Source: a virus
Length of the DNA stretch: 64,000 nucleotides
Virus record (IMG/VR): IMGVR_UViG_3300010389_003143
Span: 1 to 64,000 of that record
Direction: 5' to 3' (one strand)
The position numbers were made by a program, and so were the translations under genes. Below, one piece after another: positions 1-64,000 of this stretch (positions are counted from its first letter, which is position 1; each line of letters starts with the position of its first letter). The notes below the pieces were generated by a model. The model was not told the origin of the DNA. It saw nothing but the letters and a program-made list of their open reading frames with translations, and did no database searches.

Positions 1-486
1 TACAGAAGGAGTCCAATCTTCTAAGGTTGGTCCAACGATAAAAGTTTTTATTATTTGATGATGAATATCATGATTAAATGATATTTGATATTTTAAGCGA
101 TCATTAACTGATAGTATTTTATAAAAGCTGATTCCTTCAAGAATCTTCTTTTCTTTTTCAAGCTCAACGCAATCCAAAAGATTAGGTCCAAGAATTATCT
201 TTTTTCCAGTGTTGCTAGCCTCCTTGAGCCTTCTTCCTAACCTCGGAGTTAATCCACTCCAATGATGAACTAAATCTGCTCCCTTTATGCTTTTAAGATA
301 AGCTTCTGAGTTTTTCGAGGAATAAAAAGAAACCCCTGGAATTTTCACTTCATTTTTAAGATCTAAAAATAAATCTATCTTACAATGAGGCGCCATGGCT
401 TTGCAAAAATTATAAAGAGACATACCTGGCCCATTTGTAAAGCTTTTTGTTGGACCAAAGTTAAATGCAAGAACGGTTAGCTTCAT
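1..486 (-). CDS. Glycosyltransferase-like protein, 3' end beyond the window
   Basis: The reading frame opens at an ATG (complement of 484-486) and stays open to the left edge, giving 162 visible codons. The product begins MKLTVLAFNFGP, a buried beta strand, followed by a glycine-containing turn and helix (NGPGMSLYNFCKAM). The later segments DLVHHWSG and IILGPNLLDC look like the second strand-loop units of a GT-B Rossmann fold, as in family 1/4 sugar transferases. The donor-binding half would lie outside the window, so catalytic residues cannot be checked. Phages use such enzymes to glycosylate DNA or virion proteins, or to alter host surface sugars; which applies here is unknown. It is separated from the upstream fibre gene by a terminator, so it probably has its own promoter or relies on read-through. 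Confidence 0.5.
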   Translation of the reverse strand, partial: MKLTVLAFNFGPTKSFTNGPGMSLYNFCKAMAPHCKIDLFLDLKNEVKIPGVSFYSSKNSEAYLKSIKGADLVHHWSGLTPRLGRRLKEASNTGKKIILGPNLLDCVELEKEKKILEGISFYKILSVNDRLKYQISFNHDIHHQIIKTFIVGPTLEDWTPSV

Positions 487-502
487 GCGCTTATTTTACT
501 CT

Positions 503-536
503 ATAAAAAAAGAGGGAGCCACAAAGTGGCTCCCTC
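503..536 (-). terminator. Intrinsic terminator after the LamG fibre gene
   Basis: A perfect 11-bp inverted repeat (512-522 with 526-536, 3-nt loop). Read on the minus strand it is followed at once by a run of seven T (complement of about 504-511). It sits 43 bp beyond the stop of the LamG gene and before the glycosyltransferase-like gene, as expected for a rho-independent terminator. Confidence 0.85.
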
Positions 537-578
537 AGGGTAAATTTATTTAGAGGATTATTCTAATAAATTAATCGA

Positions 579-2645
579 CTAGAGTCCGTCACCGTAGATT
601 GCCGCGACCTCGGCGTCTGACAGGCCTCGGCTCCAGATGGCGAACTCTTCGATAGTAGCTTCGAGATTGCCATATGTACCTAGACGGCCCAACTGCATCT
701 GCTGGTTCAAGCCGGTCAGCGTGCCACCACCGGTGCGGGCTTCCTTGAGTACGCCGTTGAGGAATATCTTGAGCGTGCCGGCTGTGTACGTCACCGCGAG
801 GTGATTCCAGGCCTCGCTGTTGTAGAATGATGCGAAGTCGTTATCGGGAGCAACATCTACCCAAAATCCATTGTAGGCGCCGACGAATGCGCGGATCCCT
901 TCGCCAGGCCCCTGGAAGTGCAGCCCGACACCCTCATTCCAGATGAAGTCGTTGCTGAAGCCCCAGATGGCGTCGTACTGGGCCGGCGTCCAGCCTGCAT
1001 CTCCCTTGATCCAGAGCGAGACACTGAAGTCGTCGCTGGCGGACAGGAATGTACTAGCCGTGCCGAGATCGATGTAGTCCGATGTGCCGAACTGGTAGGC
1101 CTGCGACCCGAATAGACCTGTTGTTAGGGTCGCACCGTTCACCGTTCCGTTCCGGCCGTTCCCGGAGGTGTCGTTCGCGTTGCCGTCGAAGTGGTAGAGC
1201 CCCTCATTGCTTGTCATATTGAATGGCGTCGTCGCGCCATTGTCCGGGAATGGTGCTGGCGTACCAGCCGAAGGAGCTGCCATGGAAGTTCCGTCAAACC
1301 AGTTTGTGATATCATCAGTTGAAATGATTGTCTGAGGACCTGGAATTGCACCGTCAGCAGCATACCACAGTCCAGTATCAGGGAAGTAGTTGATGTCCCA
1401 AACATTGCTTAGCGCTGCAAGCGCAGGCTTGATGCTGCTCGTAACAACAATCGTTCCAGCTTCTGCATCAACGTAAGTCGCAGTCGGAGCCCCGGCGTTT
1501 TTGCCGATTGCAATAATTCTGCCGTCCCCATCTGAGGATAGATCAACAACGTCTGCCGGGAAGCCATCGGCCGTTAGATCTCTAACGAGGCTTGCGGAAG
1601 AAATCGTGTCCCAGCTGTCTGCGCTCTGGGCCTTGAATAGTTTGCCAGTGTTATCGAGAATAAAAACCGTTCCTGGGTTGTTCTTCTTCTTTCTGATGAC
1701 CTGGCACTCTGATCCAAACTCAGGAAGTATTGCAGAAAGGTCGTGTGAAGCTGAAAGGGTTGCGTTGCCGGTTCCGACTGCTGCAGTTACAGCGTACATC
1801 ATTGAGCCGATTCCAACCAGGGCTTTATCCGTATTTACGATCTCAACAGTCTCTCTTTCCTTCTTGGGGCCACCCTGAAGGGTGAGCGCAACGCCCGGAG
1901 AATCAGAAGGACTGGAAGCAGCACTGATGCTGTAGGATCCATCATCGTAGCTTAGCCAGAATCTTTTCTTGAACTTTCTTACTCCAGCAACACCGGATGT
2001 CCATTCACCACCCTGGCCTGCACTATAAATAGCTGAAACCTCAGCTGAAGAAAGGGCTACTCCATCCCATACTGCGACATCAGCAATTGAGCCTGGCCAA
2101 TCATATGTGCCACTCCCATTGTAGCCACCAAATCTCCACTGGTTGCTATCAGCGTTGCCCCACGCTGCAGAGGGCCATGCTGAGGTATTTTCAAGAACAC
2201 CATTTACATAAACCTTCATATCGCCAGCTGCAGAATCTTTTACAAGCATGACATGAATAGGGGCTCCGACTGCCCAGCCAACAGTGCTTACCCTCGGGCT
2301 TATATGGCCTGCTGGCGGCTGGTGATAATAAAACCAAAATTCATTGCCAGTATGATTATTGAAAAGCAATGAGCCAGCCGGAGGATAGTTTGTTGCATTT
2401 GCATCGCTAGCAATGTAATCATACCTATCTGTTGCCGCACTAAGTGTGGTCCAGAAAGAAAAGGAGCCATCTCCGGTTTGCCAGTTCATTAGAGCACCGA
2501 AAGAAGCTGGCATATTAAATTCGCCAGTACGACCGGCTGAAGAGAAGTCTCCAGCAGTAACCGCTGTAGCTGAATCGCCAGTTACAGATCCCGCAAAGTC
2601 ACTTGTCAGCAGGAATCTGTCACTTGGCTGTGTTATATTAGACAT
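579..2645 (-). CDS. Fibre/adhesin protein with two LamG-like domains
   Basis: A 688-residue protein. I start it at the ATG at 2643-2645, because the GAGGA inside the in-frame upstream ATG codon pair serves as its ribosome binding site. Two concanavalin-A-like (LamG) jelly-roll domains are visible, at about residues 45-215 and 480-688. They have the usual signatures: hydrophobic strands, 'VYVNGV' or 'IFLNGV' with a following polar stretch, and a closing 'IADVAVWDGVALSSAEV' or 'EEFAIWSRGLSDAEV'. The middle (about 225-460) is beta-rich and unassigned. The second LamG copy closely matches the one in the gene at 7701-8867. It is encoded by visibly GC-richer DNA than the rest of this gene, suggesting a swapped-in module. 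There is no signal peptide. It is most likely a virion fibre or host-binding protein. A strong terminator follows. Confidence 0.7.
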   Translation of the reverse strand: MSNITQPSDRFLLTSDFAGSVTGDSATAVTAGDFSSAGRTGEFNMPASFGALMNWQTGDGSFSFWTTLSAATDRYDYIASDANATNYPPAGSLLFNNHTGNEFWFYYHQPPAGHISPRVSTVGWAVGAPIHVMLVKDSAAGDMKVYVNGVLENTSAWPSAAWGNADSNQWRFGGYNGSGTYDWPGSIADVAVWDGVALSSAEVSAIYSAGQGGEWTSGVAGVRKFKKRFWLSYDDGSYSISAASSPSDSPGVALTLQGGPKKERETVEIVNTDKALVGIGSMMYAVTAAVGTGNATLSASHDLSAILPEFGSECQVIRKKKNNPGTVFILDNTGKLFKAQSADSWDTISSASLVRDLTADGFPADVVDLSSDGDGRIIAIGKNAGAPTATYVDAEAGTIVVTSSIKPALAALSNVWDINYFPDTGLWYAADGAIPGPQTIISTDDITNWFDGTSMAAPSAGTPAPFPDNGATTPFNMTSNEGLYHFDGNANDTSGNGRNGTVNGATLTTGLFGSQAYQFGTSDYIDLGTASTFLSASDDFSVSLWIKGDAGWTPAQYDAIWGFSNDFIWNEGVGLHFQGPGEGIRAFVGAYNGFWVDVAPDNDFASFYNSEAWNHLAVTYTAGTLKIFLNGVLKEARTGGGTLTGLNQQMQLGRLGTYGNLEATIEEFAIWSRGLSDAEVAAIYGDGL

Positions 2646-2754
2646 ATTAATCCTCATTTAAATAAATTATAGTTAAGGAACATAACCTACAAACGAGATA
2701 TTAACTTCTATTTTTTAAATTAATTATTAGTAAAAGACGTTTATGTTTTAAATA

Positions 2755-3396
2755 TTAAACGATGATATCAGCTATGCCTAACTCTACCGCCTCTTCTGCT
2801 GATAGGTAAATATTTACTTTTTTATTTAGCATTCTTCTTAGCTTTGCTTCTGTCATATTTGTCTCTTCTGCAAGAGCCCTAATATAAGCTGTTTGGGTAT
2901 ATTTTATTTCTGACATTTCATTTTGAAGATTGTGGAATGATCCGGCAGAGCCGCCTATAACGGAATGAATCATCACTCTGCAATTTTTGCCTATTTTTCT
3001 TTGCCCCTTTGTTCCCGCAGCTAGAAGAAGAACTCCTGCCGACATGACCTTGCCTAGACCGTAAGTAATTATATCGCACCTTTCCCTGCAAACTCTCATT
3101 ACATCGTAAATGGCAAACATATCATCTGCGCTACCGCCTGGAGTTGATATCAAAAATTCCATCGGTAATACCGCCTCTACAACATTAGAGTCTGGATCAT
3201 CAGGATTTTCGGCAAATCTAATTGTAGCTGTATCTGCCAAATCAATCATCGAAACAACTACGTGAGCAGCCTTAGCCTCTTCCAACTCTCCATATAACCC
3301 AAAGATTCTAAGATCTTCATTCTTATCTAGAATAATTTGTTGATCTCCCGCTGGATTCTGATTTTCAGAATCTTCGAGCTTTTTGAATTTGAACAT
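2755..3396 (-). CDS. ClpP-like (S14 family) serine protease
   Basis: A 213-residue protein with the ClpP/crotonase core: substrate strand 'ISTPGGS', nucleophile region 'VMSAGVLLLAAG' (Ser of MSAG), histidine in 'MIHSVIGG', and the C-terminal 'YLSAEEAVELGIAD'. The third triad position, normally Asp two residues before the aromatic of that last motif, is Asn (KVNIYLSA). The enzyme may therefore be weakened or use a different charge relay. The length fits ClpP (about 200 aa). Many tailed phages use ClpP-type enzymes as head-maturation proteases; a regulatory or host-directed role is also possible. It has a good AGGAG site and is divergent from the KEA-hairpin gene cluster, sharing the 80-bp region 3397-3477 with it. 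Family call is confident; role is inferred. Confidence 0.8.
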   Translation of the reverse strand: MFKFKKLEDSENQNPAGDQQIILDKNEDLRIFGLYGELEEAKAAHVVVSMIDLADTATIRFAENPDDPDSNVVEAVLPMEFLISTPGGSADDMFAIYDVMRVCRERCDIITYGLGKVMSAGVLLLAAGTKGQRKIGKNCRVMIHSVIGGSAGSFHNLQNEMSEIKYTQTAYIRALAEETNMTEAKLRRMLNKKVNIYLSAEEAVELGIADIIV

Positions 3397-3477
3397 AAGT
3401 CATTATCTCCTGATTTATATTAATATAACACTTAAATGTAAAGATATTCTACTCTTTTATAGGTATATTTAAAGAAA

Positions 3478-3939
3478 ATGATTGAAGATAAAATTATAGC
3501 TTTATGCAAATGGTTAAACAAAAATGGACATAAAAAGCAATCTTATGAGCTTTTTGACATAGTCAAGAATTCTGGGATAGAAGTTAGTGAGCACCCACTT
3601 GCAGCAGCTGTAGCTCTAGAGATTCTTCCTCCCCATGTATTGGAAGCACTTTGTGACAAAGAAGAGGGAAGAAAAGAAGAAGAAGAAGAAGAAGAAGAAG
3701 AAGAAGAAGAAGAAGAAGATCCTATAGACGAACTGTTAAAAGAGATTAGAAAAAAAGCTGCAAAAAAGAAGAAAAAGAAAAAAGACAGGACCCCAACTAA
3801 GCCTGAGCTGTGGAGCGCCTCTAAAGCTTGGGCTAAAAGAAAGTATGATGTATGGCCAAGTGCTTATGCTGTTGGCGCTGCCCTAAAAAGATACAAGGAA
3901 AAAGGTGGCGGTTGGCGTGGTCCAAAGCCAAAGAAGTAG
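3478..3939 (+). CDS. Small phage protein: KEA hairpin, poly-Glu linker, basic C-terminal domain
   Basis: A 153-residue three-part protein. Residues 5-33 form a KEA-type hairpin (KIIALCKWLNKNG then KKQSYELFDIVKNSG). A run of about 15 glutamates near residues 62-81 is encoded by a GAA microsatellite and followed by a lysine-rich stretch. The C-terminal 50 residues (from about 103) carry 'KAWAKRKYDVWPSAYAVGAA', then 'GGGWRG'. I recall this kind of domain from small proteins of cyanophages and giant viruses. The strongly alternating acid and base runs suggest a nucleic-acid- or scaffold-associated structural role. It is first in a plus-strand run of five hairpin-bearing genes. Function unknown. 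Confidence 0.75.
   Translation: MIEDKIIALCKWLNKNGHKKQSYELFDIVKNSGIEVSEHPLAAAVALEILPPHVLEALCDKEEGRKEEEEEEEEEEEEEEDPIDELLKEIRKKAAKKKKKKKDRTPTKPELWSASKAWAKRKYDVWPSAYAVGAALKRYKEKGGGWRGPKPKK
3676..3717 (+). repeat. (GAA)14 trinucleotide repeat
   Basis: Fourteen uninterrupted GAA units encoding poly-Glu inside the first KEA-hairpin gene. Slippage in steps of three would change linker length without breaking the frame. Confidence 0.9.
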
Positions 3940-3947
3940 GGCAAAAA

Positions 3948-4217
3948 ATGATTCAACTCAATAGACTTCCTGATCTTTATACTTATCTTTTAAGTCTAGG
4001 CTTTAAGAAAGAGGCCGATGCTGTTTTAGCATTAACAAAAACTGCTGTTTTAAAAAGACTAAAAAGAACTACAAGAGGTAAAGGCAAAAGAGATCGCATG
4101 GAATGGGCTCTCGTATCAAAGTCTAATCCTAAAAAGATTTTAAAATGGTTTGGGCCAGAAAAGCCTACTAAAAAAGAGGTAGCTAAAGAAGAGCTCAGAG
4201 TTCGTACTTTTGGATGA
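3948..4217 (+). CDS. Small basic KEA-hairpin protein
   Basis: 89 residues from the ATG at 3948, eight bases after the previous stop; a longer in-frame extension upstream would overlap the preceding gene and is not favoured. The hairpin is at residues 6-32 (LPDLYTYLLSLGFKKEADAV, then a second helix ending in TKTA). The remainder is lysine-rich, 'KRDRMEWALVSKSNPKKILK' followed by WFGPEKPTKKEVAKEE and 'RVRTF'. I recall this tail type from small proteins of large phages; its role is unknown. It is part of the plus-strand hairpin cluster. The sharp boundary between hairpin and basic domain suggests a modular tag attached to an independent domain. Confidence 0.7.
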   Translation: MIQLNRLPDLYTYLLSLGFKKEADAVLALTKTAVLKRLKRTTRGKGKRDRMEWALVSKSNPKKILKWFGPEKPTKKEVAKEELRVRTFG

Positions 4218-4253
4218 TAGTTACTAATATAAAAATTAAAAAAGGAGTTTAAA

Positions 4254-4706
4254 ATGATTAAAGATTTAATTGCTGTCGCAAATTCATTAGATGAAAAAGG
4301 CTTAAGGAAAGAGGCTAATGCCTTAGACGAAATACTAAGAAAATTAGCTTCTGATACAAAATACGACAAAGAAGGGTTGGAGCTTCCTTTTGATGAAGCT
4401 CTGAGGGAAATAGAGCGGGAGGGCTTGCCTGAGGCCGATGAAGAACTGGAAGCAATGATACGCAAAATAGTTAAGGAAGAAGTAGAGGGGCGACTGATGG
4501 CTATAAACCAAGCTTACTTCCAAGAACCCGGGGGAATTGGAGGCTTTCAAGTAGGACCCGAGGGCGGGCGGTCAAGCCTAATTGCAGAAGCGAAAAAGAA
4601 GCCTACAGATAAGCAGCTGAAAGCACTAGATCTTGATGGGGATAGCGAGATAACTGGAAAAGATTTTAAACTTCTAAGAAAAAGAAATAAAAAGAGCAAA
4701 AAATAA
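4254..4706 (+). CDS. KEA-hairpin protein with Asp-rich EF-hand-like C-terminus
   Basis: 150 residues with a strong AAAGGAG site 7 bp before the ATG. It has the clearest hairpin copy in the window, at residues 4-32: 'DLIAVANSLDEKGLRKEANA', then LDEILRKLA. The middle is acidic (EALREIEREGLPEADEELEA). The C-terminal segment near residues 123-150 includes 'DLDGDSEITGKDF', a D-x-D-x-D/S-x-I calcium-loop-like (dockerin/EF-hand) motif, followed by a basic tail. No enzymatic motif is visible. It is probably a small virion or assembly protein, inferred only from context. Confidence 0.75.
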   Translation: MIKDLIAVANSLDEKGLRKEANALDEILRKLASDTKYDKEGLELPFDEALREIEREGLPEADEELEAMIRKIVKEEVEGRLMAINQAYFQEPGGIGGFQVGPEGGRSSLIAEAKKKPTDKQLKALDLDGDSEITGKDFKLLRKRNKKSKK

Positions 4707-4708
4707 AA

Positions 4709-5533
4709 ATGAAAAAAAAATCTGATTTAGATCGCTGGTTTAAAGAAAAATGGGTAGATATTTCCAAGAAAGATAAGTCTGGAAAGCATCCACCTTGCGG
4801 AAGAGCTGATGCCGACAAGGGAAAATACCCGAAGTGCAGGCCCTCAAAAAGAGTTACAAAAGAAACTCCCGTAACCTCAAAAGAACTTTCTAAATCAGAA
4901 AAGAAAAAAGCCGTGAAGAAAAAGCGCAAAACAGAAAAGAAAAGATCAAAGCCTGCAGGTGGCGGGTCAAGAAAACCTAAGAGAGCACCCAGCATTAAAA
5001 AGAAAAGCCTTTATAAGCTGCTTGATCTTGCTGCTTTCATCAAAAGCGCTGGACTGTCTGAATCGAAAAGTGTATTTGATTTAATCAAGAAGATTGCGAA
5101 GGAAATCTGTCCTCCGGCCACTCAGGATATAGATTTAAATACAAAAAATAGAAATCTTACCAGAGATAAGCATAATTATGGCCCGCTAAATCCAGCAGAG
5201 CCGAGCGATGACTACTGGAAGGATCTTGCTAAAAAATGGAATGGAACTAAAAAAGAGGCAATGACATCTCGATGCTCAAATTGCGTCGCCTTTGATGTAA
5301 GCCCAAGAATGAAAGAATGTATGCCACTGGTCGATGAGGGTCTTGAGGAAAAGTTTGGAAATGATCTACCAGGATTTGATTTAGATAAGGCTAAACTTGA
5401 ATTCGGATATTGCTGGATGCATCACTTCAAATGCCTGTCAGCAAGAACTTGCGACACTTGGGCTGGCGGCGGACCAATAGATGATGACGAAAAATCATTT
5501 GAATGGCAATCAAAAAATAAATTTGAGGAATGA
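4709..5533 (+). CDS. Basic N-domain, internal KEA hairpin, Cys-rich C-domain
   Basis: 274 residues, two bases after the previous stop. Residues 1-75 match a lysine-rich phage/virus module I recognise by 'WFKEKWVDISKKDKSGKHPP', CGR and 'YPKCRPSKRV'. After a Lys/Arg linker, residues 100-131 form an internal KEA hairpin ('LYKLLDLAAFIKSAGLSESK' then SVFDLIKKIA). The C-terminal domain has ordered cysteines: 'SRCSNCVAFDVSPRMKEC', then 'YCWMHHFKCLSARTCDTW'. That pattern, seen in cyanophage proteins as I recall, is likely metal- or Fe-S-binding. The hairpin lies between two domains, so it is not strictly an N-terminal signal. Confidence 0.75.
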   Translation: MKKKSDLDRWFKEKWVDISKKDKSGKHPPCGRADADKGKYPKCRPSKRVTKETPVTSKELSKSEKKKAVKKKRKTEKKRSKPAGGGSRKPKRAPSIKKKSLYKLLDLAAFIKSAGLSESKSVFDLIKKIAKEICPPATQDIDLNTKNRNLTRDKHNYGPLNPAEPSDDYWKDLAKKWNGTKKEAMTSRCSNCVAFDVSPRMKECMPLVDEGLEEKFGNDLPGFDLDKAKLEFGYCWMHHFKCLSARTCDTWAGGGPIDDDEKSFEWQSKNKFEE

Positions 5534-5536
5534 TCT

Positions 5537-6214
5537 GTGGCTGGAATTCATGGCAAATATCTTAAAGTTTTGGCCAAACACCTTGACTCAGCAAACTTAA
5601 CAAAAGAGTCAAGGGAGGTCTCCAATTTAATGTCAGATTACATTGGGCACGCAAAAAGCTCAAAAGAGAAAAAAGAAATATCTTCTCCAGAAGATGTCTA
5701 TAACCTCCTAAAAGAAACTCCAAAACCGAACATTTACTTGGACAACCCTATGGGTTCAAAAAAAGGCTTTGGAAATAAAAAGCGTAAACTTCCATTTGAT
5801 TATGGCGAGTTTTCTAATTGGATTAACCCCGCCGATGGAATGGGTTGGGATATAATTATTCCTCCGTCTAACCGTAATCAAACAAACTTGATCCAGGTTG
5901 GTATAGTAAAAGTAAATCCAAATAAAAAAACCTGGAAAGAAAAAGCCAATAAAAAGCCGCCGGTTGGCAACGACAAAATAATCGTTGCCTCTAATGGCGA
6001 GATTACAGAAGAAGACAAAAAGATAATAGAAAGCTTCTTTTCTGATATGTGGCAGTTCAAAGAAGTAATCTGGTTTGAATCAGATAAGGATAGTATTGAT
6101 TTTGCCAAAGATAAAGGAATTACTTTCTTTCGAACAAATTTAGACTATGGAGAAAGAGAGCGTCTTAAACAAAAAAGTAAGAAGAATAAAAATAATATAA
6201 AACTTAATGATTAA
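5537..6214 (+). CDS. KEA-hairpin protein with conserved-looking globular domain
   Basis: 225 residues from a GTG start three bases after the previous stop. The hairpin occupies residues 8-36 (YLKVLAKHLDSANLTKESRE, then VSNLMSDYI). From about residue 70 a globular domain follows: 'NPADGMGWDIIIPPS', then VGIVKVN, 'NKKPPVGNDKIIVAS', and 'SFFSDMWQFKEVIWFES'. The spacing of strands and the Gly-Asn-Asp-Lys motif look like a real enzyme or binding domain, but I cannot name the family. It is last of the five-gene plus-strand hairpin cluster. Confidence 0.7.
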   Translation: MAGIHGKYLKVLAKHLDSANLTKESREVSNLMSDYIGHAKSSKEKKEISSPEDVYNLLKETPKPNIYLDNPMGSKKGFGNKKRKLPFDYGEFSNWINPADGMGWDIIIPPSNRNQTNLIQVGIVKVNPNKKTWKEKANKKPPVGNDKIIVASNGEITEEDKKIIESFFSDMWQFKEVIWFESDKDSIDFAKDKGITFFRTNLDYGERERLKQKSKKNKNNIKLND

Positions 6215-6305
6215 TTGAACAAGGTTATAAGCATCCAGGTCTATTGGAAAACTATTAATTAACAAATATTATTATGCATTCACCCGATAAGTTTGGAGTG
6301 TAAAT

Positions 6306-6587
6306 ATGACCTGGACATTATACGATACGCCCTGTTTTGCAAGCGCAGAAGGAACTCTTGCTCCCGGCCACGATAATGGATTGGAGGTGATTAAGGATAT
6401 TACCTGCTTTGTGCCTATGGTTCGAGCGAATCTTGATAAAGAACGTGGTCGATTTATCGTGCTGCTTCCTGATTCGGTAACTTCGGTACCTGAATCATGG
6501 ATTGCTAAAACGCGAGAAGAAATACAGGAACAGTACGGTGTGGGAAGCGAGTTCGATATGCACCCTATGCCGGGATGGGAGGTATAG
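6306..6587 (+). CDS. Small unknown protein upstream of fibre gene
   Basis: 93 residues with a clear GGAG ribosome site eight bases upstream. No family is recognised. The sequence is mixed alpha/beta with three prolines near the end (HPMPGWEV). Its stop is immediately followed by the ATG of the next fibre-like gene (TAGATG), so the two are translationally linked. It may be a fibre chaperone or connector, by position only. Confidence 0.6.
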   Translation: MTWTLYDTPCFASAEGTLAPGHDNGLEVIKDITCFVPMVRANLDKERGRFIVLLPDSVTSVPESWIAKTREEIQEQYGVGSEFDMHPMPGWEV

Positions 6588-7697
6588 ATGGCAATGGTTT
6601 GGAGTTGGGCCTTCGGAAACGAGGCGCAGACCCAGCTGGAAACAGCGGGATTTGTATTTACTACTGGATCAAATGGAGCGAGCGCATCCCTTGCAGCATC
6701 GTCGTCTGACGTTTATACTTACTCGGGTAGCCCAACCAGATACTCGCTTACAGCGGATGTAGATAACACGGGAAATGCTCCGTTCTACCAAATAGCCATG
6801 CCTGGAACGGCGATATCCAAGGTTGGTGATTCAGGCATCTTTACAATGGCATATCGAACGGCGAACAACACTGACTGGGACCAGACGTTCATCAAGCGTT
6901 TGATGTCTATCGAGACTGCGAACAACTCGAATGCAGCCTTCATCGAGACGGATCCAACGGGTACGGTAAGCCTCTATATCGACAACACTTTTAAGGGTAC
7001 TTCTGGAGGCAGAGATACATCTAACTGGGGGTTTTACGCCCTTGTATTTGATGTAAGCACAACTACATTCACTGCATCCATTTATGTTGACGGCGTTTTG
7101 CAGGTATCCGGATCCGATAGCGCTTCAGCCTCATCGCCGGGTAACATTACTTTGGCAGCATCACAAAGTACGCAGACTGGAGTCGGCGTTTTCGGCTCAG
7201 TATGGGGGCAGTTCATCTTATACGATGACCCTGTTGCGGACCTTGCAGATGCGGTCAGTCCCGACAACTTTGTTACGCGAATTGTTCCTAATGCCAACGG
7301 CGGAGGAACAGTTGGCACATGGTCTCCAACTGGAGCCGCGAGTAATTGGCAGGCAGTAAACCCGCCTATAGATACAACAACTTATGCGGGTATTGCCTCT
7401 CCATCTGCTTTGGATCGACTTGAGGTAGATACGGCGAACGGAACAAATCTTCAAACTCTTCTAGGAATCAATCCAAATTCAATAAAGGGAGCGACAGTTC
7501 ATAGTATCAGCAACGCTACATCAGGAACTGCAAAAGTCGGCATTCAAGAGGGTGGATCAGAAACCTTATCTACAGCTCAGCCAGTATCGACCAGCGATAC
7601 ATATTTGGCTGAGTCTGTAGCAAATAACCCGTCAACTGGTACGGCATGGGTCGGAGCTGATCAGCCCATTCTAGTCTACGAAATCGATTCGGTGTAA
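6588..7697 (+). CDS. LamG/ConA-like fibre protein
   Basis: 369 residues, low in Cys and Lys and rich in Ser, Thr, Ala and Gly, typical of exposed phage fibres. Residues 1-215 look like a concanavalin-type jelly roll, with 'VSLYIDNTFKGTSGG' and a 'YVDGVLQVSG' strand pair. A linker around 225-270 leads to a C-terminal beta domain (about 270-369) with 'TYAGIASPSALDRLEVDTAN' at its start. There is no signal peptide. Its GGGAGG site overlaps the end of the preceding gene. Probable receptor-binding or decoration protein. Confidence 0.6.
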   Translation: MAMVWSWAFGNEAQTQLETAGFVFTTGSNGASASLAASSSDVYTYSGSPTRYSLTADVDNTGNAPFYQIAMPGTAISKVGDSGIFTMAYRTANNTDWDQTFIKRLMSIETANNSNAAFIETDPTGTVSLYIDNTFKGTSGGRDTSNWGFYALVFDVSTTTFTASIYVDGVLQVSGSDSASASSPGNITLAASQSTQTGVGVFGSVWGQFILYDDPVADLADAVSPDNFVTRIVPNANGGGTVGTWSPTGAASNWQAVNPPIDTTTYAGIASPSALDRLEVDTANGTNLQTLLGINPNSIKGATVHSISNATSGTAKVGIQEGGSETLSTAQPVSTSDTYLAESVANNPSTGTAWVGADQPILVYEIDSV

Positions 7698-7700
7698 CTC

Positions 7701-8867
7701 ATGGCCACTGAAGCGTCAGGGCTATGGTCGACATTTGTGCATTCCGTAGAAGGCCCTTCTGAAGTTAGCGAGCTTTGGTCTACATTTGTCCACAGCGCTG
7801 AGGGGCCGGGGGAGCTTGGCGGTCTTTGGTCAACGTTCGTACACACAGTTCCAACGATTACGGCGATCATCAGTAACACGCCTGCCACGGGAACGGTAGG
7901 GTCACCCTTCACCTTTATCGGCTCAAGCAGCATAGGCTTATCATACTCATGGACAGTCACGAGCAAGCCAGGAGGCTCTTTTGTTGGAGAGCCTATACCA
8001 TTCCCTGACAATGGTGCGACCACGCCTGTCAATATGACCGACAATGAAGGGCTTTGGCACTTTGAGGGGAATGCAAACGATACATCCGGTAATGCCCGAA
8101 ACGGTACAGTGACAGGAGCAGCGCTCGTAACAGGTTACGTCGGGTCGCAGGCTTATCAGTTTGGAACCAGTGACTATATCGACTTTGGTGCGGCCAGCAC
8201 TTTTCTTTCTGCTCCAGACGACTTCTCGATCTCTATCTGGATCAAGGGTGATGCGGCATGGACTCCTGCTCTCTACGATGCGGTCTTAGGTTTTTCCAAC
8301 TTTTTCACTTGGAATCAGGGCGTTGGGCTTTATTTCACTAACGCGAACACGCTACGGGTATTTGTGGGGGCTTATAACGGATTCTTCACCGAAGGTACGT
8401 TGGGCACTGTAAGCGACTGGAACCACGTTGCAATCACCTACATTGGCGGTACGCTTCGACTCTACATCAATGGAGTAGAAGCATCGAACAATACAGGCGG
8501 AAGCACTCTCACTGGGCTGACCGATGTATTGCAAGTGGGCCGACTTGGGACCTACGGGAACCTTGAGGCAACTCTGGATGAATTTGCCATCTGGAGTCGC
8601 GGCCTGTCTCCTACAGAAGTTGCCGACATCTACTCCCTCCAAACAGGGCCGGTGACAGATGCCGCCAACTTCACCTTCACGCCAGACCTAAATGGAACGT
8701 ATGACGTTCAGCTTGAGGTGAGCGGATACGACGGAGGCGGATTCTCAACGGACACGGCGACTGGTACGTTAGTCGTATCTGCAGTAACAGCAGACTCAAG
8801 GCTGCAAGGCTTTACCGTGCAGGGCTTTGAGCTTCAGGGAAGCGGCTTTAGTCTTTCGAAAAAATAA
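7701..8867 (+). CDS. Fibre/adhesin: triple repeat, PKD-like fold with nested LamG
   Basis: 388 residues. The N-terminus has three copies of 'LWSTFVH' at residues 8, 25 and 42 (17-residue period). A PKD-like domain begins about residue 50 (ISNTPATGTVGSPFTFIGSS, then LSYSWTVTSKPGG). It is interrupted at about residue 92 and resumes about residue 318 with 'ANFTFTPDLNGTYDVQLEVS'. The intervening 220 residues are a LamG domain nearly matching the C-terminal domain of the gene at 579-2645, with the same entry sequence PFPDNGATTP. The last 30 residues have a repeat, 'LQGFTVQGFELQGSGF'. A LamG inserted in a PKD loop is unusual. Likely a virion fibre. Confidence 0.65.
   Translation: MATEASGLWSTFVHSVEGPSEVSELWSTFVHSAEGPGELGGLWSTFVHTVPTITAIISNTPATGTVGSPFTFIGSSSIGLSYSWTVTSKPGGSFVGEPIPFPDNGATTPVNMTDNEGLWHFEGNANDTSGNARNGTVTGAALVTGYVGSQAYQFGTSDYIDFGAASTFLSAPDDFSISIWIKGDAAWTPALYDAVLGFSNFFTWNQGVGLYFTNANTLRVFVGAYNGFFTEGTLGTVSDWNHVAITYIGGTLRLYINGVEASNNTGGSTLTGLTDVLQVGRLGTYGNLEATLDEFAIWSRGLSPTEVADIYSLQTGPVTDAANFTFTPDLNGTYDVQLEVSGYDGGGFSTDTATGTLVVSAVTADSRLQGFTVQGFELQGSGFSLSKK
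7722..7844 (+). repeat. 51-bp tandem coding repeat (LWSTFVH units)
   Basis: Three units spaced 51 bp apart encode LWSTFVH followed by S/T and an acidic Gly-Pro linker. Codons differ between units, so the repeat is conserved more strongly at protein than at DNA level. Confidence 0.7.
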
Positions 8868-8884
8868 ATATAAATATATTTAAA

Positions 8885-9403
8885 CTATCTCTTTAGACTT
8901 CTCTTTAGGAGATATGCGTTTGTTTCGTGAGAATTTGCGGTTGCCATCAAAAAGTCATCTAGGCCAAGAGTCATCTCATTAGACTTGGTGATACTCTCAT
9001 AAGCATCTTCCAGGATCTTTTGCATAAACTCCTCGGACTCTAGCCCTCTCTTTATTGGGCATTCGGTCTCTGCCCATTTTTTGCATAGCATGTGAATCTT
9101 TTCGGTTTGCTCAACCATGTCAACTCCAGCATCATCCTCAAAGCAAACGAGCTTTTCTGCCAGAGTATCTATCTCGTCTTGAACTGACTCGTATAGCCTC
9201 TGGAACATCAGGTGCTCAGAATAAAATGCCATACCACTAGATGTCCAATGGGATGTCTGGTAGCTTATATATTGGGCACGTAGCGATGCAAGAACGTTGC
9301 CAAGATGCTCCTTTAGGCCGCCACCTCTTATTGAGCCTTCTTCTTCCTCTTCTTCTTGAGCCATCTTTAGCATTGATGATTTTCTTGATATTAATTTTTT
9401 CAT
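8885..9403 (-). CDS. dps: Dps-family ferritin-like protein
   Basis: 172 residues from the ATG at 9401-9403, with AGGTGG eight bases upstream; the GTG four codons earlier lies in that site. A four-helix Dps pattern is visible from about residue 30. Candidate ferroxidase ligands are H52 (SHWT), H64 (YSEHLMF), D79 and E83 (DEIDTLAEKL). A usual Asp position four residues after the second His is Gln (Q68), so iron oxidation may be altered. Dps proteins form 12-mers that store iron, bind DNA and protect against peroxide. The poly-Glu stretch at residues 17-22 and the extended C-terminus are non-standard. Phage Dps copies may shield DNA or remove iron. Confidence 0.75.
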   Translation of the reverse strand: MKKLISRKSSMLKMAQEEEEEEGSIRGGGLKEHLGNVLASLRAQYISYQTSHWTSSGMAFYSEHLMFQRLYESVQDEIDTLAEKLVCFEDDAGVDMVEQTEKIHMLCKKWAETECPIKRGLESEEFMQKILEDAYESITKSNEMTLGLDDFLMATANSHETNAYLLKRSLKR

Positions 9404-9438
9404 GTTTTGATCCACCTATTAATAAATAAGATATTAGT

Positions 9439-9600
9439 ATGCGCTTTGGTAAAAAAGACATTTATTTGATGCTGGCCACTCTAAATCTCTGCCTGCTATT
9501 TGTAAGCTTTTCTTTAGAGTCACTAGATATGGCTATATTAAATATGTTATCAATAGCCTGTTTTCTTATAGCGTATGATGCAGAAAATAGAAAGTCTTAA
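9439..9600 (+). CDS. Small two-helix membrane protein
   Basis: 53 residues, MRFGKKDIYLMLATLNLC onwards, with two hydrophobic segments at about residues 9-25 and 30-47 and a charged tail (DAENRKS). No good ribosome site is seen upstream of the ATG, but the gene fills an otherwise empty gap. Length, double transmembrane pattern and position resemble small phage membrane proteins. Function unknown. Confidence 0.5.
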   Translation: MRFGKKDIYLMLATLNLCLLFVSFSLESLDMAILNMLSIACFLIAYDAENRKS

Positions 9601-9608
9601 TAAATTTT

Positions 9609-9821
9609 TTATTTACCAAAAAGATTGAGTTGCCCAGATGGTCTTCGGGGCTTTGCCTTATCTATATCATCATAGAGCAAGGACTTCATTCCTTCTGGAC
9701 GACCTGTTGGCTCTTCCGGCTCCGGCACCCTTGCCCCGTCGTCTTTTCTGGCTTTGCTTAACTCAAGCGATCTCTTCCATTTCGCAAATATGGCCTCTTT
9801 GTTTGATTCTTTATTAAACAT
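9609..9821 (-). CDS. Small charged unknown protein
   Basis: 70 residues, strongly charged and proline-rich in the middle (VPEPEEPTGRPEG), ending in PSGQLNLFGK. Predicted mostly disordered. No recognised family and only a weak ribosome site. Retained because it is collinear with the neighbouring minus-strand genes and no better frame exists here. Confidence 0.45.
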   Translation of the reverse strand: MFNKESNKEAIFAKWKRSLELSKARKDDGARVPEPEEPTGRPEGMKSLLYDDIDKAKPRRPSGQLNLFGK

Positions 9822-9865
9822 AGAATTTGCAAGAATGCTTTTAAACCTGATATCGTGTCTATCAT

Positions 9866-9979
9866 CTATTTTGTTTTATAGAAGGAATCTCGAAGCCAAC
9901 TACGAAATTCCCGTGGGTAAGGTTTTCCGGAAGAAGCTGCTTTGAGTAGCTCAGTCAATTTATCCAAACGACTAGACAT
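9866..9979 (-). CDS. 37-residue protein related to the SOD tail
   Basis: A 37-codon frame starting two bases after the stop of the gene at 9982. Its N-terminus, MSSRLDKLTELLKAASSG, closely resembles the last residues of the superoxide dismutase two genes upstream (SSRLDRLSKLLKKASEGS). The rest is basic and aromatic (FRSWLRDSFYKTK). There is no evident Shine-Dalgarno, so translation would depend on coupling. The shared motif is the main argument that it is real. Confidence 0.45.
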   Translation of the reverse strand: MSSRLDKLTELLKAASSGKPYPREFRSWLRDSFYKTK

Positions 9980-9981
9980 GG

Positions 9982-11343
9982 TTAGTTTAATCTTGTCATA
10001 GCAGATAACAAGTGTTCGTAAATGCCTATTTCTTTTTTTATTGCAGATAGAATAACTTCTTTTTTATCTGAATTATTTTCTTTATTTGCTTTTTCAATCA
10101 TCCCTTTTATTTCTTCTTTTTTGTCATTCAACCTTTTTGCAAGACTGCCTTTATCACTATCCTTTCTTTTTTCATCATAATACTCAATTATATCATCTAA
10201 TAAAAAGCTTTCATTTAAAAGAGGAATGTAGCTTAGAAAAAGCTCTGAAAAATACTCTAAATTATCATCTTTTTTATACTGTTTATATTGTTCTTTTAAA
10301 AATTCATTATCATTTTCATAGTCAGCATATATATTTTTTAATAATTCAGAATAATCTAGATCTAACAAAGTTTTTAATTTCTTTAATTTTTCTGCATCTC
10401 CATATTCAGACATTTCAATATAAAGCTCAACAGGTTTAATATAACGATTAAAAGCAATAATCATTGATGACTTTATATCTGCGGAAAGATCCAAAAGTTC
10501 TTCTTCTGACATAAAGGATAGTAAATCAAATAAACTAATGCTTCCTGCTGGTCCCGGGTCATATCCAGGCTCTTCTATTGCTCTTTCTCTATCTAGTTTT
10601 TCAATTATAGACTCTCTTCTGTTTTCTTCCAAAAGCTCATTAAAAGCTTCTTCCATAAGGTCTCTTTGATCGCTAGAATCTAAAACACTTAAGTTATTTT
10701 TGTCAGATTGTCTTTCATCACCTAAGAAGAGAGTATCACCTCCAGATAATCGTTCGTTACGAAGATATTCTCTAACTTTTCTTTTGTAACGTTCTTCTAG
10801 CCGCTCTTGATCTGGAGCATGACTTAGCCTTTCCTTTATAGCCTCATACATAGCTGGCTCTGTATACATAAGCTCTTGACCTTCTTCGGTCTCTCTAACA
10901 AATCTCTCAAGATCGGAGTTGGATCTTAAATTTCTGTCTCTTATAGTATCGAAAACATATTTTTTAAAGAAAGCTTCATTTATACCTTCTGATTCTACTT
11001 TTTTCAAAACCCATTCAACTTTAGATTTAAGATCCTGTGGATAACTCCATAATTCCTCATCATCAAAACTAACTGCATTTGGACCTTTAGGTTCAGGGGG
11101 TTGATTAAAGTTTATTTGAGGATAAGTTTTCTCAAGATTATCCATTGCGTTTTGAGCTGCATTACGCTCACCATCAGTGGTAGCTCCGTCCCTTAGCGCT
11201 TTCACCTTATTATATTTTTCTATTAATTTTTTTCGAGAAATCTTTTCTGAAGATAATTTTATTAAGCCAAAAACATTTATAGCTTCTTTTTCTAAATTAT
11301 TATTAAATAAATAAGAAAATAAATTAAAGATTTTATTATACAT
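9982..11343 (-). CDS. Large charged KEA-hairpin protein
   Basis: 453 residues, starting 8 bp inside the 3' end of the SOD gene. The N-terminal hairpin at residues 5-31 reads 'IFNLFSYLFNNNLEKEAINV', then FGLIKLS. The remainder is almost entirely charged alpha-helix (Glu, Lys, Asp, Leu), for example the region around 190-260 and the helical tail from 350. No enzyme motif is seen. It could be a scaffold or internal head protein; long acidic/basic helical proteins are common there. Function unknown. Confidence 0.65.
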   Translation of the reverse strand: MYNKIFNLFSYLFNNNLEKEAINVFGLIKLSSEKISRKKLIEKYNKVKALRDGATTDGERNAAQNAMDNLEKTYPQINFNQPPEPKGPNAVSFDDEELWSYPQDLKSKVEWVLKKVESEGINEAFFKKYVFDTIRDRNLRSNSDLERFVRETEEGQELMYTEPAMYEAIKERLSHAPDQERLEERYKRKVREYLRNERLSGGDTLFLGDERQSDKNNLSVLDSSDQRDLMEEAFNELLEENRRESIIEKLDRERAIEEPGYDPGPAGSISLFDLLSFMSEEELLDLSADIKSSMIIAFNRYIKPVELYIEMSEYGDAEKLKKLKTLLDLDYSELLKNIYADYENDNEFLKEQYKQYKKDDNLEYFSELFLSYIPLLNESFLLDDIIEYYDEKRKDSDKGSLAKRLNDKKEEIKGMIEKANKENNSDKKEVILSAIKKEIGIYEHLLSAMTRLN

Positions 11344-11911
11344 CTTTACTTCCTTCAGATGCTTTCTTTAAAAGTTTACTTAATCGATCTAATCGACTAG
11401 ATTTAGTTAGATTTATTCTATCATTTACTACAGACCAATCAATTATTCGCCATATATTTTTTAGGTACTTTGATTTGTCACTCTGATAATCAAGAGCCCA
11501 GGCGTGTTCCCACCAGTCAACGAGAAGAACAATGTCTCTTTTAATCTGATGATTTTTTATTGTTTTGATTTTTCCATCTTTGGCCAAGTAAACCCAACCG
11601 GACCCTTGGATAGACATGGCAACTTTTGTAAATTCTTCTTTAAAAGAATCAAATGAACCAAAGTTATCTTCTATTAGCTCTAGGCTGGATCCGACTGGTT
11701 TGTTTGCACCCTTCGGCGGCTTTAGCTGAGGAAAAAATAAATTATGCAAGAAGGCTCCGGCTTCGTTAAAGCCAGAGTCTCCCTCTTCTGCGTTGAAGCG
11801 CTTTACATAGCCCGCAGCAAGCTTATCCCTGTGATACTTAAGGGTATCTTCTGACATAACTGGCGCTAAATCAGAATAGTTATAATTTATTTTTTCCAGA
11901 GTTAGTTTCAT
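11336..11911 (-). CDS. sodB: Fe/Mn superoxide dismutase with extra C-terminal helix
   Basis: 191 residues. All four metal ligands of the Fe/Mn-SOD family are present: H27 (KYHRDKL), H56 (FLHNLFF), D132 and H136 (DWWEHAW). The family motif GSGWVYL is also present. SOD converts superoxide to peroxide and oxygen. After the normal end there is a tail of about 20 residues, 'SSRLDRLSKLLKKASEGS', that is not part of the usual fold and recurs in a 37-residue gene downstream. The gene starts in an ATGA overlap with the HAD-2H gene. It may protect phage functions in a stressed host. Metal preference cannot be decided from the motif alone. Confidence 0.85.
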   Translation of the reverse strand: MKLTLEKINYNYSDLAPVMSEDTLKYHRDKLAAGYVKRFNAEEGDSGFNEAGAFLHNLFFPQLKPPKGANKPVGSSLELIEDNFGSFDSFKEEFTKVAMSIQGSGWVYLAKDGKIKTIKNHQIKRDIVLLVDWWEHAWALDYQSDKSKYLKNIWRIIDWSVVNDRINLTKSSRLDRLSKLLKKASEGSKDV

Positions 11912-12975
11912 GCTCTCTTCAGCATCCTAGGGTAGGCGTCAACTATGCCGCTTATTTCAAATTCATCGACAGGGTTATATTCTCTAGATATTAAATCATT
12001 ACTATATTTTGCACCAACCGATTTATCATGAGTTATTGTTACATGTGGTTTGCTTTCACCCAAATAGGGTATCTCTGGCGGCAAGGAAACAATTGCAGCT
12101 TGGCCCTTGTCGTCTTCGGCATAACCCACTACAGTTGCAGAAACCTTTTGTCCAATTAAATTAATCCACTCAGGAGATTCCATCATTTCGATGGTTGGCG
12201 CAAATGCCAGCGTAACATGATCATTTTTTATTTCATCATGTTTAAGTGAGAAGTTTTCAATTATCTTTGATTTACTAGATGAGTCCAAAAATATTCCAAT
12301 ATAAGTAGGCTTCTTTTTTGCCTCAACTTTAGAGAACGAATATTCATCACATAAGGGCTTCATAGCACTGGTGTTTACGGTTGTTATCTCAACCTTTTTG
12401 CCCATTTTTTCAAAAATTCTCTTAAAGTGCTGAAGGTGGCTCGGTCTATCATCCCAGATCTTAACCTTTTTGATGGTGGGATATTTGTTTAAATAACCTA
12501 TAGCAGTTTTAAGCTTTCCTGCCATAGTGTTCTTGACGGTGCTAAGGTGAACTTCATCAAAATTAAGGCCGGCTTGCTGCAAAAGATCTGGCACACGATA
12601 ACGAAACGCAGTAGGCTTTTCCTTACCCTTTTTTCCGACTACCTCTTTTCGGCCTGTCATCATAATTGCCCAAACATTTGGGTTAGAAATAGATTTCTTT
12701 GCGGAATCTACAGTTGATGATATCCACCACTCCTGCCCCGGATCAGATGGGACACAGGGTGGCGTTAGGCTTGCCGGATCACTCCACCAATCCCCGTCCC
12801 ATACAGCAGGGCTCTGAGGGCTTCTAAAAAGAGTGCCATCGAAATCATATATATGCAACTCGTCATCCGCAGGCTCAGCCTGAGCGGACTTTAGAATAAA
12901 GCCTATAGCCTTAGACTCTTTTTTAAATCCCATTTTTTCAAGAGATTTCTTTAAAATTTTTAAGGCTATCTTCAT
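11908..12975 (-). CDS. HAD phosphatase - 2H phosphoesterase fusion (RNA-repair-like) with KEA hairpin
   Basis: 355 residues from the ATG at 12973-12975 (GGAGG five bases upstream). Residues 1-31 are a KEA hairpin (ALKILKKSLEKMGFKKES, then IGFILKSA). Next comes a HAD domain with nucleophile motif DFDGT (44-48) and DDRPSH (175-180), of the type found in Swiss-army-knife RNA-repair proteins and T4 Pnkp-like phosphatases. The C-terminal part has paired H-x-T motifs, HVTL (253) and HVTI (311), diagnostic of 2H phosphodiesterases (LigT/CPDase). Together these would process 3'-phosphate or 2',3'-cyclic phosphate RNA ends, for example after tRNA cleavage by host defences. No ligase or kinase is fused. 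Confidence 0.75.
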   Translation of the reverse strand: MKIALKILKKSLEKMGFKKESKAIGFILKSAQAEPADDELHIYDFDGTLFRSPQSPAVWDGDWWSDPASLTPPCVPSDPGQEWWISSTVDSAKKSISNPNVWAIMMTGRKEVVGKKGKEKPTAFRYRVPDLLQQAGLNFDEVHLSTVKNTMAGKLKTAIGYLNKYPTIKKVKIWDDRPSHLQHFKRIFEKMGKKVEITTVNTSAMKPLCDEYSFSKVEAKKKPTYIGIFLDSSSKSKIIENFSLKHDEIKNDHVTLAFAPTIEMMESPEWINLIGQKVSATVVGYAEDDKGQAAIVSLPPEIPYLGESKPHVTITHDKSVGAKYSNDLISREYNPVDEFEISGIVDAYPRMLKRA

Positions 12976-12997
12976 TATGCCTCCAAAGAAACCTGGA

Positions 12998-13738
12998 TTA
13001 CTCAACTTCGGTGAGGTTAAACTTGTACTTCTTACCGGTGTTGCGGTTAATTAGGAATAGATCTTCTGCGCCCTCCTGAATCGACCAATGGCCACTGGTC
13101 CCATCTACTTCATTCTGACGGCCTGCGTTATTAAGGTTGATGTCGCCAACCAAAAGGTTTGGCGTTTTGATCTGATCGCCCTCTGCTTTAATCCAAGTGT
13201 CTCCAATGTACATTGAATTGCTAGACAGATAGAAGTGACGAACTTTATATTCTGCACTGCCAATATCAAATTGAGCATTAGCGCTAGGAATAATGTGGCC
13301 GCTTGTATCATTCCACTGTGTGAACTGCTTAATTGGAGCAACCTGAACATCTACGGGGCTTGGATTGCCTGCCTGTACAAGCGTATCTCTCTGGTTTGTA
13401 CCGTCGCTTACGTCCCCATCAATCATTACCGCATTAGCCCTTGGGAAAACAAAGAGAGAATCACCTGCGTTAGAAACCTGGAAATAGACGGCCTGATTCG
13501 TATCCCAGGCAAAGCCTGTTCCATCCTCCATTAACGTACCAGAGGTAAAGCTCTGGTGAGATACCCATGTATCATTTTCATCATAAAACCAAATGGTATA
13601 AGGCGCGGTGGAAAAAACATAAAAGCCAACCTGGCTTATCGCAGGCTGAATGCCTATCGCTCCAGTGGGTGCTGCAGTTCCAATAAGGCCAGCGTCTGTG
13701 CCCTCGGTAATTTTTAATTTTGAATTTAAAGTAGTCAA
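12998..13738 (-). CDS. Tail fibre protein (T4-like cyanophage type)
   Basis: 246 residues. The C-terminal half has the segments 'FDIGSAEYKVRHFYLSSNSM', YIGDTWI, LLVGDINLNN and 'GKKYKFNLTEVE', a fibre module I recognise from T4-like marine phages. The N-terminal half is beta-rich, with 'PYTIWFYDENDTW' and 'LFVFPRANAVMIDGD'. No signal or transmembrane segment. It is probably a short tail fibre or a fibre-tip component. It stands upstream of the HAD-2H gene on the same strand. Confidence 0.65.
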   Translation of the reverse strand: MTTLNSKLKITEGTDAGLIGTAAPTGAIGIQPAISQVGFYVFSTAPYTIWFYDENDTWVSHQSFTSGTLMEDGTGFAWDTNQAVYFQVSNAGDSLFVFPRANAVMIDGDVSDGTNQRDTLVQAGNPSPVDVQVAPIKQFTQWNDTSGHIIPSANAQFDIGSAEYKVRHFYLSSNSMYIGDTWIKAEGDQIKTPNLLVGDINLNNAGRQNEVDGTSGHWSIQEGAEDLFLINRNTGKKYKFNLTEVE

Positions 13739-13788
13739 GATAATCTCCTAGATTTTTATTATTATATTTTACCTATATGTAGGTTAAA

Positions 13789-14004
13789 GTGACGTTAGAT
13801 TTGCACGGAAAAACGCATTCAGATGCCAAGTTAGCTATAGAATTTTTCTTAAATGATGCAGACTACCCGGTCTACATAATAACCGGAAATAGTAATAGCA
13901 TGAAGAAGATTTTAGAAAAAGAGATTAGAAAGAGAGGCCTTTACGCTTATTATCTGAACCCAAACAATCTGGGGAAAATATTTATTTCGGATAAGCAGCT
14001 CTAG
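13789..14004 (+). CDS. Stand-alone Smr-domain protein
   Basis: 71 residues from a GTG start, AGG six bases upstream. It contains the Smr (small MutS-related) signatures: N-terminal 'LDLHGKTHSDA' followed by a helix, then 'VYIITGNSNS' and a final 'GKIFI' strand. Smr domains nick or cleave nucleic acids; in bacteria and eukaryotes several act as RNA endonucleases at stalled ribosomes. This one is near minimal length, with no extra domain, and the usual G-x-G-x-H loop reads GNSNS, so activity is uncertain. It lies alone on the plus strand and overlaps the next minus gene by 4 bp tail to tail. Confidence 0.65.
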   Translation: MTLDLHGKTHSDAKLAIEFFLNDADYPVYIITGNSNSMKKILEKEIRKRGLYAYYLNPNNLGKIFISDKQL

Positions 14005-14270
14005 AGCCTATCAAAATAAAACTTTAATATGCATCTTTTTGCCAAATCAGTAGATAGATTGCTTATTTTTATTTCGGGCATCGATCGTTCCGGCGCGATA
14101 TAGAGGACGCCGTTTGGACAATCCATTATTCCTGGACTGAGCTGGGAAAAGAATACTCCCTCTTCTTTTGATGAATTAGATATAAATAAGCACCAATTAA
14201 TTGGCCTCCTGGCCTCTATTGGCTCTGGGATAAATCCTAGATCTTTAAAAAAATATCTAGTCATGCTCAT
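14001..14270 (-). CDS. Small unknown protein
   Basis: 89 residues with an alternating strand/helix pattern (INWCLFISNSSKEEGVFF, then GVLYIAPERSMPEIKISN). No family recognised. A weak ribosome site and two nearby ATG codons leave the start uncertain by two residues. It is collinear with the downstream minus-strand array of accessory proteins. Confidence 0.5.
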   Translation of the reverse strand: MSMTRYFFKDLGFIPEPIEARRPINWCLFISNSSKEEGVFFSQLSPGIMDCPNGVLYIAPERSMPEIKISNLSTDLAKRCILKFYFDRL

Positions 14271-14286
14271 ATTTTACTTATGCTAC

Positions 14287-15387
14287 TCATTCTTTTTCGT
14301 TTAATCTGAGATTTAAGCTTTGATATTCTTCAAACTCAGCTATTGCATCTTCTATCGAAGCAGCTTTATTTCCAGGCGGCCTAAACCCAAGCTTCCAAAA
14401 TAGAGCTAGTGAGCCTAGATTGCTTACTTGTGCCGAAATTTCATCTGACCCATAATGTGAAATAACAGCTTCTATTAGCCTAGAGCCTATTCCCTCTCTT
14501 CTTCTGTTTTCACTTACAAAAAAGTTAGAGACAGAATGAGCCCCTTGCGCCCACTCGCTATTTTCGGATATATCTACATAAGCTGATCCATCAGAATTGT
14601 CTAGAGAAAACCTTATGTGGTCGTCATGCTCACTTCTTTTGACATCATCTTCAGAGAGCTTTATTATATTATTTAAGTAAATAGATTCTTTTTCAAAACC
14701 TTTTTCCAGAAAAGCAGCTAATGCCTCTAGCTTTTTTAAAATTTCATCTTCTGAACTTTCGCTTATATCACCAAGTATGTCTTCAGAAGATCTAGGGAAC
14801 AATTCCTGCTGAGGATTCTGCTTTTCTTTTTTTATATATTGCTCTATTAGCCACTTTTTATATCCATGAGTATTTTTTCGCTTTAAGGGATATGCTCCTT
14901 TTCTCTTTATGTATCTTAAAAGCTTTTTTCCGGTTAGAATGATGTCTGCAGGTGCGCCTTCTGTAGAGAACCAATCTTCTGGCTCTACTGCAATTAGAGG
15001 GTTTTTCGTTTCATACTCTATATCTTCTCGCATATAGTGCCATGCATCTTCGTCAGCTGGTCTTTTTTGAAAATACTCTTCGCCATCTTTTATTATAACA
15101 ATCATCCCGTGGTTTACAATGTCGTCCTCAGTTATATCCCATGTAGACTTTCTTATCTTGTAAGAGATATGCTGCATCATAGCGTAAGTAGCCATATCAA
15201 GCCTGGATTTGTCTGCTGCAAAAACAAGGCCATGGTCATCCATGCTCTCCTCTTCCCAGTCAAGACCTGTTCCGTGGAGAATCTCTTCTACCCATCGTCC
15301 GACTTGCGGCTCTAAACCATATCTTTCTATGGAATCTTTATTGTCAACTATAGTGCCGTGATAAAGTGTGTAAGATAGCTTTATCAT
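14287..15387 (-). CDS. ART-like domain - KEA hairpin - GNAT acetyltransferase fusion
   Basis: 366 residues in three parts. Residues 1-165 begin 'YTLYHGTIVDNKDSIERYGL' and continue with GLVFAADKSRLDMATYA, the His/Tyr-Gly-Thr start and following helix of ADP-ribosyltransferase-like folds. Residues 216-246 are a KEA hairpin ('LEALAAFLEKGFEKESIY', then LNNIIKLS). Residues 255-345 are a GNAT acetyltransferase: 'VSNFFVSENRRREGIGSRLI' is the acetyl-CoA loop (R/Q-x-x-G-x-G/A), followed by 'NLGSLALFWKLGF'. Such a fusion could modify host proteins in two ways. T4 packages ARTs in its head, which is relevant to the hairpin. The ART assignment is moderate, the GNAT call firm. Confidence 0.65.
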   Translation of the reverse strand: MIKLSYTLYHGTIVDNKDSIERYGLEPQVGRWVEEILHGTGLDWEEESMDDHGLVFAADKSRLDMATYAMMQHISYKIRKSTWDITEDDIVNHGMIVIIKDGEEYFQKRPADEDAWHYMREDIEYETKNPLIAVEPEDWFSTEGAPADIILTGKKLLRYIKRKGAYPLKRKNTHGYKKWLIEQYIKKEKQNPQQELFPRSSEDILGDISESSEDEILKKLEALAAFLEKGFEKESIYLNNIIKLSEDDVKRSEHDDHIRFSLDNSDGSAYVDISENSEWAQGAHSVSNFFVSENRRREGIGSRLIEAVISHYGSDEISAQVSNLGSLALFWKLGFRPPGNKAASIEDAIAEFEEYQSLNLRLNEKE

Positions 15388-15390
15388 AGC

Positions 15391-15996
15391 CTACCACCAC
15401 GTATATTTTTTCTTTGCACCGGTAAGATGCGGATATCTGCCGATTCTACAGGACCAATATCTTGGAGTGCAACGATCATTTGCGGTTTTGCACTTATGTC
15501 TTGCCACAAATGACTTTCTTCTATCTGGCTCAGATATTCTTAGAGGCATATCGGGAGAGCCAAAGGAAATCTTTTTAACTTTTCCGCCGCACTTTACATA
15601 AACATAAAACTTTTTAGAGCCACCGCGTTTTGGTTTTCCAAGTGGCGGATCCTTTTTCTTCTTTTTGGCAGCAGTCTTATCTTCAATTGGCTCGTCTAAA
15701 AATGGAACGTCAAGAAGAACTTCTTTCCCGTTATATTCGGCGGTCTTGCCCAGATCAGAAGATAGAATATCAACATCTTCTTCGCAAAACTTCATCATTC
15801 CGGATAGCCAGTGTTCTCTTGCCTCAGTTATAAGCTCGAAATAAGCTGTGGATCCGAAACGGTAGATGCTGTCGGATATTGGGATTTGAGCTTCGACATG
15901 ATGCTTTAACCCGGCATTTTTTATAATTGATGCGGATTTCACCATAGGAGCCTTTGTTATCCTTGTGTAATTCGCTATTTTTTCTAATCTGCTCAT
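15391..15996 (-). CDS. Phage structural-type protein with basic Cys/His C-terminal motif
   Basis: 201 residues, ATGA overlap with the cupin gene. The N-terminal part (residues 1-105) is helical; a Lys-rich linker near 110-130 leads to a C-terminal domain, 'KKFYVYVKCGGKVKKISFGS' and later RRKSFVARHKC and 'TPRYWSCRIG'. I recognise the RRKSF-ARH-C-WSC pattern from many T4-like cyanophage and pelagiphage proteins, where it occurs in structural or core proteins. The start MSRLEKIANYTRITKA is reminiscent of, but not equal to, the KEA hairpin. Likely a virion or scaffold component. Confidence 0.6.
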   Translation of the reverse strand: MSRLEKIANYTRITKAPMVKSASIIKNAGLKHHVEAQIPISDSIYRFGSTAYFELITEAREHWLSGMMKFCEEDVDILSSDLGKTAEYNGKEVLLDVPFLDEPIEDKTAAKKKKKDPPLGKPKRGGSKKFYVYVKCGGKVKKISFGSPDMPLRISEPDRRKSFVARHKCKTANDRCTPRYWSCRIGRYPHLTGAKKKYTWW

Positions 15997-16262
15997 TTTA
16001 ACTTTACAACCTTTATAACTAAATCAGATGTTCCTCTTATTAGTCTATGCCATGTATTTTTTGGAATAAAAATATCTTTATCTTTAGAGATTTTAAATGG
16101 CAGCTCATTGTCTTTTTGAAAAAGCCATTCTTCACCTGATATTAGGTGAACCAATCGATCCTCTTTATCCTTATGCCAGTAAAGGTCATCGGCCATAAGA
16201 TCTTTTGAGAACTTTCTTATAAATAAATTTTTATTTATCTTTTCTTCTTTAAATGGTAGCAT
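15993..16262 (-). CDS. Small cupin-fold protein
   Basis: 89 residues with the cupin barrel pattern: 'LYWHKDKEDRLVHLISGEEW', then 'IFIPKNTWHRLIRG' and a final DLVIKVVKL strand. The first motif has a His followed by acidic residues and the second a His (TWHRL), so a metal site with two His is possible. Single-domain cupins occur in T4-like phages; their substrates are not known. It is followed by an ATGA junction to the next gene. Confidence 0.65.
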   Translation of the reverse strand: MLPFKEEKINKNLFIRKFSKDLMADDLYWHKDKEDRLVHLISGEEWLFQKDNELPFKISKDKDIFIPKNTWHRLIRGTSDLVIKVVKLK

Positions 16263-16286
16263 GCGAAACTCGCACTATTTAGCTCT

Positions 16287-16460
16287 TCAAGACTTTTGAG
16301 CTACTTCGGGGTCATCAGAGTCACCTTCACCCTCTAAAAGTTTCATAGCGCCCTCTGAGGCTATCTTCTGCAAAAGGTGATCGATAATATCTGCGTCTTT
16401 CTGCAGACCCAAACGATCAAGCTTATCTGATAGTAAAACCAACTCTTTCTTTAAATTCAT
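16287..16460 (-). CDS. 57-residue protein consisting mostly of a KEA hairpin
   Basis: A very short gene with an ideal GGAG site, eight bases before the ATG and inside the end of the upstream protease gene (GGAGAATAAAATG). Residues 1-35 are one KEA hairpin: 'ELVLLSDKLDRLGLQKDADI', then IDHLLQKIA. The other 22 residues are acidic (EGEGDSDDPEVAQKS). There is no room for a further domain, so the hairpin itself must be the functional unit: perhaps a partner, competitor or structural plug for the same receptor used by the larger hairpin proteins. Confidence 0.7.
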   Translation of the reverse strand: MNLKKELVLLSDKLDRLGLQKDADIIDHLLQKIASEGAMKLLEGEGDSDDPEVAQKS

Positions 16461-16461
16461 T

Positions 16462-17205
16462 TTATTCTCCAGAATTATTTGAACTTTTTTCTATCGCCGT
16501 ATCTAGCGATTCCCAGTCTATGTAATAATAAGGCGATACCCATATTAAATTATCAATTAATGACATTATACCAAAAGGCGAATCAACACTTATAGCGAAT
16601 AATATGCCTATAAATTCACCCTTTTCAGAAAATACAGAAGCCCCAGACGACCCCTTCCAAGCAACTGAGTTAAGTATAATCAGCCCTTGCTCAAATCCTG
16701 CAATTCTTCCTTCGGATGTTAGTATGCTGTGACCCGCCGGATAGCTTGAGAAAAATACATTTAGATCAACAAGATTATCTTCCTTGTAATTTTTCATTTT
16801 AAAAGGTACAGGCTTTATTCTCATGAAATCCCTTATCTCTAACACTGAGAAATCTAGAGTCTCATCGGAATAAATAACTTTACCCTCTCTGGTTTCTCCA
16901 AATATATTTTCAATAAGATAAAGGTGGCCGTCTTCCATGGTGGTTACGTGAGCTGCAGTAAATACAACAGTTTTATTTTTGTATTTAAATACAGTGCCAG
17001 TGCCATGAGCAATGCTGCCTAGGTGAATTTTTACGGTAGCTTCCCTGATCTTTTTTTCGACGCTGCTGAGCTTTGCCTTTTCGGCTTTATAGCTTACCTT
17101 ATCCTGGCTCGTAGACTGACTATTGTTCGACGAATTGACTACTGCTAGCATTATAGCGCAGACAAACAATATTATCAAAATAATCCTTTCAGTCAGGTGA
17201 GGCAT
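16462..17205 (-). CDS. Membrane-anchored trypsin-like serine protease
   Basis: 247 residues. A single N-terminal transmembrane helix (residues 8-24, IILIILFVCAIMLAVV) is followed by a Ser/Asn/Lys-rich linker and a chymotrypsin-fold protease from about residue 50. Catalytic triad: H86 (FTAAHVT), D118 (ETLDFSVLEI), S187 (GSSGA). The protease domain should face the periplasm or cell exterior. Length fits a minimal DegP/trypsin-like domain without PDZ. A similar enzyme is encoded at 35233-36006. It could cleave host envelope proteins, phage lysis factors or receptor proteins. Good family call, role unknown. Confidence 0.8.
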   Translation of the reverse strand: MPHLTERIILIILFVCAIMLAVVNSSNNSQSTSQDKVSYKAEKAKLSSVEKKIREATVKIHLGSIAHGTGTVFKYKNKTVVFTAAHVTTMEDGHLYLIENIFGETREGKVIYSDETLDFSVLEIRDFMRIKPVPFKMKNYKEDNLVDLNVFFSSYPAGHSILTSEGRIAGFEQGLIILNSVAWKGSSGASVFSEKGEFIGILFAISVDSPFGIMSLIDNLIWVSPYYYIDWESLDTAIEKSSNNSGE

Positions 17206-17206
17206 G

Positions 17207-17536
17207 TTACTCAGCTACCTTCATGAACCATGCTGCAAGGCCCATTAAGAACTGAACGGAGATGAAGACCCCGATTGCTTTGGTCTTAAATGCTTTTAGA
17301 TCAGATACCGTATCAATAAGCTCTTTTAGCTGAGTGGGTGATGCCACCTCGTCAACTTTGCCCTTCCACTCCCTTAGTTCATTGACCCTATCTTCTTTGG
17401 CCTTAATCTCTGTTATATCAGACTTTAGCCCTTGGATCTGATTGTTTAAATTATCTATACTATCAGACAAAGATTCCAATTCCTTTAGGACAAGCTTGGA
17501 ATATTCATTCCATCCATTTTGATTTATTCCAGCCAT
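17207..17536 (-). CDS. Coiled-coil protein with C-terminal membrane helix
   Basis: 109 residues from the ATG at 17534-17536, chosen because AAGGG lies seven bases upstream. A long coiled coil (about residues 15-80, 'LESLSDSIDNLNNQIQGLKS') is followed by one hydrophobic segment near the C-terminus (AIGVFISVQFLMGLAAWFM). This topology, coiled coil then C-terminal anchor, resembles XhlA-type phage membrane proteins that assist holins. It is two bases after another coiled-coil gene and just before the membrane protease; lysis function is plausible but unproven. Confidence 0.6.
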   Translation of the reverse strand: MAGINQNGWNEYSKLVLKELESLSDSIDNLNNQIQGLKSDITEIKAKEDRVNELREWKGKVDEVASPTQLKELIDTVSDLKAFKTKAIGVFISVQFLMGLAAWFMKVAE

Positions 17537-17538
17537 TT

Positions 17539-17784
17539 TTAAACCCTTTTGCATCCTCTTTCGTTAATAATCCCTGCAACTTCGTTTAAAGATGAGCTTA
17601 TATCTTTCAGCTTATCTCCAAGACTATCTTCAGAAGAAATAAGCTCTTTTAATGCGCTATTGGCCTTTTCCACTTTTTCCAAAACAATCCAAAGCGTTTT
17701 TGCATTAACTTTTAGCTGAAGATCTCTATCATTTAGCTCATCACATAGTGTTTTAATTTTATCTATATTTGATTTAGAACGCAT
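17539..17784 (-). CDS. Small coiled-coil protein
   Basis: 81 residues, almost all helical heptads (IDKIKTLCDELNDRDLQLKV, then 'LWIVLEKVEKANSALKELI'). No transmembrane segment. It is separated by two bases from the membrane coiled-coil gene downstream, so the two may form a complex. The first 30 residues faintly resemble the KEA hairpin but lack the KEA turn, so I do not count it as a copy. Confidence 0.6.
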   Translation of the reverse strand: MRSKSNIDKIKTLCDELNDRDLQLKVNAKTLWIVLEKVEKANSALKELISSEDSLGDKLKDISSSLNEVAGIINERGCKRV

Positions 17785-17850
17785 TTTAATTCCAATTTTA
17801 TATTTAATATTATTAATGAACTAACATTCTCAATCTTAATTTAAATAAAA

Positions 17851-19401
17851 CTAACATCCCCAGGTAGAATATGAAATCAATATTTCTGATCCAGAATCAG
17901 GAGGGCTGCTAAATATAACAGAATTAGTTGATTCTTCGTAATACCAGTCATTTGAAAGTATACCGTTTACATAGACAAGTATGGACTCCTCAATTGCAAT
18001 TGAGGATACCTCAAATCTCCCAGGCAGCACAGACCGCCTGGCGACACGGTCTAGATCTAGCCCCCAGTTATTTGAGCAGATAGATATAAACGACCCTCCA
18101 AGATTCATAACAACATCGTAATAGCCTTCTCCAAAGTTCGCTCGACCGTTTCCGGAACAGCCGCTAGGATAATCTCCCGCAACCGCGTGTGCGGCGATAA
18201 GATCATTTGAAGTTTTCATGCCAAGCAGGTGGTAGGAAAGCTCAAGGGGAGTAACTAAGGCTGTAAAGTCAGGCTCATCCGATATAAATATCACAACAAA
18301 TCTTGCATCTGTTCTAAGGAAAGAGCTTCCAACGCCAGCATCTGCAAAAGGCTGTGTAGCGTCATAAGCCTGCTGAATGCCCTGCTCTGTAACGCTGCCG
18401 CTTGTTCCGATCGAGCTGATTAGGTTCGTAGCATATCGCGTAGGATTAGGAAAGGAGCTATCAACGTACACCTTTCCGACGAACTCTGGATCATCCGTTG
18501 TTATAAAAGCTATTCTGTAATCTGCTCCAGCGGAGGAGAATACGTTTATAAAAGAAGAAAAGTTATCAATTAGATTGTCTTGGTTAAAGCCCATTGAGCA
18601 TGAGTTGTCTACAACAAATAGCATATCAACATCAAGAATATGATCTTGATAAAACATCTCTGTAATAGGAGGCCCTAGCTCGCCATCCCCCTCCTGTTTG
18701 GCCATTGCAATTGGGGTAATCGGATCATTAGAATGAAAGCTTATGAATCCAGAATCCTCAAGAAGATCGGAAGGTATATATCCAAGACTTAATTCGAAAG
18801 ATTCATTCGGCTCAAGAACGATAGGGAGGCTTCTGATGTGATCCTGAAAATCTTTGATATCAAAGTCGGCAGGAACTGTTGACATAAATTCTATATCTGT
18901 TATTTCGAGATTTATATCACCTATATTCTCAACATTTATTATTAAATCATCTTCGCAACCAAGCTCTACCGGATCAAAGCTAAATTTATCTGGAGTTATT
19001 TTTATTATTGGCGCACTCCCAGCCCCGACCAGATCTACCACAACCTCCGGCTCATCCTGATCGTTTGATTCGATTATTATTGAGGCACTGTTTGATTCAA
19101 AAAATCTTGGCCTGTATCTTGCCAGTATTGTCAGCTCTTCGCCAGGCTCAATGTCGGCGGAGGATGGTGCTTTAATTAAAAATGTGTTAGAAATATCACT
19201 TAAATTTATGCTATTAATATTTAATGTATCATCACCAGTATTCTTTATTAAAATATTAACATCAGAGTGTTCATTTACAATAACTTTTCTGAAGTTGTGA
19301 TCATAAGGATCTACTTCTATCTCCGGATATTTAACATTTCTAATTTCATACTCGCTACACCCTGCAATAACGAGAAACAAAAAATAAATATATTTTAGCA
19401 T
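17851..19401 (-). CDS. Secreted lipoprotein with ASH-like repeats and a VWA domain
   Basis: 516 residues. The N-terminus MLKYIYFLFLVIAGC is a type II signal with lipobox IAGC (C15). Two Ig-like ASH/choice-of-anchor-D type domains follow (about residues 28-128 and 133-235), each with 'ILIKNTGDDTLNI' or 'INVENIGDINLEI' strands and a 'ESNDQDEP' or 'HSNDPITP' segment. A von Willebrand A domain begins about residue 257 with an intact MIDAS start DNSCS (D265-S267-S269) and later 'VVIFISDEPDF'. This architecture is typical of cell-surface lipoproteins of Myxococcota/Bdellovibrionota-like bacteria, not phages. It may act at the host surface, for instance in superinfection exclusion. Monocistronic, AAGGA site. 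Confidence 0.75.
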   Translation of the reverse strand: MLKYIYFLFLVIAGCSEYEIRNVKYPEIEVDPYDHNFRKVIVNEHSDVNILIKNTGDDTLNINSINLSDISNTFLIKAPSSADIEPGEELTILARYRPRFFESNSASIIIESNDQDEPEVVVDLVGAGSAPIIKITPDKFSFDPVELGCEDDLIINVENIGDINLEITDIEFMSTVPADFDIKDFQDHIRSLPIVLEPNESFELSLGYIPSDLLEDSGFISFHSNDPITPIAMAKQEGDGELGPPITEMFYQDHILDVDMLFVVDNSCSMGFNQDNLIDNFSSFINVFSSAGADYRIAFITTDDPEFVGKVYVDSSFPNPTRYATNLISSIGTSGSVTEQGIQQAYDATQPFADAGVGSSFLRTDARFVVIFISDEPDFTALVTPLELSYHLLGMKTSNDLIAAHAVAGDYPSGCSGNGRANFGEGYYDVVMNLGGSFISICSNNWGLDLDRVARRSVLPGRFEVSSIAIEESILVYVNGILSNDWYYEESTNSVIFSSPPDSGSEILISYSTWGC

Positions 19402-19513
19402 AAGATAATCCTTTTATTTTATTCAAAATTAAACGGCTATCATATATAGCCAAAATATTAATTGTTTTAAGTTTAAAACTAATAATAAAGAACTATATAA
19501 TGGAGAATCCAAA

Positions 19514-19927
19514 ATGGCAGTTACAATTAACAGACTCTTAGGCGACGGCGCGCAATTTGCGGCAGTTGAGTTTTGCTCAACCGGCGGAGCTGGCGGAGAA
19601 ACCGGTACAATTATCGACATAGGGACTCTTTCTGGAGCAAACGGCTCTGGCGACGAGAGAGTGCGCATCAAAAGCATAGAGGCTTTGGTTACAGCTTATT
19701 CTCCCGCAGCAGGATATTGCCACCTGGCTTGGGGTGGTTCCGGAGATGTCTTCTGCACACTACCCGTTGGCCATTCTCAGGTTCAAATGCACCTTGAGCC
19801 AACCAGCGGGTTCACCGGAAATATAGAGTACGATCTATCCCCAGATGTTTCTGTAACGCTTAGAATAAAGATGGAGAAGCTTCACGGCTTCCCGGATACA
19901 GCCGCTAGATTCTCATCAGGGATTTAA
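19514..19927 (+). CDS. Small beta-rich virion-like protein
   Basis: 137 residues, GGAG eight bases upstream. The sequence is Gly/Ser/Thr-rich with short strands (AQFAAVEFCSTGGAGGETGT, 'YCHLAWGGSGDVFCTLPVG'), a composition like phage head decoration or tail-spike connector proteins. No family is recognised. It is alone on the plus strand between two minus-strand blocks. The opposite-strand frame here is a shadow. Confidence 0.55.
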   Translation: MAVTINRLLGDGAQFAAVEFCSTGGAGGETGTIIDIGTLSGANGSGDERVRIKSIEALVTAYSPAAGYCHLAWGGSGDVFCTLPVGHSQVQMHLEPTSGFTGNIEYDLSPDVSVTLRIKMEKLHGFPDTAARFSSGI

Positions 19928-19939
19928 TCAAGCGCTTTA

Positions 19940-21202
19940 CTATTGCCTAATTCCACGAACCGTTATGTGGTAGTGATCCCCTTCCCATAGGCGGCGGAAA
20001 TCAGCGTACTGCTCGGCCCTATCTAGCAGCTTATTGAAGTCAGACTTTGATGCTCTAGATATATCAATAGATACTCCGCCCCTATGCTCAGAAGCAGGCC
20101 AGCTTTCTTCTATTATATACTCTACATCTTTTATCTTTTGATCTCTATCTTTTTCGGCAGAAGAGAATACCGCGACTATTTCATCGATCCTTGGAAATTT
20201 GCGGTAGAGCCTTGAGAGATAGTTGTTTGCCCGGTAACTTCCGATGCCTCTAGACTCGTAGTTATTGTACATAATTCTTGCCTGATTATAACTCGTCCTG
20301 AACGCGCTGCTCAAGAAAAACGCCATTCCAAGCTCTCCTGCAATTTGATCTAAAATAGATACAAATCTTTTTACATCGTCAGTGGTCGAATCCAAATCGA
20401 CGTTCGATCCTATCGTTATGTTGGATAGCTCAGATATATCCCTAGGCCCAATAGGCTTGGAGCCTTCTTCTCCCTTCCTCTTTGAGGGCGCCATCTTCTT
20501 TGCCGGCTTGGTGAAGTCAATTCCGGATAACGCGACATACGTTCTCTTGTCCAGCGTACCGGTTGGAGGCAGAGAATTGCTGGTCTGAAAAGACTTTATT
20601 GCAGCAATAAGCTCTTCATCAGATGCGGATTTGGACTCGATATGATTATTTAAAATCAAATAGCCTACCACCATCTTCTTGCTGCCCTTAGAGAGGTCTC
20701 CTATATTTACAATGGCATTCGGATCATCGCGAAAGATATCATCTGCATCCATTCTCTTGTAGACGCCCCTTTGCATTGAATTGCTTATATTTATCAGAAG
20801 TTCTTGTACCTCAGGATCATCGCCTAGGCCTGGGCTTGCTTTGTTTATTGCCTTTACGGCCCTCTCCACATAGGTGCTTTTTCTAAAAGAGCCAAAAATC
20901 GGAAGAACGATTAGTGCAACTTTTCTCCATACATCTGGGCCAATCTTAGCCTTGAGTTTGTCTAGATCAGGATTCGTCGATGCAAATTTGTTAAAAGTTA
21001 TTATCTTAGATAATCGTCCAAGAGAGCGCTTGTTCGTATCTGAATTAAGGCTGTACCCCATTTCTTTTAGCCTTTTTTTTACGGCATCCTGGGGTTCTGC
21101 GGCTCTCTCCCACCTTCTTCTTTCCTCTGGACTAAGCTCACTGACTGAAGAGAGGCCCATGTCTGCCATTAAAGTTCTTAGATATTTTTTTCTTTCGGAC
21201 AT
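19940..21202 (-). CDS. M15-like peptidase with peptidoglycan-binding domain (endolysin/virion lysin candidate)
   Basis: 420 residues from the ATG at 21200-21202 (AAGGA seven bases upstream). A helical N-terminal region of about 90 residues is followed by a disordered/helical middle. A peptidoglycan-binding-1-like repeat follows ('LIAAIKSFQTSNSLPPTGTL', then DKRTYVAL). The C-terminal domain has the M15 (VanY/L-Ala-D-Glu peptidase) zinc signature: H373 and D380 in 'SEHRGGVSIDIS', H412 in 'GDHYHITV'. This would cleave peptide stems of peptidoglycan during lysis or genome entry. The long N-terminus suggests a virion-associated lysin rather than a simple endolysin. Confidence 0.7.
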   Translation of the reverse strand: MSERKKYLRTLMADMGLSSVSELSPEERRRWERAAEPQDAVKKRLKEMGYSLNSDTNKRSLGRLSKIITFNKFASTNPDLDKLKAKIGPDVWRKVALIVLPIFGSFRKSTYVERAVKAINKASPGLGDDPEVQELLINISNSMQRGVYKRMDADDIFRDDPNAIVNIGDLSKGSKKMVVGYLILNNHIESKSASDEELIAAIKSFQTSNSLPPTGTLDKRTYVALSGIDFTKPAKKMAPSKRKGEEGSKPIGPRDISELSNITIGSNVDLDSTTDDVKRFVSILDQIAGELGMAFFLSSAFRTSYNQARIMYNNYESRGIGSYRANNYLSRLYRKFPRIDEIVAVFSSAEKDRDQKIKDVEYIIEESWPASEHRGGVSIDISRASKSDFNKLLDRAEQYADFRRLWEGDHYHITVRGIRQ

Positions 21203-21215
21203 CTTGTGTTCCTTG

Positions 21216-21470
21216 TTATTTTTTGGCATATTCTTTTTCCAGACTGAGGATTAGAGCGCCCACCTTTCTTGAGAAATCTTTGAACAAAAAATTATTATCA
21301 AATTTATTTTTGTTATTCTCCTTGAGCAATAATTTTACTTCTGATCTCAATTTTAAAAGCTCTTTATTCTTTTTTCTTTTATCTTTGATTTTGCTTGTTA
21401 TAGTCAGCCTTCTTTCTAATAAAGAAAATTTATTGGATAAATCTTTTTTTGCCCAATAATCGTCGCTCAT
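21216..21470 (-). CDS. Small basic helical protein
   Basis: 84 residues, Lys-rich helix (LTITSKIKDKRKKNKELLKL, 'RSEVKLLLKENNKNKFDNN'). No domain recognised. It precedes the M15 peptidase gene by 13 bp on the same strand, so it could be an antirepressor, chaperone or regulator of the lysin; nothing in the sequence decides this. Confidence 0.5.
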   Translation of the reverse strand: MSDDYWAKKDLSNKFSLLERRLTITSKIKDKRKKNKELLKLRSEVKLLLKENNKNKFDNNFLFKDFSRKVGALILSLEKEYAKK

Positions 21471-21541
21471 AACGGCCGCCTTTGTTTGCTCTTTAAATTT
21501 ATTTATTAATATATTGTAAAATTATAAAGGGGGTCGCCACT

Positions 21542-22018
21542 GTGCTGCAAGAAAATACAATCAGAGACATGCACCAGAAAGTCATACCTTACGAAGATTT
21601 TATAAATAAGATTAAAGACCTAAAGAAAGAAGGGTTAGACTTATATATAGGAACAGACTCCCAAGTTTTAGGAAAAAAGATATCGGTAGTCACCTGTATT
21701 TGCTTGTATAAAAATGGCGTAGCTAAAAGCAAAATATTTTACATAAAAGAAAAGCTCAGCACTGAAAGATATGCTACACTTAGGTCCAGAATGATCCTTG
21801 AGGCTTATAGAAGCCTGGAAGTTGCCCTAGAGATGGATCAGCTTGTCGGCGGAAAGTTAACAGTGCATCTTGACATCGGATCTGATATAGCTAAAAGTCA
21901 GACTGCAAAATTTCAGAATGAATTACAATTTTTATTTAAATCTCAGGGATTCGGCTGCGAGATTAAGCCGAACAGTTGGGCTAGCAGCTCTATTGCAGAT
22001 AGATTTACAAAGAGCTAA
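21542..22018 (+). CDS. RNase H-fold protein (YkuK/DUF458-like)
   Basis: 158 residues from a GTG start; an ATG nine codons later is the alternative. The first strand carries 'YIGTDSQVLGKKISVVTCIC', the first acidic residue of an RNase H fold. Later come VHLDIGSDIAKS and 'CEIKPNSWASSSIADRFTK', the invariant tail of the YkuK family. Such proteins have the RNase H topology but no tested activity that I know of. It overlaps the convergent fibre gene by 4 bp. Confidence 0.7.
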   Translation: MLQENTIRDMHQKVIPYEDFINKIKDLKKEGLDLYIGTDSQVLGKKISVVTCICLYKNGVAKSKIFYIKEKLSTERYATLRSRMILEAYRSLEVALEMDQLVGGKLTVHLDIGSDIAKSQTAKFQNELQFLFKSQGFGCEIKPNSWASSSIADRFTKS

Positions 22019-22977
22019 ATGCCCGACACTTCTCCAATGGCATCTTCAACAGAGTTAGCTTCAAGGGCAACTGTAATGCTGTGTATTCTTAGCTTAATGG
22101 GCCCGCTTCCGGCTCCACTTATCTGCCTCATAACAAGTTTTATATAATCCTGATTCCCTGGAGCAAGAGATACGGTATGAGTAGAATCTATATTAAATGT
22201 AAAAATCCTAATAGGAGTCCAAGACGGAGGGTCTGGGGATAAATCTTCTATAGTATTTGTATCTGATCCAATTGAAGAAAAGGATGAAGTTGAGATCCCC
22301 AATATTGTTGTAGCTTTTTGAATATCAATTTCGACATCTCCCTCGTAATTTGAAAAAGAATTAACCTCAACAGCAAGATAGACCTTTGAGATTTTAGAAC
22401 CGCTTTTAAGCCACGGTGTTATATTTATAAAAAACTCCCATGAATCTAGAGAGTAATCGCCAACTTCGACTAGAGGCCATTTAGAAAGAGTGTCTGAGTC
22501 CGACACCCATGTTGCAGATTGATCAGATTCAGTGAGGTTTGCATCTTGATAAATGTTGTAAGTTGGTATGGAGGTTACTATATACTTCTCTTCACTGTAT
22601 ATGTAGCTATCTGCAGTTACTGTTGTTCCCGCTGTTATGCTGCCATCCGCAATTATGTTGCCATCGGCCGTTATGCTTCCAGAGGCAGCTATATCTTCTG
22701 CGCTTAAGTCTCCGAGTATTGATATATCGCCGCTTATATCACCGCCGCTAATACCACCAGATATTGACCCGCTTACCGTTAGGTCTCCGGATACAGTAAC
22801 ATTACCTCCCGTAGAAATCGAAAAGTTTGAAGAATCGATAATAAGTTCGCCGCTTGCGGAAGATAGCTCTATGTTCCCGCTTGCAGATAGCCTTAGCTTC
22901 TTGTCGGACGAGGCAATAAGCTCCGGATTAAGTCCGACAATTATCTGGTGGGATCCATAATATCTATCATGAGACAT
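22015..22977 (-). CDS. Tail fibre / adhesin with repetitive N-terminal region
   Basis: 320 residues. The first 125 residues are short repeats typical of triple-stranded beta fibres (GDLTVSGSISGGISGGDISG, 'SITADGNIIADGSITAG'). The C-terminal 180 residues are a globular beta domain with 'WEFFINITPWLKSGSKISKV' and 'YIKLVMRQISGAGSGPIKLR'. No secretion signal. Similar fibre shafts ('NIELSSASGELII') occur in the gene at 33883-34908. It is immediately followed upstream by the deformylase gene. Confidence 0.6.
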   Translation of the reverse strand: MSHDRYYGSHQIIVGLNPELIASSDKKLRLSASGNIELSSASGELIIDSSNFSISTGGNVTVSGDLTVSGSISGGISGGDISGDISILGDLSAEDIAASGSITADGNIIADGSITAGTTVTADSYIYSEEKYIVTSIPTYNIYQDANLTESDQSATWVSDSDTLSKWPLVEVGDYSLDSWEFFINITPWLKSGSKISKVYLAVEVNSFSNYEGDVEIDIQKATTILGISTSSFSSIGSDTNTIEDLSPDPPSWTPIRIFTFNIDSTHTVSLAPGNQDYIKLVMRQISGAGSGPIKLRIHSITVALEANSVEDAIGEVSGI

Positions 22978-23487
22978 CTAGAGGCCTCTCTTCCTTCTTT
23001 CCTTCTTTAAAAACTTATTAATCTTTCTTGTGTATATATTTCTCTTAAGCCTAGAAACGGTATCTAGAATGGTAACCCCATTAAGGTGGTCGATTTCATG
23101 CTGAATTATTCTTGCCGCCAAGCCCTCAAAGCTTTCCTCTCTAGAGGCACCGCTTGCATCTCTAAATTCGACAACTAGTGACTCAGGGCGCTTTACTTTA
23201 AAGATATTTAGAGGGAAAGACAGACAGCCCTCCTCCATATCAACTTCATCGGAAGAAAGCTCTTTTATTACGGGGTTAATCATTACAATTTCCTCCCCGT
23301 TTGCATCGCCTACAAGAATTCTTTTGTGGAATCCTATCTGAACAGCGGATAGCCCGACACCGCCAAGGTTCCTCATAACTCTGAGCATCAGAGTGCAAAA
23401 AGCCTCCATCTCTTCGCCGAATTCGTCTTCCTCGACTATATCAGATACTTTTTTCAGTGATTTATTTGGTCCTAGAATTAAATTCAT
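22978..23487 (-). CDS. def: Peptide deformylase
   Basis: 169 residues with all three PDF motifs: 'GVGLSAVQIG' (43-52; standard G-G-L-A-A-P-Q variant with V for P), 'EGCLS' (86-90) and 'QHEIDH' (129-134), giving metal ligands C88, H130, H134 and catalytic E131. It removes the formyl group from nascent proteins; phage copies are usually thought to keep translation of phage (often photosynthesis or stress) proteins fast. The start ATG overlaps the stop of the preceding gene by one base (TAATG). Length is typical of short phage/bacterial PDF forms. Confidence 0.9.
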   Translation of the reverse strand: MNLILGPNKSLKKVSDIVEEDEFGEEMEAFCTLMLRVMRNLGGVGLSAVQIGFHKRILVGDANGEEIVMINPVIKELSSDEVDMEEGCLSFPLNIFKVKRPESLVVEFRDASGASREESFEGLAARIIQHEIDHLNGVTILDTVSRLKRNIYTRKINKFLKKERRKRGL

Positions 23488-23711
23488 TAGTTTTCTCCGC
23501 GTTGTTCTCTAGATTTTACGATTTTTTTGCACGTACTGGAAGCAGTTGTTTGAAATAAAAATGGAAAAAAAGCATGAACAAAGCATGCTGCGGTTGCCAG
23601 CGCTAACGAGCAGGAATAAGCGATAGCCTGCCTCATATGGCCTATATAAGTTTCTCCATTTTTACTTGGATGTTCCAAAAATTTTAAAATAATTTTTTTA
23701 TAAAGCTTCAT
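23487..23711 (-). CDS. Small membrane protein, DUF6356-like
   Basis: 74 residues with the pattern 'HPSKNGETYIGHMRQAIAYS', one membrane segment (about 27-52) and TASST then KKIV. I recognise this arrangement from a small, widely distributed family (DUF6356, to my recollection) with HP-x-S-x-GETY-x-EHM and a VHA-FLPF segment. Function unknown. It overlaps the deformylase gene by one base and is translationally coupled. Confidence 0.65.
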   Translation of the reverse strand: MKLYKKIILKFLEHPSKNGETYIGHMRQAIAYSCSLALATAACFVHAFFPFLFQTTASSTCKKIVKSREQRGEN

Positions 23712-24256
23712 TCTGATAAACCAGTCATGTTAAAAGAAAAACCAAGAGCGATCAGCCTTCTTTTTGAGAAGTTACTCTTTGTATTTTTCCAATCTTCATA
23801 AAGAGATATAATATTATTAGTTATCGAACAATTTTTTACGCCATATAACACATCTGAATAATCAGACATATTATTGGCCAACTCCCTATAGGTCGGATTC
23901 TGGCTCATCTGGTAGCATAGATCAAATGCTGAGGATCCCACCTCTAGATAGTAATCCCTGCTCATGACCTTTGACTGAGTTCCAATAAATAGACCCGTCT
24001 TTACAAGGCAGGCATCTCCCGCTTTTTTTAACTCTGAAAGCCTGCCGCTATTTGACATAAGAAAAGAATTTAGATACACTTCTGCTATATAAAGATTTTT
24101 ATCGACTATATTCCTGTTTCCATAAAGGGTATCTGAAACTAATTCTGCAAGATACTCTTCTATGCTGTGCGGTAAGGTAAAGCCTTGGGCGGAAGCTGAT
24201 CTAACAACTTCTTCTTTTAGTAGCTGCATTAGATTATCTTCTTTAACTTCCTTCAT
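23708..24256 (-). CDS. Conserved-looking helical protein
   Basis: 182 residues, helical throughout: 'SIEEYLAELVSDTLYGNRNI', 'AEVYLNSFLMSNSGRLSELK' and 'DYYLEVGSSAFDLCYQMSQN'. I do not recognise a named family. The 4-bp overlap with the DUF6356-like gene (ATGA) places it in one operon with the deformylase. Absence of transmembrane helices and of Cys/His pairs argues against a membrane or Zn protein. Confidence 0.55.
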   Translation of the reverse strand: MKEVKEDNLMQLLKEEVVRSASAQGFTLPHSIEEYLAELVSDTLYGNRNIVDKNLYIAEVYLNSFLMSNSGRLSELKKAGDACLVKTGLFIGTQSKVMSRDYYLEVGSSAFDLCYQMSQNPTYRELANNMSDYSDVLYGVKNCSITNNIISLYEDWKNTKSNFSKRRLIALGFSFNMTGLSE

Positions 24257-24289
24257 TTCTCATTATAGGAAATAATTAATATTTGTCAT

Positions 24290-26371
24290 TTATTTTTGCT
24301 CTAACGTTTTTAGAATATTCTTGCACTTTGGATAAGCAGAGCATCCGAAAAACTTTCCGTACCTTCCTTTTCTCTCAAGCATTGTTCCCTTTTTGCACTT
24401 TGGACATTTATGCCCAGTATCCTTTGCGGGAGGCTTTTTGCTTTCTACCGGAATGCCGTCCTCACCTATGGCTGCGCTAAATTTGCAAACAGGATAAGCT
24501 TTGCATCCATAAAACTCTCCATTTCTGCCCTTTCTTTTAACTAAGATGTTCGAACACTTCGGACATTTATGGCCAGTTTCAACGCTTACTTTTGTAGATG
24601 ACTTTCCATCTATAGACAGGGTTCCGTCGCAATTAGGCCAATCAGAGCAGCCGAGGAAGGCTCCATGCTTTGATATTTTCTTGACCATCTTTGATGAGCA
24701 TTTGGGGCACTTATGATCGACGATAAAGGTGTCTGGCAAAGAAGACTGATTTGCAGTATTTATTTGAGAATCTAAGTCGACGTTAAATGATGATAATGTT
24801 TTTTTATAATCCTTATTGCCTGCGGCAATGTCATCAAGATTTGATTCCATTTCCGATGTAAACTTCTTATCTACAATACGGGGAAAATAAGCCGAAAGAT
24901 AATCAGAAACCATTATCCCAATATCTGTAGCAGATAAGGACTTTTTGACTCTAGATATGTACTTACGATTAATTAGAGTATCCAGAATTGAAGCGTAAGT
25001 GCTCGGTCTGCCAACCCCCTCTTTTTCCAGCAGCTTGATAATTGATGCGTCAGAGAATCGGTTGGGCGGTTTTGTGAAATTCTGCTGCCCAACAACGTCC
25101 TCCCACGGAACAGCATCTCCAACGCTCAAGGCAGGAAGGATTACGTCATCTTTTATTTCGCCATAAACCTTTAAGAATCCGTCAAAGACGAGTGTGCTAC
25201 CGTTCTTCTTGAACCCATAGTCGGCTTTTCCGTTATACTCAAGCTTTAGAGAAACTTGATCAAACTGAGCTGATGCCATCTGGCTTGCAGTAAATCTTGC
25301 ATCAATTAACTTTAATAGCTTCTTTTCATCACTTGATACCGGATCAACGGGGGAATCGTAAGTTGGCCGAATGGCTTCGTGAGCGTCCTGCGCACCTCCA
25401 CTTGGGCCATAGCTGATGGTTGATGGCGATAGATAATTTTTACCATACTTCTTTTCTATCTTTTTCCTTAAGTCAGCGACCTTGGCTGGATCAGTTCTCG
25501 TACTATCAGTACGATGATAGGTAATCATACCCTGGCTGAATAGATTTTGCGCAACTGACATCGTCTTTTTTGCGCCCCAGCCAAATGCATTCGACGCGGC
25601 TTGCTGCAGCGTAGAGGTGATGAAGGGAGGGTAGGGTTTTCTGGTCCTGCTCTTTGTTTGGTATTCGGAAACAATAAGATCTTTCTTTCCGGAAGTCATA
25701 TCCTTTAGGATTTTATCTGCATCTGCCTTCGTCTTTGGAACATAGGAGTTTCCGTTTAGCGCAAAAAAGTCTGCGCAAAAGTCCTTCTTTGTTTTTACCT
25801 CGATTGTCCAATACTCTTCCGGCTTAAATGCACTTATTTCCTTTTCGCGATCTGATATAATCTTAAGAGCTACTGACTGAACCCTTCCGGCGCTAGTGCC
25901 GCGAAGTCCTTTTGTCCACATTATTGGACTTACCTTAAAGCCAACGAGGCGATCCGTTATTCTGCGGGCCTGCTGCGCATTATAAAGGTTGTCATCTAGC
26001 TTTCCAGGGTTTTTTAAGGCCTTCTTGACAGCGTCTTTGGTAATTGCATTGAACTTAATGCGATGAATGTTTGTGCAAGTTTTTGGCAGGATGCTCGCAA
26101 TGTGAAAAGCAATTGCCTCGCCCTCTCTATCTGGGTCAGTCGCAATATATATGGTGTCGTGCTTTTTCGCCTCTTCCTTGATCGAGCGGACAACATCTTT
26201 TTTATCAGAGTTAACCTTATAGGTGGCCTCAAATGACTCTACATTAATCCCAAGATTCTTTTTTGACAGATCCATTATATGGCCGACCGATGCCATAATA
26301 GTGTAGTTGGACCCCAGGATCTTACGCAGTTTTGATATCTTGTTTGGCGATTCGATTAGAACCAGCGGCAT
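24290..26371 (-). CDS. topA: DNA topoisomerase I (type IA)
   Basis: 693 residues from the ATG at 26369-26371 (AGGAG six bases upstream); a 21-codon in-frame extension upstream is non-homologous. The Toprim domain has E7 (IESPNK), D79, D81 and E83 (DPDREGE). The active-site tyrosine is Y285 in 'GMITYHRTDSTR'. Three C-terminal Topo_C4 zinc ribbons are intact (CPKC...C-x5-C pairs near residues 585, 635 and 670). It relaxes negative supercoils by single-strand passage. A complete bacterial-type topA in a phage is uncommon but known. It is preceded by a hairpin that may attenuate its transcription. Confidence 0.93.
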   Translation of the reverse strand: MPLVLIESPNKISKLRKILGSNYTIMASVGHIMDLSKKNLGINVESFEATYKVNSDKKDVVRSIKEEAKKHDTIYIATDPDREGEAIAFHIASILPKTCTNIHRIKFNAITKDAVKKALKNPGKLDDNLYNAQQARRITDRLVGFKVSPIMWTKGLRGTSAGRVQSVALKIISDREKEISAFKPEEYWTIEVKTKKDFCADFFALNGNSYVPKTKADADKILKDMTSGKKDLIVSEYQTKSRTRKPYPPFITSTLQQAASNAFGWGAKKTMSVAQNLFSQGMITYHRTDSTRTDPAKVADLRKKIEKKYGKNYLSPSTISYGPSGGAQDAHEAIRPTYDSPVDPVSSDEKKLLKLIDARFTASQMASAQFDQVSLKLEYNGKADYGFKKNGSTLVFDGFLKVYGEIKDDVILPALSVGDAVPWEDVVGQQNFTKPPNRFSDASIIKLLEKEGVGRPSTYASILDTLINRKYISRVKKSLSATDIGIMVSDYLSAYFPRIVDKKFTSEMESNLDDIAAGNKDYKKTLSSFNVDLDSQINTANQSSLPDTFIVDHKCPKCSSKMVKKISKHGAFLGCSDWPNCDGTLSIDGKSSTKVSVETGHKCPKCSNILVKRKGRNGEFYGCKAYPVCKFSAAIGEDGIPVESKKPPAKDTGHKCPKCKKGTMLERKGRYGKFFGCSAYPKCKNILKTLEQK

Positions 26372-26383
26372 GTTGTCTCCTAT

Positions 26384-26441
26384 CGAAAAAAATAATAGCC
26401 ATGGCCCTTGGCTTTGACAACCTTTTTTGACCATGGCTAAA
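26384..26441 (-). terminator. Possible terminator/attenuator upstream of topA
   Basis: On the minus strand a 9-bp inverted repeat TAGCCATGG (complement of 26431-26439) pairs with CCATGGCTA (complement of 26396-26404) across a 26-nt loop and is followed by TTATTTTTTTCG. The stem is palindromic around CCATGG. The T-run suggests termination before topA, so topA could be read only by partial read-through or from a promoter inside the loop. Confidence 0.45.
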
Positions 26442-26465
26442 TTTTATTGCGCTTAAATAAGCCCG

Positions 26466-26660
26466 TTAATCATCATCCTCTATGATCGATAAGAGTGTAT
26501 CTCGATCCTTTGGATCGACAAATGGAATGGCCTCCCTCATCGTCATAAAGAAATTGCTATTATTAAAATATTTTAACAAGATATATTCGACGAACATTTT
26601 TGACTCTATATCTTGTTGCTTTTGGCATTGTGCTATAACATCTATAAAAGTAAGGTTCAT
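26466..26660 (-). CDS. Small unknown protein upstream of topA
   Basis: 64 residues with a strong GGAGGG site six bases before the ATG. The product, MNLTFIDVIAQCQKQQDIES onwards, is mixed helix/strand with an acidic tail (IIEDDD). No family recognised. The good ribosome site and collinearity with topA and dut support a real gene. Confidence 0.65.
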   Translation of the reverse strand: MNLTFIDVIAQCQKQQDIESKMFVEYILLKYFNNSNFFMTMREAIPFVDPKDRDTLLSIIEDDD

Positions 26661-26730
26661 ATAGCCCTCCTATGAGGTTTACCCCTCAATGTAATGCACA
26701 AATATTAGCCGCACTCTTTAATGTGCCGTT

Positions 26731-27243
26731 TTAATCAGTGCTTCCAAAGCCGCCATCTCCCCGATCTGTGTCGGAAGTTTCTTCTAGTACAAAGTCGCAA
26801 TTATTTCTTTTTCTCAAGATAGCCTGGAACATCTTTGGTTTTTCTCTGAGAATGAGATTGGCAACGGCCGTCATTGTTTGGGGTCGAGAACCAAAAATGC
26901 TGACCAAGCCTCCAGCATAGCTGTCTGAAGGAGAGCCAAAGCCTTCATGCTTGTGATGAACTCTTACAGGAACCAAGATTTCTCCTCGGTAATGCTCATC
27001 GATTACCCCGATTGAATTAGCCATAGATAAGGGGAGCTTTGATATAGAGCTTCTTGGAACTACTTCAAAATAATAACCCTTAGGCGGCTCAAGGGATAGC
27101 CCGGTTCTAAAGAATATTACATCGCCACTCATCTTGTGGACATCGATGAATGTTAAGTCGTAGCCCGTATCTGACTCATGAGCCCTGGCGGGCACTTGGG
27201 CTCTTTCATCTAGCAGCTCTACCTTAGTCTTTAGTTTTGGCAT
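26731..27243 (-). CDS. dut: dUTPase (deoxyuridine 5'-triphosphate nucleotidohydrolase)
   Basis: 170 residues with the five trimeric dUTPase motifs: 1 'DTGYDL' (25-30), 2 'PRSSISK' (63-69), 3 'IGVIDEHYRGEI' (78-89, uracil pocket and catalytic Asp), 4 near 'QAILRKRNN', 5 'DRGDGGFGSTD' at the C-terminus. It hydrolyses dUTP to dUMP, preventing uracil incorporation and supplying dTMP precursor. Motif 4 lies unusually late because of an insertion with 'SIFGSRPQTMTAVANLILRE'. Divergent from the small gene at 27292. Confidence 0.93.
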   Translation of the reverse strand: MPKLKTKVELLDERAQVPARAHESDTGYDLTFIDVHKMSGDVIFFRTGLSLEPPKGYYFEVVPRSSISKLPLSMANSIGVIDEHYRGEILVPVRVHHKHEGFGSPSDSYAGGLVSIFGSRPQTMTAVANLILREKPKMFQAILRKRNNCDFVLEETSDTDRGDGGFGSTD

Positions 27244-27291
27244 TTATTTTCCTTTCTACGAATAATTATGGTTTAAACAGAGGTTGGCAAA

Positions 27292-27510
27292 TTGAGTAAT
27301 CAAAAACATTTTATAGACCTATCACTAAATATAATCTTTGAAAGCTCGGGCGCAAGAAAAGATGCACTAATCGCTAAAATTAACGAGTGTATCGAAATGA
27401 TGCTAGAAGAAGAAGTTTCGATATCTTTCAGCTCATCTGTTAGCTCATTCTCAGAAGATCAAGTTTATTCGATGTACTCTTCTGCCGTACCAGAAGAAGG
27501 CTATAATTAA
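27292..27510 (+). CDS. Small acidic unknown protein
   Basis: 72 residues from a TTG start with GAGG eight bases upstream. The first half is helical ('DALIAKINECIEMMLEEEVS'), the second Ser-rich (SISFSSSVSSFSEDQVYSMY). No family recognised. It ends 4 bp into the convergent metallopeptidase gene. The TTG start makes the N-terminus provisional. Confidence 0.5.
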   Translation: MSNQKHFIDLSLNIIFESSGARKDALIAKINECIEMMLEEEVSISFSSSVSSFSEDQVYSMYSSAVPEEGYN

Positions 27511-27914
27511 CCTTCCGTAGCCCATACCATATACTTGTGGATAGCTCTGGCAACATCTTTGTTCCATTTCTCTTTGTTAATTTCTATCCCGAGTCTTTTG
27601 GCAAGACTTAGTCCGCGCTTCCAGGCTTCGACTTCCTCTATTACAGTAAAAGTCTTATGTATTTTTGATTTCTCGGAATAACGGTCAAGAACTTCGTCTA
27701 CATTCACGACAGAATCTGATTCGCCAATCAACAGGTGCCCCGCCTCATGAAGCATGATGTGTACTTGCGTTTCTTTTGTTCTAGTTGAATTTATTGAAAC
27801 AAATTTTGAAACTCTATCTATTGCATCTAATCCTTGGCGATCAATTTCTACGCAATAGCCTCTTTTTTGAAACCAATAAGCCAAAGAATTTATTGAGTCT
27901 TCGTGGCTTGACAA
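27507..27914 (-). CDS. Small zinc metallopeptidase (HExxH)
   Basis: 135 residues from a TTG start. The gluzincin motif 'IMLHEAGHLLIG' gives H56, E57 and H60, followed after about 35 residues by a Glu-rich helix 'VIEEVEAW' that can supply the third ligand. Size and order resemble ImmA/IrrE (COG2856) or minimal-metallopeptidase proteins that occur singly in phages and cleave repressors. No DNA-binding partner gene is adjacent, so its target is open. Predicted cytoplasmic. Confidence 0.7.
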   Translation of the reverse strand: MSSHEDSINSLAYWFQKRGYCVEIDRQGLDAIDRVSKFVSINSTRTKETQVHIMLHEAGHLLIGESDSVVNVDEVLDRYSEKSKIHKTFTVIEEVEAWKRGLSLAKRLGIEINKEKWNKDVARAIHKYMVWATEG

Positions 27915-27962
27915 AGTGACCCCGCATAATATAAGTACTAAATTTAAAATATTTTTAAATTT

Positions 27963-30900
27963 TTATTCTATGGGCCTGCCGTCAGAGAAGGCTGTACCCT
28001 CAATATCAACGCCAAGAATAATAACGGCCTGAGATGGAGCCCCCTGATTTGTTATGATTCCCCTAAAGTAAACTACATCACCTTCGTAGTAATTATCAAT
28101 AGGAATCGGCCCGAATGTAAGCTTTCTCGTTCGGTTATCATTGCCGCCACCCTGGGCTATTATATCCCCGATATTGCTTGCATTTTGAGTTTGCGAAAAT
28201 GGAGTTCCCGTATTTATAAGCTCCGTACTTGCGTAGGTACGCGCAATAGGCGCTATTCCTCCTGCTGGGTCTGCGACCAAAATACCGGTAACTTCCTTTG
28301 CGATGGCGTCGACCATAAATTCGCATGGTGCCGTCACCGCAGATGTTCCGCCGCCACCTCCTGATGCTTCTTTTGTGTAATAATATATGCTAACAAATAG
28401 GGGATATGCCGTACAGATTCCATTAGGGATAATGATCTGTGTATCGACGAATTTGGTTGTATTATCTAGGTCTGAGTTTTGAATTACATGCGTCCACGAG
28501 CCTGCGCCGGTACCAACTAAGGTTGTTGAGTTTGTTACAGATCCGCTCTCACTGAAAACATTCCCAACGGCTGATACGCTTCTCGTCCACTGTGCAAGCC
28601 CAAAAACGCTCCGGTACCCATTATCATTTAGGTTGGTCGAGGTACTTATAAGTTTTATCTGCTCAAACGTGGGCAAAGTAGTAACTGCAGTTACAATCCT
28701 TACTCTAGCCCATCTTCCGACGACGCCGTTAATCGTTGTTGAGGGCCATGCGGTGCCGTCGATCCCCATGATTATATTTTCTTCGCTCGATCCTCTTATA
28801 AAAACAGAGCTACTGTATCTGTAATTTTCCATCTTACTCAAAGCTTCAACAGAAACTTCAGTCCAGGTATTTGCTGCCGTCTGTATTTCAAATACATATT
28901 CTCCGCCCACCCCCGCAACATCTTGAGCTATTTCATATCCAAAGTACTTTAGATAATTGCCGGAAACATCCTGCCTTGACACGGTCCAAAGAATTGAGTG
29001 TCCTGCCGTGGACCCCTGGAATGTTGCGGTACTGCCCGATGTGCTAGATAGGGCTATGGTTTCGTCCACGAAATTCGCACCATTGCTAACAGGGCTTGCT
29101 GTATTATCCGTAGTAAGGAAGGTGGCCCCAAGGTTATACGGTCTTCCCGTACCGCTCCAGAAGTTTGATCCAAGCTCCGGGAAGCCTGCAACCAAATCTC
29201 CGCCGAGCAGGATAGACGCAGCTCTATTTGTTGCGGTTTCTTCTTGAAGATAATTTAAAGCAAAGTCAGAGGCAAGCGCTGCAAATGGAAAGTTGAATTT
29301 AGATTGCAAAGCAGCAGTAGACTGGACCGCAGTTCTTGTGCCAGCTGCGTTGAATCCGTCACAGCCTGGATTAATTACGAAATCAAAGAATTGGTCCTGC
29401 ACCTTTCCTGCGTACAGCCCAATAAAAGCGCCATCGCAATTTATTCTTACTGCGTTTTCTAAGTTGAAAAAGTTGACTCCATACACAAGTATCGTTGGAG
29501 CCAAAGTATTGAGGGTCGGAGAGTTCGTTGCATCCGCGTCTAAACCGTAAACAACGTTTGAATTTCCAACGTTCATGTCGGCAAGCTGAAGTCTTCCCGA
29601 GTCGAAACCTCTCGCCGCCGCATTAATAGAGCCGGCCGATGGTGGAAAATGCAAGCTTTCCAAAGCTATGGTTCCACCGTCTGATTGCATCCCCGCATCA
29701 AAGCCGCCCAAGTCCCATCGTATTTCTGCTCCGATTATCTTTCCTGGACCGTCCTTGTAAATGCCTCTTGCAGCCCCTGATACGCCATCTCCAAGGAATC
29801 TTAGATTGTAAATTCCTCCGGTATCTGTTGCGGCAACTCCAGTAAAGCTTATTCCATCATGGGCGGCAGTTGCAAGCTGAATAGTTAAATCTGTTATTGT
29901 AACATCAGTGGCGATAGTAAATACATCAGATGTTGCCGCAGTGCTTCCGACCGTAACCGTCTGCCAAGAGCCCTCCCCTCTAACGGTACGGTTTGCCGGA
30001 ACTGTAATTCCCCATTCTGCATAAGTTCCGGGGCGGATCATGATTGTATCGCCAGCTGCTGAGGCAGAAATTGCAGCCGCAATGGTTAAGAACGGCTTGT
30101 CAGTTCTGTAGGCAGCGCCTGTTCCGTCATCTCCTTCAACTGCGTCGACATAAACCACTCCGTTAACTTGGTTAATAGCAACGAAGCCATCGTCAACAAA
30201 CCTTTTTGTGACTAGAGACTCGTCTATAAAAGTTGAGCTGTAGTCTGCCGCATATTTCAGACCCTCTCCGACGGCGGAGTCTGTTATTATGGCGCTAGTT
30301 GTAAAATCTAGTCCAAAAGTATCTGATGATACACTTATGCCGTCAGCTGATATGGCTATATTTCCGGAGCCAGCGCCAGCATTTGATGCAGAGATTGTCA
30401 AAGTTTTGTTTGCAGCGTCATTAGCCTGCATATCGATAAGGAAGGTATCTCTTCCTTGTGCCGTAACTGTGCCTGAGCTGAAGACGGAAAAAGAGCTTAC
30501 TTCTGTTGTGCTCCCTATTGTTACAAAATCACTTCCCTGAATATTTAGTCCGCCACTGTTTAGTGCAAAGCCGATATTTGTAGAGCCTGCAGTTACAATT
30601 ATATTTCCAAGGTCATAGGCGGTCTGAAGACTTCTGGCTACGGTGGTAGCGTTTGCCAATGAAGCTGGAACTACGGCCAGGCTGGTGCTAACTCCCGCAT
30701 TAACCTCAGCCTGAGTAGCTATCTCAATAAGCCCCTGACCAGATGTGCTTGCAGAATTTATATCTAGCCTTAAATCTTCATCAGCTCCATCATTAATCTC
30801 GGTAAATGCAACTCCGGCTGTGGCCGTAATAATCTTGTCGAATAAATATCCTGCCGTAGTATCATTTGCAGATACTTTTACTTGCTCACCAGATGAGGCA

Positions 30901-31313
30901 GCCCACTGCGGGTCAGCTCCTGCGCCCTGCGTTTGGAGAAATTGTCCAGAAGTTCCGGCAGGAAGGCGATTCCAATTAGAACCATCGAAATAAATGACAT
31001 CGCCCTGTACACCTGTTATTTCTGCTGCAGCACCAAGGTTGTCGAATATAGCAATGCTGCCAGCTGTGCCAGTATGAGCGCTAACCGTCCAGCCCAAATT
31101 GGTCAGAGAGGCGTGATTTAGAGTGCCTCCAGCAGCAGCAAGAGCCCATACGGTCCCTCCTTGACCTATATAAAGGTTGCCAAGTGCATCTAAAAACAAG
31201 CTTCCAGCATTTGCGGAGATGATCCCATTCGGATTGCCGCTGCCAGTTAATATTTCGGTTGAATTGCTATTGTTATCTAGCGTTACTTTGTTTATGCTGA
31301 AGTTTGTTGCCAT
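27963..31313 (-). CDS. Large tail fibre/spike protein with beta-helix region
   Basis: 1116 residues, the largest fibre. Residues 1-60 are a shared fibre-start module ('SGNPNGIISANAGSLFLDAL', GNLYIGQGG). A repetitive shaft follows to about residue 385. Around residues 390-460 the segment 'TDKPFLTIAAAISASAAGDT' with MIRPGTYAEWGI and TVRGEGSW is the opening of a right-handed beta-helix of the pectate-lyase type. The C-terminal half is beta-rich with 'GVNFVDETIALSS'-like surface repeats. It could bind or cut a polysaccharide receptor. It is the distal gene of the fibre operon 27963-35070. Confidence 0.7.
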   Translation of the reverse strand: MATNFSINKVTLDNNSNSTEILTGSGNPNGIISANAGSLFLDALGNLYIGQGGTVWALAAAGGTLNHASLTNLGWTVSAHTGTAGSIAIFDNLGAAAEITGVQGDVIYFDGSNWNRLPAGTSGQFLQTQGAGADPQWAASSGEQVKVSANDTTAGYLFDKIITATAGVAFTEINDGADEDLRLDINSASTSGQGLIEIATQAEVNAGVSTSLAVVPASLANATTVARSLQTAYDLGNIIVTAGSTNIGFALNSGGLNIQGSDFVTIGSTTEVSSFSVFSSGTVTAQGRDTFLIDMQANDAANKTLTISASNAGAGSGNIAISADGISVSSDTFGLDFTTSAIITDSAVGEGLKYAADYSSTFIDESLVTKRFVDDGFVAINQVNGVVYVDAVEGDDGTGAAYRTDKPFLTIAAAISASAAGDTIMIRPGTYAEWGITVPANRTVRGEGSWQTVTVGSTAATSDVFTIATDVTITDLTIQLATAAHDGISFTGVAATDTGGIYNLRFLGDGVSGAARGIYKDGPGKIIGAEIRWDLGGFDAGMQSDGGTIALESLHFPPSAGSINAAARGFDSGRLQLADMNVGNSNVVYGLDADATNSPTLNTLAPTILVYGVNFFNLENAVRINCDGAFIGLYAGKVQDQFFDFVINPGCDGFNAAGTRTAVQSTAALQSKFNFPFAALASDFALNYLQEETATNRAASILLGGDLVAGFPELGSNFWSGTGRPYNLGATFLTTDNTASPVSNGANFVDETIALSSTSGSTATFQGSTAGHSILWTVSRQDVSGNYLKYFGYEIAQDVAGVGGEYVFEIQTAANTWTEVSVEALSKMENYRYSSSVFIRGSSEENIIMGIDGTAWPSTTINGVVGRWARVRIVTAVTTLPTFEQIKLISTSTNLNDNGYRSVFGLAQWTRSVSAVGNVFSESGSVTNSTTLVGTGAGSWTHVIQNSDLDNTTKFVDTQIIIPNGICTAYPLFVSIYYYTKEASGGGGGTSAVTAPCEFMVDAIAKEVTGILVADPAGGIAPIARTYASTELINTGTPFSQTQNASNIGDIIAQGGGNDNRTRKLTFGPIPIDNYYEGDVVYFRGIITNQGAPSQAVIILGVDIEGTAFSDGRPIE

Positions 31314-31402
31314 AATCTAAACTTAAAAAATAATAGTTTTATTTTTCTCCAAAAAGATGATTGGGCAAAAAACAAATTGCTTTTTGCATCATGCAAATAA
31401 AC

Positions 31403-32272
31403 CTAAATTCTTCTTAGAGCACGACCGGCAAATACAGAGCTTGTAGGAGTACCGGTCTCAGCCCAAATCAAAACAAGCATGTGCTGGCCAGAAACCGGAG
31501 CCCTTATCGCAAAGGAAGCTGGAAGCGATGCGAGATAAGTTGATGCATCCAAACTTACGGTATAATTATCGACCGTAGCAACCCCGCCAGTTATGCTTTC
31601 TGCAAGAAGAAAATTCCAGTCCTGTGGGCTGGCCGCATAAGTTCCGGGGCTGGCTAACAGGGAATAAAGAACTTGGGCCCTAATCTCCGTTATCGGTCCT
31701 GTCCCAAGGTTTGATACAGTAAAAGAAAAATCTATCTCTCTAAAATCTGAAACGGATATAGAGTCTGTCTCCACCTTTGACCCGCTAGTGCCAAAAGCTG
31801 TTGGCGTTTGAATGGTGGTCGGAGATGTATCTGAAGTCATTGGTGTTAGCTCCTCTAAATTAAGTGGAAAAGTTAAAACTAATAATGATGTGGCCGAAAG
31901 AGCGACCCCAACAAAGTAAGCATCCGTGCTAGGCTGGGTTGAGGCCAGTGTGTTCCCGGTTGTTCCAACATCTGATAGCCAGTACTTTGCGCCACGAGTC
32001 AAGCCGGATAGTCCGGTTACGATACCTCCAGAATGACATACAATGCAGTTTGTGGTATCTACAACTTCGGATACCACACCAATCGGGGGATTAGAGGATG
32101 CGGTGCTCGACGCCGAAATAACAACCTTATCATCTACTGAGCCGTCCTGATAAACAACATCCCCAACCCCAACTGCGCTAGCATCATTGGTGTAAGAGTG
32201 GAGGTTATCCTCTAATGATTTTACGGTTGTTACCCCAGCGGTTAAGCCAAGTACTTTATCCTCTCCTGACAT
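31403..32272 (-). CDS. Tail fibre-associated protein
   Basis: 289 residues. The N-terminal 140 residues have alternating strands with 'GVGDVVYQDGSVDDKVVISA', 'TTNCIVCHSGGIVTGLSGLT' and RGAKYWLSDVG, similar in layout to the C-terminal domains of the two upstream fibre genes. The C-terminal half is a beta domain ending in 'HMLVLIWAETGTPTSSVFAG'. Likely a fibre or fibre-capping protein. Operon neighbour spacing is 19-90 bp. Confidence 0.6.
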   Translation of the reverse strand: MSGEDKVLGLTAGVTTVKSLEDNLHSYTNDASAVGVGDVVYQDGSVDDKVVISASSTASSNPPIGVVSEVVDTTNCIVCHSGGIVTGLSGLTRGAKYWLSDVGTTGNTLASTQPSTDAYFVGVALSATSLLVLTFPLNLEELTPMTSDTSPTTIQTPTAFGTSGSKVETDSISVSDFREIDFSFTVSNLGTGPITEIRAQVLYSLLASPGTYAASPQDWNFLLAESITGGVATVDNYTVSLDASTYLASLPASFAIRAPVSGQHMLVLIWAETGTPTSSVFAGRALRRI

Positions 32273-32291
32273 TTTTAGGACTCCTAAATAA

Positions 32292-33872
32292 TTACGGGTT
32301 CAGAGCAATAAACTGTGGCTGGAAAAGAATCGTTGTGGAAGTTATTGCATAACCAACTCTAAAGATTGTTGTTCCAGTTCCGCTTGGGGCAGTGGTAGTT
32401 AGCTCGCCGGCCGTCTCCGAAAGATAAACGACATCTCCTGCGGCGCTAAAGCCAGTGATAGTCGCCGTTGTTATTGTTGCGCCAGGGGTAGCATTCATAT
32501 TGACCGTATTGGTTGCAGCTGCAGTATTTGCGGCGAATCCAACAACAAAATCTTTGCCGTCAGCAGTCGTTGCATCTGCCAGGCCGACCTCTGTTCCGGA
32601 AGCTAGATATAGTGCGTCACCTGCGGTTACGCCGCCTGTCTCCGCGACGAACTGGCTGTTGACCACCTCGCCGTGGGTGTGAAGTGAGTCTGCATTACTT
32701 CCGTCCAGAAGAGTGTCTACATTTGCAGCAGTAAAGTTAGCCGTAGTTAGCGCCGTTGTACCAATCTTAAAGCTAGTGCCAGCAGGAACATCGAGCGTTC
32801 CTGATGAAGCCACTATATCGACGGTCGCTGAGCCGACGGTGACCGTTCTGGTTCCGCCGGTACCTATGTTTATGGCTCCGTTACTAGCGAGATTGCCTAT
32901 ATTGATATCACCGTTAGAGCTGTTAATAGACACATTGCCGCTGGCTCCGGTTGCTCCAATGAGCAGGTTGCTTGCAGAGCCTAAGCTTAAGTTTCCAGAG
33001 GAAGTTGAAAAGTTTGAGGCACCTGCCGCATCAAGGCTGATGCCAGCACCAGTGCTGTCTATTGTGACAGCGCCCGTTGCATCAACATTGAATGTACCGG
33101 TACCAACTCCGAAGGCGGTTAAATCGGTGCCGCTTATTCCAAAGTCAGCTTGTCCGCCGCCATTTACAACAAAATTTCCAGAAGATAGCGTAAAAGCTAT
33201 ATCCGTAGTACTCGCCGTGGTTATGGTGGCGCCGACATCATATGCAGACTGTAGGGTTGAGCCGGCAGAGGTGGCCAAATCAGTGAAAGAAATTGTTCCA
33301 GTGTTATCCCCAGTTGCTGTCTCCAGACCTCCAGTTGACTTTGCCCTAAGATAAGTAACTGATACTTTAACGACAGTACCCTGTACAGTGCTATCGACAA
33401 CAAATGTGTTTTGAAGTCCGAGGTCGGTGTCGCTAAGGATAGCCCTGGTTGTAATCGTATAGACAGTAGGACCGCCACCAGTTCCATTAACCTCAAATAG
33501 CCCATTGTTCGCCGGATCCGCAGCGCCCTGAACCAAGATTATATCTCCGGCAGACAGCGAGCTGGGATCGACACTTACTCCAACTATATTTGCGTTAGAA
33601 AAAGCTCCAGTTGTTACTGGAAAGGTCGTTGCACCAGGGTCAATATTCCAGATTATGCCGCCGACCTTCGCCGTATCAGCAGTATACTCGGAGTTTAAGA
33701 ATATAAAGTCATCAGCAGTCTGAATTTCTGAGTTTATAGTTGTGGTGGTTCCATTTACAGTTAAGTTTCCGCCTACCGTAAAATCACCACCTATTTCGAT
33801 TATATCGCTAGCAGCTATTTTCGTGACGACGCCACTATTTAGAACTACCAGCTGATCTGTATAGGTTGCCAT
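32292..33872 (-). CDS. Tail fibre protein
   Basis: 526 residues, Gly/Ser/Thr/Ala-rich beta fibre. The N-terminus has 'LVVLNSGVVTKIAASDIIEI' and 'FTVGGNLTVNGTTTTINSEI', the typical start of T4-like marine phage fibres. A long shaft of short repeats (residues 230-400, SGNLSLGSASNLLIGATGAS) follows. The C-terminal 130 residues share layout with neighbouring fibre genes ('GGVTAGDALYLASGTEVGLA', 'AAGDVVYLSETAGELTTTAP'). Low-complexity composition explains the many antisense open frames, which I treat as shadows. Confidence 0.7.
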   Translation of the reverse strand: MATYTDQLVVLNSGVVTKIAASDIIEIGGDFTVGGNLTVNGTTTTINSEIQTADDFIFLNSEYTADTAKVGGIIWNIDPGATTFPVTTGAFSNANIVGVSVDPSSLSAGDIILVQGAADPANNGLFEVNGTGGGPTVYTITTRAILSDTDLGLQNTFVVDSTVQGTVVKVSVTYLRAKSTGGLETATGDNTGTISFTDLATSAGSTLQSAYDVGATITTASTTDIAFTLSSGNFVVNGGGQADFGISGTDLTAFGVGTGTFNVDATGAVTIDSTGAGISLDAAGASNFSTSSGNLSLGSASNLLIGATGASGNVSINSSNGDINIGNLASNGAINIGTGGTRTVTVGSATVDIVASSGTLDVPAGTSFKIGTTALTTANFTAANVDTLLDGSNADSLHTHGEVVNSQFVAETGGVTAGDALYLASGTEVGLADATTADGKDFVVGFAANTAAATNTVNMNATPGATITTATITGFSAAGDVVYLSETAGELTTTAPSGTGTTIFRVGYAITSTTILFQPQFIALNP

Positions 33873-33882
33873 TTAATTATTC

Positions 33883-34908
33883 CTAAGAGTTGTAGCCAAC
33901 TAGATTCGGCTGAAATATAACTTCAGGTACAGACGTAACTCCATCAGCTCCCTGCAGTATTCCTACCACAAATATTGCTGTTCCTGAAGCGCCAGGTGGA
34001 GTCAGGGTGCCGAGCCCAGGGCTTGTAGATAGATATACCGCGCCACCGTTACTTGAAGCTAGAGGTGGTGAGGAAAACTTAACTGGAATTAACCTTCCGG
34101 GTATAGAGTTTATATCGGAAGTGTTACCAACTGAATAACTGGAAAAAGAAGAACCGATTATTCTTGGTTCATTACCTGGAGTCGAAGTAGCAGATCCAAG
34201 CTCAACATTGCCAGAAGAATTTATAATCAGAAGGTCCCCTTCTGAAAGATTATCATCAGTAGTTAAGGATAGAGAGCTTAAGGACCCAGACCCCTTTGCT
34301 ACCACATCCCATGACGTACCGCCCTGTCCAATATAAAGATCTCCGCCAGAGTCAAGATAGAGACTGCCAGAAACAGCAGAAACAACGCCATTTGGATCGC
34401 CGGAATCTACGGTTATATCAGCATTAATTGACCCAGTATTTAAGTTTACTTTGGAGGCAATAACATTTAAACTTCCTGATTCAGATATCAGCTCTATACT
34501 TGAAGATACCGCCGATCTAATGGTTGCGCTAGATTCGGCTAGAATTTCGTCTCCAGAGGAAATAAAAATGTTGCTTCCACCAGTCTCATTCCCAGCAACC
34601 AGTACCGTTTGGAGGTCTGAAGGGAAGTCTGCAAGAATTGCCTCGATAGCCGCAACATCCGACTCGACCACCTCTAATCTTTCTGTTATTTCTTTTAGGC
34701 CGTTTGATGATATATTTATATTATCTAATCTTTCGGCAACCGTATCAAAATCTCCCTGCGGAAAAATCCCCAGAGCTGTTTCGATATTTATTATAGCACT
34801 ACGTATCCTGTTCAGCCCCTCTGCGCTGACGGGAGTTATATTGTCCACAAACAGCGGGAGCTGGGCAAAGCCATCAATTGCCTTGGGGTATATGCTATAA
34901 TCTGACAT
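33883..34908 (-). CDS. Tail fibre protein
   Basis: 341 residues. N-terminal helical segment (about 20-95, 'EGLNRIRSAIINIETALGIF') acts as a trimer/anchor region. Middle repeats (SSSIELISESGSLNVIASKV) and a copy of the fibre-start module ('SGDPNGVVSAVSGSLYLDSG', GDLYIGQGG) follow. The C-terminal domain ends 'GADGVTSVPEVIFQPNLVGY'. It probably joins distal fibre parts to the tail. Start is 3 bp after a small basic gene. Confidence 0.65.
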   Translation of the reverse strand: MSDYSIYPKAIDGFAQLPLFVDNITPVSAEGLNRIRSAIINIETALGIFPQGDFDTVAERLDNINISSNGLKEITERLEVVESDVAAIEAILADFPSDLQTVLVAGNETGGSNIFISSGDEILAESSATIRSAVSSSIELISESGSLNVIASKVNLNTGSINADITVDSGDPNGVVSAVSGSLYLDSGGDLYIGQGGTSWDVVAKGSGSLSSLSLTTDDNLSEGDLLIINSSGNVELGSATSTPGNEPRIIGSSFSSYSVGNTSDINSIPGRLIPVKFSSPPLASSNGGAVYLSTSPGLGTLTPPGASGTAIFVVGILQGADGVTSVPEVIFQPNLVGYNS

Positions 34909-34911
34909 TTA

Positions 34912-35070
34912 TTAACCTTTCGTTTTTTTGCTAATTCTATTAGATCTAGTCTTTCCCGGGATAGATATTAGCTTTGACACTCGGTTCTTTCTTACAACCT
35001 TCCCTTTAGTCGCAGAGTTAGTTCTTCTAGACGCAGTTCTTGTTCTTTTTTTATTACAGCCGCAACCCAT
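34912..35070 (-). CDS. 52-residue basic CGC protein
   Basis: A short gene with GGAG and a 5-base spacer before its ATG. Product MGCGCNKKRTRTASRRTNSA onwards, very rich in Lys/Arg/Thr/Ser, with one N-terminal C-x-C. I recall similar short MGCGC starts in T4-like cyanophages. Basic composition suggests DNA or RNA contact or a virion internal role. It leads the fibre operon. Confidence 0.55.
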   Translation of the reverse strand: MGCGCNKKRTRTASRRTNSATKGKVVRKNRVSKLISIPGKTRSNRISKKTKG

Positions 35071-35160
35071 AACATCTCCTATTTGCCTGCAAATATTAGC
35101 AGATTAAATTATTCCATAATAATCAAAAATTTGAACTACTTTCCGCCGCAGACGCTTTTA

Positions 35161-35189
35161 TTGAAAAAATAAGTTTAGTAATATATTTT
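35161..35189 (+). promoter_or_regulatory. Candidate sigma70-like promoter for the second serine protease
   Basis: TTGAAA (35161-35166), a 17-bp spacer and TATTTT (35184-35189) lie in the AT-rich divergent region 35071-35232, upstream of the plus-strand protease gene. Only four of six -10 positions match consensus, and the region is AT-rich, so the call is weak. Confidence 0.25.
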
Positions 35190-35232
35190 ATATTATATTA
35201 ATTTAACCCAATAAAATAGGGGCATTGTAAAT

Positions 35233-36006
35233 ATGAGAAAATTAATAAATTATTTATTTTATCTAGCAACGGTCATAGCGGTTGTCTTTATTGTAAAGAA
35301 TATTATTAATTTCTCTAAAAAAATAATCACTTTAAATGAAAGCCAGTACACTGCCGAGTTCAGAAAAGAGATAATGCTAGAGCCAGTTGTTAAGCTTACT
35401 CAAATATCATATGAAACAATCGAAGAAGATGGAGAAGCTCAGTCTGCTGAAAGTGTTACTTTTGCAACCGGATTTTCAGTAAAGTATGATCCAGAAGAGC
35501 ACAAAACAGTCATACTTACAAACGATCATTTTTGTAACACGATGCATGACGAAACACTGCTGATGGTTGAGCAGTATGATTTGCAAATTATTTTCTTATC
35601 TGACTCAGAGTCTAACAAGCTCATCCTATCATCAGAAGAAGGCCTCGATTTGTGCGCTATCGAGATATCTGCATACGTTAAGCCAGCAGAGCTTGCCGGA
35701 AGAGATTATTATACTGTGCCATTTCAGGAAATATTTATAATCGGCGGACCATCTGGATACTTCCCTATAATTGTTGATACTTATGCTTCCAGGATGATTG
35801 AAAGAAGCATAATCGCTATGGACGGAATGTATGATTTCGGTAATCCATTCCTGCTGATATCAGAGCAGGTTTTCCCGGGTCATAGCGGTAGCCCAATTTA
35901 CACAAAAGACGGAAAAGTAATTGGAATACTCTTTGGGGCCCTAAGAACTTACGGCGGACTAGCTGCAAGCAATAAAGATATTTATCTTTTCTTAGATTCT
36001 TTATGA
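35233..36006 (+). CDS. Second membrane-anchored trypsin-like serine protease
   Basis: 257 residues. One N-terminal transmembrane helix (about 8-28, LFYLATVIAVVFIVKNII) precedes a chymotrypsin-fold domain. Triad: H99 (LTNDHFC), D139 (EGLDLCAIEI), S218 (FPGHSGSP), with GNPFLLIS and 'KVIGILFGALRTYGGLAA' completing the barrel. It shares architecture with the protease at 16462-17205 but is only distantly similar. The domain should act outside the cytoplasm. Downstream 25 bp overlap the convergent Cys-rich gene. Substrate unknown. Confidence 0.8.
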   Translation: MRKLINYLFYLATVIAVVFIVKNIINFSKKIITLNESQYTAEFRKEIMLEPVVKLTQISYETIEEDGEAQSAESVTFATGFSVKYDPEEHKTVILTNDHFCNTMHDETLLMVEQYDLQIIFLSDSESNKLILSSEEGLDLCAIEISAYVKPAELAGRDYYTVPFQEIFIIGGPSGYFPIIVDTYASRMIERSIIAMDGMYDFGNPFLLISEQVFPGHSGSPIYTKDGKVIGILFGALRTYGGLAASNKDIYLFLDSL

Positions 36007-36542
36007 TTTCTTAGCTTATTTCTTAACTTCTTTATTTTCCCGGACTTTTTCCGTGCGTATAAAGAAAAGAATGCAACGTCTATCATTTTTCCGCTAAGAG
36101 CAGCCTTTAGTGTGTCATTTGCAAAGTTTGCGGCCTCTATAGCCTCAACCCCCATCTGATTTCTCTTTCCATCGGCGTTCTTTTGTGTGTATTTCTTGCT
36201 TATCTGCTCTACCTGCTCTGAGGAGACTCCGTACAAGATCATATTTGGCCTCAGCTTCTCAATAACATCGTCTAACTTTTTCTTTTCGTTCAAGGCATCT
36301 TGTATTTGAGAATTTTGATTGTTTGTGCAATCAAGCAGGCAGGTTTGACAGCTTTCCTTTAGCCCCAAGTTCCATAAATCACAAAGAAGAAATTGCCTCA
36401 CCTCTTTCGGCTCGCCCTTAAGCTCTTCTTTGCAGGAATAAAAAATATTATTATCAACGACAGTTGCAAATCCCTTGCAGTAACGGCTTTCTCGCAACTC
36501 TTTCGTCATTTTGCATGTTTTGGTGCAATCTATTTTTTTCAT
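35982..36542 (-). CDS. Cys-rich N-terminal, basic C-terminal unknown protein
   Basis: 186 residues. Nine cysteines in the first 70 residues (CTKTC, RYCKGF, YSCKEE, LLCDLW, ESCQTCLLDC) suggest metal or disulfide structure. A helical middle and a basic tail (RKKSGKIKKLRNKLRNHKES) follow. No family recognised. Its 3' end overlaps the protease gene by 25 bp on the opposite strand. Confidence 0.5.
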   Translation of the reverse strand: MKKIDCTKTCKMTKELRESRYCKGFATVVDNNIFYSCKEELKGEPKEVRQFLLCDLWNLGLKESCQTCLLDCTNNQNSQIQDALNEKKKLDDVIEKLRPNMILYGVSSEQVEQISKKYTQKNADGKRNQMGVEAIEAANFANDTLKAALSGKMIDVAFFSLYARKKSGKIKKLRNKLRNHKESKKR

Positions 36543-36573
36543 GAAAATTACCAGATATTAAATCTATCTTTTT

Positions 36574-36759
36574 TTAATCATCAGAGTTGCCCTTGTCTAT
36601 ATTATGATCAATTATAGCGACCCCTCTTTTCGGCCCCTCATCTTTCTCCGGTCGCTCATCAGCCTGTGAAGGCAAAGGAGGCTCTCTATAAAGAGGAAGG
36701 CGAATTCTTTCGGATTCGCGCCTTATTTTTCTTATTATTGGAATGATATATTTCTTCAT
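36574..36759 (-). CDS. Small protein coupled to phoH
   Basis: 61 residues; the ATG overlaps the phoH stop by one base (TGATG). The N-terminal half is basic and hydrophobic (KKYIIPIIRKIRRESERIRL), then proline-rich (REPPLPSQADERPEKDEGP). No named family. The tight junction makes it a translationally coupled partner gene. Confidence 0.55.
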   Translation of the reverse strand: MKKYIIPIIRKIRRESERIRLPLYREPPLPSQADERPEKDEGPKRGVAIIDHNIDKGNSDD

Positions 36760-38054
36760 CAAAGGATCCTGGCCGCATAATCTGCTAGAGGACTTCTCTC
36801 TCCCTTTAGAAGGGTTATATGTGAAGAAAGATCAAAATCCTTAAACTTTTCAACAATTGCTCCGAGCCCAGAGGTCGTTGAGTCAAGATGGGGCGCATCA
36901 ATTTGCTCAAGATCGCCCAGCATTATGAGCTTTGAATCTTCGCCCATTCTAGTTATAACGGCCTTCGCTTCGTTATAAGTAATATTCTGAGCCTCATCCA
37001 GTATCATGACGATATTTGGCAAGCTTCTTCCTCTAATATAAGATAGGGCCTCTATTTCTATGATTCCCTTTTCCATCATTATATCGAAATAATGAGAGCC
37101 ATTTTTAAATAAAAGCTTGAAATTATCAACCATTGGCTGAATCCACGGAGCCATCTTTTCATTCTTATCTCCCGGCAAGAAGCCAATGTCTGCGCTTAGA
37201 CTCTGGACGGGTCTCGATATAATAATTTTGTCATACCAGCCTTCATTTAGCATGTGGATTGCTGCGCATGTAGCCATAAGGGTCTTTCCGGACCCAGCCT
37301 TCCCGCTGATTGTTGTCATATGAACATCGCGATCTAGCAGAGTTTCTAGGGCAAACATTTGCTCCTTATTTCTTGGAACAATGCCCTGAACCTCAAAGCC
37401 TCTCTTGCTAGCATGGTTTAGCTTTTTTGCAAAACCATCCTTAAAACATGCAAGAGCACTTTTTTGACCGCCCTTTAGAACTAGGAATTCATTTGGCTGA
37501 TATAGGCCTTCGAGGGCAACCTTGCCATCGCAATAAAATTCATCAACCTTGTCTGGAGGCAGGTCAATAACGGAAACTCCAGTATAAGCACCCTTCCTAT
37601 TTACTACGGCCTTATTTTTGCTGTAGTTCTCTGCCGGTATGCCTAGCGAATCACATTTAACCCTTACATTAATATCTCTTGATATTAGAACTACTTCTTC
37701 TTCTGAAAATTCAGGTAATCTTGATAACTTTAGGGCTGTGGCAATAATTCTATTGTCAGCGTTATCATCAAGCATTGGGTCTAGGTCGCTTTTTTGCAGT
37801 TGAGTGTAAACTTGAATTTCTTGACCATTATCAAGAGTTACTCCGTCTGCAAGCGACCCTCTTTCCCTTAATTCATCCAAGAATCTATTGACATACCGAG
37901 CAGAGTTGCCGACAGAATCCGATCTTGTTTTCAGGTTATCTATTTCTTCCAGAACGACCATCGGTATAATGACCTTTTGATCAGCAAAAGCGTGTATTGA
38001 ATCTTCATGATGCACTAACACTGATGTATCTAAAACAAATGTTTTCTTTTTCAC
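36759..38054 (-). CDS. phoH: PIN-PhoH protein (PhoH2 type)
   Basis: 431 residues. Residues 1-150 are a PIN-type RNase domain with acidic positions D9 (FVLDTSVLV), E36/E37 (VVLEEID), D100 (NADNRIIATA) and D127. Residues 230-431 are a PhoH ATPase with Walker A 'GKAGSGKT' (251-258), Walker B 'IVMILDEAQN' (348-357) and 'GDLEQIDAP' sensor. PhoH2 proteins couple RNA unwinding and cleavage. PhoH-like genes are frequent in marine phages under phosphate-stress labels, but the name does not prove that role. Confidence 0.88.
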   Translation of the reverse strand: MKKKTFVLDTSVLVHHEDSIHAFADQKVIIPMVVLEEIDNLKTRSDSVGNSARYVNRFLDELRERGSLADGVTLDNGQEIQVYTQLQKSDLDPMLDDNADNRIIATALKLSRLPEFSEEEVVLISRDINVRVKCDSLGIPAENYSKNKAVVNRKGAYTGVSVIDLPPDKVDEFYCDGKVALEGLYQPNEFLVLKGGQKSALACFKDGFAKKLNHASKRGFEVQGIVPRNKEQMFALETLLDRDVHMTTISGKAGSGKTLMATCAAIHMLNEGWYDKIIISRPVQSLSADIGFLPGDKNEKMAPWIQPMVDNFKLLFKNGSHYFDIMMEKGIIEIEALSYIRGRSLPNIVMILDEAQNITYNEAKAVITRMGEDSKLIMLGDLEQIDAPHLDSTTSGLGAIVEKFKDFDLSSHITLLKGERSPLADYAARIL

Positions 38055-38066
38055 TTTCTCTCCGAT

Positions 38067-38399
38067 TTATTCGATCTGGTCTTCTTCAATTGTCCAATGC
38101 TCTATTTCGACCTCATAATAGAGCGAGCCGTCCTTATCTTTTTTGAGCGTAAGAATGGGCCCTGCCCATTCTCCAATTAGCTCGCCGTTAAACTTAACCT
38201 CTAGAGCCTCAATGCTCTTATGCTCTATAACTTCAATGTCGTTATCTAACATATAATCCAAGATTTCATCTCTCTCCATTTCATCCATAGCCTCGACATC
38301 CAGGCCAATAAACCAAAACAGATCGCGCAGCCATTCTTGTCGTATTTCTTTTACGTCCCTTGAGTAGCCTACGCGATCTGTTAAAATTTTTGTTATCAT
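38067..38399 (-). CDS. Unknown acidic protein before phoH
   Basis: 110 residues, acidic, AGGT nine bases upstream. Pattern: helical N-half ('QEWLRDLFWFIGLDVEAMDE', then ERDEILDYML), strand-rich C-half ('YEVEIEHWTIEEDQIE'). No family recognised. Same-strand, 12 bp upstream of phoH; probably co-transcribed. Confidence 0.55.
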   Translation of the reverse strand: MITKILTDRVGYSRDVKEIRQEWLRDLFWFIGLDVEAMDEMERDEILDYMLDNDIEVIEHKSIEALEVKFNGELIGEWAGPILTLKKDKDGSLYYEVEIEHWTIEEDQIE

Positions 38400-38461
38400 T
38401 CTATATGATACCTAAATATTAGTCTCTATTTGCTTTTGTTTGCAATTTAAAAGATAAATTA

Positions 38462-41104
38462 TTAATCCTCACTATATTCAACTACCTCGCCTGCTGTCTC
38501 TAGCTCTTCTGTGGGCTCATTTGGCTTTTCGCTCGGTGTTTTGTTAATCTGAATATCTTTCATTGATATTCCGCTCCAGTCACTTCTCTTGGGAGCCCAG
38601 GACTCCCACCACTTTGGAAAATCAAATCTTTCATCATGAATATAGTCACCGTCTCTTTCCGTGGGAATTAAATATTGATTATAAGCAACCGCCTTCTCTT
38701 CTTCTGTAAAATTATTCCAATTTGCCTCAATCCATAGGGCCAACCGCCTAACATCTTCCTTATATCCCTTGAGCTTTTCAATTATTGGTCTGGCCAGATT
38801 GCCGTTATAAAAATCTTTTGTTTTATTATCTATAACTTCATTTAACTTTGCAATTTTAGCTTCTAAGCTGTCCCCTATAATATTTTTAATACGTTCAAAC
38901 TGTCTGTCTACTTCTTTTATAAAGCTTTCTGCTAAATCTAATTTAGCATCAGATTCATTTGAATAAACATAAATAGAAAGCTTTAAATCTACGGTTCCAA
39001 ATAATGAGCTATATGAATTAAGATTTACTTTTGCACTAAGATTTATATTGTTGAACATTTTTCTATAATCAATGAGATCATCTGGCTTATAGAATGGAAA
39101 ATTAAGTTGTTTTTTTGCATCTTCAAATTTTTGCTTTTCAATGCTATTCAGCAAGCTAAATATCTTCTTTTTTTCCTCATCTAAGTTTATTTTAAATAAA
39201 GTATCTTTTATTTCGCCATCAAGAGGGTTTATATAAGCAACATCTGTTAGGTTTATCCCAGCTTTTTCTAATTTGTCAACATTTAATTTTTCTAAATTAT
39301 ACTCTAGTACACCTGGCTTTGGAGAAATTAAGATTTCTCCGTCATAATCATCTTTGTCCCCAAACACATCAAGATTTGAAAGCAAAGCAGAATCCATCCT
39401 TTCTTCAAATAAATCAAAAGCTTTTGGCTTTATATATCCACCATCTACAAGTCCGCGTCTGATTTTTTCAATATACTGATCATATTTTGAATCTATGTCT
39501 CTTTCTGCCCATTCAAAAAAGTTAGATATATCATCCGGATTCATGCAGTCATCGCATCTAAAATCCAGATCAATAATTAGAGAGCCCGAAACAATATCTA
39601 TGTTGTTAATTTCACCATACTCGTCATGCTCAAGAATATTTGTAAAGCCACGATCCTTTTGCTGAGCCCTATATGTTGTTGGAATACTTTTTAGCCCTCC
39701 CGGGTGTACAAATGCCCCCTCCTCCCATTTTGAACCCGAATCTTCCCAGCCATCAAGGTAGACTTCTGCTCTTAAGCTTACGCTTGCAGTAACCATTACT
39801 TCGTCGCCCCAATCAGCATGAACTTCTGCATCGGGGTATATATTTTCAAAGCTTGTTCTGTATTGATCCAGTATATCCTCAACCTCTTCGGCCCAAAGGT
39901 CGGCTACATCCTGTTCCCCCTCCTCAAGGTCTGTTTCAACGTTCCCGTAATACTCTGGTTCAACTCCTCCTTTTGAAAAAAAGCTATTAAGAATCTCTCC
40001 ATCGGATGTGTCCCTATAACTTCCTCCATACATCTTTATTTCATCTTCTGGAGGGGGAATCACCTCCCCCTCATTTTCAAATAGATGCTTTTGAGACTTC
40101 CATGCCCAATCCCTAACAACGTCTATAAAGCCAGGCGGAGTTCTTCCATAAGTTCTATCTTCTGGAACGGCAAACTCGTATCCATCGTATTCATTTACAT
40201 ACTTTCTAAGCCTAACTCTAGAAGCAGGGGCGATTCCTTCTATATTTCTATTTATATCTCTAAATATCTCTTGCCCGTCTAGATCACCTATATTAATTCC
40301 ATCAGCGTCTTCTGCGGTTGATCCGGGCGGCCTAAGGAGGTCGTTTAAATCAGAGTTTTCAACAAGATATGCAATAGGCCCATGCCCTCTTGATTCCTTT
40401 ATTGCACAGTGAAAATAAGAATTACCCTCAGAATGGCAGGACCTTATATTTTCATGATCGCTCATTCTCAGCACATCAATTGGATCTCTTGATATAAGAA
40501 CTGAATATTTTTCTTCAAGATTACCATGGACAAATAATGATTCTATTTGCTTCCAGTTATAATCCTTTGCATATTCGGCTTGCTTTTCCTGCCACCATTT
40601 AGACATCCACTCTGGAGCGCCCTCGTGGGGATTGGCCAAAACCTTTGATATAGAGGTTATTTTATTTCGAGTTATTACTTCACCCGCCCTTGGACCGGAT
40701 GGAATCTCCCTCTCTTCTTTTCTAAAAACCTTTAGATCTGGAACTTGCACTTTTACTGTATAAACTGAGCCCATAGCATTTTGCATCTTTTGATCTACTG
40801 TCTTTAGCTCAAAACGATTGCTTCCACCAGCTGGGGACCACCCTTTATCTCTTAAAAAATCTACAACCTCGCTTAATTTTCCTGCATCTTCTGTTTCATA
40901 GGGAATTATAACTCTAAGTTTACCATCAAATAATTCGTCAAAGCTCAGCTTAGAATAATCTTCATTTAGCCAATCTTTTAGCCTTTTTATTTCAACTTTA
41001 GAGACAGCATATTTATGTAACCTATTTATCTTTGAGGTTGATAAGGCTTCTTTTTTTAAATTATTTTCATAAAGCCATTTTTTTAATAAAGATAGTTTTT
41101 TCAT
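38462..41104 (-). CDS. 880-residue protein with N-terminal KEA hairpin
   Basis: 880 residues from the ATG at 41102-41104 (a GTG four codons upstream is less likely). Residues 1-32 are a KEA hairpin: 'LSLLKKWLYENNLKKEALST', then KINRLHKYA. The rest is acidic and aromatic-rich with no recognised catalytic motif; notable segments are 'HENIRSCHSEGNSYFHCAIK' (about 232-255, a possible Cys/His metal site), 'DLDFRCDDCMNPDDISNFFE' and long helical C-terminal parts. Phage proteins of this size with a helical shell can be polymerases, structural or defence proteins, but I cannot assign it. It is the largest hairpin-bearing protein. Confidence 0.65.
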   Translation of the reverse strand: MKKLSLLKKWLYENNLKKEALSTSKINRLHKYAVSKVEIKRLKDWLNEDYSKLSFDELFDGKLRVIIPYETEDAGKLSEVVDFLRDKGWSPAGGSNRFELKTVDQKMQNAMGSVYTVKVQVPDLKVFRKEEREIPSGPRAGEVITRNKITSISKVLANPHEGAPEWMSKWWQEKQAEYAKDYNWKQIESLFVHGNLEEKYSVLISRDPIDVLRMSDHENIRSCHSEGNSYFHCAIKESRGHGPIAYLVENSDLNDLLRPPGSTAEDADGINIGDLDGQEIFRDINRNIEGIAPASRVRLRKYVNEYDGYEFAVPEDRTYGRTPPGFIDVVRDWAWKSQKHLFENEGEVIPPPEDEIKMYGGSYRDTSDGEILNSFFSKGGVEPEYYGNVETDLEEGEQDVADLWAEEVEDILDQYRTSFENIYPDAEVHADWGDEVMVTASVSLRAEVYLDGWEDSGSKWEEGAFVHPGGLKSIPTTYRAQQKDRGFTNILEHDEYGEINNIDIVSGSLIIDLDFRCDDCMNPDDISNFFEWAERDIDSKYDQYIEKIRRGLVDGGYIKPKAFDLFEERMDSALLSNLDVFGDKDDYDGEILISPKPGVLEYNLEKLNVDKLEKAGINLTDVAYINPLDGEIKDTLFKINLDEEKKKIFSLLNSIEKQKFEDAKKQLNFPFYKPDDLIDYRKMFNNINLSAKVNLNSYSSLFGTVDLKLSIYVYSNESDAKLDLAESFIKEVDRQFERIKNIIGDSLEAKIAKLNEVIDNKTKDFYNGNLARPIIEKLKGYKEDVRRLALWIEANWNNFTEEEKAVAYNQYLIPTERDGDYIHDERFDFPKWWESWAPKRSDWSGISMKDIQINKTPSEKPNEPTEELETAGEVVEYSED

Positions 41105-41132
41105 CAATAAACCCACAATATGCTATTAAATA

Positions 41133-42641
41133 TTAGCTGAAAATCCAAAGCCTTTGACCAGCATCATAAATCTTTGACCAACCCCATTCTTTAGCCTGCT
41201 CAGCTTGACTTAAGCCTCTCTTGTCCATATTGGCTCGACATCTAAGTCTATTATAGGTTTTTCTCTTATCGGTCCATCTAAAGCCAAGTGTTTCTCTTTC
41301 CATCTGAAAGCCTAGCTGCTGCAAATAATTACCCGTGCCATACCTTAGATCCGCCCAATAATGAATCGGAAGCTTTTTTGAGTTATCTCTTATCTTAGAT
41401 ATAAGCCTTGAGGCTCCTCCGACAACAACCGTTTCAACTTTTGAGCATAGCCTTTCTATCTTTAGATATTCTGAGTAAACCTTATAAGAAGCAGCCATAA
41501 TAATTTCATCATTATGGATAAGACCAAAAGCAGGGGCGTTAAAGCTGCCCATTAGGTGATTCTTTGAGAAAAACTCTCTTGCCTCTTCTGCGGTTAGTTT
41601 TCTAATCTTTGTTTTTCTGGCATAAAAAATCCTGCTTCTTCCTTCTGCATTATTTATCATTGATTTTATTATTTCAATCTTATCGTAGACCTCATCTTCT
41701 CTAAACTGAAATATTCTCAAGCCAGAATCTTCAAAATCCTTCCTAAGGTTAAAGTGATAATTTTTATCGACCCCATTAAAGTCGGAGTGCCAATAAAGTC
41801 CATCAACATTGATGGCAGTCAAGCTATTTAATTTAAAGTCCGGCTTATATCTTAATCCAGGGTATCTTTCAAGGTCAAAAGTCTTGTTATAAAATTCTAG
41901 CCCAAGCTCTCTTGATAAAAGTGTTTCTAAATGATTGTTTTTGTCACCATGACCACTTATATATTCGGCCACATCCCCTGTAGTTATAATTCCCTCTCTT
42001 ATTAGCCTGTAGGCATTCACAGGAGGTACAGAAGCTTCCAAGCAGGCCTGATTGACGGTTCTCCCGTCCTCTAGCGTGCTAATCAGACCCCTATCAATCT
42101 TTGTGGATATTATCTTTCTTACAACATCTTCGGATTGAGCCGGGTGTCTTACTCCAAGTTTTTTTAAGTTTGTTTCCTCCGCCTTATTCCTTACTTCAGA
42201 GTTCTGCATCGGATTTTCTACGCCATATTTTTCTTTTACAGATTTTTTTATCTTTTTCTTTATAACATCCGACTGAAATGAGTGCTCTACACCATATCTT
42301 TCCCTATTTGTCTGAACAACTTTTCTCATTCTAGCTTTCTGCTTTAAATTATTATCTTTTTTAATATTATTCTTTCTAAGAGCAGAAGCAATAGTCGGAT
42401 CTGTGACGCCGGCCATTTTTGCCATGTCCACGGTTGACATATTTTTAACAATATAATTATCGTAAAGCCACTCCTTATCTAGATGGTATTTTGGCCTAGA
42501 TAAAGAGTACTTTCGAATTCGATCTTTAACATATTTGTATGATCGATTAATTTTCTTGGCTATTTGATTAATTGATAGCCCTTGATTTATGTAAAGATTT
42601 GTAAGCAGATCTTTAGTTAAATCTTCTTTTACCACCCCCAC
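41133..42641 (-). CDS. Free-standing homing endonuclease (EDxHD / Vsr-like)
   Basis: 502 residues. N-terminal helix-turn-helix (residues 20-45, 'GLSINQIAKKINRSYKYVKD') and repeats of the NUMOD type (YGVENPMQNSEV, 'LGVRHPAQSEDV') for DNA recognition lead into a PD-(D/E)XK/Vsr-like nuclease: 'RYKPDFKLNSLTAINVDGLY', WHSDF and GLRIFQFREDEV. A C-terminal domain of about 170 residues contains 'REFFSKNHLMGSFNAPAFGL'. I recognise this as the I-Bth0305I/EDxHD class. It starts within the 3' end of nrdB (13-bp overlap), so it probably homes into the RNR operon of related phages. Start is GTG or the next GTG. Confidence 0.75.
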   Translation of the reverse strand: MGVVKEDLTKDLLTNLYINQGLSINQIAKKINRSYKYVKDRIRKYSLSRPKYHLDKEWLYDNYIVKNMSTVDMAKMAGVTDPTIASALRKNNIKKDNNLKQKARMRKVVQTNRERYGVEHSFQSDVIKKKIKKSVKEKYGVENPMQNSEVRNKAEETNLKKLGVRHPAQSEDVVRKIISTKIDRGLISTLEDGRTVNQACLEASVPPVNAYRLIREGIITTGDVAEYISGHGDKNNHLETLLSRELGLEFYNKTFDLERYPGLRYKPDFKLNSLTAINVDGLYWHSDFNGVDKNYHFNLRKDFEDSGLRIFQFREDEVYDKIEIIKSMINNAEGRSRIFYARKTKIRKLTAEEAREFFSKNHLMGSFNAPAFGLIHNDEIIMAASYKVYSEYLKIERLCSKVETVVVGGASRLISKIRDNSKKLPIHYWADLRYGTGNYLQQLGFQMERETLGFRWTDKRKTYNRLRCRANMDKRGLSQAEQAKEWGWSKIYDAGQRLWIFS

Positions 42642-43597
42642 TCTCCGTCCATTCCTGAGGCATTATAGTCGGTTACACGTTTCTCGAAGAAGTTGCTCAT
42701 AGTGTCTCCATTGAGAACCCAGTCTAGCCAAGGTAGGGGATTTTCTTTAACACCATAATTTGGCTTTAGACCAAGCTGAATAAGCCTACGATCAGCAATA
42801 TATCTGATGTACTGCTTCATTTCATCCGCAGTTAGGCCTTCGACCGGCCCTACAGCGTAAGCTAAATCGATAACTTTGTCCTCAAGCTTAACGGCAGTCT
42901 TGTACATCTCATAAATAGACTTTTTAAACTCATCATTAACAACTCTTGGGTGTTCTTCACAGAATGTGCGGAAAAGCTTTGACATATATTGGACGTGAAT
43001 GGTCTCGTCTCTTACTGACCACTCAACGATAGTACACATGCCCTTCATTTTTCCAAATCTTTGGTAATTTAGAAGCATAACAAAAGCAGAAAAAAGAGAC
43101 ATACCCTCATTGCAAACAGATTGAGCCAGAGATAGCCCGATTCCTCTTTTTGAGGAAACATTTGTGCTCTGCATGAACTCAAGCTTTTCAGCCATCTGCT
43201 CATATTCGAGAAAAGCCCAATATTCTTTTTCCTCAAGGCCCAGGGTATCATTCAAAAGAGCATAAGCACGCTGGTGAGTGCCCTCTCTATTTGCAAAGCT
43301 AAGCAGCATATTTCTTATTTCGTTATTTTTGAAAACAGGAATAAATAAGTCACAATAATTTCCTCCGACCTGTACGTCAGTCTGAGTAAATAACCTTAAG
43401 ATTTGGGTAATATGCTCTTTTTCGTGATGAGTAAGGGCCTTGCTCTTCCATTGGTTTACATCCTCCTGTAATTCGGCCTCCCAGGTGCCCCAGTGAACCT
43501 TTTCATGGGCCTCCGCAGCCTCCATAGCCCATGGGTACTGAAATGGCTTGTAGGCCTCAGATGAATTTAGTAATCCGCCCCTATTTATCCCTGACAT
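42629..43597 (-). CDS. nrdB: Ribonucleotide reductase class I beta subunit
   Basis: 322 residues from the second ATG (43595-43597), ten bases after AAGGAG; the first ATG has a one-base spacer. Ferritin-like R2 core: D in 'LFTQTDVQ', E in 'FANREGTHQRAY' with a candidate radical Tyr, 'QSVCNEGMSLFSAFVML' and 'VEWSVRDETIHVQYM' with further diiron ligands. C-terminus 'TDYNASGMDGEWGW' is the NrdA-docking tail. It supplies the radical for dNTP synthesis. Its 5' end overlaps nrdA by 13 bp, its 3' end overlaps a homing endonuclease. Confidence 0.88.
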   Translation of the reverse strand: MSGINRGGLLNSSEAYKPFQYPWAMEAAEAHEKVHWGTWEAELQEDVNQWKSKALTHHEKEHITQILRLFTQTDVQVGGNYCDLFIPVFKNNEIRNMLLSFANREGTHQRAYALLNDTLGLEEKEYWAFLEYEQMAEKLEFMQSTNVSSKRGIGLSLAQSVCNEGMSLFSAFVMLLNYQRFGKMKGMCTIVEWSVRDETIHVQYMSKLFRTFCEEHPRVVNDEFKKSIYEMYKTAVKLEDKVIDLAYAVGPVEGLTADEMKQYIRYIADRRLIQLGLKPNYGVKENPLPWLDWVLNGDTMSNFFEKRVTDYNASGMDGEWGW

Positions 43598-46302
43598 GAT
43601 AGACATTCTCCTTCTTCTTCTGCATAATCCGCTAACGCAACTCTCTCTACTTTTGCCGAAACCTTCTCTGGATCAACTCCGGCATTTGTTCTTAGATAAT
43701 AAAGCGCTTTCAGACCCATTTTCCAAGCTTTAATATGGGTCATTAGAACGTAGTTCTTATTGGACCCAGCTGGGAAGAATAGATTTACGCTCTGCCCCTG
43801 GCATATAAATTCCTGTCTTCCACCAGCATGCTCAACAACCCATCTCTGGTCTAGCTCAAAAGCCGTCTTGAAAACAGATCTTTCCCAGTCGCTAAGAAAG
43901 TCAAGATGTTGAACAGACCCTTGATTGAGGATTACGGAATTCCAAGCTTCTTCCTTTTCTTTTTCGTCTAGATAGTTATCAAAGACCTTATCTAGCTCGG
44001 GGTTCTTTACCAAAAATGATCCAGCCCTTGTTCTGTGAGTATAGGCGTTTGACTTCCAAGGCTCAATTGACGGACTTGTGGCTAATATAATAGAGCTATT
44101 TGCATTAGGGGCTATAGCAAGAAGATGTGCGTTTCTTACTCCGCTTTCGGGGCCGTCTGGATAAGCTCCCTTTTCATCGGCAAGCCTTCTGGTCTCTTCT
44201 GTCGCTCTTTCTTTAATATCGCTAAATATAGAAGAATTCATAGCTGTAGCCATAGCGCTTTCCCACGGTATTCCGTTTCTCTGAAGAAGATCGTGGAAGC
44301 CCATTGCTCCAAGGCCGATGCTCCTCTCTCCTCTGGCTCCATTTACAGCCCTCCAAAGCTCCTTTGGAGCATTCTCGATAAATACGTCCAAAACGTTATC
44401 GAGCATTCTTACTAGGTCCTGAACAATCTTGGTGTCTTTCCACTCATCCCATTTTGCAAGATTTAGACTGCTCAGGCAGCATACGGCAGTCCTATCAGCC
44501 GCCGTAGGCAAAAATATTTCAGAGCACAAGTTTGAGCCATTTATTCTTAGATCCAAATCTTTAAGCTCTTTTGGAAGATGCTTATTTGAGGTGTCTATAA
44601 AATGAAGATAAGGTTCGCCGGTTCGGTATCTTGTTTCGATAATCCTCTGAAGAAGCTCTCTTGCACCTAGGGTATCTCTAACTGTTCCATCCGCAGGGTC
44701 TACGAGGTTCCAGTCTTCATTTGCTATAGCTGCCTTCATGAAATCGTCAGTTATATTTACAGCATTATGCAAATTAAAACACTTTCTATTTGGATCACCG
44801 CCAGTTGGAATTCTCATTTGTAAAAATTCAACAATATCAGGGTGTGAGATATCTAGGTAAGCAGCATATGAGCCCTTCCTGGTATTTCCACAGACTAGAG
44901 ATCTACCGTTACTTCTTACTAGCAGTTTGCCTTCTGGAACTAATGCACAGTAAACATATCCATCATAAGGGACCTCTTCCTTCCTAACCCTTTGAGTTGT
45001 GAAATGGTTTTTGTTTGAGACTACAACATAAAAAGAATTTTTTCTTGGATATTCTCTCTGCTGCTCTTTAATTCTAGCTCTTTTGCCAGCTAAAGTAGCT
45101 GCAGTAAAGACAGTATCAGCGCATGCTTTGCTTACTGATGAATATGTAAAGTTTGTTGCCCTCTTACTTGAGTCCCAATTAGATACTTCATCCAAGAAGC
45201 TCGTAAGCCATTCATAACTTCTTGTTTCTGGCCTTACCCAAGAGAGGTCTTTTGACTCCCAAGCATAGTTGGGGACATCGGGGATATTTCTTACATCGCT
45301 GACTTTCACCCTGATTGTGCAAGTTCCATCATTTCTATAAATAAGATTATAGCTATAGTTAGACTCTCTAACTATTCTGAGCAACCTATCGATCTTTCTC
45401 TGCTTCTTAAAATGAAACTCAATAGACTTACCGTTATAATTAGTTCCATCAGCCTGAAAGGCGACAAGAAGTCTGTCTGAATTTGAAAAACTTTCTTTAT
45501 TATTATTTTTAATTTTTCCAGAAAAAGCCATTCTCACTTCAGAGTGTGATGGAAGCATATCAGCCCTTACTTTTTGAAGATCGTCATTCCAGCCACCCTT
45601 GGTCTTTCTGTCTATAACCATTGAGTGATTTGGAGTTACCATAATATCAACATTTTTTTCATCCACTACACGGATAAGGTTGCCATTATGATATTCTCTT
45701 ACAAGCTCTATCGGCTTGACAAACGACACTTCGCCCCTGGAGGTTACCTGCGCGACCTTATCATGGTCGGTTAGTTCGGAAAACTTAATGTAGCCTTTGT
45801 CCGTCAATACCTCAACATCAGGGTGGTAACACTTGCCCTGGCGATAAGCATTCATATCTGCGTCAACTGTTTTTAGGAATGGAATTGGTCCGGGTGACTT
45901 TTCCGAAACAGAGCGAACTGATGACCAGTGGCCACCGACCCCGCCTCCCTTGACAGATAGCCATCTAAGCTCTGAGGAATGCTCTATAAGGCCCTCAAGG
46001 GTGTCGTCGACCCAGGTAAGGAAGCAGCTTATCGGAAGCGCCCTCCAGGCCTCTCCGGGCTTTGGAGCATTGCTCAGAACGGGGGAGGCAAACATGAACC
46101 AGCCCTTGCTTGCGTAATCATAAATTCTTTGGGCAAAACGAAGGTCGCCGTCGCAATAAGCGAGAGCTGCTCTACCAAACGCCTCCTGGGGCGAGGTTTC
46201 TTCGTTCAGCATGTAGTACTGTTTTAACAGGGTTTTTGAAAAATCATTTAAATTATCATCTCTGTCGAAATCCAGCAGGATTCCGCCGTACTCAGTGCTC
46301 AT
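43585..46302 (-). CDS. nrdA: Ribonucleotide reductase class I alpha subunit, intein-split
   Basis: 905-residue precursor; 589 residues after removal of a 316-residue intein (158-473). Key residues: C93 in 'LPISCFLTW', the thiyl-radical Cys in 'GSNLCSEI', its partner in 'VCCLSSLNL', radical-path tyrosines 'LKALYYLRT', C-terminal redox pair 'ECLSCQG'. There is no ATP-cone before the catalytic barrel, so overall activity control by ATP/dATP is likely absent, as in many phage enzymes. The intein sits at the RQGK/TRKGS site used by other RIR1 inteins. Preceded by an unusually long 360-bp leader. GGGG site six bases before the ATG. Confidence 0.9.
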   Translation of the reverse strand: MSTEYGGILLDFDRDDNLNDFSKTLLKQYYMLNEETSPQEAFGRAALAYCDGDLRFAQRIYDYASKGWFMFASPVLSNAPKPGEAWRALPISCFLTWVDDTLEGLIEHSSELRWLSVKGGGVGGHWSSVRSVSEKSPGPIPFLKTVDADMNAYRQGKCYHPDVEVLTDKGYIKFSELTDHDKVAQVTSRGEVSFVKPIELVREYHNGNLIRVVDEKNVDIMVTPNHSMVIDRKTKGGWNDDLQKVRADMLPSHSEVRMAFSGKIKNNNKESFSNSDRLLVAFQADGTNYNGKSIEFHFKKQRKIDRLLRIVRESNYSYNLIYRNDGTCTIRVKVSDVRNIPDVPNYAWESKDLSWVRPETRSYEWLTSFLDEVSNWDSSKRATNFTYSSVSKACADTVFTAATLAGKRARIKEQQREYPRKNSFYVVVSNKNHFTTQRVRKEEVPYDGYVYCALVPEGKLLVRSNGRSLVCGNTRKGSYAAYLDISHPDIVEFLQMRIPTGGDPNRKCFNLHNAVNITDDFMKAAIANEDWNLVDPADGTVRDTLGARELLQRIIETRYRTGEPYLHFIDTSNKHLPKELKDLDLRINGSNLCSEIFLPTAADRTAVCCLSSLNLAKWDEWKDTKIVQDLVRMLDNVLDVFIENAPKELWRAVNGARGERSIGLGAMGFHDLLQRNGIPWESAMATAMNSSIFSDIKERATEETRRLADEKGAYPDGPESGVRNAHLLAIAPNANSSIILATSPSIEPWKSNAYTHRTRAGSFLVKNPELDKVFDNYLDEKEKEEAWNSVILNQGSVQHLDFLSDWERSVFKTAFELDQRWVVEHAGGRQEFICQGQSVNLFFPAGSNKNYVLMTHIKAWKMGLKALYYLRTNAGVDPEKVSAKVERVALADYAEEEGECLSCQG
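44884..45831 (-). mobile_element. Intein in NrdA (RIR1-type), 316 aa
   Basis: N-terminal block A: Cys1 then 'YHPDVEVLTDKGYIKFSELT'. Block B contains 'VTPNHSMVI'. Degenerate LAGLIDADG blocks occur near 'LLVAFQADGTN' and 'YEWLTSFLDEVSN'. C-terminal end 'YVYCALVPEG' then SLVCGN, with Thr as +1 extein residue. Penultimate residue is Gly instead of His, a known variation but one that can slow Asn cyclisation. Precise ends by motif: 158-473 of the precursor. Confidence 0.85.
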
Positions 46303-46666
46303 TTATTTCCCCAATTTTCATCTTTAAATTTTTCGTTTTAGCTGAAGCGATCGTGGCTAAAGATTTATGCATGAAAATTGTTTCGACAATAATTTTTAAG
46401 TCTCTTCTACACAACTTCTTACTTACCTTTAACCACTTAAACTTGCAAAAAAATTGTTACGAATTTATTCGTTCCAAAGAAATCTGCGTACTTAAGCCTT
46501 CCATTTTAATAGATTTTCAGACCTTACATTAGAGGGCTTGCTTTAGAATCTTATTGTTTTTCTTTTGTTTTATATATTCTTTTGAGCATCTAAAAAAAAA
46601 ATAATTTTTTATTAAATTTACAAAATCTCATAGATCCATTCGATGCTTAAAAGCCTGATTTGAACT
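46303..46666 (-). other. Long AT-rich leader of nrdA
   Basis: About 360 bp without a convincing gene. It holds the ribosome site of nrdA (GGGG, 46309-46313) and a perfect 6-bp inverted repeat ACGAAT-TT-ATTCGT at 46459-46472. Only very short upstream frames occur (for example 15 codons from an ATG near 46506). No riboswitch class is recognised. Confidence 0.4.
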
Positions 46667-46701
46667 GACAAAAACGGCCCGAGCATTTTGTAGCCCGAGC
46701 C
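46667..46701 (-). terminator. Terminator after the diadenylate cyclase-like gene
   Basis: On the minus strand RNA, GGCUCGGGC and GCUCGGGCC (46693-46701 and 46676-46684) pair with two G-U wobbles across an 8-nt loop, then GUUUUUGUC follows. The DNA arms look like direct repeats because the 8-mer is nearly self-complementary. It lies 30 bp after the stop at 46731 and before the nrdA leader. Confidence 0.7.
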
Positions 46702-46730
46702 ATCTCAAATTATGAAAGTTAGCTGATCAG

Positions 46731-47297
46731 CTATTCATCTGACGGATCAAACTGCTCTACGAATGTGCCATTCTTCCAGGTTCTCACTACTGCAGTTTCT
46801 TCAGATAGCGTGAATACCGCTATAATATCTTCTCGCGTAGAAAAAGATGCAGCACTAATATGCCTTGTGCCGCAGCCATCGGGTACATCAAGAGATGAGT
46901 CATCAACTACCAGGTAAATCTTTGATCCAATTATTTGACCGTTTCTATTAACGATTATAGCGCCGTCAGCACCTTCGTTCAACATAGAGAAGACATCTTT
47001 CGTAAAAGCATCCTCACATATGTTTATGTACTTCTGTATAGGATTTACCCCTATCTGCCTCATGCCAGGAACCATGTGATCGTCAGATTTGTCGAAAACT
47101 CCAAGAACAATTATAAGTCCAATATTTCTATTTTCATTAAAGTTATTTCTAGATATTTGGGACAATAGCGTGAATATACTTTTTTCTACTTTTTGGAAAT
47201 CTCTTGCAGCATTAAACTGATATGAGAAATCTATGCTAGAGATTTTTCTAGAAAATTCTGGCTTGCTGACTTTTGCGGTCTCCAAGTCATTACTCAT
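46731..47297 (-). CDS. Diadenylate cyclase-like (DisA_N) protein
   Basis: 188 residues, single DisA_N-type domain. Catalytic motifs: DGA at 111-113 (GADGAIIV), 'CGTRHISAA' at 142-150 and 'VFTLSEETAVVRTWKNG' (161-177). These match the DGA and GTRHRAA/SEE signatures of enzymes making c-di-AMP from two ATP, except that the third Arg position of RHR is Ile. The family's N-terminal helical bundle or C-terminal DNA-binding domain is absent, as in CdaS/CdaA core domains. It follows SpoVR with 19 bp and is likely its operon partner; a terminator follows. Activity is untested; a non-cyclising nucleotide-binding role is possible. Confidence 0.7.
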   Translation of the reverse strand: MSNDLETAKVSKPEFSRKISSIDFSYQFNAARDFQKVEKSIFTLLSQISRNNFNENRNIGLIIVLGVFDKSDDHMVPGMRQIGVNPIQKYINICEDAFTKDVFSMLNEGADGAIIVNRNGQIIGSKIYLVVDDSSLDVPDGCGTRHISAASFSTREDIIAVFTLSEETAVVRTWKNGTFVEQFDPSDE

Positions 47298-47316
47298 GAC
47301 CTTCCCCTGGTTTATT

Positions 47317-49803
47317 TTAGTTGCTAAAACCTAATTCATCATAGGTGTAATTTATAATAAAACCAGAATCATCTATTGTCTCTAGATTTAGCGGAGATCT
47401 CCAGGCCTCATATATGTATTCCATAACTTTCTCTGCATGGGTTACATCTAAGGTTCCTATATTTTTTGAAACATGGTCAAGTTGCAAAAAGCCATCTTCA
47501 ATACCCGTTATAGCTATAAGCGGTGCCCTATAATTATAAAGATCCTTCGTAAGCGATTCAACAACGCTATTTAGGTCTGTTCCGGTTATGTGAATGCCCC
47601 GATCTCCGCCAGGAGTCTGGATATCCTTATAACTAAACAGCTTAAGCTCTTGTGCCAACTCTTTTGTTAAATAATTTCTAATAAAGGATATATCGTCTTC
47701 CGTTTCTACAACTTTATAGACTTTCTCTAGCCCAGTCAGGCTTGAGGTGCCCTCCTCATGGAATCGGTCCCACCTTTCCTTTATATCTGTAAATATCTTA
47801 AAGCCTAAGAAATACGGGTTTATATTTAAGCTATTTCTTCCTGGCTGCACGACCTTTTCGTGAAGTCCACAGAAATCTAGATGCTCTCCATGATTTATAC
47901 ATTCCAAATCAGACATTAAGTAAGCGTGAACAAAGCTTGCAAATCCTTCGTTCATTATCTTTGTCATGTACTGCGGATAGAAGTAATAAGTTTCTTCCCT
48001 TATGATTTCAAGAATGTCTACCTGCCATGACTCAAGGCTATTTGAATAATTAATCAAGAACCATAGTATATCCTTTTCCGGATTGGGAGGAAATCTATTC
48101 TTTGGCACAACCATTTTTTTCGACATGGACTTTTCGTCCAGCAGGTCCGAGAACTCATCTTTTGCCACAGTCTTAAAGTACTTTTTCTTTCTTGGGTATT
48201 TGCTGCGCCTTAGACCTTTGTGCCAGTCTATATGCTTATCCAGAGCAAAGCCAATATCCATAATTCTTTCGACAGCGTCTATTCCGTATTTCTGAATATA
48301 TTCCTCTATTCTTTGCGCTCTTTCTGCGGCATGGTAGACCATCTTATTATCAGTTTTCTTAAATAAATAATTATTTTTAAAGAAATGACAGTTGTGAGCT
48401 ATCATTCCATTGTCAATAACAAAACTGTGATCTTCTTCAACTTCTATATCATAGACTGGGACCTCTTCGAGTAACTCGACTCTTCTTGCCATAGTCACTT
48501 TTGAAAATAGATGCTCATCGGTCTGCTCTGAAAAAGACCAAGTGCGATTTATCTCTTTCTCAAAATTGATATCGCAAATTTCAAGAAGCTTTCTGTGAGC
48601 CTTCCCATGTACACTTAAATCATAACAGGTTTTTCTGCCCTTCCGACTCCTGGACTTTATGCTTGCTTTAATTCCAAAATCTTTAAGAATGGACTTTGTC
48701 TTATAAGCCAGCTCACTACTTGTTGTGGTAAAGCTTGACTGGTATTTATCGCCCTTAATATGGCCATCACCCTCGAATAGGCCTCTAATCATGCCTATCA
48801 TAAAATCTCTTGGAGTATCCGGGTCTGCTGCAAAATTTGGAATAAATTTATTATTGGAGTGCCGACCACACTCTTTCTCAAGGAACATTCCAAATGACTT
48901 GTCATACACCATAACTCTCCTTGAAGAGTCAGACTCTCTTATGGTGACTCCGGTGTTTATGCCCAACTTTTCAAACCAGTTCTGAATAAAGTCCGAATAT
49001 GAGGCTTCATCTTTATGTAGCGAAAATGCAAAAGATGTATTGTTACGACTTCCTTCTGCTATATATAATCCAATTATTCTGCCAAAATCGCAGTCTAAAT
49101 CAACCTGATATCCGCCAAACTTATTGGCCAACTCCTTCTTCCATCTAGGTGTTGGTCTTGATACTTCTATGGGAATAAGTATGCTCTTTTTATTTTTGCT
49201 ATATGATATCTTTGGAGTTATCACCAAATCGTTTTCGGTAACGTCTTTTGCTTCGCACCAGAACATCATATTGTCACGCTTAATCAAAAGTCTATGCTCG
49301 GGGGTGCATCGCGATGGGCTTTCCTCTCCCTTTACTCGAATCTCAACCAGATCCTTTGTTTTTTTGGTTTCCCTTGACTCGATAACTTGGCGGTATCGAC
49401 CTTTGTGAGTTAAAACCATATCTCCTGGAACTATACTCTTTATGTCTACGAACCCCCTCGTTGTCTCGACCCTTGTGTCTCCGACAAAGCAGTGCCCAAT
49501 TACGTGAGCTATGACCATAGTATTTGCTATATCAGAGTTTGTATCCAGCAAGAATGCATAGGACGGGTTGTTATTCAAAACAACCTCATAAACCTTGGAA
49601 AAGCCCATTTCTCCTTGCATCTTCTGATAATCATAGGATTGGCCGTAACTCCAGTGCCTAGCCCTTGTTGGTAGTCCATAGCTGATAACCTCAAGCATTG
49701 TATCTTGAGATACAACCTCGTAATTTATCGGATAAGGGTCGAGATTCATATCTTCGGCCATCTTTTCCAAGATTTTTATTCTTTCAGTTAGGACCTTGTT
49801 CAT
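47317..49803 (-). CDS. spoVR: SpoVR-family protein, intein-split
   Basis: 828-residue precursor, 461 residues after removal of a 367-residue intein (105-471), close to B. subtilis SpoVR. Extein motifs: 'PINYEVVSQDTMLEVISYGL', 'ARHWSYGQSYDYQK', AHVIGH joined to CHFFKNN, 'NEGFASFVHAYLMSD' and 'VQPGRNSLNINPYFLGFKIF'. SpoVR/YcgB proteins are linked to spore cortex, stationary-phase and nitrogen-stress states and form a set with PrkA and YeaH. Their chemistry is unknown; the conserved His/Glu/Cys suggest a metal centre, and the intein splits exactly there. The ATGA start is coupled to the YeaH-like gene. Confidence 0.88.
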   Translation of the reverse strand: MNKVLTERIKILEKMAEDMNLDPYPINYEVVSQDTMLEVISYGLPTRARHWSYGQSYDYQKMQGEMGFSKVYEVVLNNNPSYAFLLDTNSDIANTMVIAHVIGHCFVGDTRVETTRGFVDIKSIVPGDMVLTHKGRYRQVIESRETKKTKDLVEIRVKGEESPSRCTPEHRLLIKRDNMMFWCEAKDVTENDLVITPKISYSKNKKSILIPIEVSRPTPRWKKELANKFGGYQVDLDCDFGRIIGLYIAEGSRNNTSFAFSLHKDEASYSDFIQNWFEKLGINTGVTIRESDSSRRVMVYDKSFGMFLEKECGRHSNNKFIPNFAADPDTPRDFMIGMIRGLFEGDGHIKGDKYQSSFTTTSSELAYKTKSILKDFGIKASIKSRSRKGRKTCYDLSVHGKAHRKLLEICDINFEKEINRTWSFSEQTDEHLFSKVTMARRVELLEEVPVYDIEVEEDHSFVIDNGMIAHNCHFFKNNYLFKKTDNKMVYHAAERAQRIEEYIQKYGIDAVERIMDIGFALDKHIDWHKGLRRSKYPRKKKYFKTVAKDEFSDLLDEKSMSKKMVVPKNRFPPNPEKDILWFLINYSNSLESWQVDILEIIREETYYFYPQYMTKIMNEGFASFVHAYLMSDLECINHGEHLDFCGLHEKVVQPGRNSLNINPYFLGFKIFTDIKERWDRFHEEGTSSLTGLEKVYKVVETEDDISFIRNYLTKELAQELKLFSYKDIQTPGGDRGIHITGTDLNSVVESLTKDLYNYRAPLIAITGIEDGFLQLDHVSKNIGTLDVTHAEKVMEYIYEAWRSPLNLETIDDSGFIINYTYDELGFSN
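48391..49491 (-). mobile_element. Intein in SpoVR, 367 aa
   Basis: Starts Cys1 ('CFVGDTRVETTRGFVDIKSI'), block B 'RCTPEHRLLI', LAGLIDADG motifs 'GLYIAEGSRN' and 'GLFEGDGHIKGD', terminal blocks 'VPVYDIEVEEDHSFVIDNGM' and IAHN, followed by Cys as the +1 residue. All splicing residues are canonical, and the two DOD blocks look intact, so both splicing and homing activity are plausible. Confidence 0.92.
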
Positions 49804-50990
49804 TTTTTAACCTCTTTGTATGCTCTTCCATCTATGTTAAAGAATAACTTTAACGCATCAAAAACTTCATCCTTAGATGATATCCTCATTGAAACGAATC
49901 TTGTTCTCTTTATTTCACCCTCTAGCATATAAGAGAGTTTCTTATCATCCGTCCCCCAAGAATATGAATCGCCAAGGTCTATTTCTCCATACCCTATTGC
50001 TCTGACCATCGGCAGCATTTTTTTAACGTAATCAATGACGAGCATGTTGTCATTAAACCAGTTGTCGCCGTCGCTGAACTCAAAAACATAATTATTCCAC
50101 TGATCAGCAGGGTGATGCTCACTCATATGCTCGTAGGCAAGCTTAAAGGCCGAAGAACACTTTGTGCCCCCAGAGCCGCTCATACTAAAGAATTCTTTTT
50201 CAGTTGTAGTAAATGCACTTACATCATGGGCGATAAAAACAAGTGATATATTTTTATATCGCCTCTTAAGAAACTGAACCATCCAGAAATAAAAGCTCTT
50301 TGCAATAAAGACTTTATCTTGTGTCATGGAGCCACTGATGTCCATCATAAGATAAACCGCAGCGTTTGATAAATACTCTTTATTTACCTCATAATGGCGA
50401 TACCTTAAATCGTCTTCATTGATTCCGCCGATTTTCGCCTCACCTTTTGCAGCGTTTCTCTTTAGGTTTTGAATTAAAGTCTTTTTTAGATCTAGATTTG
50501 GATAAATACCCTTTTTATTTATAGAGGAAAGCTCCTCTGTCTCTATCTCTATAAAAGAAGACTTCTCCGGCTCCATCCATGGGAGATTTAGCTCATCCAT
50601 AAGGATCTCAACAAGCTCATCTATGGTGACTTCTGCATCATAGAAGACCTCGCCCTCTTTGTCGCCTGCCTTATCTCCTTTTCCCTTTCCTTTCTTCTTT
50701 TTATTTATCCTAAATTTATCACCGCCCTTGACATCGAGGCCTTGGCCTGTGCCTGAGCTGTTATTTAGCTTTCCGTACTTAAACTTATACCTATCGAGAA
50801 ATCTAATCGGCACCTTTATCTTTTTATCGCCATCGGACGTAATGATATTGTGCTCAGTGATTAAGTCCTTTCCGTTTTTGCGTATAGCATCGTTTACAAG
50901 CTTTTTGTGCCTCTCAGAGTCTCTCTTGCCCCTTTGCTTTAGCTTCCAAATATCGGAAAGATTTTCACGCGATTTCGGAGAGCCAGACAT
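49800..50990 (-). CDS. yeaH: YeaH/YhbH-family protein (UPF0229)
   Basis: 396 residues (427 in E. coli YeaH). N-terminal charged region, then a segment 'IKVPIRFLDRYKFKYGKLNN' typical of the family, a basic linker 'KKKGKGKGDKAGDKEGE', and a VWA-like domain from about residue 200 with MIDAS 'YLMMDISGSMTQDK', 'FIAHDVSAFTTTEKEFFSMS' and GSGGTKCSSAF. YeaH is the partner of the YeaG/PrkA kinase. The start is two bases after prkA; the end overlaps spoVR by 3 bp (ATGA). AAGG site is within the end of prkA. Confidence 0.88.
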   Translation of the reverse strand: MSGSPKSRENLSDIWKLKQRGKRDSERHKKLVNDAIRKNGKDLITEHNIITSDGDKKIKVPIRFLDRYKFKYGKLNNSSGTGQGLDVKGGDKFRINKKKKGKGKGDKAGDKEGEVFYDAEVTIDELVEILMDELNLPWMEPEKSSFIEIETEELSSINKKGIYPNLDLKKTLIQNLKRNAAKGEAKIGGINEDDLRYRHYEVNKEYLSNAAVYLMMDISGSMTQDKVFIAKSFYFWMVQFLKRRYKNISLVFIAHDVSAFTTTEKEFFSMSGSGGTKCSSAFKLAYEHMSEHHPADQWNNYVFEFSDGDNWFNDNMLVIDYVKKMLPMVRAIGYGEIDLGDSYSWGTDDKKLSYMLEGEIKRTRFVSMRISSKDEVFDALKLFFNIDGRAYKEVKK

Positions 50991-50992
50991 TA

Positions 50993-53900
50993 TTAATTCC
51001 TTGCCATTAAGGAGCTTACGTATCTGAGAAGCTTGTTTGCGCTTTCTGCGTTGTATCCATGCTTATCGCATAGAGTCTGCACAACTACGTTTACTCTCTT
51101 TAGCTCTTCTTCGTCGGGGTTTCTGGCAGATACGGTTAGTCGAATGACATCCTGCCTCTCATCGAATAGCTGCTTCTGAAGGGCCTCTCTGAGCTTTGCG
51201 TGCTCTCTGTAGTCATAAGCGCCACCATTTGTTCTGGCGGACTTAAGCATCTTTCTGTAGATCTCCTGGCGGAATGAGTTTTTGCCAGACTCAGTAATCC
51301 CAACCTTCTCTTCGATTGAGCGCATCAGCCTCTCATTCGGAGGAGAATACTCGCCCCATTCGTCCTCAATCTTTGCTCCATCGAGGTAAGCGCCGACATG
51401 ATCCATGTAGTTGGACAGAAGGTTCTGAATCTCAGACTCGAAGTTTACGAAGAATGCCTTCTGGACCTCATTTCTGGCAATCTTAGAATACTCCTCGATA
51501 ACTGTCGTAAGGATATTGTCCAGGCGGTCAATCTCCTCCTTATCGAGCTTCGGATTTGAACTAAAGCCATCTCTAATTGCTCTGATTGCATCGATAGGAG
51601 TGAGGCAGCTGGTTCCGTCTTGAGCTAGAGCTGATGAAAGCCTATTTATAATGTATCTCGGAGAAACACCGCCCATGCCCTCTGCCTCAAATTCTTTCTT
51701 GAGAGTTGGTACATCGGATTGAGAGAATCCGTCGACCTCCTCTCCATCATAAAGCTTCATCTTGTTTAGCTGAGTTAGGCCATTATTCTTAGAATCCTTA
51801 AGTCTAGATAGAATTGCGAACATTGCTGCGCAATGCAGCGTGTAAGGCGCTATATGTACGTTCTTGAACATAGCCTGGCCGATAAGCTTCTCGTAGATCC
51901 TTACTTCCTCTGATACCTCAAGGTTATAGGGAACCTTTACGACAATAATTCTGTCATGAAGGGCTTCCATTTCGTCCTTTGCTAGGAAACGCTTATACTC
52001 GGTCTCGTTAGTGTTATGGCAAAGAACCTGCCCTATACCTGCGACGAATGAGTGATTTCCTTCACATGCAATGTCGAATACTTCTAGTGACTCTACATAT
52101 AGAGATTCTATTTTATTTACACCAGCATTTGTATTCTTTAGCCTAAAACGGATACCGTAGGCATCTTTTCCAGTTGTCGTGTAACCATGATAAATCGAGT
52201 AATCCTTACCCAGAATAGAGGATATAAATCCAACTTGGGAGGCAAGCATCTTTGAAGTAGTTTTGTATCTAAAGAAGTTTTCCTCATACTCTTCACTTGC
52301 ATTATCAAAGTAGAAGTTTGTGGAGCCATCACCTTTTACTAATTCGTCTAAGAAAAATGTTAGCATCTCATTGCTTAGATTGAATACAAAGTTCGGAACC
52401 TTCTTGCCATCGGAGTATTTGCCGCAGTTTAGCTCCAAGAGGTCTTTCCATATCTTGGTTGACAAATGAAGTCTGCTTGTTCTATCTTTTTTATCGCTTC
52501 TGTCCTGAAGAGAAGATGTGGAGGTGCTAATTCTTTCGGACGCAGACTTTATGAGGCTAAGCTCGTTTAATGACTGCTGACTAATAATGGCATGAGCGCT
52601 ATTTACATGTCCCTCAGTAATATACCATGCCATAGTTTTTAGCAAATCTTTTACATCTTGAGTGTCCTTAAGATTGTATCTAACTTTAACTTTATTTTTT
52701 CTAAATTGGCCATTACCCTTATATCCTTCGATATCCTTTATTCTGGCATAGCCATCATCATCAACTTCCATATCTTCTGATAGCTCCAAGGTAAAGCTCT
52801 CTGCAACTTCAATTAGCGGAGCTTCTCTTAGGGCGCAAACATCTAGTTTATCCTCGGGATAGAATGGCTCAAGATCATCAGAGTAAATAGAGTGATTATA
52901 CGTAGTTTCTACAACTCCATTTTTTTGAATAGTTTTAATTAGATTTCCAGTAAATGGATGGCTATAAAAATTCTTTACCTTTGTCCATTCAAATTCTTTT
53001 GTATTTAAATTCATGGCAATAACTTCAATGTTAGTATCGCCCGCCCTAGCTAGATCTGCGATTGTATCAAACTTTACTAGTCCATCTTTTCTATAGGGAA
53101 CAGGCTCATCGCCAACAATACTATGAGCTAGCAAAAACTCGTCAGCATAAATGAACGGAAATCTGCCAGTTTTAATATTTTTCTCTTGAGCAAGGGTCAG
53201 GAGAACATAAAGGAACTTCTGATCGACTTTGAGCATCTCAACGAACTCCATGATGCCTCTATTCGCTACGTTCAGCTCTCCATCAAAGCGGTAGGCTCTG
53301 GGGTCTGACTCAGAACCGAATTCGCCAATCTTGCTCAAGTCCATTGAGCCTACAAGCTCGGATACATCCTGACTCTTCTTGTCTGATGGAACAAACGTTC
53401 CCACTCCTATTCTGGACTGCTCTGAGAAGAACATTCTTTCTACAGGCAGCTTAAGAAAGTCTCCATCATACTTTTCCTTTAGGATAAGGTCCATGTAAGG
53501 AGAAAGCTTTCCATCAATCTTTATGCCATAATCGTCAAAGAACTTCTGCCTTAGTGATTCGGGGATAGCAGTAAGCGGATCCTCATACATTGGAGACTCT
53601 GATAAGCAGTAGGTCTGGCCCTCATCCGTCTTGGCGAACTTCTCAAGACCTCTCTTCAGGGAGACGGCTAGCTGGGACTTTCCGGAAGAAGTGGGTCCGT
53701 ATAGCAGAAGGATTCTTCTGGAAACCTCAGACCCGGCGGAAGCAGCCTTTAGGTAGGACATAATCTCTGTAAGCGATTCATCTATTCCGAAAAGATCCTG
53801 GTCAAAGAAGTTGTATTTCGTGATATTGCCATCCTCATCGCGCTCGATGCCTTGGGACTCAATCATTCTCAGAACTCTGGTGTGAGAACTCATATGAATT

Positions 53901-54022
53901 TCTGGATTTTCCGTAACCATGCCAATATAGTCAGCAAGAGTCCCGCTCCAGTTTAGTGAACTTTCTTCGTCAACATGATTTTCTAATAGCTTTAGAAGAT
54001 TTGTTTTCTTAGATTGAGGCAT
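50993..54022 (-). CDS. prkA: PrkA/YeaG serine protein kinase (AAA+), intein-split
   Basis: 1009-residue precursor, 639 residues after removal of a 370-residue intein (301-670), matching E. coli YeaG (644). AAA+ Walker A 'LLYGPTSSGKSQLAVSLKRG' (107-126), 'VGTFVPSDKKSQDVSELVGS', 'GIMEFVEMLKVDQKFLYVLL', and Walker-B region 'FPFIYADEFLLAH' joined to TNETEYKRF. 'HDRIIVVKVPYNLEVSEE' and the C-terminal PrkA domain follow. It phosphorylates proteins in starvation responses; in E. coli it is linked to nitrogen-stress. The intein interrupts the Walker B/sensor region. First gene of the PrkA-YeaH-SpoVR-DAC run. Confidence 0.9.
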   Translation of the reverse strand: MPQSKKTNLLKLLENHVDEESSLNWSGTLADYIGMVTENPEIHMSSHTRVLRMIESQGIERDEDGNITKYNFFDQDLFGIDESLTEIMSYLKAASAGSEVSRRILLLYGPTSSGKSQLAVSLKRGLEKFAKTDEGQTYCLSESPMYEDPLTAIPESLRQKFFDDYGIKIDGKLSPYMDLILKEKYDGDFLKLPVERMFFSEQSRIGVGTFVPSDKKSQDVSELVGSMDLSKIGEFGSESDPRAYRFDGELNVANRGIMEFVEMLKVDQKFLYVLLTLAQEKNIKTGRFPFIYADEFLLAHSIVGDEPVPYRKDGLVKFDTIADLARAGDTNIEVIAMNLNTKEFEWTKVKNFYSHPFTGNLIKTIQKNGVVETTYNHSIYSDDLEPFYPEDKLDVCALREAPLIEVAESFTLELSEDMEVDDDGYARIKDIEGYKGNGQFRKNKVKVRYNLKDTQDVKDLLKTMAWYITEGHVNSAHAIISQQSLNELSLIKSASERISTSTSSLQDRSDKKDRTSRLHLSTKIWKDLLELNCGKYSDGKKVPNFVFNLSNEMLTFFLDELVKGDGSTNFYFDNASEEYEENFFRYKTTSKMLASQVGFISSILGKDYSIYHGYTTTGKDAYGIRFRLKNTNAGVNKIESLYVESLEVFDIACEGNHSFVAGIGQVLCHNTNETEYKRFLAKDEMEALHDRIIVVKVPYNLEVSEEVRIYEKLIGQAMFKNVHIAPYTLHCAAMFAILSRLKDSKNNGLTQLNKMKLYDGEEVDGFSQSDVPTLKKEFEAEGMGGVSPRYIINRLSSALAQDGTSCLTPIDAIRAIRDGFSSNPKLDKEEIDRLDNILTTVIEEYSKIARNEVQKAFFVNFESEIQNLLSNYMDHVGAYLDGAKIEDEWGEYSPPNERLMRSIEEKVGITESGKNSFRQEIYRKMLKSARTNGGAYDYREHAKLREALQKQLFDERQDVIRLTVSARNPDEEELKRVNVVVQTLCDKHGYNAESANKLLRYVSSLMARN
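52013..53122 (-). mobile_element. Intein in PrkA, 370 aa
   Basis: Starts with Ser1 ('SIVGDEPVPYRKDGLVKF'), block B 'VVETTYNHSIYSD', LAGLIDADG-like 'TMAWYITEGHVNS' and 'FLDELVKGDGSTNFYF', end 'VFDIACEGNHSFVAGIGQ' then VLCHN, followed by Thr. Ser1/His-Asn/Thr+1 is an accepted class 1 combination. It lies right after ADEFLLAH of the kinase. Confidence 0.9.
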
Positions 54023-54025
54023 GAT

Positions 54026-54313
54026 TTAGTTTTCTCCATATATATTTCTAATTGTTCTCGAATCACCGGACCTAACTTTATTAGCAATTTTTTTGGCTTC
54101 TTCTTTTATCTCGCTAATAATTGTTTCTTTATCCTTTTTTATCTTACTAGATAAAGTGCCAAATGTTTGAGTGAATTCGCAAATATCGTTGCATTTATTA
54201 CACTCTATTTTTTTAAAATGACCAGAATTTTTCAGCTCTAAATAGAGGGCTATAGAAAAGCTGTATTCCACCTCTTCTGAGCAATTAGTGCAAGAATATC
54301 TGTATTTAGCCAC
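54026..54313 (-). CDS. Zinc-ribbon protein
   Basis: 95 residues. Two pairs of cysteines (YSCTNCSEE and IECNKCNDIC) form a zinc ribbon in the first half; the second half is a charged helix ('KDKETIISEIKEEAKKIANK'). Type common in T4-like phages; function unknown. Three bases before prkA on the same strand. Confidence 0.65.
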   Translation of the reverse strand: MAKYRYSCTNCSEEVEYSFSIALYLELKNSGHFKKIECNKCNDICEFTQTFGTLSSKIKKDKETIISEIKEEAKKIANKVRSGDSRTIRNIYGEN

Positions 54314-54499
54314 CTACTCTTCCTCTTCTGAATTATATATTACGATATCTTTTTCTACTTTTAGCTTGCCAGCTAAAGAAAAATCTCTTAATATTTTCTT
54401 TTTAAATTTCGCGTCGGTAACCCTAATTGTTATCTCTAGGTCATTAGACTTTGGGTTGTATAGAAAGTTTTTTATCTTACCTATTTCTTTTTCCGTCAT
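54314..54499 (-). CDS. Small protein between dnaB and prkA blocks
   Basis: 61 residues, one beta-rich domain (DLEITIRVTDAKFKKKILRD) and an acidic tail (YNSEEEE). Directly abuts the Zn-ribbon gene and overlaps the upstream gene by 23 bp. Family unknown. Confidence 0.5.
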   Translation of the reverse strand: MTEKEIGKIKNFLYNPKSNDLEITIRVTDAKFKKKILRDFSLAGKLKVEKDIVIYNSEEEE

Positions 54500-54794
54500 A
54501 AAGCGACTCTATTGCTGTTTTGATATGAGGGTTGTCTATTTCATTCAAAAGAAATAGCAGATCTGTTTGAGGCAGTTTTTCTATTTTAGCAATTGATGAC
54601 AGTGGCACATGCAATATAAAGCTAGGCTTTTCACCTGCAGATAATCCTTCAAAATCATCGCTAATCGGCACAACTGCAAGTGAGTCATCTTTCATGCTAA
54701 TGCTATTTACTATATATTTTTTAGAAATATCTGCATATATTGTTTTTAAAATAATTAAGTCATTTTTGCGAATAGATTCGATGTTATATTTCAT
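54477..54794 (-). CDS. Small unknown protein overlapping dnaB
   Basis: 105 residues from the ATG at 54792-54794, which overlaps the end of the helicase gene by 11 bp (GGTGA five bases upstream). Beta-rich sequence with 'KYIVNSISMKDDSLAVVPIS', then helix 'LPQTDLLFLLNEIDNPHIKT'. No family recognised; possible helicase accessory factor from position only. Confidence 0.5.
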   Translation of the reverse strand: MKYNIESIRKNDLIILKTIYADISKKYIVNSISMKDDSLAVVPISDDFEGLSAGEKPSFILHVPLSSIAKIEKLPQTDLLFLLNEIDNPHIKTAIESLYDGKRNR

Positions 54795-56151
54795 TTTCAT
54801 CACCAAAATCTTCCGCCCAGTCATCCGGCATATCTTCTATTCTAGAGTTTGGAAATACCTTTCTTAGCGATACTTTGCCCTTCGCACCGTCTCGGTTTTT
54901 AACTATATGGATCTCCATATCTTCGCGAAGGCGCTCGTCTTCCCTGTTGGCTATTATAAACACGACCGCAGCGTTATCTCCAATCATTTTTGAGCGTCCA
55001 AGATCTTCGAGAGAGACATCGTCAAGCTTTTTGCCGCCGGTCTTTTTCTGCTGAGCCTTTCTTTGCGCCGCAGTTACAACTGGAATATTCTTTTTCCTGC
55101 AAAACTCATGAAGCTCCTCTGACACTCGGCCTACATCTAGCCAATCTGATCCAACCTGACCTATCGTGGGCTTCATTAGCTGCAGGTAATCCACGAATAC
55201 AGCATCTGGCTTGAAAACTCCAAGAAGATTTTCATACTTAGCCTCGATCTCCCCCATTGTTGTTCCGCGAGGCATGTCCAGAACGTAAAATACTTTATCA
55301 TAATCTTTTTGAAAATCTAAATTAGCAAGCCATCTCTTTTCTTCTACGTCGGTAAGCTGCGCTCTTGCGATGCCTCTGTGTCTTACATTTGCCACATTTG
55401 CATCCACCCTTTGCTCTAGCTGCTTTTTGCTCATCTCAAGAGATATATAAAGAACATTTTTTCCATCGTTGAATCCGGTAACGCCCTCAGACGGGACGTT
55501 GCTTCCAAGCCATGCATTAATTGCCATGTTCATCATCAACATTGACTTACCAGAAGAGCTTGCGCCGCCAATTACAAGCATCTCAGAGTTTTTAATGCCC
55601 CAGGTGTAATCATCCAGCTCTTTGTAACCAGATAGAAAACCTCTAATTTCATCCGGGTTCTCCATCGTATATTTATAGTCGTCCACTCTTGAGTCAACGG
55701 ACTGAGTTACGTTGCCCTCGGTAAAAACGTCAGATTTATAGAGCCTTTCTGTTTTGGATATTATCCTTTTTAGCTCATCGTTGTAGTCGACCAACGATTC
55801 ATAATCCGAATCCAGCTCTTCTGCTTTTTCTGCAAGACGATCGATTAGATATTTGTTATATCTTTCTTTTATTCGATCAATATAGAAGCCTATTTCATTA
55901 GCGCTACAACTTTCACCTCTGATAAAGTCTATTATTTCGGTCTCTTCCTCTTCTGCATCAAGAAGCTTTTCCAGAACCTCATACGATGGAGGACTCTTGT
56001 GTCTGGAGTAATAAGAGTGAATTTGAAGTGTAGCAGGCTTAAAGCTTGGGAGGACAACCAGCTTCAAGAGATCAAACTCTATCTGCATATAAACATCATT
56101 TACATTGGATGATCCCTTGAGCATCCAATTTAAAATTTTGGCATCATGCAT
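54784..56151 (-). CDS. dnaB: Replicative DNA helicase (DnaB-like)
   Basis: 455 residues. The N-terminal helical domain (1-140) is degenerate but of the right size; the RecA-like core has Walker A 'GGASSSGKS' (195-203), 'LYISLEMSKKQLEQR', Walker B 'DAVFVDYLQLM' (316-326, D321), 'VVTAAQRKAQQKK' and 'IHIVKNRDGAKGKVSL'. It should unwind DNA ahead of the fork, loaded by the DnaC-like protein encoded directly upstream (TAATG overlap). T4-type Gp41 relatives are possible, but motif spacing is DnaB-like. Confidence 0.9.
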   Translation of the reverse strand: MHDAKILNWMLKGSSNVNDVYMQIEFDLLKLVVLPSFKPATLQIHSYYSRHKSPPSYEVLEKLLDAEEEETEIIDFIRGESCSANEIGFYIDRIKERYNKYLIDRLAEKAEELDSDYESLVDYNDELKRIISKTERLYKSDVFTEGNVTQSVDSRVDDYKYTMENPDEIRGFLSGYKELDDYTWGIKNSEMLVIGGASSSGKSMLMMNMAINAWLGSNVPSEGVTGFNDGKNVLYISLEMSKKQLEQRVDANVANVRHRGIARAQLTDVEEKRWLANLDFQKDYDKVFYVLDMPRGTTMGEIEAKYENLLGVFKPDAVFVDYLQLMKPTIGQVGSDWLDVGRVSEELHEFCRKKNIPVVTAAQRKAQQKKTGGKKLDDVSLEDLGRSKMIGDNAAVVFIIANREDERLREDMEIHIVKNRDGAKGKVSLRKVFPNSRIEDMPDDWAEDFGDENEI

Positions 56152-56822
56152 TATTTTCTCCGATAATCTTTGCCGCCAACGATAAACACGTCGACATGTC
56201 GTGACCTAAGTGATTTGAAAGATTTTGCGAAGAACCCCCCAAATATAGAATCTAAGTCATTATCATTTGAGCATAATATGGTCGGCAATTGGTTCTGGAA
56301 CCTTGTTCGCAAAACATACTCAAGAGAAGTACCAAATAGCTGCTCGGCCTTCTCGGATGGAAAAATCCAATGAGATGAAAATTCATCTATAACGAGAAAG
56401 TCCTTGCCGATGAGTTCCTCATAGTATTTCGAGGTATCCATCTGGCTGGATAGCATGTTTGCAACAACATCCGCCATAGTTGTGTATAGTGCCGAATACC
56501 TATTTGCTATCGCAAGTTTTAATATGCAACATGCGGTATAGGTCTTCCCGGTACCAAGATTTCCTGCAAAGATTAGCGACTTACCTGCATCATATAGGGC
56601 GTCTATATCTTCTATTCTTTGCTTTATCGTTCTCTTAAAGTTTGGGTCACCCTCAAAGTCCTTGAAAGACTTCGACCAATACTCTACCGGAATATTCGCG
56701 GAACAATATTTGTCTAGTCTTGCGGATTTTGCCTCGCACCTTATGCAACCATCTCCTGAACAGGCGGTACAAGACTCCTTAACCTGCTCTTTTTTTCTCT
56801 CAATCTTTTTCCTCGGAATCAC
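56151..56822 (-). CDS. dnaC: DnaC-like helicase loader (AAA+)
   Basis: 223 residues. An N-terminal Zn site with C18, C21, C26 and C29 (CTACSGDGCIRC) precedes an AAA+ core with Walker A 'GNLGTGKT' (87-94), Walker B 'FLVIDEFSS' (142-150) and the arginine-rich 'FKSLRSRHVDVFIVGGKDYR' tail. DnaC/IstB-type loaders place the ring helicase on DNA. The next gene (helicase) starts in a one-base TAATG overlap, strong evidence for partnership. Confidence 0.85.
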   Translation of the reverse strand: MIPRKKIERKKEQVKESCTACSGDGCIRCEAKSARLDKYCSANIPVEYWSKSFKDFEGDPNFKRTIKQRIEDIDALYDAGKSLIFAGNLGTGKTYTACCILKLAIANRYSALYTTMADVVANMLSSQMDTSKYYEELIGKDFLVIDEFSSHWIFPSEKAEQLFGTSLEYVLRTRFQNQLPTILCSNDNDLDSIFGGFFAKSFKSLRSRHVDVFIVGGKDYRRK

Positions 56823-57201
56823 TCTCTACCTCGAATAATAGATTTGATTTTATATCCTTATCTCCAAAGAATACAGAAAATTCATCCTCATCTTTTGAGC
56901 CAACTAAAGATGATGGAATCGAAAGGGTAGAATCTGCATACGATATTCCGTTCATTGGGAAGTCATTGGCAGGCCCACTTGGGCGACCCTCCGGAACAGG
57001 ATAGTCGTAGCCTGCTTTTTCGTCAACAGGTTTTTGCAAAACAGACATACAAGCTACCTTATCCCTCATTATAATCGATAGAATATCATTATTTTCTATA
57101 ATAATTTTTTGATCTTTAAAAATCTTTACCCGACCTGATATTTGCCAGCCACCGTCTAAATAGAATACGACGTTCTTTCCTATTATAACTGAATTATCCA
57201 T
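56800..57201 (-). CDS. Unknown protein with LSm-like beta start
   Basis: 133 residues from the ATG at 57199-57201; a longer frame upstream overlaps a better Zn-ribbon gene and is not used. N-terminal strands 'NVVFYLDGGWQISGRVKIFK' and 'KIIIENNDILSIIMRDKVA' look like a small SH3/Sm barrel; the C-terminal half is disordered and acidic. Found next to helicase-loader gene; may bind RNA or DNA. Confidence 0.5.
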   Translation of the reverse strand: MDNSVIIGKNVVFYLDGGWQISGRVKIFKDQKIIIENNDILSIIMRDKVACMSVLQKPVDEKAGYDYPVPEGRPSGPANDFPMNGISYADSTLSIPSSLVGSKDEDEFSVFFGDKDIKSNLLFEVESDSEEKD

Positions 57202-57418
57202 CTTTTGAATTATCTTCCTTTTTATCACAGCCCATATTGCGAGCCACCTTTGCTGCTCTGGCTCTTCCGGCAGATTTGTGAACGTAGCTGCCATCTATTG
57301 AGTCTATTTCCAGCTGACAGTAAACGGAGCAAAACGGGCTTGGCGATGTGTCGTAGTAATTATATCTTTTTCCACAGACTGAGCAGCTTACGTTATCTCT
57401 CAACAATTCATCCTCCAA
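57194..57418 (-). CDS. Zinc-ribbon protein
   Basis: 74 residues with C-x2-C (CSVCGKRYNYYDTS) and SPFCSVYCQLEID, the Cys-x2-Cys/Cys-x3-Cys layout of small YacG/zf-type ribbons, then a basic helix (KSAGRARAAKVARNMGC). Overlaps both neighbours by 8-11 bp. Role unknown. Confidence 0.6.
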   Translation of the reverse strand: MEDELLRDNVSCSVCGKRYNYYDTSPSPFCSVYCQLEIDSIDGSYVHKSAGRARAAKVARNMGCDKKEDNSKDG

Positions 57419-57620
57419 GGATGTACATAGTTGTGTACTCTCGCTTTATCCACAGCCCTTTATTGTACTCAAATTTATTTGAATAAGGCATGCACAGTCC
57501 TCTCATGGCATTTCTAATGCCCTGAGGCGTTACTGATAGTTTTTTAGCTAATTCTTCCGCAGAATAACTTACTTCATATCTTGTTCTTTTTATTATCTTT
57601 TTTTGTAGATCTGTAAACAT
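57408..57620 (-). CDS. Small winged helix-turn-helix protein
   Basis: 70 residues from the ATG at 57618-57620, two bases after the stop of the ferritin-like gene. It has a helix-turn-helix, 'SAEELAKKLSVTPQGIRNAM', followed by a beta wing ('NKGLWIKREYTTMYI'). A likely DNA-binding regulator; targets unknown. Confidence 0.6.
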   Translation of the reverse strand: MFTDLQKKIIKRTRYEVSYSAEELAKKLSVTPQGIRNAMRGLCMPYSNKFEYNKGLWIKREYTTMYILGG

Positions 57621-57622
57621 AT

Positions 57623-58525
57623 TTAAAATCCAATAAATTTTTTGGCCGTGCCAACGTAAGATTGCCCAAACCACGCCATATCCAAGTAGCTTTCAAGAAA
57701 TTTCTCCATCGCCTCCACGATTGGTAGATTCCAGTCTAATTCATTAGACATTTCTAAAGCAGCTTCTTTTTGCCTTTTTTCCGCAGACCTAAGCACAGCA
57801 AGCGGATTAACTCCCAGTGAATTAAAGCTATAAGCAATTTCTCTTAGTCCGTCAATCTCATATTTTAACATTTTGCACTGCCAAGCGAACAAGCTTATAA
57901 TCTGGAATGTTGAGAATTCGCCCAGAACCTTCGGGAGATGCTTTACTCCTAGCGCAATGTGCCTTGCCTCATCTTTCTCATAATATATAAGCAAATCTGA
58001 AAGAATTGGCTCTACGTTATTTTTTCTTAATTGAGAAAATATAGATATTGCTACAGGCTCAACCATAAGCTGCATCCCAAGTAATCTTCTAGCCATATCT
58101 GACGCTGCTAAAACTTCATTCAATCCAACTTCTGAGTGCTCTGTCAAAAAGCCTCTTCCATCTGGCTCATAATCTAAAACTTTTCTCATGTAATCAAGCA
58201 TAACATAAAAATGTCTTGCTTCATCGTGTGCCTGTGAAGTCGCGGCTAATTTAGCACCCATATCGTCTATTTCTGCCGCCAAAAAAGCTGAGGCTTTCCA
58301 CGCTACTAGCTCTCCCCAAAGGATAAGAGTTAATATCCTTATTAAAGACCCTCTTTTTTCCTCACTCAGCGTTGGTTTTCCGTGCTTTTCGATAAGTTCT
58401 GAAAGAATCTTCCTTCCATCCCAAATATTATTTTGTCCCTTGTGATAAATATTGCTAAGAACCTTAGTCGAAGAGGCGAGGTGATCGTTATTTTCTTTTG
58501 CAATTTCAAAATTTATTCCAGACAT
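57623..58525 (-). CDS. Diiron ferritin-like oxygenase/oxidase-type protein
   Basis: 300 residues from the ATG at 58523-58525 (AGGTG five bases upstream). Helical bundle with E in 'ILWGELVAWKASAFLAAEI', then 'SQAHDEARHFYVMLDYM' and 'YYEKDEARHIALGVKHLPK': two E-A-R-H pairs give a carboxylate-bridged diiron site, as in R2-like oxidases and p-aminobenzoate N-oxygenases (AurF-like). It is separate from NrdB. Substrate cannot be told; phage-encoded copies with this exact layout are unusual. Confidence 0.65.
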   Translation of the reverse strand: MSGINFEIAKENNDHLASSTKVLSNIYHKGQNNIWDGRKILSELIEKHGKPTLSEEKRGSLIRILTLILWGELVAWKASAFLAAEIDDMGAKLAATSQAHDEARHFYVMLDYMRKVLDYEPDGRGFLTEHSEVGLNEVLAASDMARRLLGMQLMVEPVAISIFSQLRKNNVEPILSDLLIYYEKDEARHIALGVKHLPKVLGEFSTFQIISLFAWQCKMLKYEIDGLREIAYSFNSLGVNPLAVLRSAEKRQKEAALEMSNELDWNLPIVEAMEKFLESYLDMAWFGQSYVGTAKKFIGF

Positions 58526-58533
58526 TATTTCAC

Positions 58534-58737
58534 CTAAAGAATGAGCCCTCTTCTCCTCTGCTTTTCGTAATGGGGAGACGTAACCTCGCCTTCCCATTCG
58601 TGCTTGCAATCTTCATTACAGCAGCGCAAAGTTGCCTTCATATTCATATCCAAGGTTTTTGGATTGTGTGCCATCACTATAATATCAGTATATTGATAGT
58701 TTCCGCATTTTGGACATTTATTCAGTCTTTCGGCCAT
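58534..58737 (-). CDS. TFIIS-like zinc-ribbon protein
   Basis: 67 residues, 'NKCPKCGNYQYTDIIVMAHN' and later 'LRCCNEDCKHEWEGEV': CPxCG and CxxDC-x2-W, as in TFIIS/RPB9-type ribbons. Such ribbons bind RNA polymerase or nucleic acid. It overlaps its upstream neighbour by 16 bp. Confidence 0.65.
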   Translation of the reverse strand: MAERLNKCPKCGNYQYTDIIVMAHNPKTLDMNMKATLRCCNEDCKHEWEGEVTSPHYEKQRRRGLIL

Positions 58738-58955
58738 AGTTGCTTATCCTCTAAGCTCTTAGGGTTTAATGAGTTTTTGTCGCAATAACATTGTCCAACC
58801 TGCATAACTGGAGCATAGTTTTTGCATAGCCTAGCGCACTGCTCGTACTTATTGGACTTCAAGGCCATTCCGAAGCAATAAAGCGTTATGCATATTAAGG
58901 CAAAAGTACTCCAGTTTAAAGAAGTCCATCTTTCAATTCGGTGAAATATGCTCAT
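58722..58955 (-). CDS. Small membrane protein
   Basis: 77 residues with one transmembrane segment (about 14-31, LNWSTFALICITLYCFGM), then a Cys-containing periplasm-side segment ('QCARLCKNYAPVMQVGQCYC'). Four closely spaced cysteines may form disulfides. Function unknown. ATGA overlap with the GC-rich upstream cassette. Confidence 0.55.
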   Translation of the reverse strand: MSIFHRIERWTSLNWSTFALICITLYCFGMALKSNKYEQCARLCKNYAPVMQVGQCYCDKNSLNPKSLEDKQLWPKD

Positions 58956-59344
58956 GGCGCCACCTCCCGCCCTTCGGCGTCGAGTAGGACGAGGGTGCAG
59001 CTACACAGGTCAGCCAGTGCAGGCCCGACCCATTTTGCGATCTCGTGTCTAGGCCAACTACGGTCGCTCAGGGCAGGGTAGTCCACCCACCACTGTGGGG
59101 TCGTTGTCGCCGCCGCAGTCGCACGATCCAGCCCCTCCGCCACCGGCTTCCCATCCCACGCGAGGACGAGGGCATCGTGCTCCTCGATGCCCGCCGCTTT
59201 GCATCCTGCACGCCACCACGAGTTGCCTTTGCCGTCGTGGTCTAACCAAGCTGTCGGAGGACGGGCACCGCACGGCCCCTCCTTCAGCAGCCCGTGAGGG
59301 TCGCCCTTCTCGGGCACTAGCAAGACGGCGTGTACTTTACTCAT
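58952..59344 (-). CDS. GC-rich cassette gene, unknown
   Basis: 130 residues, rich in Ala, Gly, Trp and Pro ('LDHDGKGNSWWRAGCKAAGI', then EEHDALVLAWDGKP). Codon use is far more GC-rich than in the surrounding genes. No family recognised. Starts and ends in ATGA overlaps. Confidence 0.5.
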   Translation of the reverse strand: MSKVHAVLLVPEKGDPHGLLKEGPCGARPPTAWLDHDGKGNSWWRAGCKAAGIEEHDALVLAWDGKPVAEGLDRATAAATTTPQWWVDYPALSDRSWPRHEIAKWVGPALADLCSCTLVLLDAEGREVAP

Positions 59345-59613
59345 GGCGCATCCTCCAGCGCGCGAAGCCTCACCGGACCATCCCAGCGGTCACACCTCTG
59401 GCATCCGGTCCTCGCGAGAAACACACCATCAGCGGCCGAGACGATCTCCTGTCGGTCTGGCCCGCATTGACAGGCGTCACCGACCAGCACCACTACACAC
59501 ACGTCAGCGTGCGAGTTGTATCCATCAGCCCAGCCCCGGCAGTAGTCCTCGGACCCCTCCCTATAAGCAACGAACCCGGTATTCGTGAAGTGTCCGACTT
59601 TGGCTCTGCTCAT
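59341..59613 (-). CDS. GC-rich cassette gene, Cys-rich
   Basis: 90 residues with cysteine pairs (DACQCGPD, 'TGCQRCDRW') after an N-terminal globular region, 'TGFVAYREGSEDYCRGWADG'. Family unknown; metal binding is possible. ATGA overlap at both ends. Confidence 0.5.
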   Translation of the reverse strand: MSRAKVGHFTNTGFVAYREGSEDYCRGWADGYNSHADVCVVVLVGDACQCGPDRQEIVSAADGVFLARTGCQRCDRWDGPVRLRALEDAP

Positions 59614-59999
59614 GGCGCAGCCTCCAGTGCGGCCACAAGGGCCTCGGCAGTGGGGAGCCAGCCGTCCGTGATGTTGCCAGCCTCACCGCCAGAGCGGATC
59701 ACGCGGGCCATGTCGAGGCACAGGTCAATGCGGCACTCGGGGTGTGCCTCCTGCACCAACGTGATCAAGCCCAGCCGGGTCAGGTCGTCGGTGAGGTCTG
59801 GGACCATCGTAGGGTGAATGGTGTGCGGCACTCGACAAGCACGTACCGCTCCCCATGCCATAGGTAGGTCTTCTGGTACAAATGCCCGCATCCCCGGCAG
59901 CCAGCGAAAATGCCTACAGTTCACCAGCCTTTTCGCAAGGCTCGGCGGTGTTGTCTCGGTGCCACTCGTCGTGGTGTTTTCTACAGAAGCATCGGACAT
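59610..59999 (-). CDS. GC-rich cassette gene, LA(K/Q)R-VxC protein
   Basis: 129 residues. From residue 20 the segments 'LAKRLVNCRHFRWLPGMRAF' and 'GLITLVQEAHPECRI' match a small phage family I recall by LA-x-R-x-x-x-C-x-x-WRWMPGM. The first 19 residues are disordered and overlap the HNH gene. A related N-terminal fragment lies just upstream (60423-60497). Confidence 0.5.
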   Translation of the reverse strand: MSDASVENTTTSGTETTPPSLAKRLVNCRHFRWLPGMRAFVPEDLPMAWGAVRACRVPHTIHPTMVPDLTDDLTRLGLITLVQEAHPECRIDLCLDMARVIRSGGEAGNITDGWLPTAEALVAALEAAP

Positions 60000-60423
60000 C
60001 TAGCCACCTCTCTGTGTGGTACGAGTCGTGGTGCCACGCGTGCGGGCCGGAACACTCGCCGCCGTTGCCGCCGCAACACTCCACGTCCTGTGCTCGCGGC
60101 AGCCTGCCCGACTGCACGGCGTTGTTGACTGCTGCCTTGCACAGCATGTACCAACGTCGCTTTTGGTAGTAGGCACGATCTGTGGCTCGGCCTTTCTCAC
60201 TCGCCCGGTACTTCTTCTTAGCCCTAGCCTGTGCTTCGCGACCCTTACGGCTCTGCCTGTACCGCTTGTAGGTTGCGGCACGCTCGGGCGATCCCTCTTT
60301 TGCTCGGCGGCGCTTCGCTTCGCACTCCTTGCACTTAGAGTAGCGCCCGTGCTTCCCCATAGGGTTGCTCCGAAAGGCGTCAAGAGAGAGGTTCCGCTGG
60401 CATCCTGTGCATGTTTTGTCCAT
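59914..60423 (-). CDS. HNH homing endonuclease
   Basis: 169 residues. N-terminal Cys pair 'CTGCQRNLSLDAF' and 'KCKECEAKRRRAK', a long basic linker, and the C-terminal HNH site 'GPHAWHHDSYHTERWLDV' then 'RCFCRKHHDEWH'. Typical of free-standing phage HNH homing endonucleases. It overlaps the following gene by 86 bp and follows a gene fragment, as if it had inserted there. High GC. Confidence 0.75.
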   Translation of the reverse strand: MDKTCTGCQRNLSLDAFRSNPMGKHGRYSKCKECEAKRRRAKEGSPERAATYKRYRQSRKGREAQARAKKKYRASEKGRATDRAYYQKRRWYMLCKAAVNNAVQSGRLPRAQDVECCGGNGGECSGPHAWHHDSYHTERWLDVRCFCRKHHDEWHRDNTAEPCEKAGEL

Positions 60424-60497
60424 ACACCGCCACTAACCAGCTTCGGCATCCACCGCCAGCCGGGACAGGCGACGGCGCGTTGTGCTAAGTCATTCAT
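60423..60497 (-). pseudogene. N-terminal fragment interrupted by the HNH gene
   Basis: About 25 codons, MNDLAQRAVACPGWRWMPKL then VSGG, closely resemble the start of the gene at 59610-59999 (LAKRLVNCRHFRWLPGM). Beyond this the frame only reads through the HNH gene out of phase. It is probably a paralogue broken by HNH insertion. Confidence 0.5.
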
Positions 60498-60499
60498 CG

Positions 60500-60970
60500 T
60501 TAAACCCCGATTCCATCAAGTGTTTTTTGTAGTCTAGCGATCTCTGCCTCTAGGGTCTTTTTCTTTTTCTCTAAAGATTTCTTTATCTTTGGCTCTTGCG
60601 CTTTCTTCCACAAAGAAAAGTTAGCCTCATAGGCTGCAAGCTTTTTAGAATAATCTTGCATTCTTTTTTCGTAAGTCTTTAATTTCTTTTTATAAGAGGC
60701 CATCTCTTGATTATATCTAAGATTTTTGCATGGCACAAGAGCTTTGAACTCCATCGATTCATAACGCCATTCATGCTTAATCTCTATATCAGACCAATCT
60801 TTTACTACAGGTTTATGATAATCAAATTTTTCGCAATATTCTTTGACAATATCTCCGATAGCCGATATCTTAAATATGCCCTCGGGAAAGTCTATTGAAA
60901 TTTTCTCAATCTTTATTTTTTCCGGAGGAGTCGGCTTTGTCGGCGCTCTTGGTTTCGTCGGCTTTCTCAT
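60500..60970 (-). CDS. Coiled-coil protein
   Basis: 156 residues: proline/lysine-rich start (KPRAPTKPTPPEKIKIEKI), a globular section ending 'FKALVPCKNLRYNQEMASY', and a long C-terminal coiled coil ('KSLEKKKKTLEAEIARLQKT'). No family recognised. The 5' end overlaps the next gene by 65 bp, so its start may lie further in. Confidence 0.5.
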   Translation of the reverse strand: MRKPTKPRAPTKPTPPEKIKIEKISIDFPEGIFKISAIGDIVKEYCEKFDYHKPVVKDWSDIEIKHEWRYESMEFKALVPCKNLRYNQEMASYKKKLKTYEKRMQDYSKKLAAYEANFSLWKKAQEPKIKKSLEKKKKTLEAEIARLQKTLDGIGV

Positions 60971-61181
60971 TTTGAATCCATTTATTATAAAAGTAAAGTG
61001 CGGCTGTAGATACTCCGCTACCCCGATAGGGTGTGCTTGAAATTATAATCAGCCTTTTATCGCCTGTCAATAGTTTTCGCTGCTCTTCGGTAATTTCCTC
61101 AAAGCCCCTCGACCACTCTTTAAACTCCGGATCATCTGGAGAGTACAAAGGCAGGGGCAAATCCCACTTAATCCCCCTCAA
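60906..61181 (-). CDS. Small unknown protein
   Basis: 91 residues. 'LLTGDKRLIIISSTPYRGSG' then VSTAALYFYNKW resembles a P-loop-like strand-loop-helix but lacks the GK(S/T) step. C-terminal tail Lys/Asp-rich and overlapped by the coiled-coil gene. Tentative real gene by collinearity. Confidence 0.45.
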   Translation of the reverse strand: MRGIKWDLPLPLYSPDDPEFKEWSRGFEEITEEQRKLLTGDKRLIIISSTPYRGSGVSTAALYFYNKWIQNEKADETKSADKADSSGKNKD

Positions 61182-61368
61182 CTACTTTCTCCTCTGGAAC
61201 AATGCCGTAATCACGACTGTAGCGATAGGCAATCATCTTTGCTTTATTCATTTTAAGCAAAATTTCCAAAATCTCACCAAGACAATCTTCTACATCATCT
61301 TTATCTAGGTTATCTGATTCTCTTATTCTATCTATAGACCAGGAGAGCCTTCTCAATTCACTAATCAT
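61168..61368 (-). CDS. Small helical protein
   Basis: 66 residues, helices 'ELRRLSWSIDRIRESDNLDK' and 'VEDCLGEILEILLKMNKAKM'. Short overlaps at both ends (8-14 bp). Family unknown. Confidence 0.5.
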   Translation of the reverse strand: MISELRRLSWSIDRIRESDNLDKDDVEDCLGEILEILLKMNKAKMIAYRYSRDYGIVPEEKVVEGD

Positions 61369-61669
61369 CTTTATCCTCCAGTGAGTATAGCCAATAAAAA
61401 GCGGTTAACTCTTCTTCGGGCTTTATATCCTTTATTGTTTTGAACATAATAAAGTCGCCCTGGATATAGGCCTCGCAGTTTGGATCTTCCGAATGATTAA
61501 AGAAAGCTCCAAGCGGAGTTCTTATATATCCATTTTCAAATCTATCATCTTTAACGTGAGCAATACCTAACTCTGTGTCTTTGGCTATGTGACTTTTGGA
61601 AAACAAACCATTGCCATCTATATCTGAAAATCCAATATATAAAAATTCTGGAAGAGGTCTGTAAGTCAT
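61361..61669 (-). CDS. SET-domain protein
   Basis: 102 residues that match the SET methyltransferase core: 'IDGNGLFSKSHIAKDTELGI' (N-terminal GxG/GLFA-type motif), 'PLGAFFNHSEDPNCEAYI' (NHS-x-x-PN, SAM/pseudoknot) and 'IKPEEELTAFYWLY' (E-E-L-T-x-Y). SET proteins methylate lysine. This is a near-minimal form without pre/post-SET. Phage SET proteins exist, but targets are unknown. ATGA overlap with the next gene. Confidence 0.75.
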   Translation of the reverse strand: MTYRPLPEFLYIGFSDIDGNGLFSKSHIAKDTELGIAHVKDDRFENGYIRTPLGAFFNHSEDPNCEAYIQGDFIMFKTIKDIKPEEELTAFYWLYSLEDKDD

Positions 61670-62124
61670 TTTGTATCCTTTTTAGATTCTTTTAATAATC
61701 TAATGGCTTCTTTTTCTTTTTCAATAAGATTGTAATTTTCAGGATTTAGAGTAATTAAAGCACATACAATACACTCTTTCATGGGTGCGCCGTGTCCACA
61801 TAAGTTACATGTACATTCTTGCTCTAAAGGTCCGGAATCATAACCTGCATCACAACGAGCACAATCGTACCATTTTGAAGTATCTCTTGATAAAGATTTG
61901 CTCCAGTAGTTGGGGTCTGGAAAATCTGGATCTCTCAAAATCAAACCAACCGCTTCACTTGTTGATCCGCACTCAATCCCAACGATTCTTTTTTGAACCA
62001 ACTTTCCATCGAATTCTACCCATATTATTTCGTGAATCTTTGGTTCATCGCCCTTCTTTACAGTTAAAATTCTGCCTCTACCCGGTATGAAAGGGGTAAT
62101 GTCAGGATTTCTATAGCACCTCAT
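61666..62124 (-). CDS. Cys-rich zinc-binding protein
   Basis: 152 residues. The N-terminal half is a beta domain ('RGRILTVKKGDEPKIHEIIW'); the C-terminal half has 'WYDCARCDAGYDSGPLEQEC' and TCNLCGHGAPMKECIVC, eight cysteines giving two Zn sites. A helical tail follows. Role unknown. It overlaps the SET gene by 4 bp. Confidence 0.6.
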   Translation of the reverse strand: MRCYRNPDITPFIPGRGRILTVKKGDEPKIHEIIWVEFDGKLVQKRIVGIECGSTSEAVGLILRDPDFPDPNYWSKSLSRDTSKWYDCARCDAGYDSGPLEQECTCNLCGHGAPMKECIVCALITLNPENYNLIEKEKEAIRLLKESKKDTK

Positions 62125-62543
62125 TCCTCACCCCCGGTCACCACATCAGCGATGTCGATGCCACTGTCGTAGATTTCGATGCCCGAAGGCATGGGCAGCG
62201 GATCAACCACAACCAGCTTACGGGCGATCTCCGCGTAGTTGACCCTCCGTGAAGCGAGCAAGCGACCCATCTGCATGAAGCCCCACTGCATCCGAAGGAC
62301 ACGCTTCGCCTTCTTCTTGCGGAGTCGCTTCTTGCCCCGATGCTTCCGCATTTCGTCAGCGAGGTTCGCCTTGATGTACTCATCGCGGGCCACCTGTCCC
62401 GTGATCATCTTGGACGCCTCGACCATCCTCGCGCTGATGCTCGACGTGGCGTAGGTCGTTGGGCCGCTCATCATCTCCTCACTGACTCCGAGCCCTGTCA
62501 TGATCTTCTGCCGGAACAGATCCACCTCTGCCTTCGTGTCCAT
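62121..62543 (-). CDS. Basic protein with portal-helix-like segment, GC-rich
   Basis: 140 residues from the ATG in a TGATG junction. The first 45 residues, 'KIMTGLGVSEEMMSGPTTYA' then TSSISARMVEASKM, resemble the alpha-helical clip/crown part of phage portal proteins (LGVPPE-x-GG-TYSSS). A very basic stretch (HRGKKRLRKKKAKRVLRMQW) and 'KLVVVDPLPMPSGIEIYDSG' follow. Portal proteins are far longer, so this is a fragment-like or convergent match. Codon use is GC-rich. Confidence 0.4.
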   Translation of the reverse strand: MDTKAEVDLFRQKIMTGLGVSEEMMSGPTTYATSSISARMVEASKMITGQVARDEYIKANLADEMRKHRGKKRLRKKKAKRVLRMQWGFMQMGRLLASRRVNYAEIARKLVVVDPLPMPSGIEIYDSGIDIADVVTGGEE

Positions 62544-62851
62544 CACGGCTTCTCAGTCTGCCACAGGGCATCCGTCACCGCAGACTGGATCGCCTGCTTC
62601 ACCGTGGGCGACTCGCGGGTCCACGACGAGATCGCGTGCTTCACGGCGTCACTGATAGCCGCGTCGAGGTGGCGGCGTACCGACTCCTTGATTCTGTGCT
62701 CCAGATGGCCGTTGGTCACGAGGTCCGTGATTTCTGCCTCGACCTGCTTTTGAATATCGCCCTGACGGGCAACAATAGAGTTGACGACCGAGTGTCGCAT
62801 CGACTCAACGTCGAGCTGTAGTCGAATCATATGCAGAGGTTGACTGCTCAT
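62543..62851 (-). CDS. Small amphipathic helical protein, GC-rich
   Basis: 102 residues from the ATG at 62849-62851 (GGAG six bases upstream). Mostly helix: 'VVNSIVARQGDIQKQVEAEI', 'HRIKESVRRHLDAAISDAVK'. No family recognised. Coupled by one base to the following gene. Confidence 0.55.
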   Translation of the reverse strand: MSSQPLHMIRLQLDVESMRHSVVNSIVARQGDIQKQVEAEITDLVTNGHLEHRIKESVRRHLDAAISDAVKHAISSWTRESPTVKQAIQSAVTDALWQTEKP

Positions 62852-62873
62852 TTTCACTCCTTTGGAATAAAAG

Positions 62874-63401
62874 CTATATAACAAAATAAAACAATAAAAA
62901 CAAGATACCAAATGATAGCTGCCAACTTACAGTGTGTATTAAGAGTGCTGTATGGCTAAAGCCTGAAGCTTCCCAAAACTTCCAGCCATCCGTTGACATT
63001 TTTGGTACCCCTCTGTAAAAAGTAGACAGGTTATAAGCTCCGTCAACATAATTATTTATTGCCCATGCAGCCAAAAAAGAATTCAAAACTACAGAGCTGG
63101 CTAGAAGCGGAGATAAGAACGCTAGGTAGGTAAAGTAAAAAATTAGGGATACAGTATTGGTCATTACAGGTGCAGCAGAAACAAGGGCTTCTTGCACGCT
63201 CGTAAATCTAACAACTTGAACGTATTGGACATAAGCCCAAACCCACCTACCGCTTATCATGCCTGGGAATGGCCATATTTTTGTAATTGTAGCTCCAAAA
63301 TACTGCGCGGTAAGGGCATGTGCCCCTTCGTGTTGCAGATTTTGCGGAATCCACCAAAAAGCGCAAAACAAAAGCATTAATGGCAAAGAAACTGCGTCCA
63401 T
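62874..63401 (-). CDS. Membrane metalloprotease-like protein (HExxH)
   Basis: 175 residues, four to five hydrophobic segments. The first ends in 'PQNLQHEGAHALTAQYFGAT' with H24, E25 and H28, the S2P/M50-like HExxH at a membrane helix. The last segments have 'LAAWAINNYVDGAYNLSTF' (Asn-Asp possible third ligand). Similar M50-like or DUF3267-type integral proteases regulate membrane signalling by intramembrane cleavage. Substrate unknown. Confidence 0.55.
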   Translation of the reverse strand: MDAVSLPLMLLFCAFWWIPQNLQHEGAHALTAQYFGATITKIWPFPGMISGRWVWAYVQYVQVVRFTSVQEALVSAAPVMTNTVSLIFYFTYLAFLSPLLASSVVLNSFLAAWAINNYVDGAYNLSTFYRGVPKMSTDGWKFWEASGFSHTALLIHTVSWQLSFGILFLLFYFVI

Positions 63402-63402
63402 T

Positions 63403-63651
63403 TTATTCCCTCAAAATTTTGGCCTCAAGTATTTCGTATGGCCCCTTTTTATGGTACCCAATTTGATCATATCCACCAACGTGTATAAAGTCCTCTCCAT
63501 CTATAAGACCTATAACGGAGCATAAATGACCTTTTGCAATATCTGCGGCATCGTGATTATTTGTAGCTATCTCATAGCCAATTATTCTATGCCTTGTCTC
63601 AAGCTGAACTTGATATATTGGCATTTTTTCTGGATTATTCCAACTCATCAC
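63403..63651 (-). CDS. Small unknown protein
   Basis: 82 residues, 'MPIYQVQLETRHRIIGYEIA' onwards, compact alpha/beta ('AKGHLCSVIGLIDGEDFIHV'). The layout resembles small ferredoxin-like fold phage proteins but no family is certain. It overlaps the next gene by 17 bp. Confidence 0.5.
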   Translation of the reverse strand: MMSWNNPEKMPIYQVQLETRHRIIGYEIATNNHDAADIAKGHLCSVIGLIDGEDFIHVGGYDQIGYHKKGPYEILEAKILRE

Positions 63652-63991
63652 TCATCTCCTCAACCGCTCTTTGTATTGCGGCTATGAACTCGGGGTCGTC
63701 AATCTCCTTGATCTGGGACAACGACTGACAGTGGAACAGACCCGTGTAGATCGCCCCGCAGTGCTCACAGACCTCCTCTTTTGGCCCCCGACGTGGAAGG
63801 TCTGCCAAGGATACCCCGACGTGCTTCTTGCCGGTAGGCTTCCCATCAGGGTCGATGCACTTGGGACACGGCGGCAGAGCGGGATGCCCGTGCGCTTTCC
63901 CTCCGGTGTAGGTGACACCGGGCACCATCTTGTCGAGGTCAACGAGCTTACCAAAGCAGTTGTCGCACTCATCGACTACACCGGTTGGCAT
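63635..63991 (-). CDS. Zinc-ribbon protein, start near window edge
   Basis: 118 residues if started at the ATG at 63989-63991; the frame stays open to the right edge, so a longer N-terminus is possible. Cysteine pairs 'CDNCFGKL', 'PPCPKCIDPDG' and 'EVCEHCGAIY' suggest two zinc sites. High GC content. Function unknown. Confidence 0.5.
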   Translation of the reverse strand: MPTGVVDECDNCFGKLVDLDKMVPGVTYTGGKAHGHPALPPCPKCIDPDGKPTGKKHVGVSLADLPRRGPKEEVCEHCGAIYTGLFHCQSLSQIKEIDDPEFIAAIQRAVEEMSDELE

Positions 63992-64000
63992 GAGAACAGT

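Follow-up and report, generated by a model that had tools for sequence, protein, structure and literature searches.

The window analysed here, a stretch of 64,000 nucleotides (positions 1-64,000 of record IMGVR_UViG_3300010389_003143), carries a module of about 30 residues in otherwise unrelated genes, together with a ClpP-like gene and further candidate genes. The features are, in order of position:

2755-3396, minus strand: ClpP-like gene (Pfam CLP_protease), proposed as processor in an initial annotation
3487-3570, plus strand: hairpin module at the N-terminus of gene 3478-3939 (poly-Glu, basic); profile match
3960-4043, plus strand: hairpin module at the N-terminus of gene 3948-4217; profile match
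4260-4343, plus strand: hairpin module at the N-terminus of gene 4254-4706; profile match
5012-5095, plus strand: marginal internal copy in gene 4709-5533 (DUF5872-containing protein); ten-copy profile only
5555-5635, plus strand: hairpin module at the N-terminus of gene 5537-6214; profile match
8885-9403, minus strand: candidate cargo gene by leader type, ferritin/Dps-like by eye only
11254-11337, minus strand: hairpin module at the N-terminus of gene 9982-11343; profile match
11336-11911, minus strand: Fe/Mn superoxide dismutase, candidate cargo (Pfam Sod_Fe_N and Sod_Fe_C)
12886-12969, minus strand: hairpin module at the N-terminus of gene 11908-12975 (HAD plus 2H-like); profile match, Pfam
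14656-14736, minus strand: internal hairpin module of gene 14287-15387, with an ART-like domain on one side and GNAT on the other; profile match, Pfam
15391-15996, minus strand: candidate gene with a non-hairpin leader, three phi-x-K-x-[AS] motifs in the first 30 residues (Lys 6, 20 and 26); motif scan
16365-16448, minus strand: hairpin module that takes up most of a 57-aa gene (16287-16460); profile match, AlphaFold2
41018-41101, minus strand: hairpin module at the N-terminus of the 880-aa gene 38462-41104; profile match

The initial annotation had proposed that a single module is shared by ten genes of the window. A leave-one-out test, in which a profile of nine copies scores the tenth against about 44,000 windows of shuffled ORFs, placed eight of the ten copies above every null window; those in genes 4709 and 5537 each tied with 1 of 44,150 null windows. 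With a family profile enlarged to 197 copies, nine of the ten are retrieved, the 5537 copy among them at 25 bits; the 4709 copy is not. The proposal is thus borne out, with 4709 as a marginal member. The module in gene 5537-6214 depends on a GTG start. The host domains differ completely, as had been stated: Pfam assigns HAD_SAK_1 and a 2H-type phosphodiesterase-like end to gene 11908, DUF5872 to gene 4709, and GNAT to gene 14287 after an N-terminus that is ADP-ribosyltransferase-like by eye. The domain downstream of the module in gene 3948-4217 has a 77% identical counterpart in contig G003, where it stands before a module and not after it. The 880-aa protein has no convincing Pfam match and, used as a single-protein query, found no relatives among viral contigs or cultured phages. 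RNR relatives lack the module, with an 88%-identical sister contig as the sole exception.

For the 57-aa protein AlphaFold2 predicts a confident two-helix hairpin (helices at residues 3-16 and 20-35). In agreement with the earlier statement that no named family was known, this protein has no match in Pfam and PHROGs at E≤1 and no significant match in the PDB, and tblastn of cultured phages or plasmids with the protein or the consensus gave nothing useful. A profile search and a count of copies per genome, both called for in the initial annotation, were carried out. With a profile made from just the ten window copies, viral contigs yielded another 139 copies scoring above 15 bits, and shuffled sequence yielded none. 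A single contig carries as many as 26 copies, and ten control contigs carry none. Two strict module patterns had no match in 84,980 bacterial/archaeal species genomes, and a tryptophan-type DNA pattern yielded a few additional copies, again in these huge phages, along with look-alikes. Among 155 copies 111 are N-terminal, 30 internal and 14 C-terminal, so that the extreme N-terminus is indeed the usual position; carriers (more than 20 in G003) usually have one copy per protein, and conservation ends sharply at module residue 30. The 'KEA' pattern by which the module had been described is frequent, but it is one variant only, since copies of the form ...GHxxLADKIDxxxK exist as well. The module is a two-helix tag of about 30 residues, found in a group of huge, uncultured bacterial viruses on dozens of proteins that are not otherwise related.

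Module carriers match PG-binding, LysM, lysozyme, endolysin and transglycosylase families, GDSL lipase, ArdC-N and RNA-repair proteins, and no DNA-replication enzyme is among their named matches. In the window, the C-terminal tail of the superoxide dismutase contains phi-x-K-x-[AS] motifs (Lys 170, 182 and 183).

The second helix had been said to end in K-h-A or K-h-S, with K-h-A as a possible cleavage site. This ending is real: nine of the ten window copies end in [hydrophobic]-x-K-x-[AS] (LTKTA in the 3948 copy), and a linear motif, [LIMF]-x-K-x-[AS], can occur in the hairpin as many as three times, as it does in the module of gene 11908-12975. Family-wide, K.[AS] is present in the end window of 75 of 111 N-terminal copies (18.8 expected) and 21 of 30 internal copies (6.1 expected), and is missing there from 45 of the 141 non-C-terminal copies. 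Only 3 of the 14 C-terminal copies have it (P=0.0009), partly because these copies end there. With Arg counted as Lys, Lys27 pairs with Ala/Ser29 (odds ratio 13.9, P=3e-8) and Lys28 with Ala/Ser30 (odds ratio 10.4, P=2.5e-6), and the crossed pairs show no association. Thus, the last motif floats by one residue relative to the helix register and is read as a linear unit. Module proteins of contig G009 have the motif only within their first 60 residues (21 versus 2.0).

The same motif is overrepresented in head genes of related huge phages. In 21 head-region genes of G009 [LIMF]xKx[AS] occurs 60 times versus 21.8 in shuffled sequence, whereas tail genes are not enriched (36 versus 28.4 shuffled) and other genes show a mild excess (117 versus 88). 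Swapping K for R, E, D, N, Q, T or H abolished the enrichment in head genes; the [LIMF]xEx[AS] variant gave 19 versus 22.0. An unbiased scan of residue pairs at offset 2 in head genes ranked K..A first (z 6.0) and L..K second, with no x-E pair among the top pairs. Where local identity is the same (0.2-0.4), orthologues retain 63% of the motif lysines versus 25% of other lysines (P=2.3e-6). Portal and major capsid protein likewise contain the motif, as do the flanks of the protease and several multi-site head proteins. In one head-operon protein an unalignable leader ends in [LIF]xKx[AS] directly before a conserved DQHG in 11 of 12 orthologues. When head proteins of phiKZ were scanned in the same unbiased way, S..E was the top pair in the first 150 residues, matching the published S-x-E site, and phi-x-K-x-[AS] was not enriched. 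The divergent G004 shows enrichment of the motif (59 versus 32), yet a pair other than K.A ranks first there; neither G030 nor G012 has a clear excess of the Lys form, and in G012 R.A ranks first. A first, stricter regex with two hydrophobic residues before K gave no excess in structural genes, and the motif was redefined after ortholog alignments. For this reason, later tests relied on the position control, residue swaps, the unbiased pair scan, the phiKZ control and ortholog retention. Together with the floating register, these counts lend statistical support to the reading of K-h-A/S as a protease site.

A protein of 1070 aa matches PHROG 18299 (E=6e-11), similar to phage head proteases, and has invariant His67 and Ser118. 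Its motifs flank but avoid residues 58-260, and the protease match covers residues 97-247. Herpesvirus proteases are among the top PDB neighbours of its model (mean pLDDT 73) at E of about 0.7. The head operon and this protease are neither on the window's 80-kb record nor on G003, so that the window's own link to them runs through relatives. The cultured Bacillus phage G (NC_023719), which has the closest cultured capsid protein (53% identity), encodes a homologous protease (gp19; hhalign 99.9%). As related phages and phage G share this dedicated head-maturation protease, the suggestion that the adjacent ClpP-like protein is the processor is not supported. By sequence reading of the aligned segment 'KKV(N/D)xYxxAxEA', a position that is Asp in the second ClpP copy of the phage is Asn in the ClpP of the window.

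The hairpin was not found in phage G. Short MKRLIKK[AS]-type leaders stand on 23 of 541 phage G ORFs (2.05 in shuffled sequence, 3/1673 in controls), including 6 of 7 ART-like ORFs, and non-head genes show a motif excess (20 versus 9.8). Examples of genes with such a leader lie at 35181, 70929, 81748, 178674 and 245994 of NC_023719. These leaders share with the module the motif, a homologous protease and ART-like carriers; they differ in being 8-10 residues long with one motif and no hairpin. Gene 8885-9403 of the window, which starts MKKLISRKSSMLKMAQ, resembles them.

The tag contains repeats of an apparent cutting signal of the virus's own head-maturation protease, and is probably a label for packing inside the particle and subsequent trimming. 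We consider it likely that the module is a capsid-targeting leader, a propeptide trimmed by the protease, for proteins that are packed in the head and that probably enter the cell along with the DNA. At a late stage of infection, the hairpin-bearing precursor would enter the prohead by binding the scaffold/protease core or the shell, and during head maturation the phage protease would cut at [LIMF]-x-K-x-[AS]. With up to three sites per module, about 11-12 residues apart, the module would be removed as small peptides and the cargo left inside. C-terminal and internal copies may represent the same docking unit, and some may stay uncut. We thus infer binding to the prohead, cleavage, packaging and injection of the module proteins; of the targeting or docking role suggested earlier, the virion interior is supported indirectly, by the motif in head genes, the carriers and the phage G leaders. 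There is about an even chance that phi-x-K-x-[AS], as a minimal leader or a three-site hairpin, is a sequence-readable packaging code of many huge phages including phage G.

Hairpin and motif could also form a ligand that docks to the scaffold or to the inner wall of the capsid and is never cut, the head enrichment then reflecting binding. C-terminal copies at which the protein finishes would fit this, as would motifs at residues 1-5 of some head proteins (MKKxS), an odd position for a cut, and the presence of Rop, a dimerising hairpin, among the best, though not significant, PDB neighbours of the hairpin model. Nevertheless we regard a permanently uncut ligand as rather unlikely: the motif stays clear of the protease domain and of the portion of the capsid protein that is kept on maturation, the boundary between variable leader and conserved body falls at the motif, and in phiKZ the same statistic finds the true cleavage motif. 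The predicted fold, and a spacing that resembles a helix-turn-helix repeat (by consensus only), would also suit a TPR/PPR-like or Rop-like hairpin that assembles complexes in the infected cell and has no connection with the virion. This is improbable given that TPR and PPR families have no Pfam match even at E≤1, that the module is usually single in a protein and that the motif is tied to head genes.

Two further explanations appear very improbable. An import tag for a phage nucleus or tubulin-based compartment would agree with the PhuZ-like tubulin domain in the window's own record (L002:8272-10677), but no chimallin (nuclear-shell) family was found in 15 module contigs, while phiKZ matches, and the carriers are cell-wall and effector-type enzymes. 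Equally remote are mobile 5' gene ends spread by recombination, with a peptide devoid of function. Module genes do cluster (11 of 12 in G009 lie <3 kb from another copy, versus 2.9 at random); however, copies from one genome average only about 60% similarity, in protein as well as in DNA, conservation stops sharply at the end of the module, and the module of the 880-aa gene is kept in a 46%-identical homologue (G027).

In T4, a capsid targeting sequence (CTS) on internal proteins and Alt, an ART cargo, is cut by gp21 (S77) at sites of the hydrophobic-x-charged type. The role of this CTS has been described (PMC5694885). Like the module, it is an N-terminal element common to several unrelated proteins, in both cases including ART-type ones; it comprises 10-20 residues, has a Glu site and is N-terminal only, whereas the module is a hairpin of 30 residues bearing as many as three putative sites of Lys type, is also internal and C-terminal, and is enriched in Lys instead of Glu at the site. 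Ejection-protein propeptides of phiKZ and SPN3US are cut by gp175 (S80) and gp245, respectively. Each of these giant phages has many propeptide-bearing head cargo proteins, with several protease motifs per propeptide (PMC5694885, PMC10052503). On the proposed reading, the module phages would be alike in both respects. Their propeptides are often over 100 residues long, with S/A-x-E sites and no shared hairpin described; this Glu-type motif is not that of the module phages. Polyvalent proteins of phages and conjugative elements are injected multidomain proteins (PMC7824862) and resemble the module carriers in their ART, GNAT and ArdC-type cargo domains. They are single large fusions, whereas the carriers are separate, mostly small proteins with a common tag.

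If the proposed reading is true, a Lys-directed head protease is predicted in the phage G group, versus Glu-directed ones in T4 and phiKZ, and because phage G is in culture, the packaging and cleavage claim can already be put to the test. Should the hairpin prove sufficient, it would offer a portable tag for loading cargo. Cargo proteins of giant phages are normally known only through virion proteomics of cultured phages. A tag and protease motif readable from genomes would provide a catalogue of candidate injected proteins for uncultured huge phages, comprising ADP-ribosyltransferases, acetyltransferases, RNA-repair, cell-wall and antirestriction proteins.

Ten copies of a two-helix module of about 30 residues, proposed in the initial annotation for otherwise unrelated proteins of the window, were aligned and scored by leave-one-out against windows of shuffled ORFs. 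Eight of them outscored all null windows, and the copies in genes 4709 and 5537 (named by their starts) were each tied with one in 44,150. Applied to 80 loci with related ribonucleotide reductases, the ten-copy profile revealed one extra copy, in an 88%-identical sister contig. A search of 2.9 million viral contigs with a DNA pattern encoding GLxKEADx(h)D matched 100 stretches, one huge contig often having several; within these the profile yielded 139 matches above 15 bits, and none in shuffled sequence. Iteration led to 197 copies with the consensus KELIKLANxLDxKGLxKEADxLDxIIKK. With the family profile nine of the ten copies in the window were found again, and 4709 stays marginal. The observation of the module is confirmed.

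Copy numbers on contigs of related phages reach 26 (G003, 223 kb), with 22 on G023 (67 kb, the same phage type), 15 each on G011 and G013, 14 each on G009 and G015, ten on G002 and nine in the IMG/VR record of 80,058 bases, most likely a fragment, whose bases 1–64,000 are the window; the family profile found none on ten control phage contigs. Two stricter patterns were not matched in any of 84,980 species genomes of bacteria and archaea. In the 100 viral stretches, which had themselves been selected by a related pattern, they matched 102 and 56 times. By tblastn with the module consensus nothing was found in cultured phages or plasmids, and none of the five huge phages that are closest among those cultured or named has a match.

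For a 57-aa protein, AlphaFold2 (77 sequences) predicts helices at residues 3–16 and 20–35, with block pLDDT values of 94–96 across the core. Module conservation drops to background beyond residue 30. The 155 distinct copies divide into 111 at the N-terminus, where they typically start two residues behind the Met, 30 at internal positions and 14 at the C-terminus. Modularity is visible from domain rearrangements: the RTTRGKGKxDR domain lies behind the module in the window and ahead of it in G003, one G003 protein has the order module, PG-binding plus lysozyme, module, kinase-like domain (kinase by eye), and in G001:26794-27861 (sister contig) the domain after the internal module resembles, as read by eye, the N-terminally tagged L273:3781-4575. 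An ADP-ribosyltransferase (ART)-like gene, named by eye, was therefore probably fused in front, leaving the module in between. The 880-aa protein retains its module in a 46%-identical homologue.

The K-h-A/S ending described earlier is real and corresponds to the motif [LIMF]-x-K-x-[AS] (phi-x-K-x-[AS]). In 93 non-redundant copies Lys/Arg27 goes with Ala/Ser29 and Lys/Arg28 with Ala/Ser30, crossed pairs being unlinked or opposed; thus, the motif slides by one residue and the helix stays fixed. Such a shift is expected of a linear recognition site and not of heptad packing. Up to three motifs occur per module, at Lys5 (70 of 155 copies), Lys17 ('KEA', 89) and Lys27/28 (91), and 28 copies hold all three. 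A second kind of leader, MKKIAADRNYRxLKxAA, holds phi-x-K-x-[AS] twice at a spacing of about 11–12 residues and is present on other small proteins of module phages:

G015:1508
G013:104712
G011:53385
G011:156262

A total of 129 carrier proteins were searched against Pfam and PHROGs. Among the matches listed (for PHROGs the best 25 of 41 families) are PG_binding_1, LysM, phage lysozyme, endolysin, transglycosylase, GDSL lipase, ArdC-N, DnaJ and tRNA nucleotidyltransferase, and no replication polymerase, helicase or reductase. The RNR, topoisomerase, PhoH-like and helicase-like genes of the window, named by eye from translations, all lack the module. Two oxidative-protection genes of the window have motif-bearing ends, and their products may be virion cargo:

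8885-9403, minus strand, ferritin/Dps-like (by eye)
11336-11911, minus strand, superoxide dismutase (Pfam)

Terminase, portal and major capsid protein are common to the related phages, as is a 1070-aa protein with a match to a head protease. An initial stricter regular expression gave no motif enrichment. With the motif itself, head-region genes of G009 were enriched (60 vs. 21.8) and tail genes were not (36 vs. 28.4), other genes showing a mild excess (117 vs. 88); the head-gene enrichment was seen only with Lys in the motif. When every residue pair in head genes was scanned without bias, K..A and then L..K gave the top signals at offset 2. The motif ratio was 0.74 in unrelated phage contigs (depletion) and 2.2 to 5.7 in module proteins, and orthologues preferentially keep the motif lysines. 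Motifs flank the protease domain of the 1070-aa protein, with none in residues 58–260, and are found in the major capsid protein at 25 and 56 only, in an N-terminal stretch mostly missing from Bacillus phage G. In 11 of 12 orthologues of one head-operon protein an unalignable leader ends in the motif before a conserved DQHG. For phiKZ, whose published protease site is S-x-E (PMC5694885), the same pair scan covered residues 1–150 of 15 head proteins. S..E ranked first there, and a Lys motif was not seen; the pair statistic can thus recover a real protease motif. In the more distant phage G012 (177 kb) R..A led the offset-2 pairs at 20–40 kb (56 vs. 31.4), as though Arg had taken the place of the motif Lys.

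Further observations concern structural genes and the remaining record, with L002 denoting its part beyond base 64,000. Large in-frame inserts, probably inteins, break the portal genes of G010, G014, G020 and G032 (open frames 745 to 1,419 aa). Several proteins, including the RNR large subunit, look intein-bearing, and cultured homologues of the window RNR are annotated as 'hint domain protein'.

62121-62546, minus strand, 141-aa ORF matching residues 51–116 of the huge-phage major capsid protein (E=1.7e-7) and then stopping, likewise in G001; a putative capsid N-arm fragment or split gene
43585-46302, 47317-49803, 50993-54022, L002:1793-3559 and L002:5671-8208, Hint-type inserts (by eye)
L002:8272-10677 (record 72272-74677), minus strand, a single open frame for 801 aa, in which a PhuZ-like tubulin domain (PHROG) is joined to an N-terminal part that is glycosyltransferase-like, an unusual fusion

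Phage G and the group share 53% identity in the capsid protein, and gp19 of phage G is a homologue of the 1070-aa protein's protease domain. ORF starts in phage G were taken from a simple script, independent of the record's annotation. A short MKRLIKK[AS]-type leader opens 23 of 541 phage G ORFs (400 kb; expected 2.05), and control contigs have it on 3 of 1,673 ORFs. Of the seven ART-like ORFs of phage G (ART by motif, with weak PARP support in two), six have this leader.

The best reading of the directly observed features (family, predicted fold, distribution, motif, head specificity and protease homology) is that the module is a capsid-targeting propeptide. The hairpin would bind and the protein would be packaged, the head-maturation protease would cleave at phi-x-K-x-[AS], at several sites per hairpin and either after Lys or after Ala/Ser, and the packaged protein would be injected. 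Multiple protease motifs within a single propeptide have a precedent in SPN3US (PMC10052503), and the module resembles known capsid-targeting leaders as a variant, here in hairpin form with several Lys-type sites. The targeting and cleavage proposed by the initial annotation are in part supported and extended, and the ClpP-like neighbour is an unlikely processor. A nucleus tag is likewise unlikely, no nuclear-shell family being matched in 15 module contigs. The record encodes two ClpP-like paralogues, which differ (Asn in one, Asp in the other) in an aligned KKV(N/D)xYxxAxEA segment, close to where the catalytic Asp is expected:

2755-3396, minus strand, ClpP-like
L002:4155-4715, minus strand, ClpP-like

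For the capsid-targeting reading a cultured phage is available, in which it would be testable at once.

Follow-up and report, generated by a model that had tools for sequence, protein, structure and literature searches.

The function of the PrkA-YeaH-SpoVR module is a long-standing open question, and a viral locus in which these three genes are followed by a predicted diadenylate cyclase (DAC) raises the further question of whether phages have made the module their own, and to what end. The locus was analysed computationally in a window of 64,000 nt, positions 1 to 64,000 of the 80-kb IMG/VR record IMGVR_UViG_3300010389_003143, to which all coordinates refer; the cassette lies on the minus strand at 46667-54022.

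The 80-kb record is a virus fragment. Contigs of up to 395 kb belong to the same clade, and among these relatives terminase and portal genes were found (TerL in three contigs of 317-395 kb, portal in one). TerL and portal were searched for in the record itself without a match, and searches for T4-type portal and the standard sheath families also gave no matches. The record encodes an endolysin, which jointly with the TerL and portal genes of the clade places it in the Caudoviricetes. A single-protein DnaB scan returned only the already known clade contigs and distant helicases. A bacterial chromosome or artefact was ruled out by the virus record, the phage replication genes, the endolysin and the TerL and portal genes of relatives; the clade consists of very large, uncultured tailed phages of bacteria.

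All four ORFs were recovered on the minus strand in the order prkA, yeaH/yhbH, spoVR, DAC (Table 1), and the tight spacing described in the sequence-only reading was confirmed, with a gap of 2 bp between prkA and yeaH, a 4-bp ATGA overlap between yeaH and spoVR (-4), and a gap of 19 bp between spoVR and DAC, whose start is preceded by a strong Shine-Dalgarno sequence, ccAGGGGAAGGtcATG. The single terminator proposed for the four genes was found as a strong minus-strand hairpin; a simple terminator scanner did not list it, probably because its stem extends into the U-tract. Recurrence of the four-gene order in relatives at 45-90% YeaH identity puts it far beyond chance. A promoter scan gave no excess relative to shuffles. 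The transcription unit probably starts upstream of prkA, not at prkA, because prkA is immediately preceded, on the same strand, by three small ORFs, a DnaB-like helicase and a DnaC-like loader that overlap or are spaced by at most 3 bp, and the three small ORFs are probably on the cassette's transcript. Placement of DnaB beside the cassette is conserved in clade relatives. Genes for ribonucleotide reductase and PhoH also lie near the cassette, in the replication region.

Table 1. Features of the cassette and its surroundings, in window coordinates.
Feature	Position	Strand	Evidence
Decayed sigma-70-type remnant, just past the terminator	46340..46609	-	tblastn with L008 sigma protein
Intrinsic terminator after DAC	46665..46705	-	RNA fold dG -20.6 kcal/mol, z -5.3, T-tail
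DAC, stand-alone DacZ-like DAC domain protein, 188 aa	46731..47297	-	Pfam DAC (PF02457) 48.6 bits, cut-off 27
spoVR, 828 aa including intein	47317..49803	-	Pfam SpoVR (PF04293) 356 bits, over cut-off
SpoVR intein with LAGLIDADG endonuclease, residues 105-471	48391..49491	-	LAGLIDADG_3 63.6 bits, Intein_splicing 49.6 bits
yeaH/yhbH, VWA-domain protein	49800..50990	-	Pfam DUF444 274 bits
prkA, AAA+ ATPase/PrkA kinase-like, 1009 aa including intein	50993..54022	-	AAA_PrkA 376 bits, PrkA C-terminal domain 240.8 bits
PrkA intein, residues 301-670	52013..53122	-	TIGR01443 intein C-terminal region over cut-off; Intein_splicing below cut-off
Three small ORFs between dnaB and prkA	54026..54824	-	ORF list; gaps of at most 3 bp or overlaps
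DnaB-like helicase, upstream neighbour	54784-56151	-	PHROG phrog_19, 6.7e-69
DnaC-like loader, upstream neighbour	56151-56822	-	PHROG phrog_50, 1.2e-25

The trio itself is intact. PrkA, a member of the PrkA/YeaG family, retains Walker A (GPTSSGKS), Walker B (ADE) and the C-terminal domain, is 55-57% identical to the nearest cellular PrkA and about 36% to those of other phages, and is more conserved than the replicative helicase; its L008 orthologue matches the solved relative 9xip. YeaH is a DUF444 protein with VWA MIDAS-type residues in invariant alignment columns (D217/S219/S221, T276, D307), scoring 361.7 bits against TIGR02877, below the equivalog cut-off of 467.95. SpoVR belongs to the family of that name, with its AHxxxH and NEG.AS motifs conserved. 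Two of the four genes contain in-frame inteins that the earlier reading had missed, with boundaries set by comparison with L008: one in the sensor-1 region of PrkA (AH^TNE), which was not found in the clade relatives read, and one in the conserved AHVIGH^C motif of SpoVR. The neighbouring NrdA holds an in-frame intein too.

The DAC carries the catalytic-type residues D111-G112-A113, G143-T144-R145-H146 and S165-E166, of which A113 is nearly invariant and the others invariant in a 14-sequence alignment. Among NCBIfam models, that of archaeal DacZ (NF041371) scored best, at 50.6 bits against an equivalog cut-off of 430 and with positions 117-268 alone matched (CdaA 21.4, CdaS 18.3). A VR(W/F)K.G stretch after SE is common to DacZ and the phage protein, which lacks the DacZ N-terminal domain and has a long N-terminal helix in its place. 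In that respect it resembles Bacillus CdaS, the soluble, sporulation-specific DAC of about 190-205 aa composed of an N-terminal helix and a DAC domain, although its sequence is clearly nearer DacZ than CdaS (50.6 vs 18.3 bits). An AF2 model was built from the 14 sequences (pLDDT 74.6), a 10-sequence model (pLDDT 58) having been set aside as too poor. All 50 matches listed by Foldseek against the PDB were DAC enzymes (CdaM/DisA/CdaA/DacA) or the related 2fb5 of B. cereus, counted here as likeness to CdaS, with probability 1.00 and TM 0.45-0.57 by query, and the modelled fold thus matches diadenylate cyclases. The RHR motif is incomplete, reading RHI or RHT in most of the clade and RHK in its deepest member, L040, and DGA is replaced by DGS in L013. 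The missing full RHR is not decisive, because DacZ-type proteins also vary at the third R (RHH in haloarchaeal DacZ, RHV in a Nitrospinota DacZ-like protein), and a dead enzyme on this ground was not supported. DAC distances track those of PrkA, YeaH and DnaB (r 0.87, 0.90 and 0.88), and dN of 0.146 with saturated dS indicates purifying selection. The protein is predicted to make c-di-AMP from ATP.

In seven clade relatives, a sigma-70 gene with regions 2 and 4 directly follows the DAC stop. The window has no such intact fifth gene; it retains a remnant (39% identity over 95 aa to the L008 sigma protein, E 4e-12) with several internal stops and without the recognition helix. The parts of the cassette are separable, since the sigma gene is missing in about half of the clade and DAC in one member, L039. 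A DHH-DHHA1 phosphoesterase gene was present in four of four clade contigs above 300 kb and scored over cut-off in none of 17 other trio phages. No c-di-AMP receptor was recognised in these phages, a search for the TrkA_C (K+ channel-type) domain having given none.

How widely the cassette is shared was examined in 80 loci kept of 142 IMG/VR matches. The trio was present in nearly all of them, as well as in the cultured Thermus phages phiYS40, TMA, phiLo, MN1 and Lalka and in one 595-kb phage, and PrkA and SpoVR have been reported from the Ralstonia jumbo phage RsoM2USA (PMC8504454). The trio is therefore neither unique to this phage nor, as had been supposed, unusual for phages. Trio-bearing phages without DAC or an adjoining sigma gene are many, and the unrelated Thermus phages lack the cyclase, so that the suggestion of a new phage module fails for the trio. 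It stands for the pairing with the cyclase, which was seen solely in the clade of the window: of its 17 records, 16 have DAC after the trio, as against 0 of the 32 trio-bearing phage records from outside the clade. The order PrkA-YeaH-SpoVR-DAC was kept in the DAC-bearing clade contigs showing all four genes, which bears out the cyclase as a conserved member of the operon. DAC lies just 3′ of spoVR despite homing-endonuclease genes or other ORFs inserted between the remaining genes; in L040 alone, two small ORFs separate the pair. Among 50,697 annotated phage records there was no convincing diadenylate cyclase, a search of the viral structure library gave no DAC counterpart, and no paper was found describing a phage diadenylate cyclase. 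CdaA-like matches among the phage records were unannotated, mostly short, and resembled host DNA.

In the PrkA tree, the clade forms one group (support 100/100) apart from other phage PrkAs and beside cellular PrkA of Bacillota, Acidobacteriota and Nitrospinota, and phages have captured the trio at least four times. The bacterial prkA-yhbH-spoVR/yeaGH operon (for example in Thermomicrobium roseum and Sinorhizobium) agrees with the phage cassette in its three genes, their order and their shared strand; unlike it, the cellular loci examined have no DAC or sigma gene attached, and the phage trio carries inteins and adjoins replication genes. The Thermus phage cluster is likewise phage-borne and differs in gene order (YeaH-SpoVR-PrkA), in identity (about 30-36%), in its separate PrkA branch and in having no DAC. 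Acquisition of DAC together with a cellular trio operon was rejected, as no DAC adjoined the trio in the 13 loci read (9 cellular, 4 plasmid) and a DAC-alignment scan of genome contigs found no close cellular relative.

The reading that we prefer, a real possibility if short of probable, is a captured stress-signalling cassette through which the infecting phage would make c-di-AMP and shift the state of its host, with transcription shifted too in relatives. A large tailed phage clade would have captured a complete bacterial stress/sporulation module, PrkA-YeaH-SpoVR, from a source related to the Bacillota/Acidobacteriota/Nitrospinota copies, and this module would have become linked with a stand-alone cyclase of the DacZ type and, in the ancestor, with a sigma-70-type factor. 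Expression is probably early to middle, because the cassette is located among replication genes. The AAA+ ATPase PrkA, its VWA partner YeaH and SpoVR might form an ATP-driven machine that remodels or phosphorylates host regulators. DAC would turn ATP into c-di-AMP, a diffusible second arm of this programme, and in the relatives that have it the sigma factor would direct transcription to phage or stress promoters. The infected cell would be kept in a stress-type, non-dividing and metabolically able state, which would fit a large phage's lengthy infection cycle. Resetting of the signal may fall to the DHH-DHHA1 phosphoesterase encoded alongside. In its favour, the literature ties PrkA/YeaG to sigma factors: a B. 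anthracis prkA mutant showed lower sigK expression (PMC13001217), and in starved E. coli YeaG positively affects rpoS (PMC4664914). Against it count the altered third RHR residue in most of the clade, the lack of a recognised receptor, the separability of the parts and the many trio phages without DAC. The activity of PrkA itself is also disputed: the B. anthracis protein had negligible kinase or protease activity in vitro (PMC13001217). The bolder form of this proposal, in which a c-di-AMP circuit of the phage's own (DacZ-type cyclase and DHH-DHHA1 phosphodiesterase) is wired to PrkA-YeaH-SpoVR and a dedicated sigma factor as a transplantable stress- or sporulation-like programme, the first known case of c-di-AMP synthesis by a phage, is doubtful.

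Several features could also be explained if DAC were a non-catalytic subunit that binds ATP or c-di-AMP and regulates the trio machine, sensing host energy or c-di-AMP rather than producing the signal. Its position beside the trio throughout the clade, the altered RHR and DGA motifs and the lack of a recognised receptor are consistent with such a sensor; the third R, however, is H or V in DacZ-type proteins and K in L040, and D, G, T, R, H and SE are invariant or almost so across the 14 sequences, which makes this rather unlikely. A role in virion assembly, with PrkA-YeaH resembling MoxR-VWA chaperone pairs, SpoVR as a processing partner and DAC incidental, draws on the proposal of such pairs for jumbo phage virion assembly (PMC7824862) and on the Thermus phage Lalka8, whose trio is flanked by portal/minor head genes on one side and TerL on the other. 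It is improbable for a cassette situated by DnaC/DnaB in the replication region, away from virion genes, and with host homologues that act in starvation and sporulation.

A looser arrangement, in which DAC tunes K+/osmolyte balance and turgor, the trio separately aids host stress survival, and the transcript is shared for timing only, would suit the many phages whose trio has no accompanying DAC. The retention of DAC 3′ of spoVR despite invasions elsewhere, with the exception in L040, argues instead for functional coupling, and this arrangement is decidedly improbable. Phage c-di-AMP might, by analogy, swamp or replace nucleotide signals of host defence, for example keeping Panoptes off; known DACs produce 3′,3′ c-di-AMP. 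The Panoptes effector is kept inactive by a cyclic dinucleotide and fires on its depletion by phage sponges (PMC12657218), so that a cyclase made by the phage might in principle protect it, and jumbo phages have nucleotide counter-measures (PMC7824862), but the tested effector VnOptE is stabilised by 2′,3′-c-di-AMP and not by other c-di-AMP isomers (PMC12657218). Counter-defence also leaves the PrkA-YeaH-SpoVR-sigma linkage and the strong clade-wide conservation unexplained and is very improbable; the circumstantial evidence leans towards control of host state and transcription.

Phages commonly carry the trio by itself, whereas the predicted signal-making DAC gene is uncommon among them. An operon that unites a second-messenger enzyme, a sigma factor and the trio suggests c-di-AMP and sigma factors as partners of the trio, and the phage cassette offers a compact, testable unit for the PrkA-YeaH-SpoVR module. 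If the DAC is active, phages would produce c-di-AMP, beyond destroying or sponging it.

Four ORFs encoding PrkA, YeaH/YhbH, SpoVR and a stand-alone diadenylate cyclase-domain protein (DAC) were arranged head to tail in the window, which comprises bases 1–64000 of an 80,058 bp virus record. PrkA and YeaH were separated by 2 bp, YeaH and SpoVR overlapped by 4 bp (ATGA), and DAC followed SpoVR after 19 bp and was preceded by a strong ribosome-binding site. ORFs, Pfam matches and RNA folding bore out the sequence-only reading of four closely spaced genes ending at one hairpin. Because three small ORFs, a DnaB helicase and a DnaC-like loader were packed upstream on the same strand, the transcription unit probably extends further 5′ than prkA. 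Elsewhere in the window, a DNA topoisomerase (24290–26434; Topoisom_bac and Toprim, with zinc ribbons) matched relatives on other large phage contigs at about 40% identity.

Coordinates of cassette genes and associated features (L numbers, relatives' loci)
Feature	Sequence	Position	Strand	Remarks
PrkA	window	50993–54022	-	ORF; Pfam above curated cut-off
YeaH/YhbH	window	49800–50990	-	ORF; Pfam above curated cut-off
SpoVR	window	47317–49803	-	ORF; Pfam above curated cut-off
DAC	window	46731–47297	-	188 aa; ORF; Pfam above curated cut-off
Hairpin + U-tail, 3′ of DAC	window	46665–46705	-	-20.6 kcal/mol, z -5.3
Decayed sigma remnant, beyond terminator	window	about 46340–46609		39% over 95 aa, E 4e-12, internal stops
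NrdA	window	43585–46302		intein at 44884–45831, residues about 158–473
HNH homing endonuclease	L010	11192–12772		between yeaH and spoVR
HNH homing endonuclease	L011	11218–12990		between yeaH and spoVR
Sigma-70-type	L008	13138–13704
Sigma-70-type	L009	13236–13808
Sigma-70-type	L015	13706–14257
Sigma-70-type	L019	13266–13802
Sigma-70-type	L026	10558–11100
Sigma-70-type	L027	10519–11052
Sigma-70-type	L040	14305–14952
DHH-DHHA1	L231	1151–1984
DHH-DHHA1	L232	311–1198
DHH-DHHA1	L233	757–1623
DHH-DHHA1	L234	206–1033

An alignment scan of IMG/VR with YeaH returned 142 relatives; PrkA, YeaH and SpoVR adjoined in nearly all long-enough loci among the 80 kept, mostly in that order. The trio was also present in cultured Thermus phages (order YeaH-SpoVR-PrkA), and its genes in phages of 595–642 kb. 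By these occurrences the trio is common among phages, and annotated records already show it; Ralstonia phage RsoM2USA is also reported to have PrkA and SpoVR (PMC8504454). In a PrkA tree, phage copies fell into at least four separate groups: those of the window's clade, adjoining Bacillota, Acidobacteriota and Nitrospinota copies; the type seen in Thermus phages; a large set from other metagenomic phages; and copies of proteobacterial YeaG type. Deep placement is tentative since some branches are long.

The four-gene order, proposed as a phage module, recurred in other phages of the window's clade. Whole-record searches with the DAC family covered 49 records and found DAC in 16, every one of them belonging to the clade's 17; the other 32 trio phages, with records of 259–595 kb among them, had none. 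Near-duplicate contigs inflate these counts, and the contigs are mostly fragments. The remaining clade record, L039, carried a 122-aa ORF after spoVR (cupin-like by eye); as it was nested within the clade's PrkA tree, DAC loss is the simplest account. DAC stayed immediately 3′ of spoVR despite insertions, except in L040 (two small intervening ORFs). Its distances correlated with those of neighbor genes (0.87–0.90), with dN 0.146 and saturated dS, showing that DAC evolves in step with them under purifying selection. No description of a cyclase-bearing cassette of four or five genes came up in the searched collections, which include a small set of cellular loci, or in the open-access literature.

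PrkA and SpoVR were interrupted by in-frame inteins, at the AAA+ sensor-1 region (residues 301–670) and the conserved AHxxxH motif (residues 105–471), respectively; with NrdA, three intein-bearing genes lay within 11 kb. Walker A/B were kept in the PrkA extein parts, AHxxxH and NEG.AS in those of SpoVR, and MIDAS-type residues in YeaH. Across the clade, inteins, homing-endonuclease genes and other ORFs were inserted at several cassette points. An HNH homing-endonuclease gene at window 41133–42641 was related to the L010/L011 insertions. Past the window, in the same record (L002), were a thymidylate-synthase-like gene with an HNH/intein-like inserted segment (L002 5793–7559; record 65793–67559) and an 801-aa protein (L002 12272–14677; record 72272–74677) matching a glycosyltransferase and, weakly, PHROG 4733 (PhuZ tubulin; E 5e-6).

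The best NCBIfam profile for DAC was DacZ (50.6 bits, versus 21.4 for CdaA and 18.3 for CdaS), and a phage-DAC profile scored DacZ-type proteins at about 50 bits and CdaA at 16–23. Because the DacZ N-terminal domain is absent and the score falls far below the DacZ cut-off, the predicted protein is termed DacZ-like, not DacZ. D111-G112-A113, G143-T144-R145-H146 and S165-E166 were kept across 14 sequences, A113 in nearly all of them. The third RHR position was I or T in most of the clade and K in its member L040; two haloarchaeal DacZ proteins (other than that of H. volcanii) have H there, and a DacZ-like protein of Nitrospinota has V. Changing RHR to AAA abolishes activity of the M. tuberculosis enzyme (PMC3328451). 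The DacZ of H. volcanii is an active cyclase (PMC6741144), so the missing third Arg would not by itself be a lesion in the predicted DAC. An AF2 model (pLDDT 74.6) matched DAC enzymes throughout the PDB matches listed and nothing significant among viral structures.

Some DHH-DHHA1 enzymes hydrolyze c-di-AMP. A DHH-DHHA1 protein related to NrnA/Rv2837c was encoded in all four clade contigs >300 kb (L231–L234), each time adjoining an ORF of about 250 aa, and exceeded the cut-off in none of 17 other trio records (one came close). On that enzymatic precedent, DAC and this protein may form a c-di-AMP synthesis/turnover pair. Directly after DAC, seven relatives carried a sigma-70-type gene, its likely start about -8 to +11 bp from the DAC stop (in L019, a GTG overlapping it); regions 2 and 4 were both matched in 6/6 relatives tested. 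In roughly half of the clade no such gene was found after DAC. Any sigma genes detected in trio phages outside the clade apparently lay away from the trio, by comparison of coordinates.

YeaG has a positive effect on rpoS in starved E. coli (PMC4664914). In B. anthracis, normal sporulation and sigK expression require PrkA, although the protein shows negligible kinase/protease activity in vitro (PMC13001217). Given this link to sigma factors and the cassette's own DAC and sigma genes, we favor, somewhat short of even odds, control of host state and transcription through long infection. DAC serving as a sensor subunit is unlikely; a cassette role in virion assembly is less likely again, closely followed by DAC as an independent osmotic aid, and counter-defense is the most doubtful. 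The cassette joins the PrkA-YeaH-SpoVR module with a predicted c-di-AMP synthase and, in its ancestral form, also with a sigma factor.
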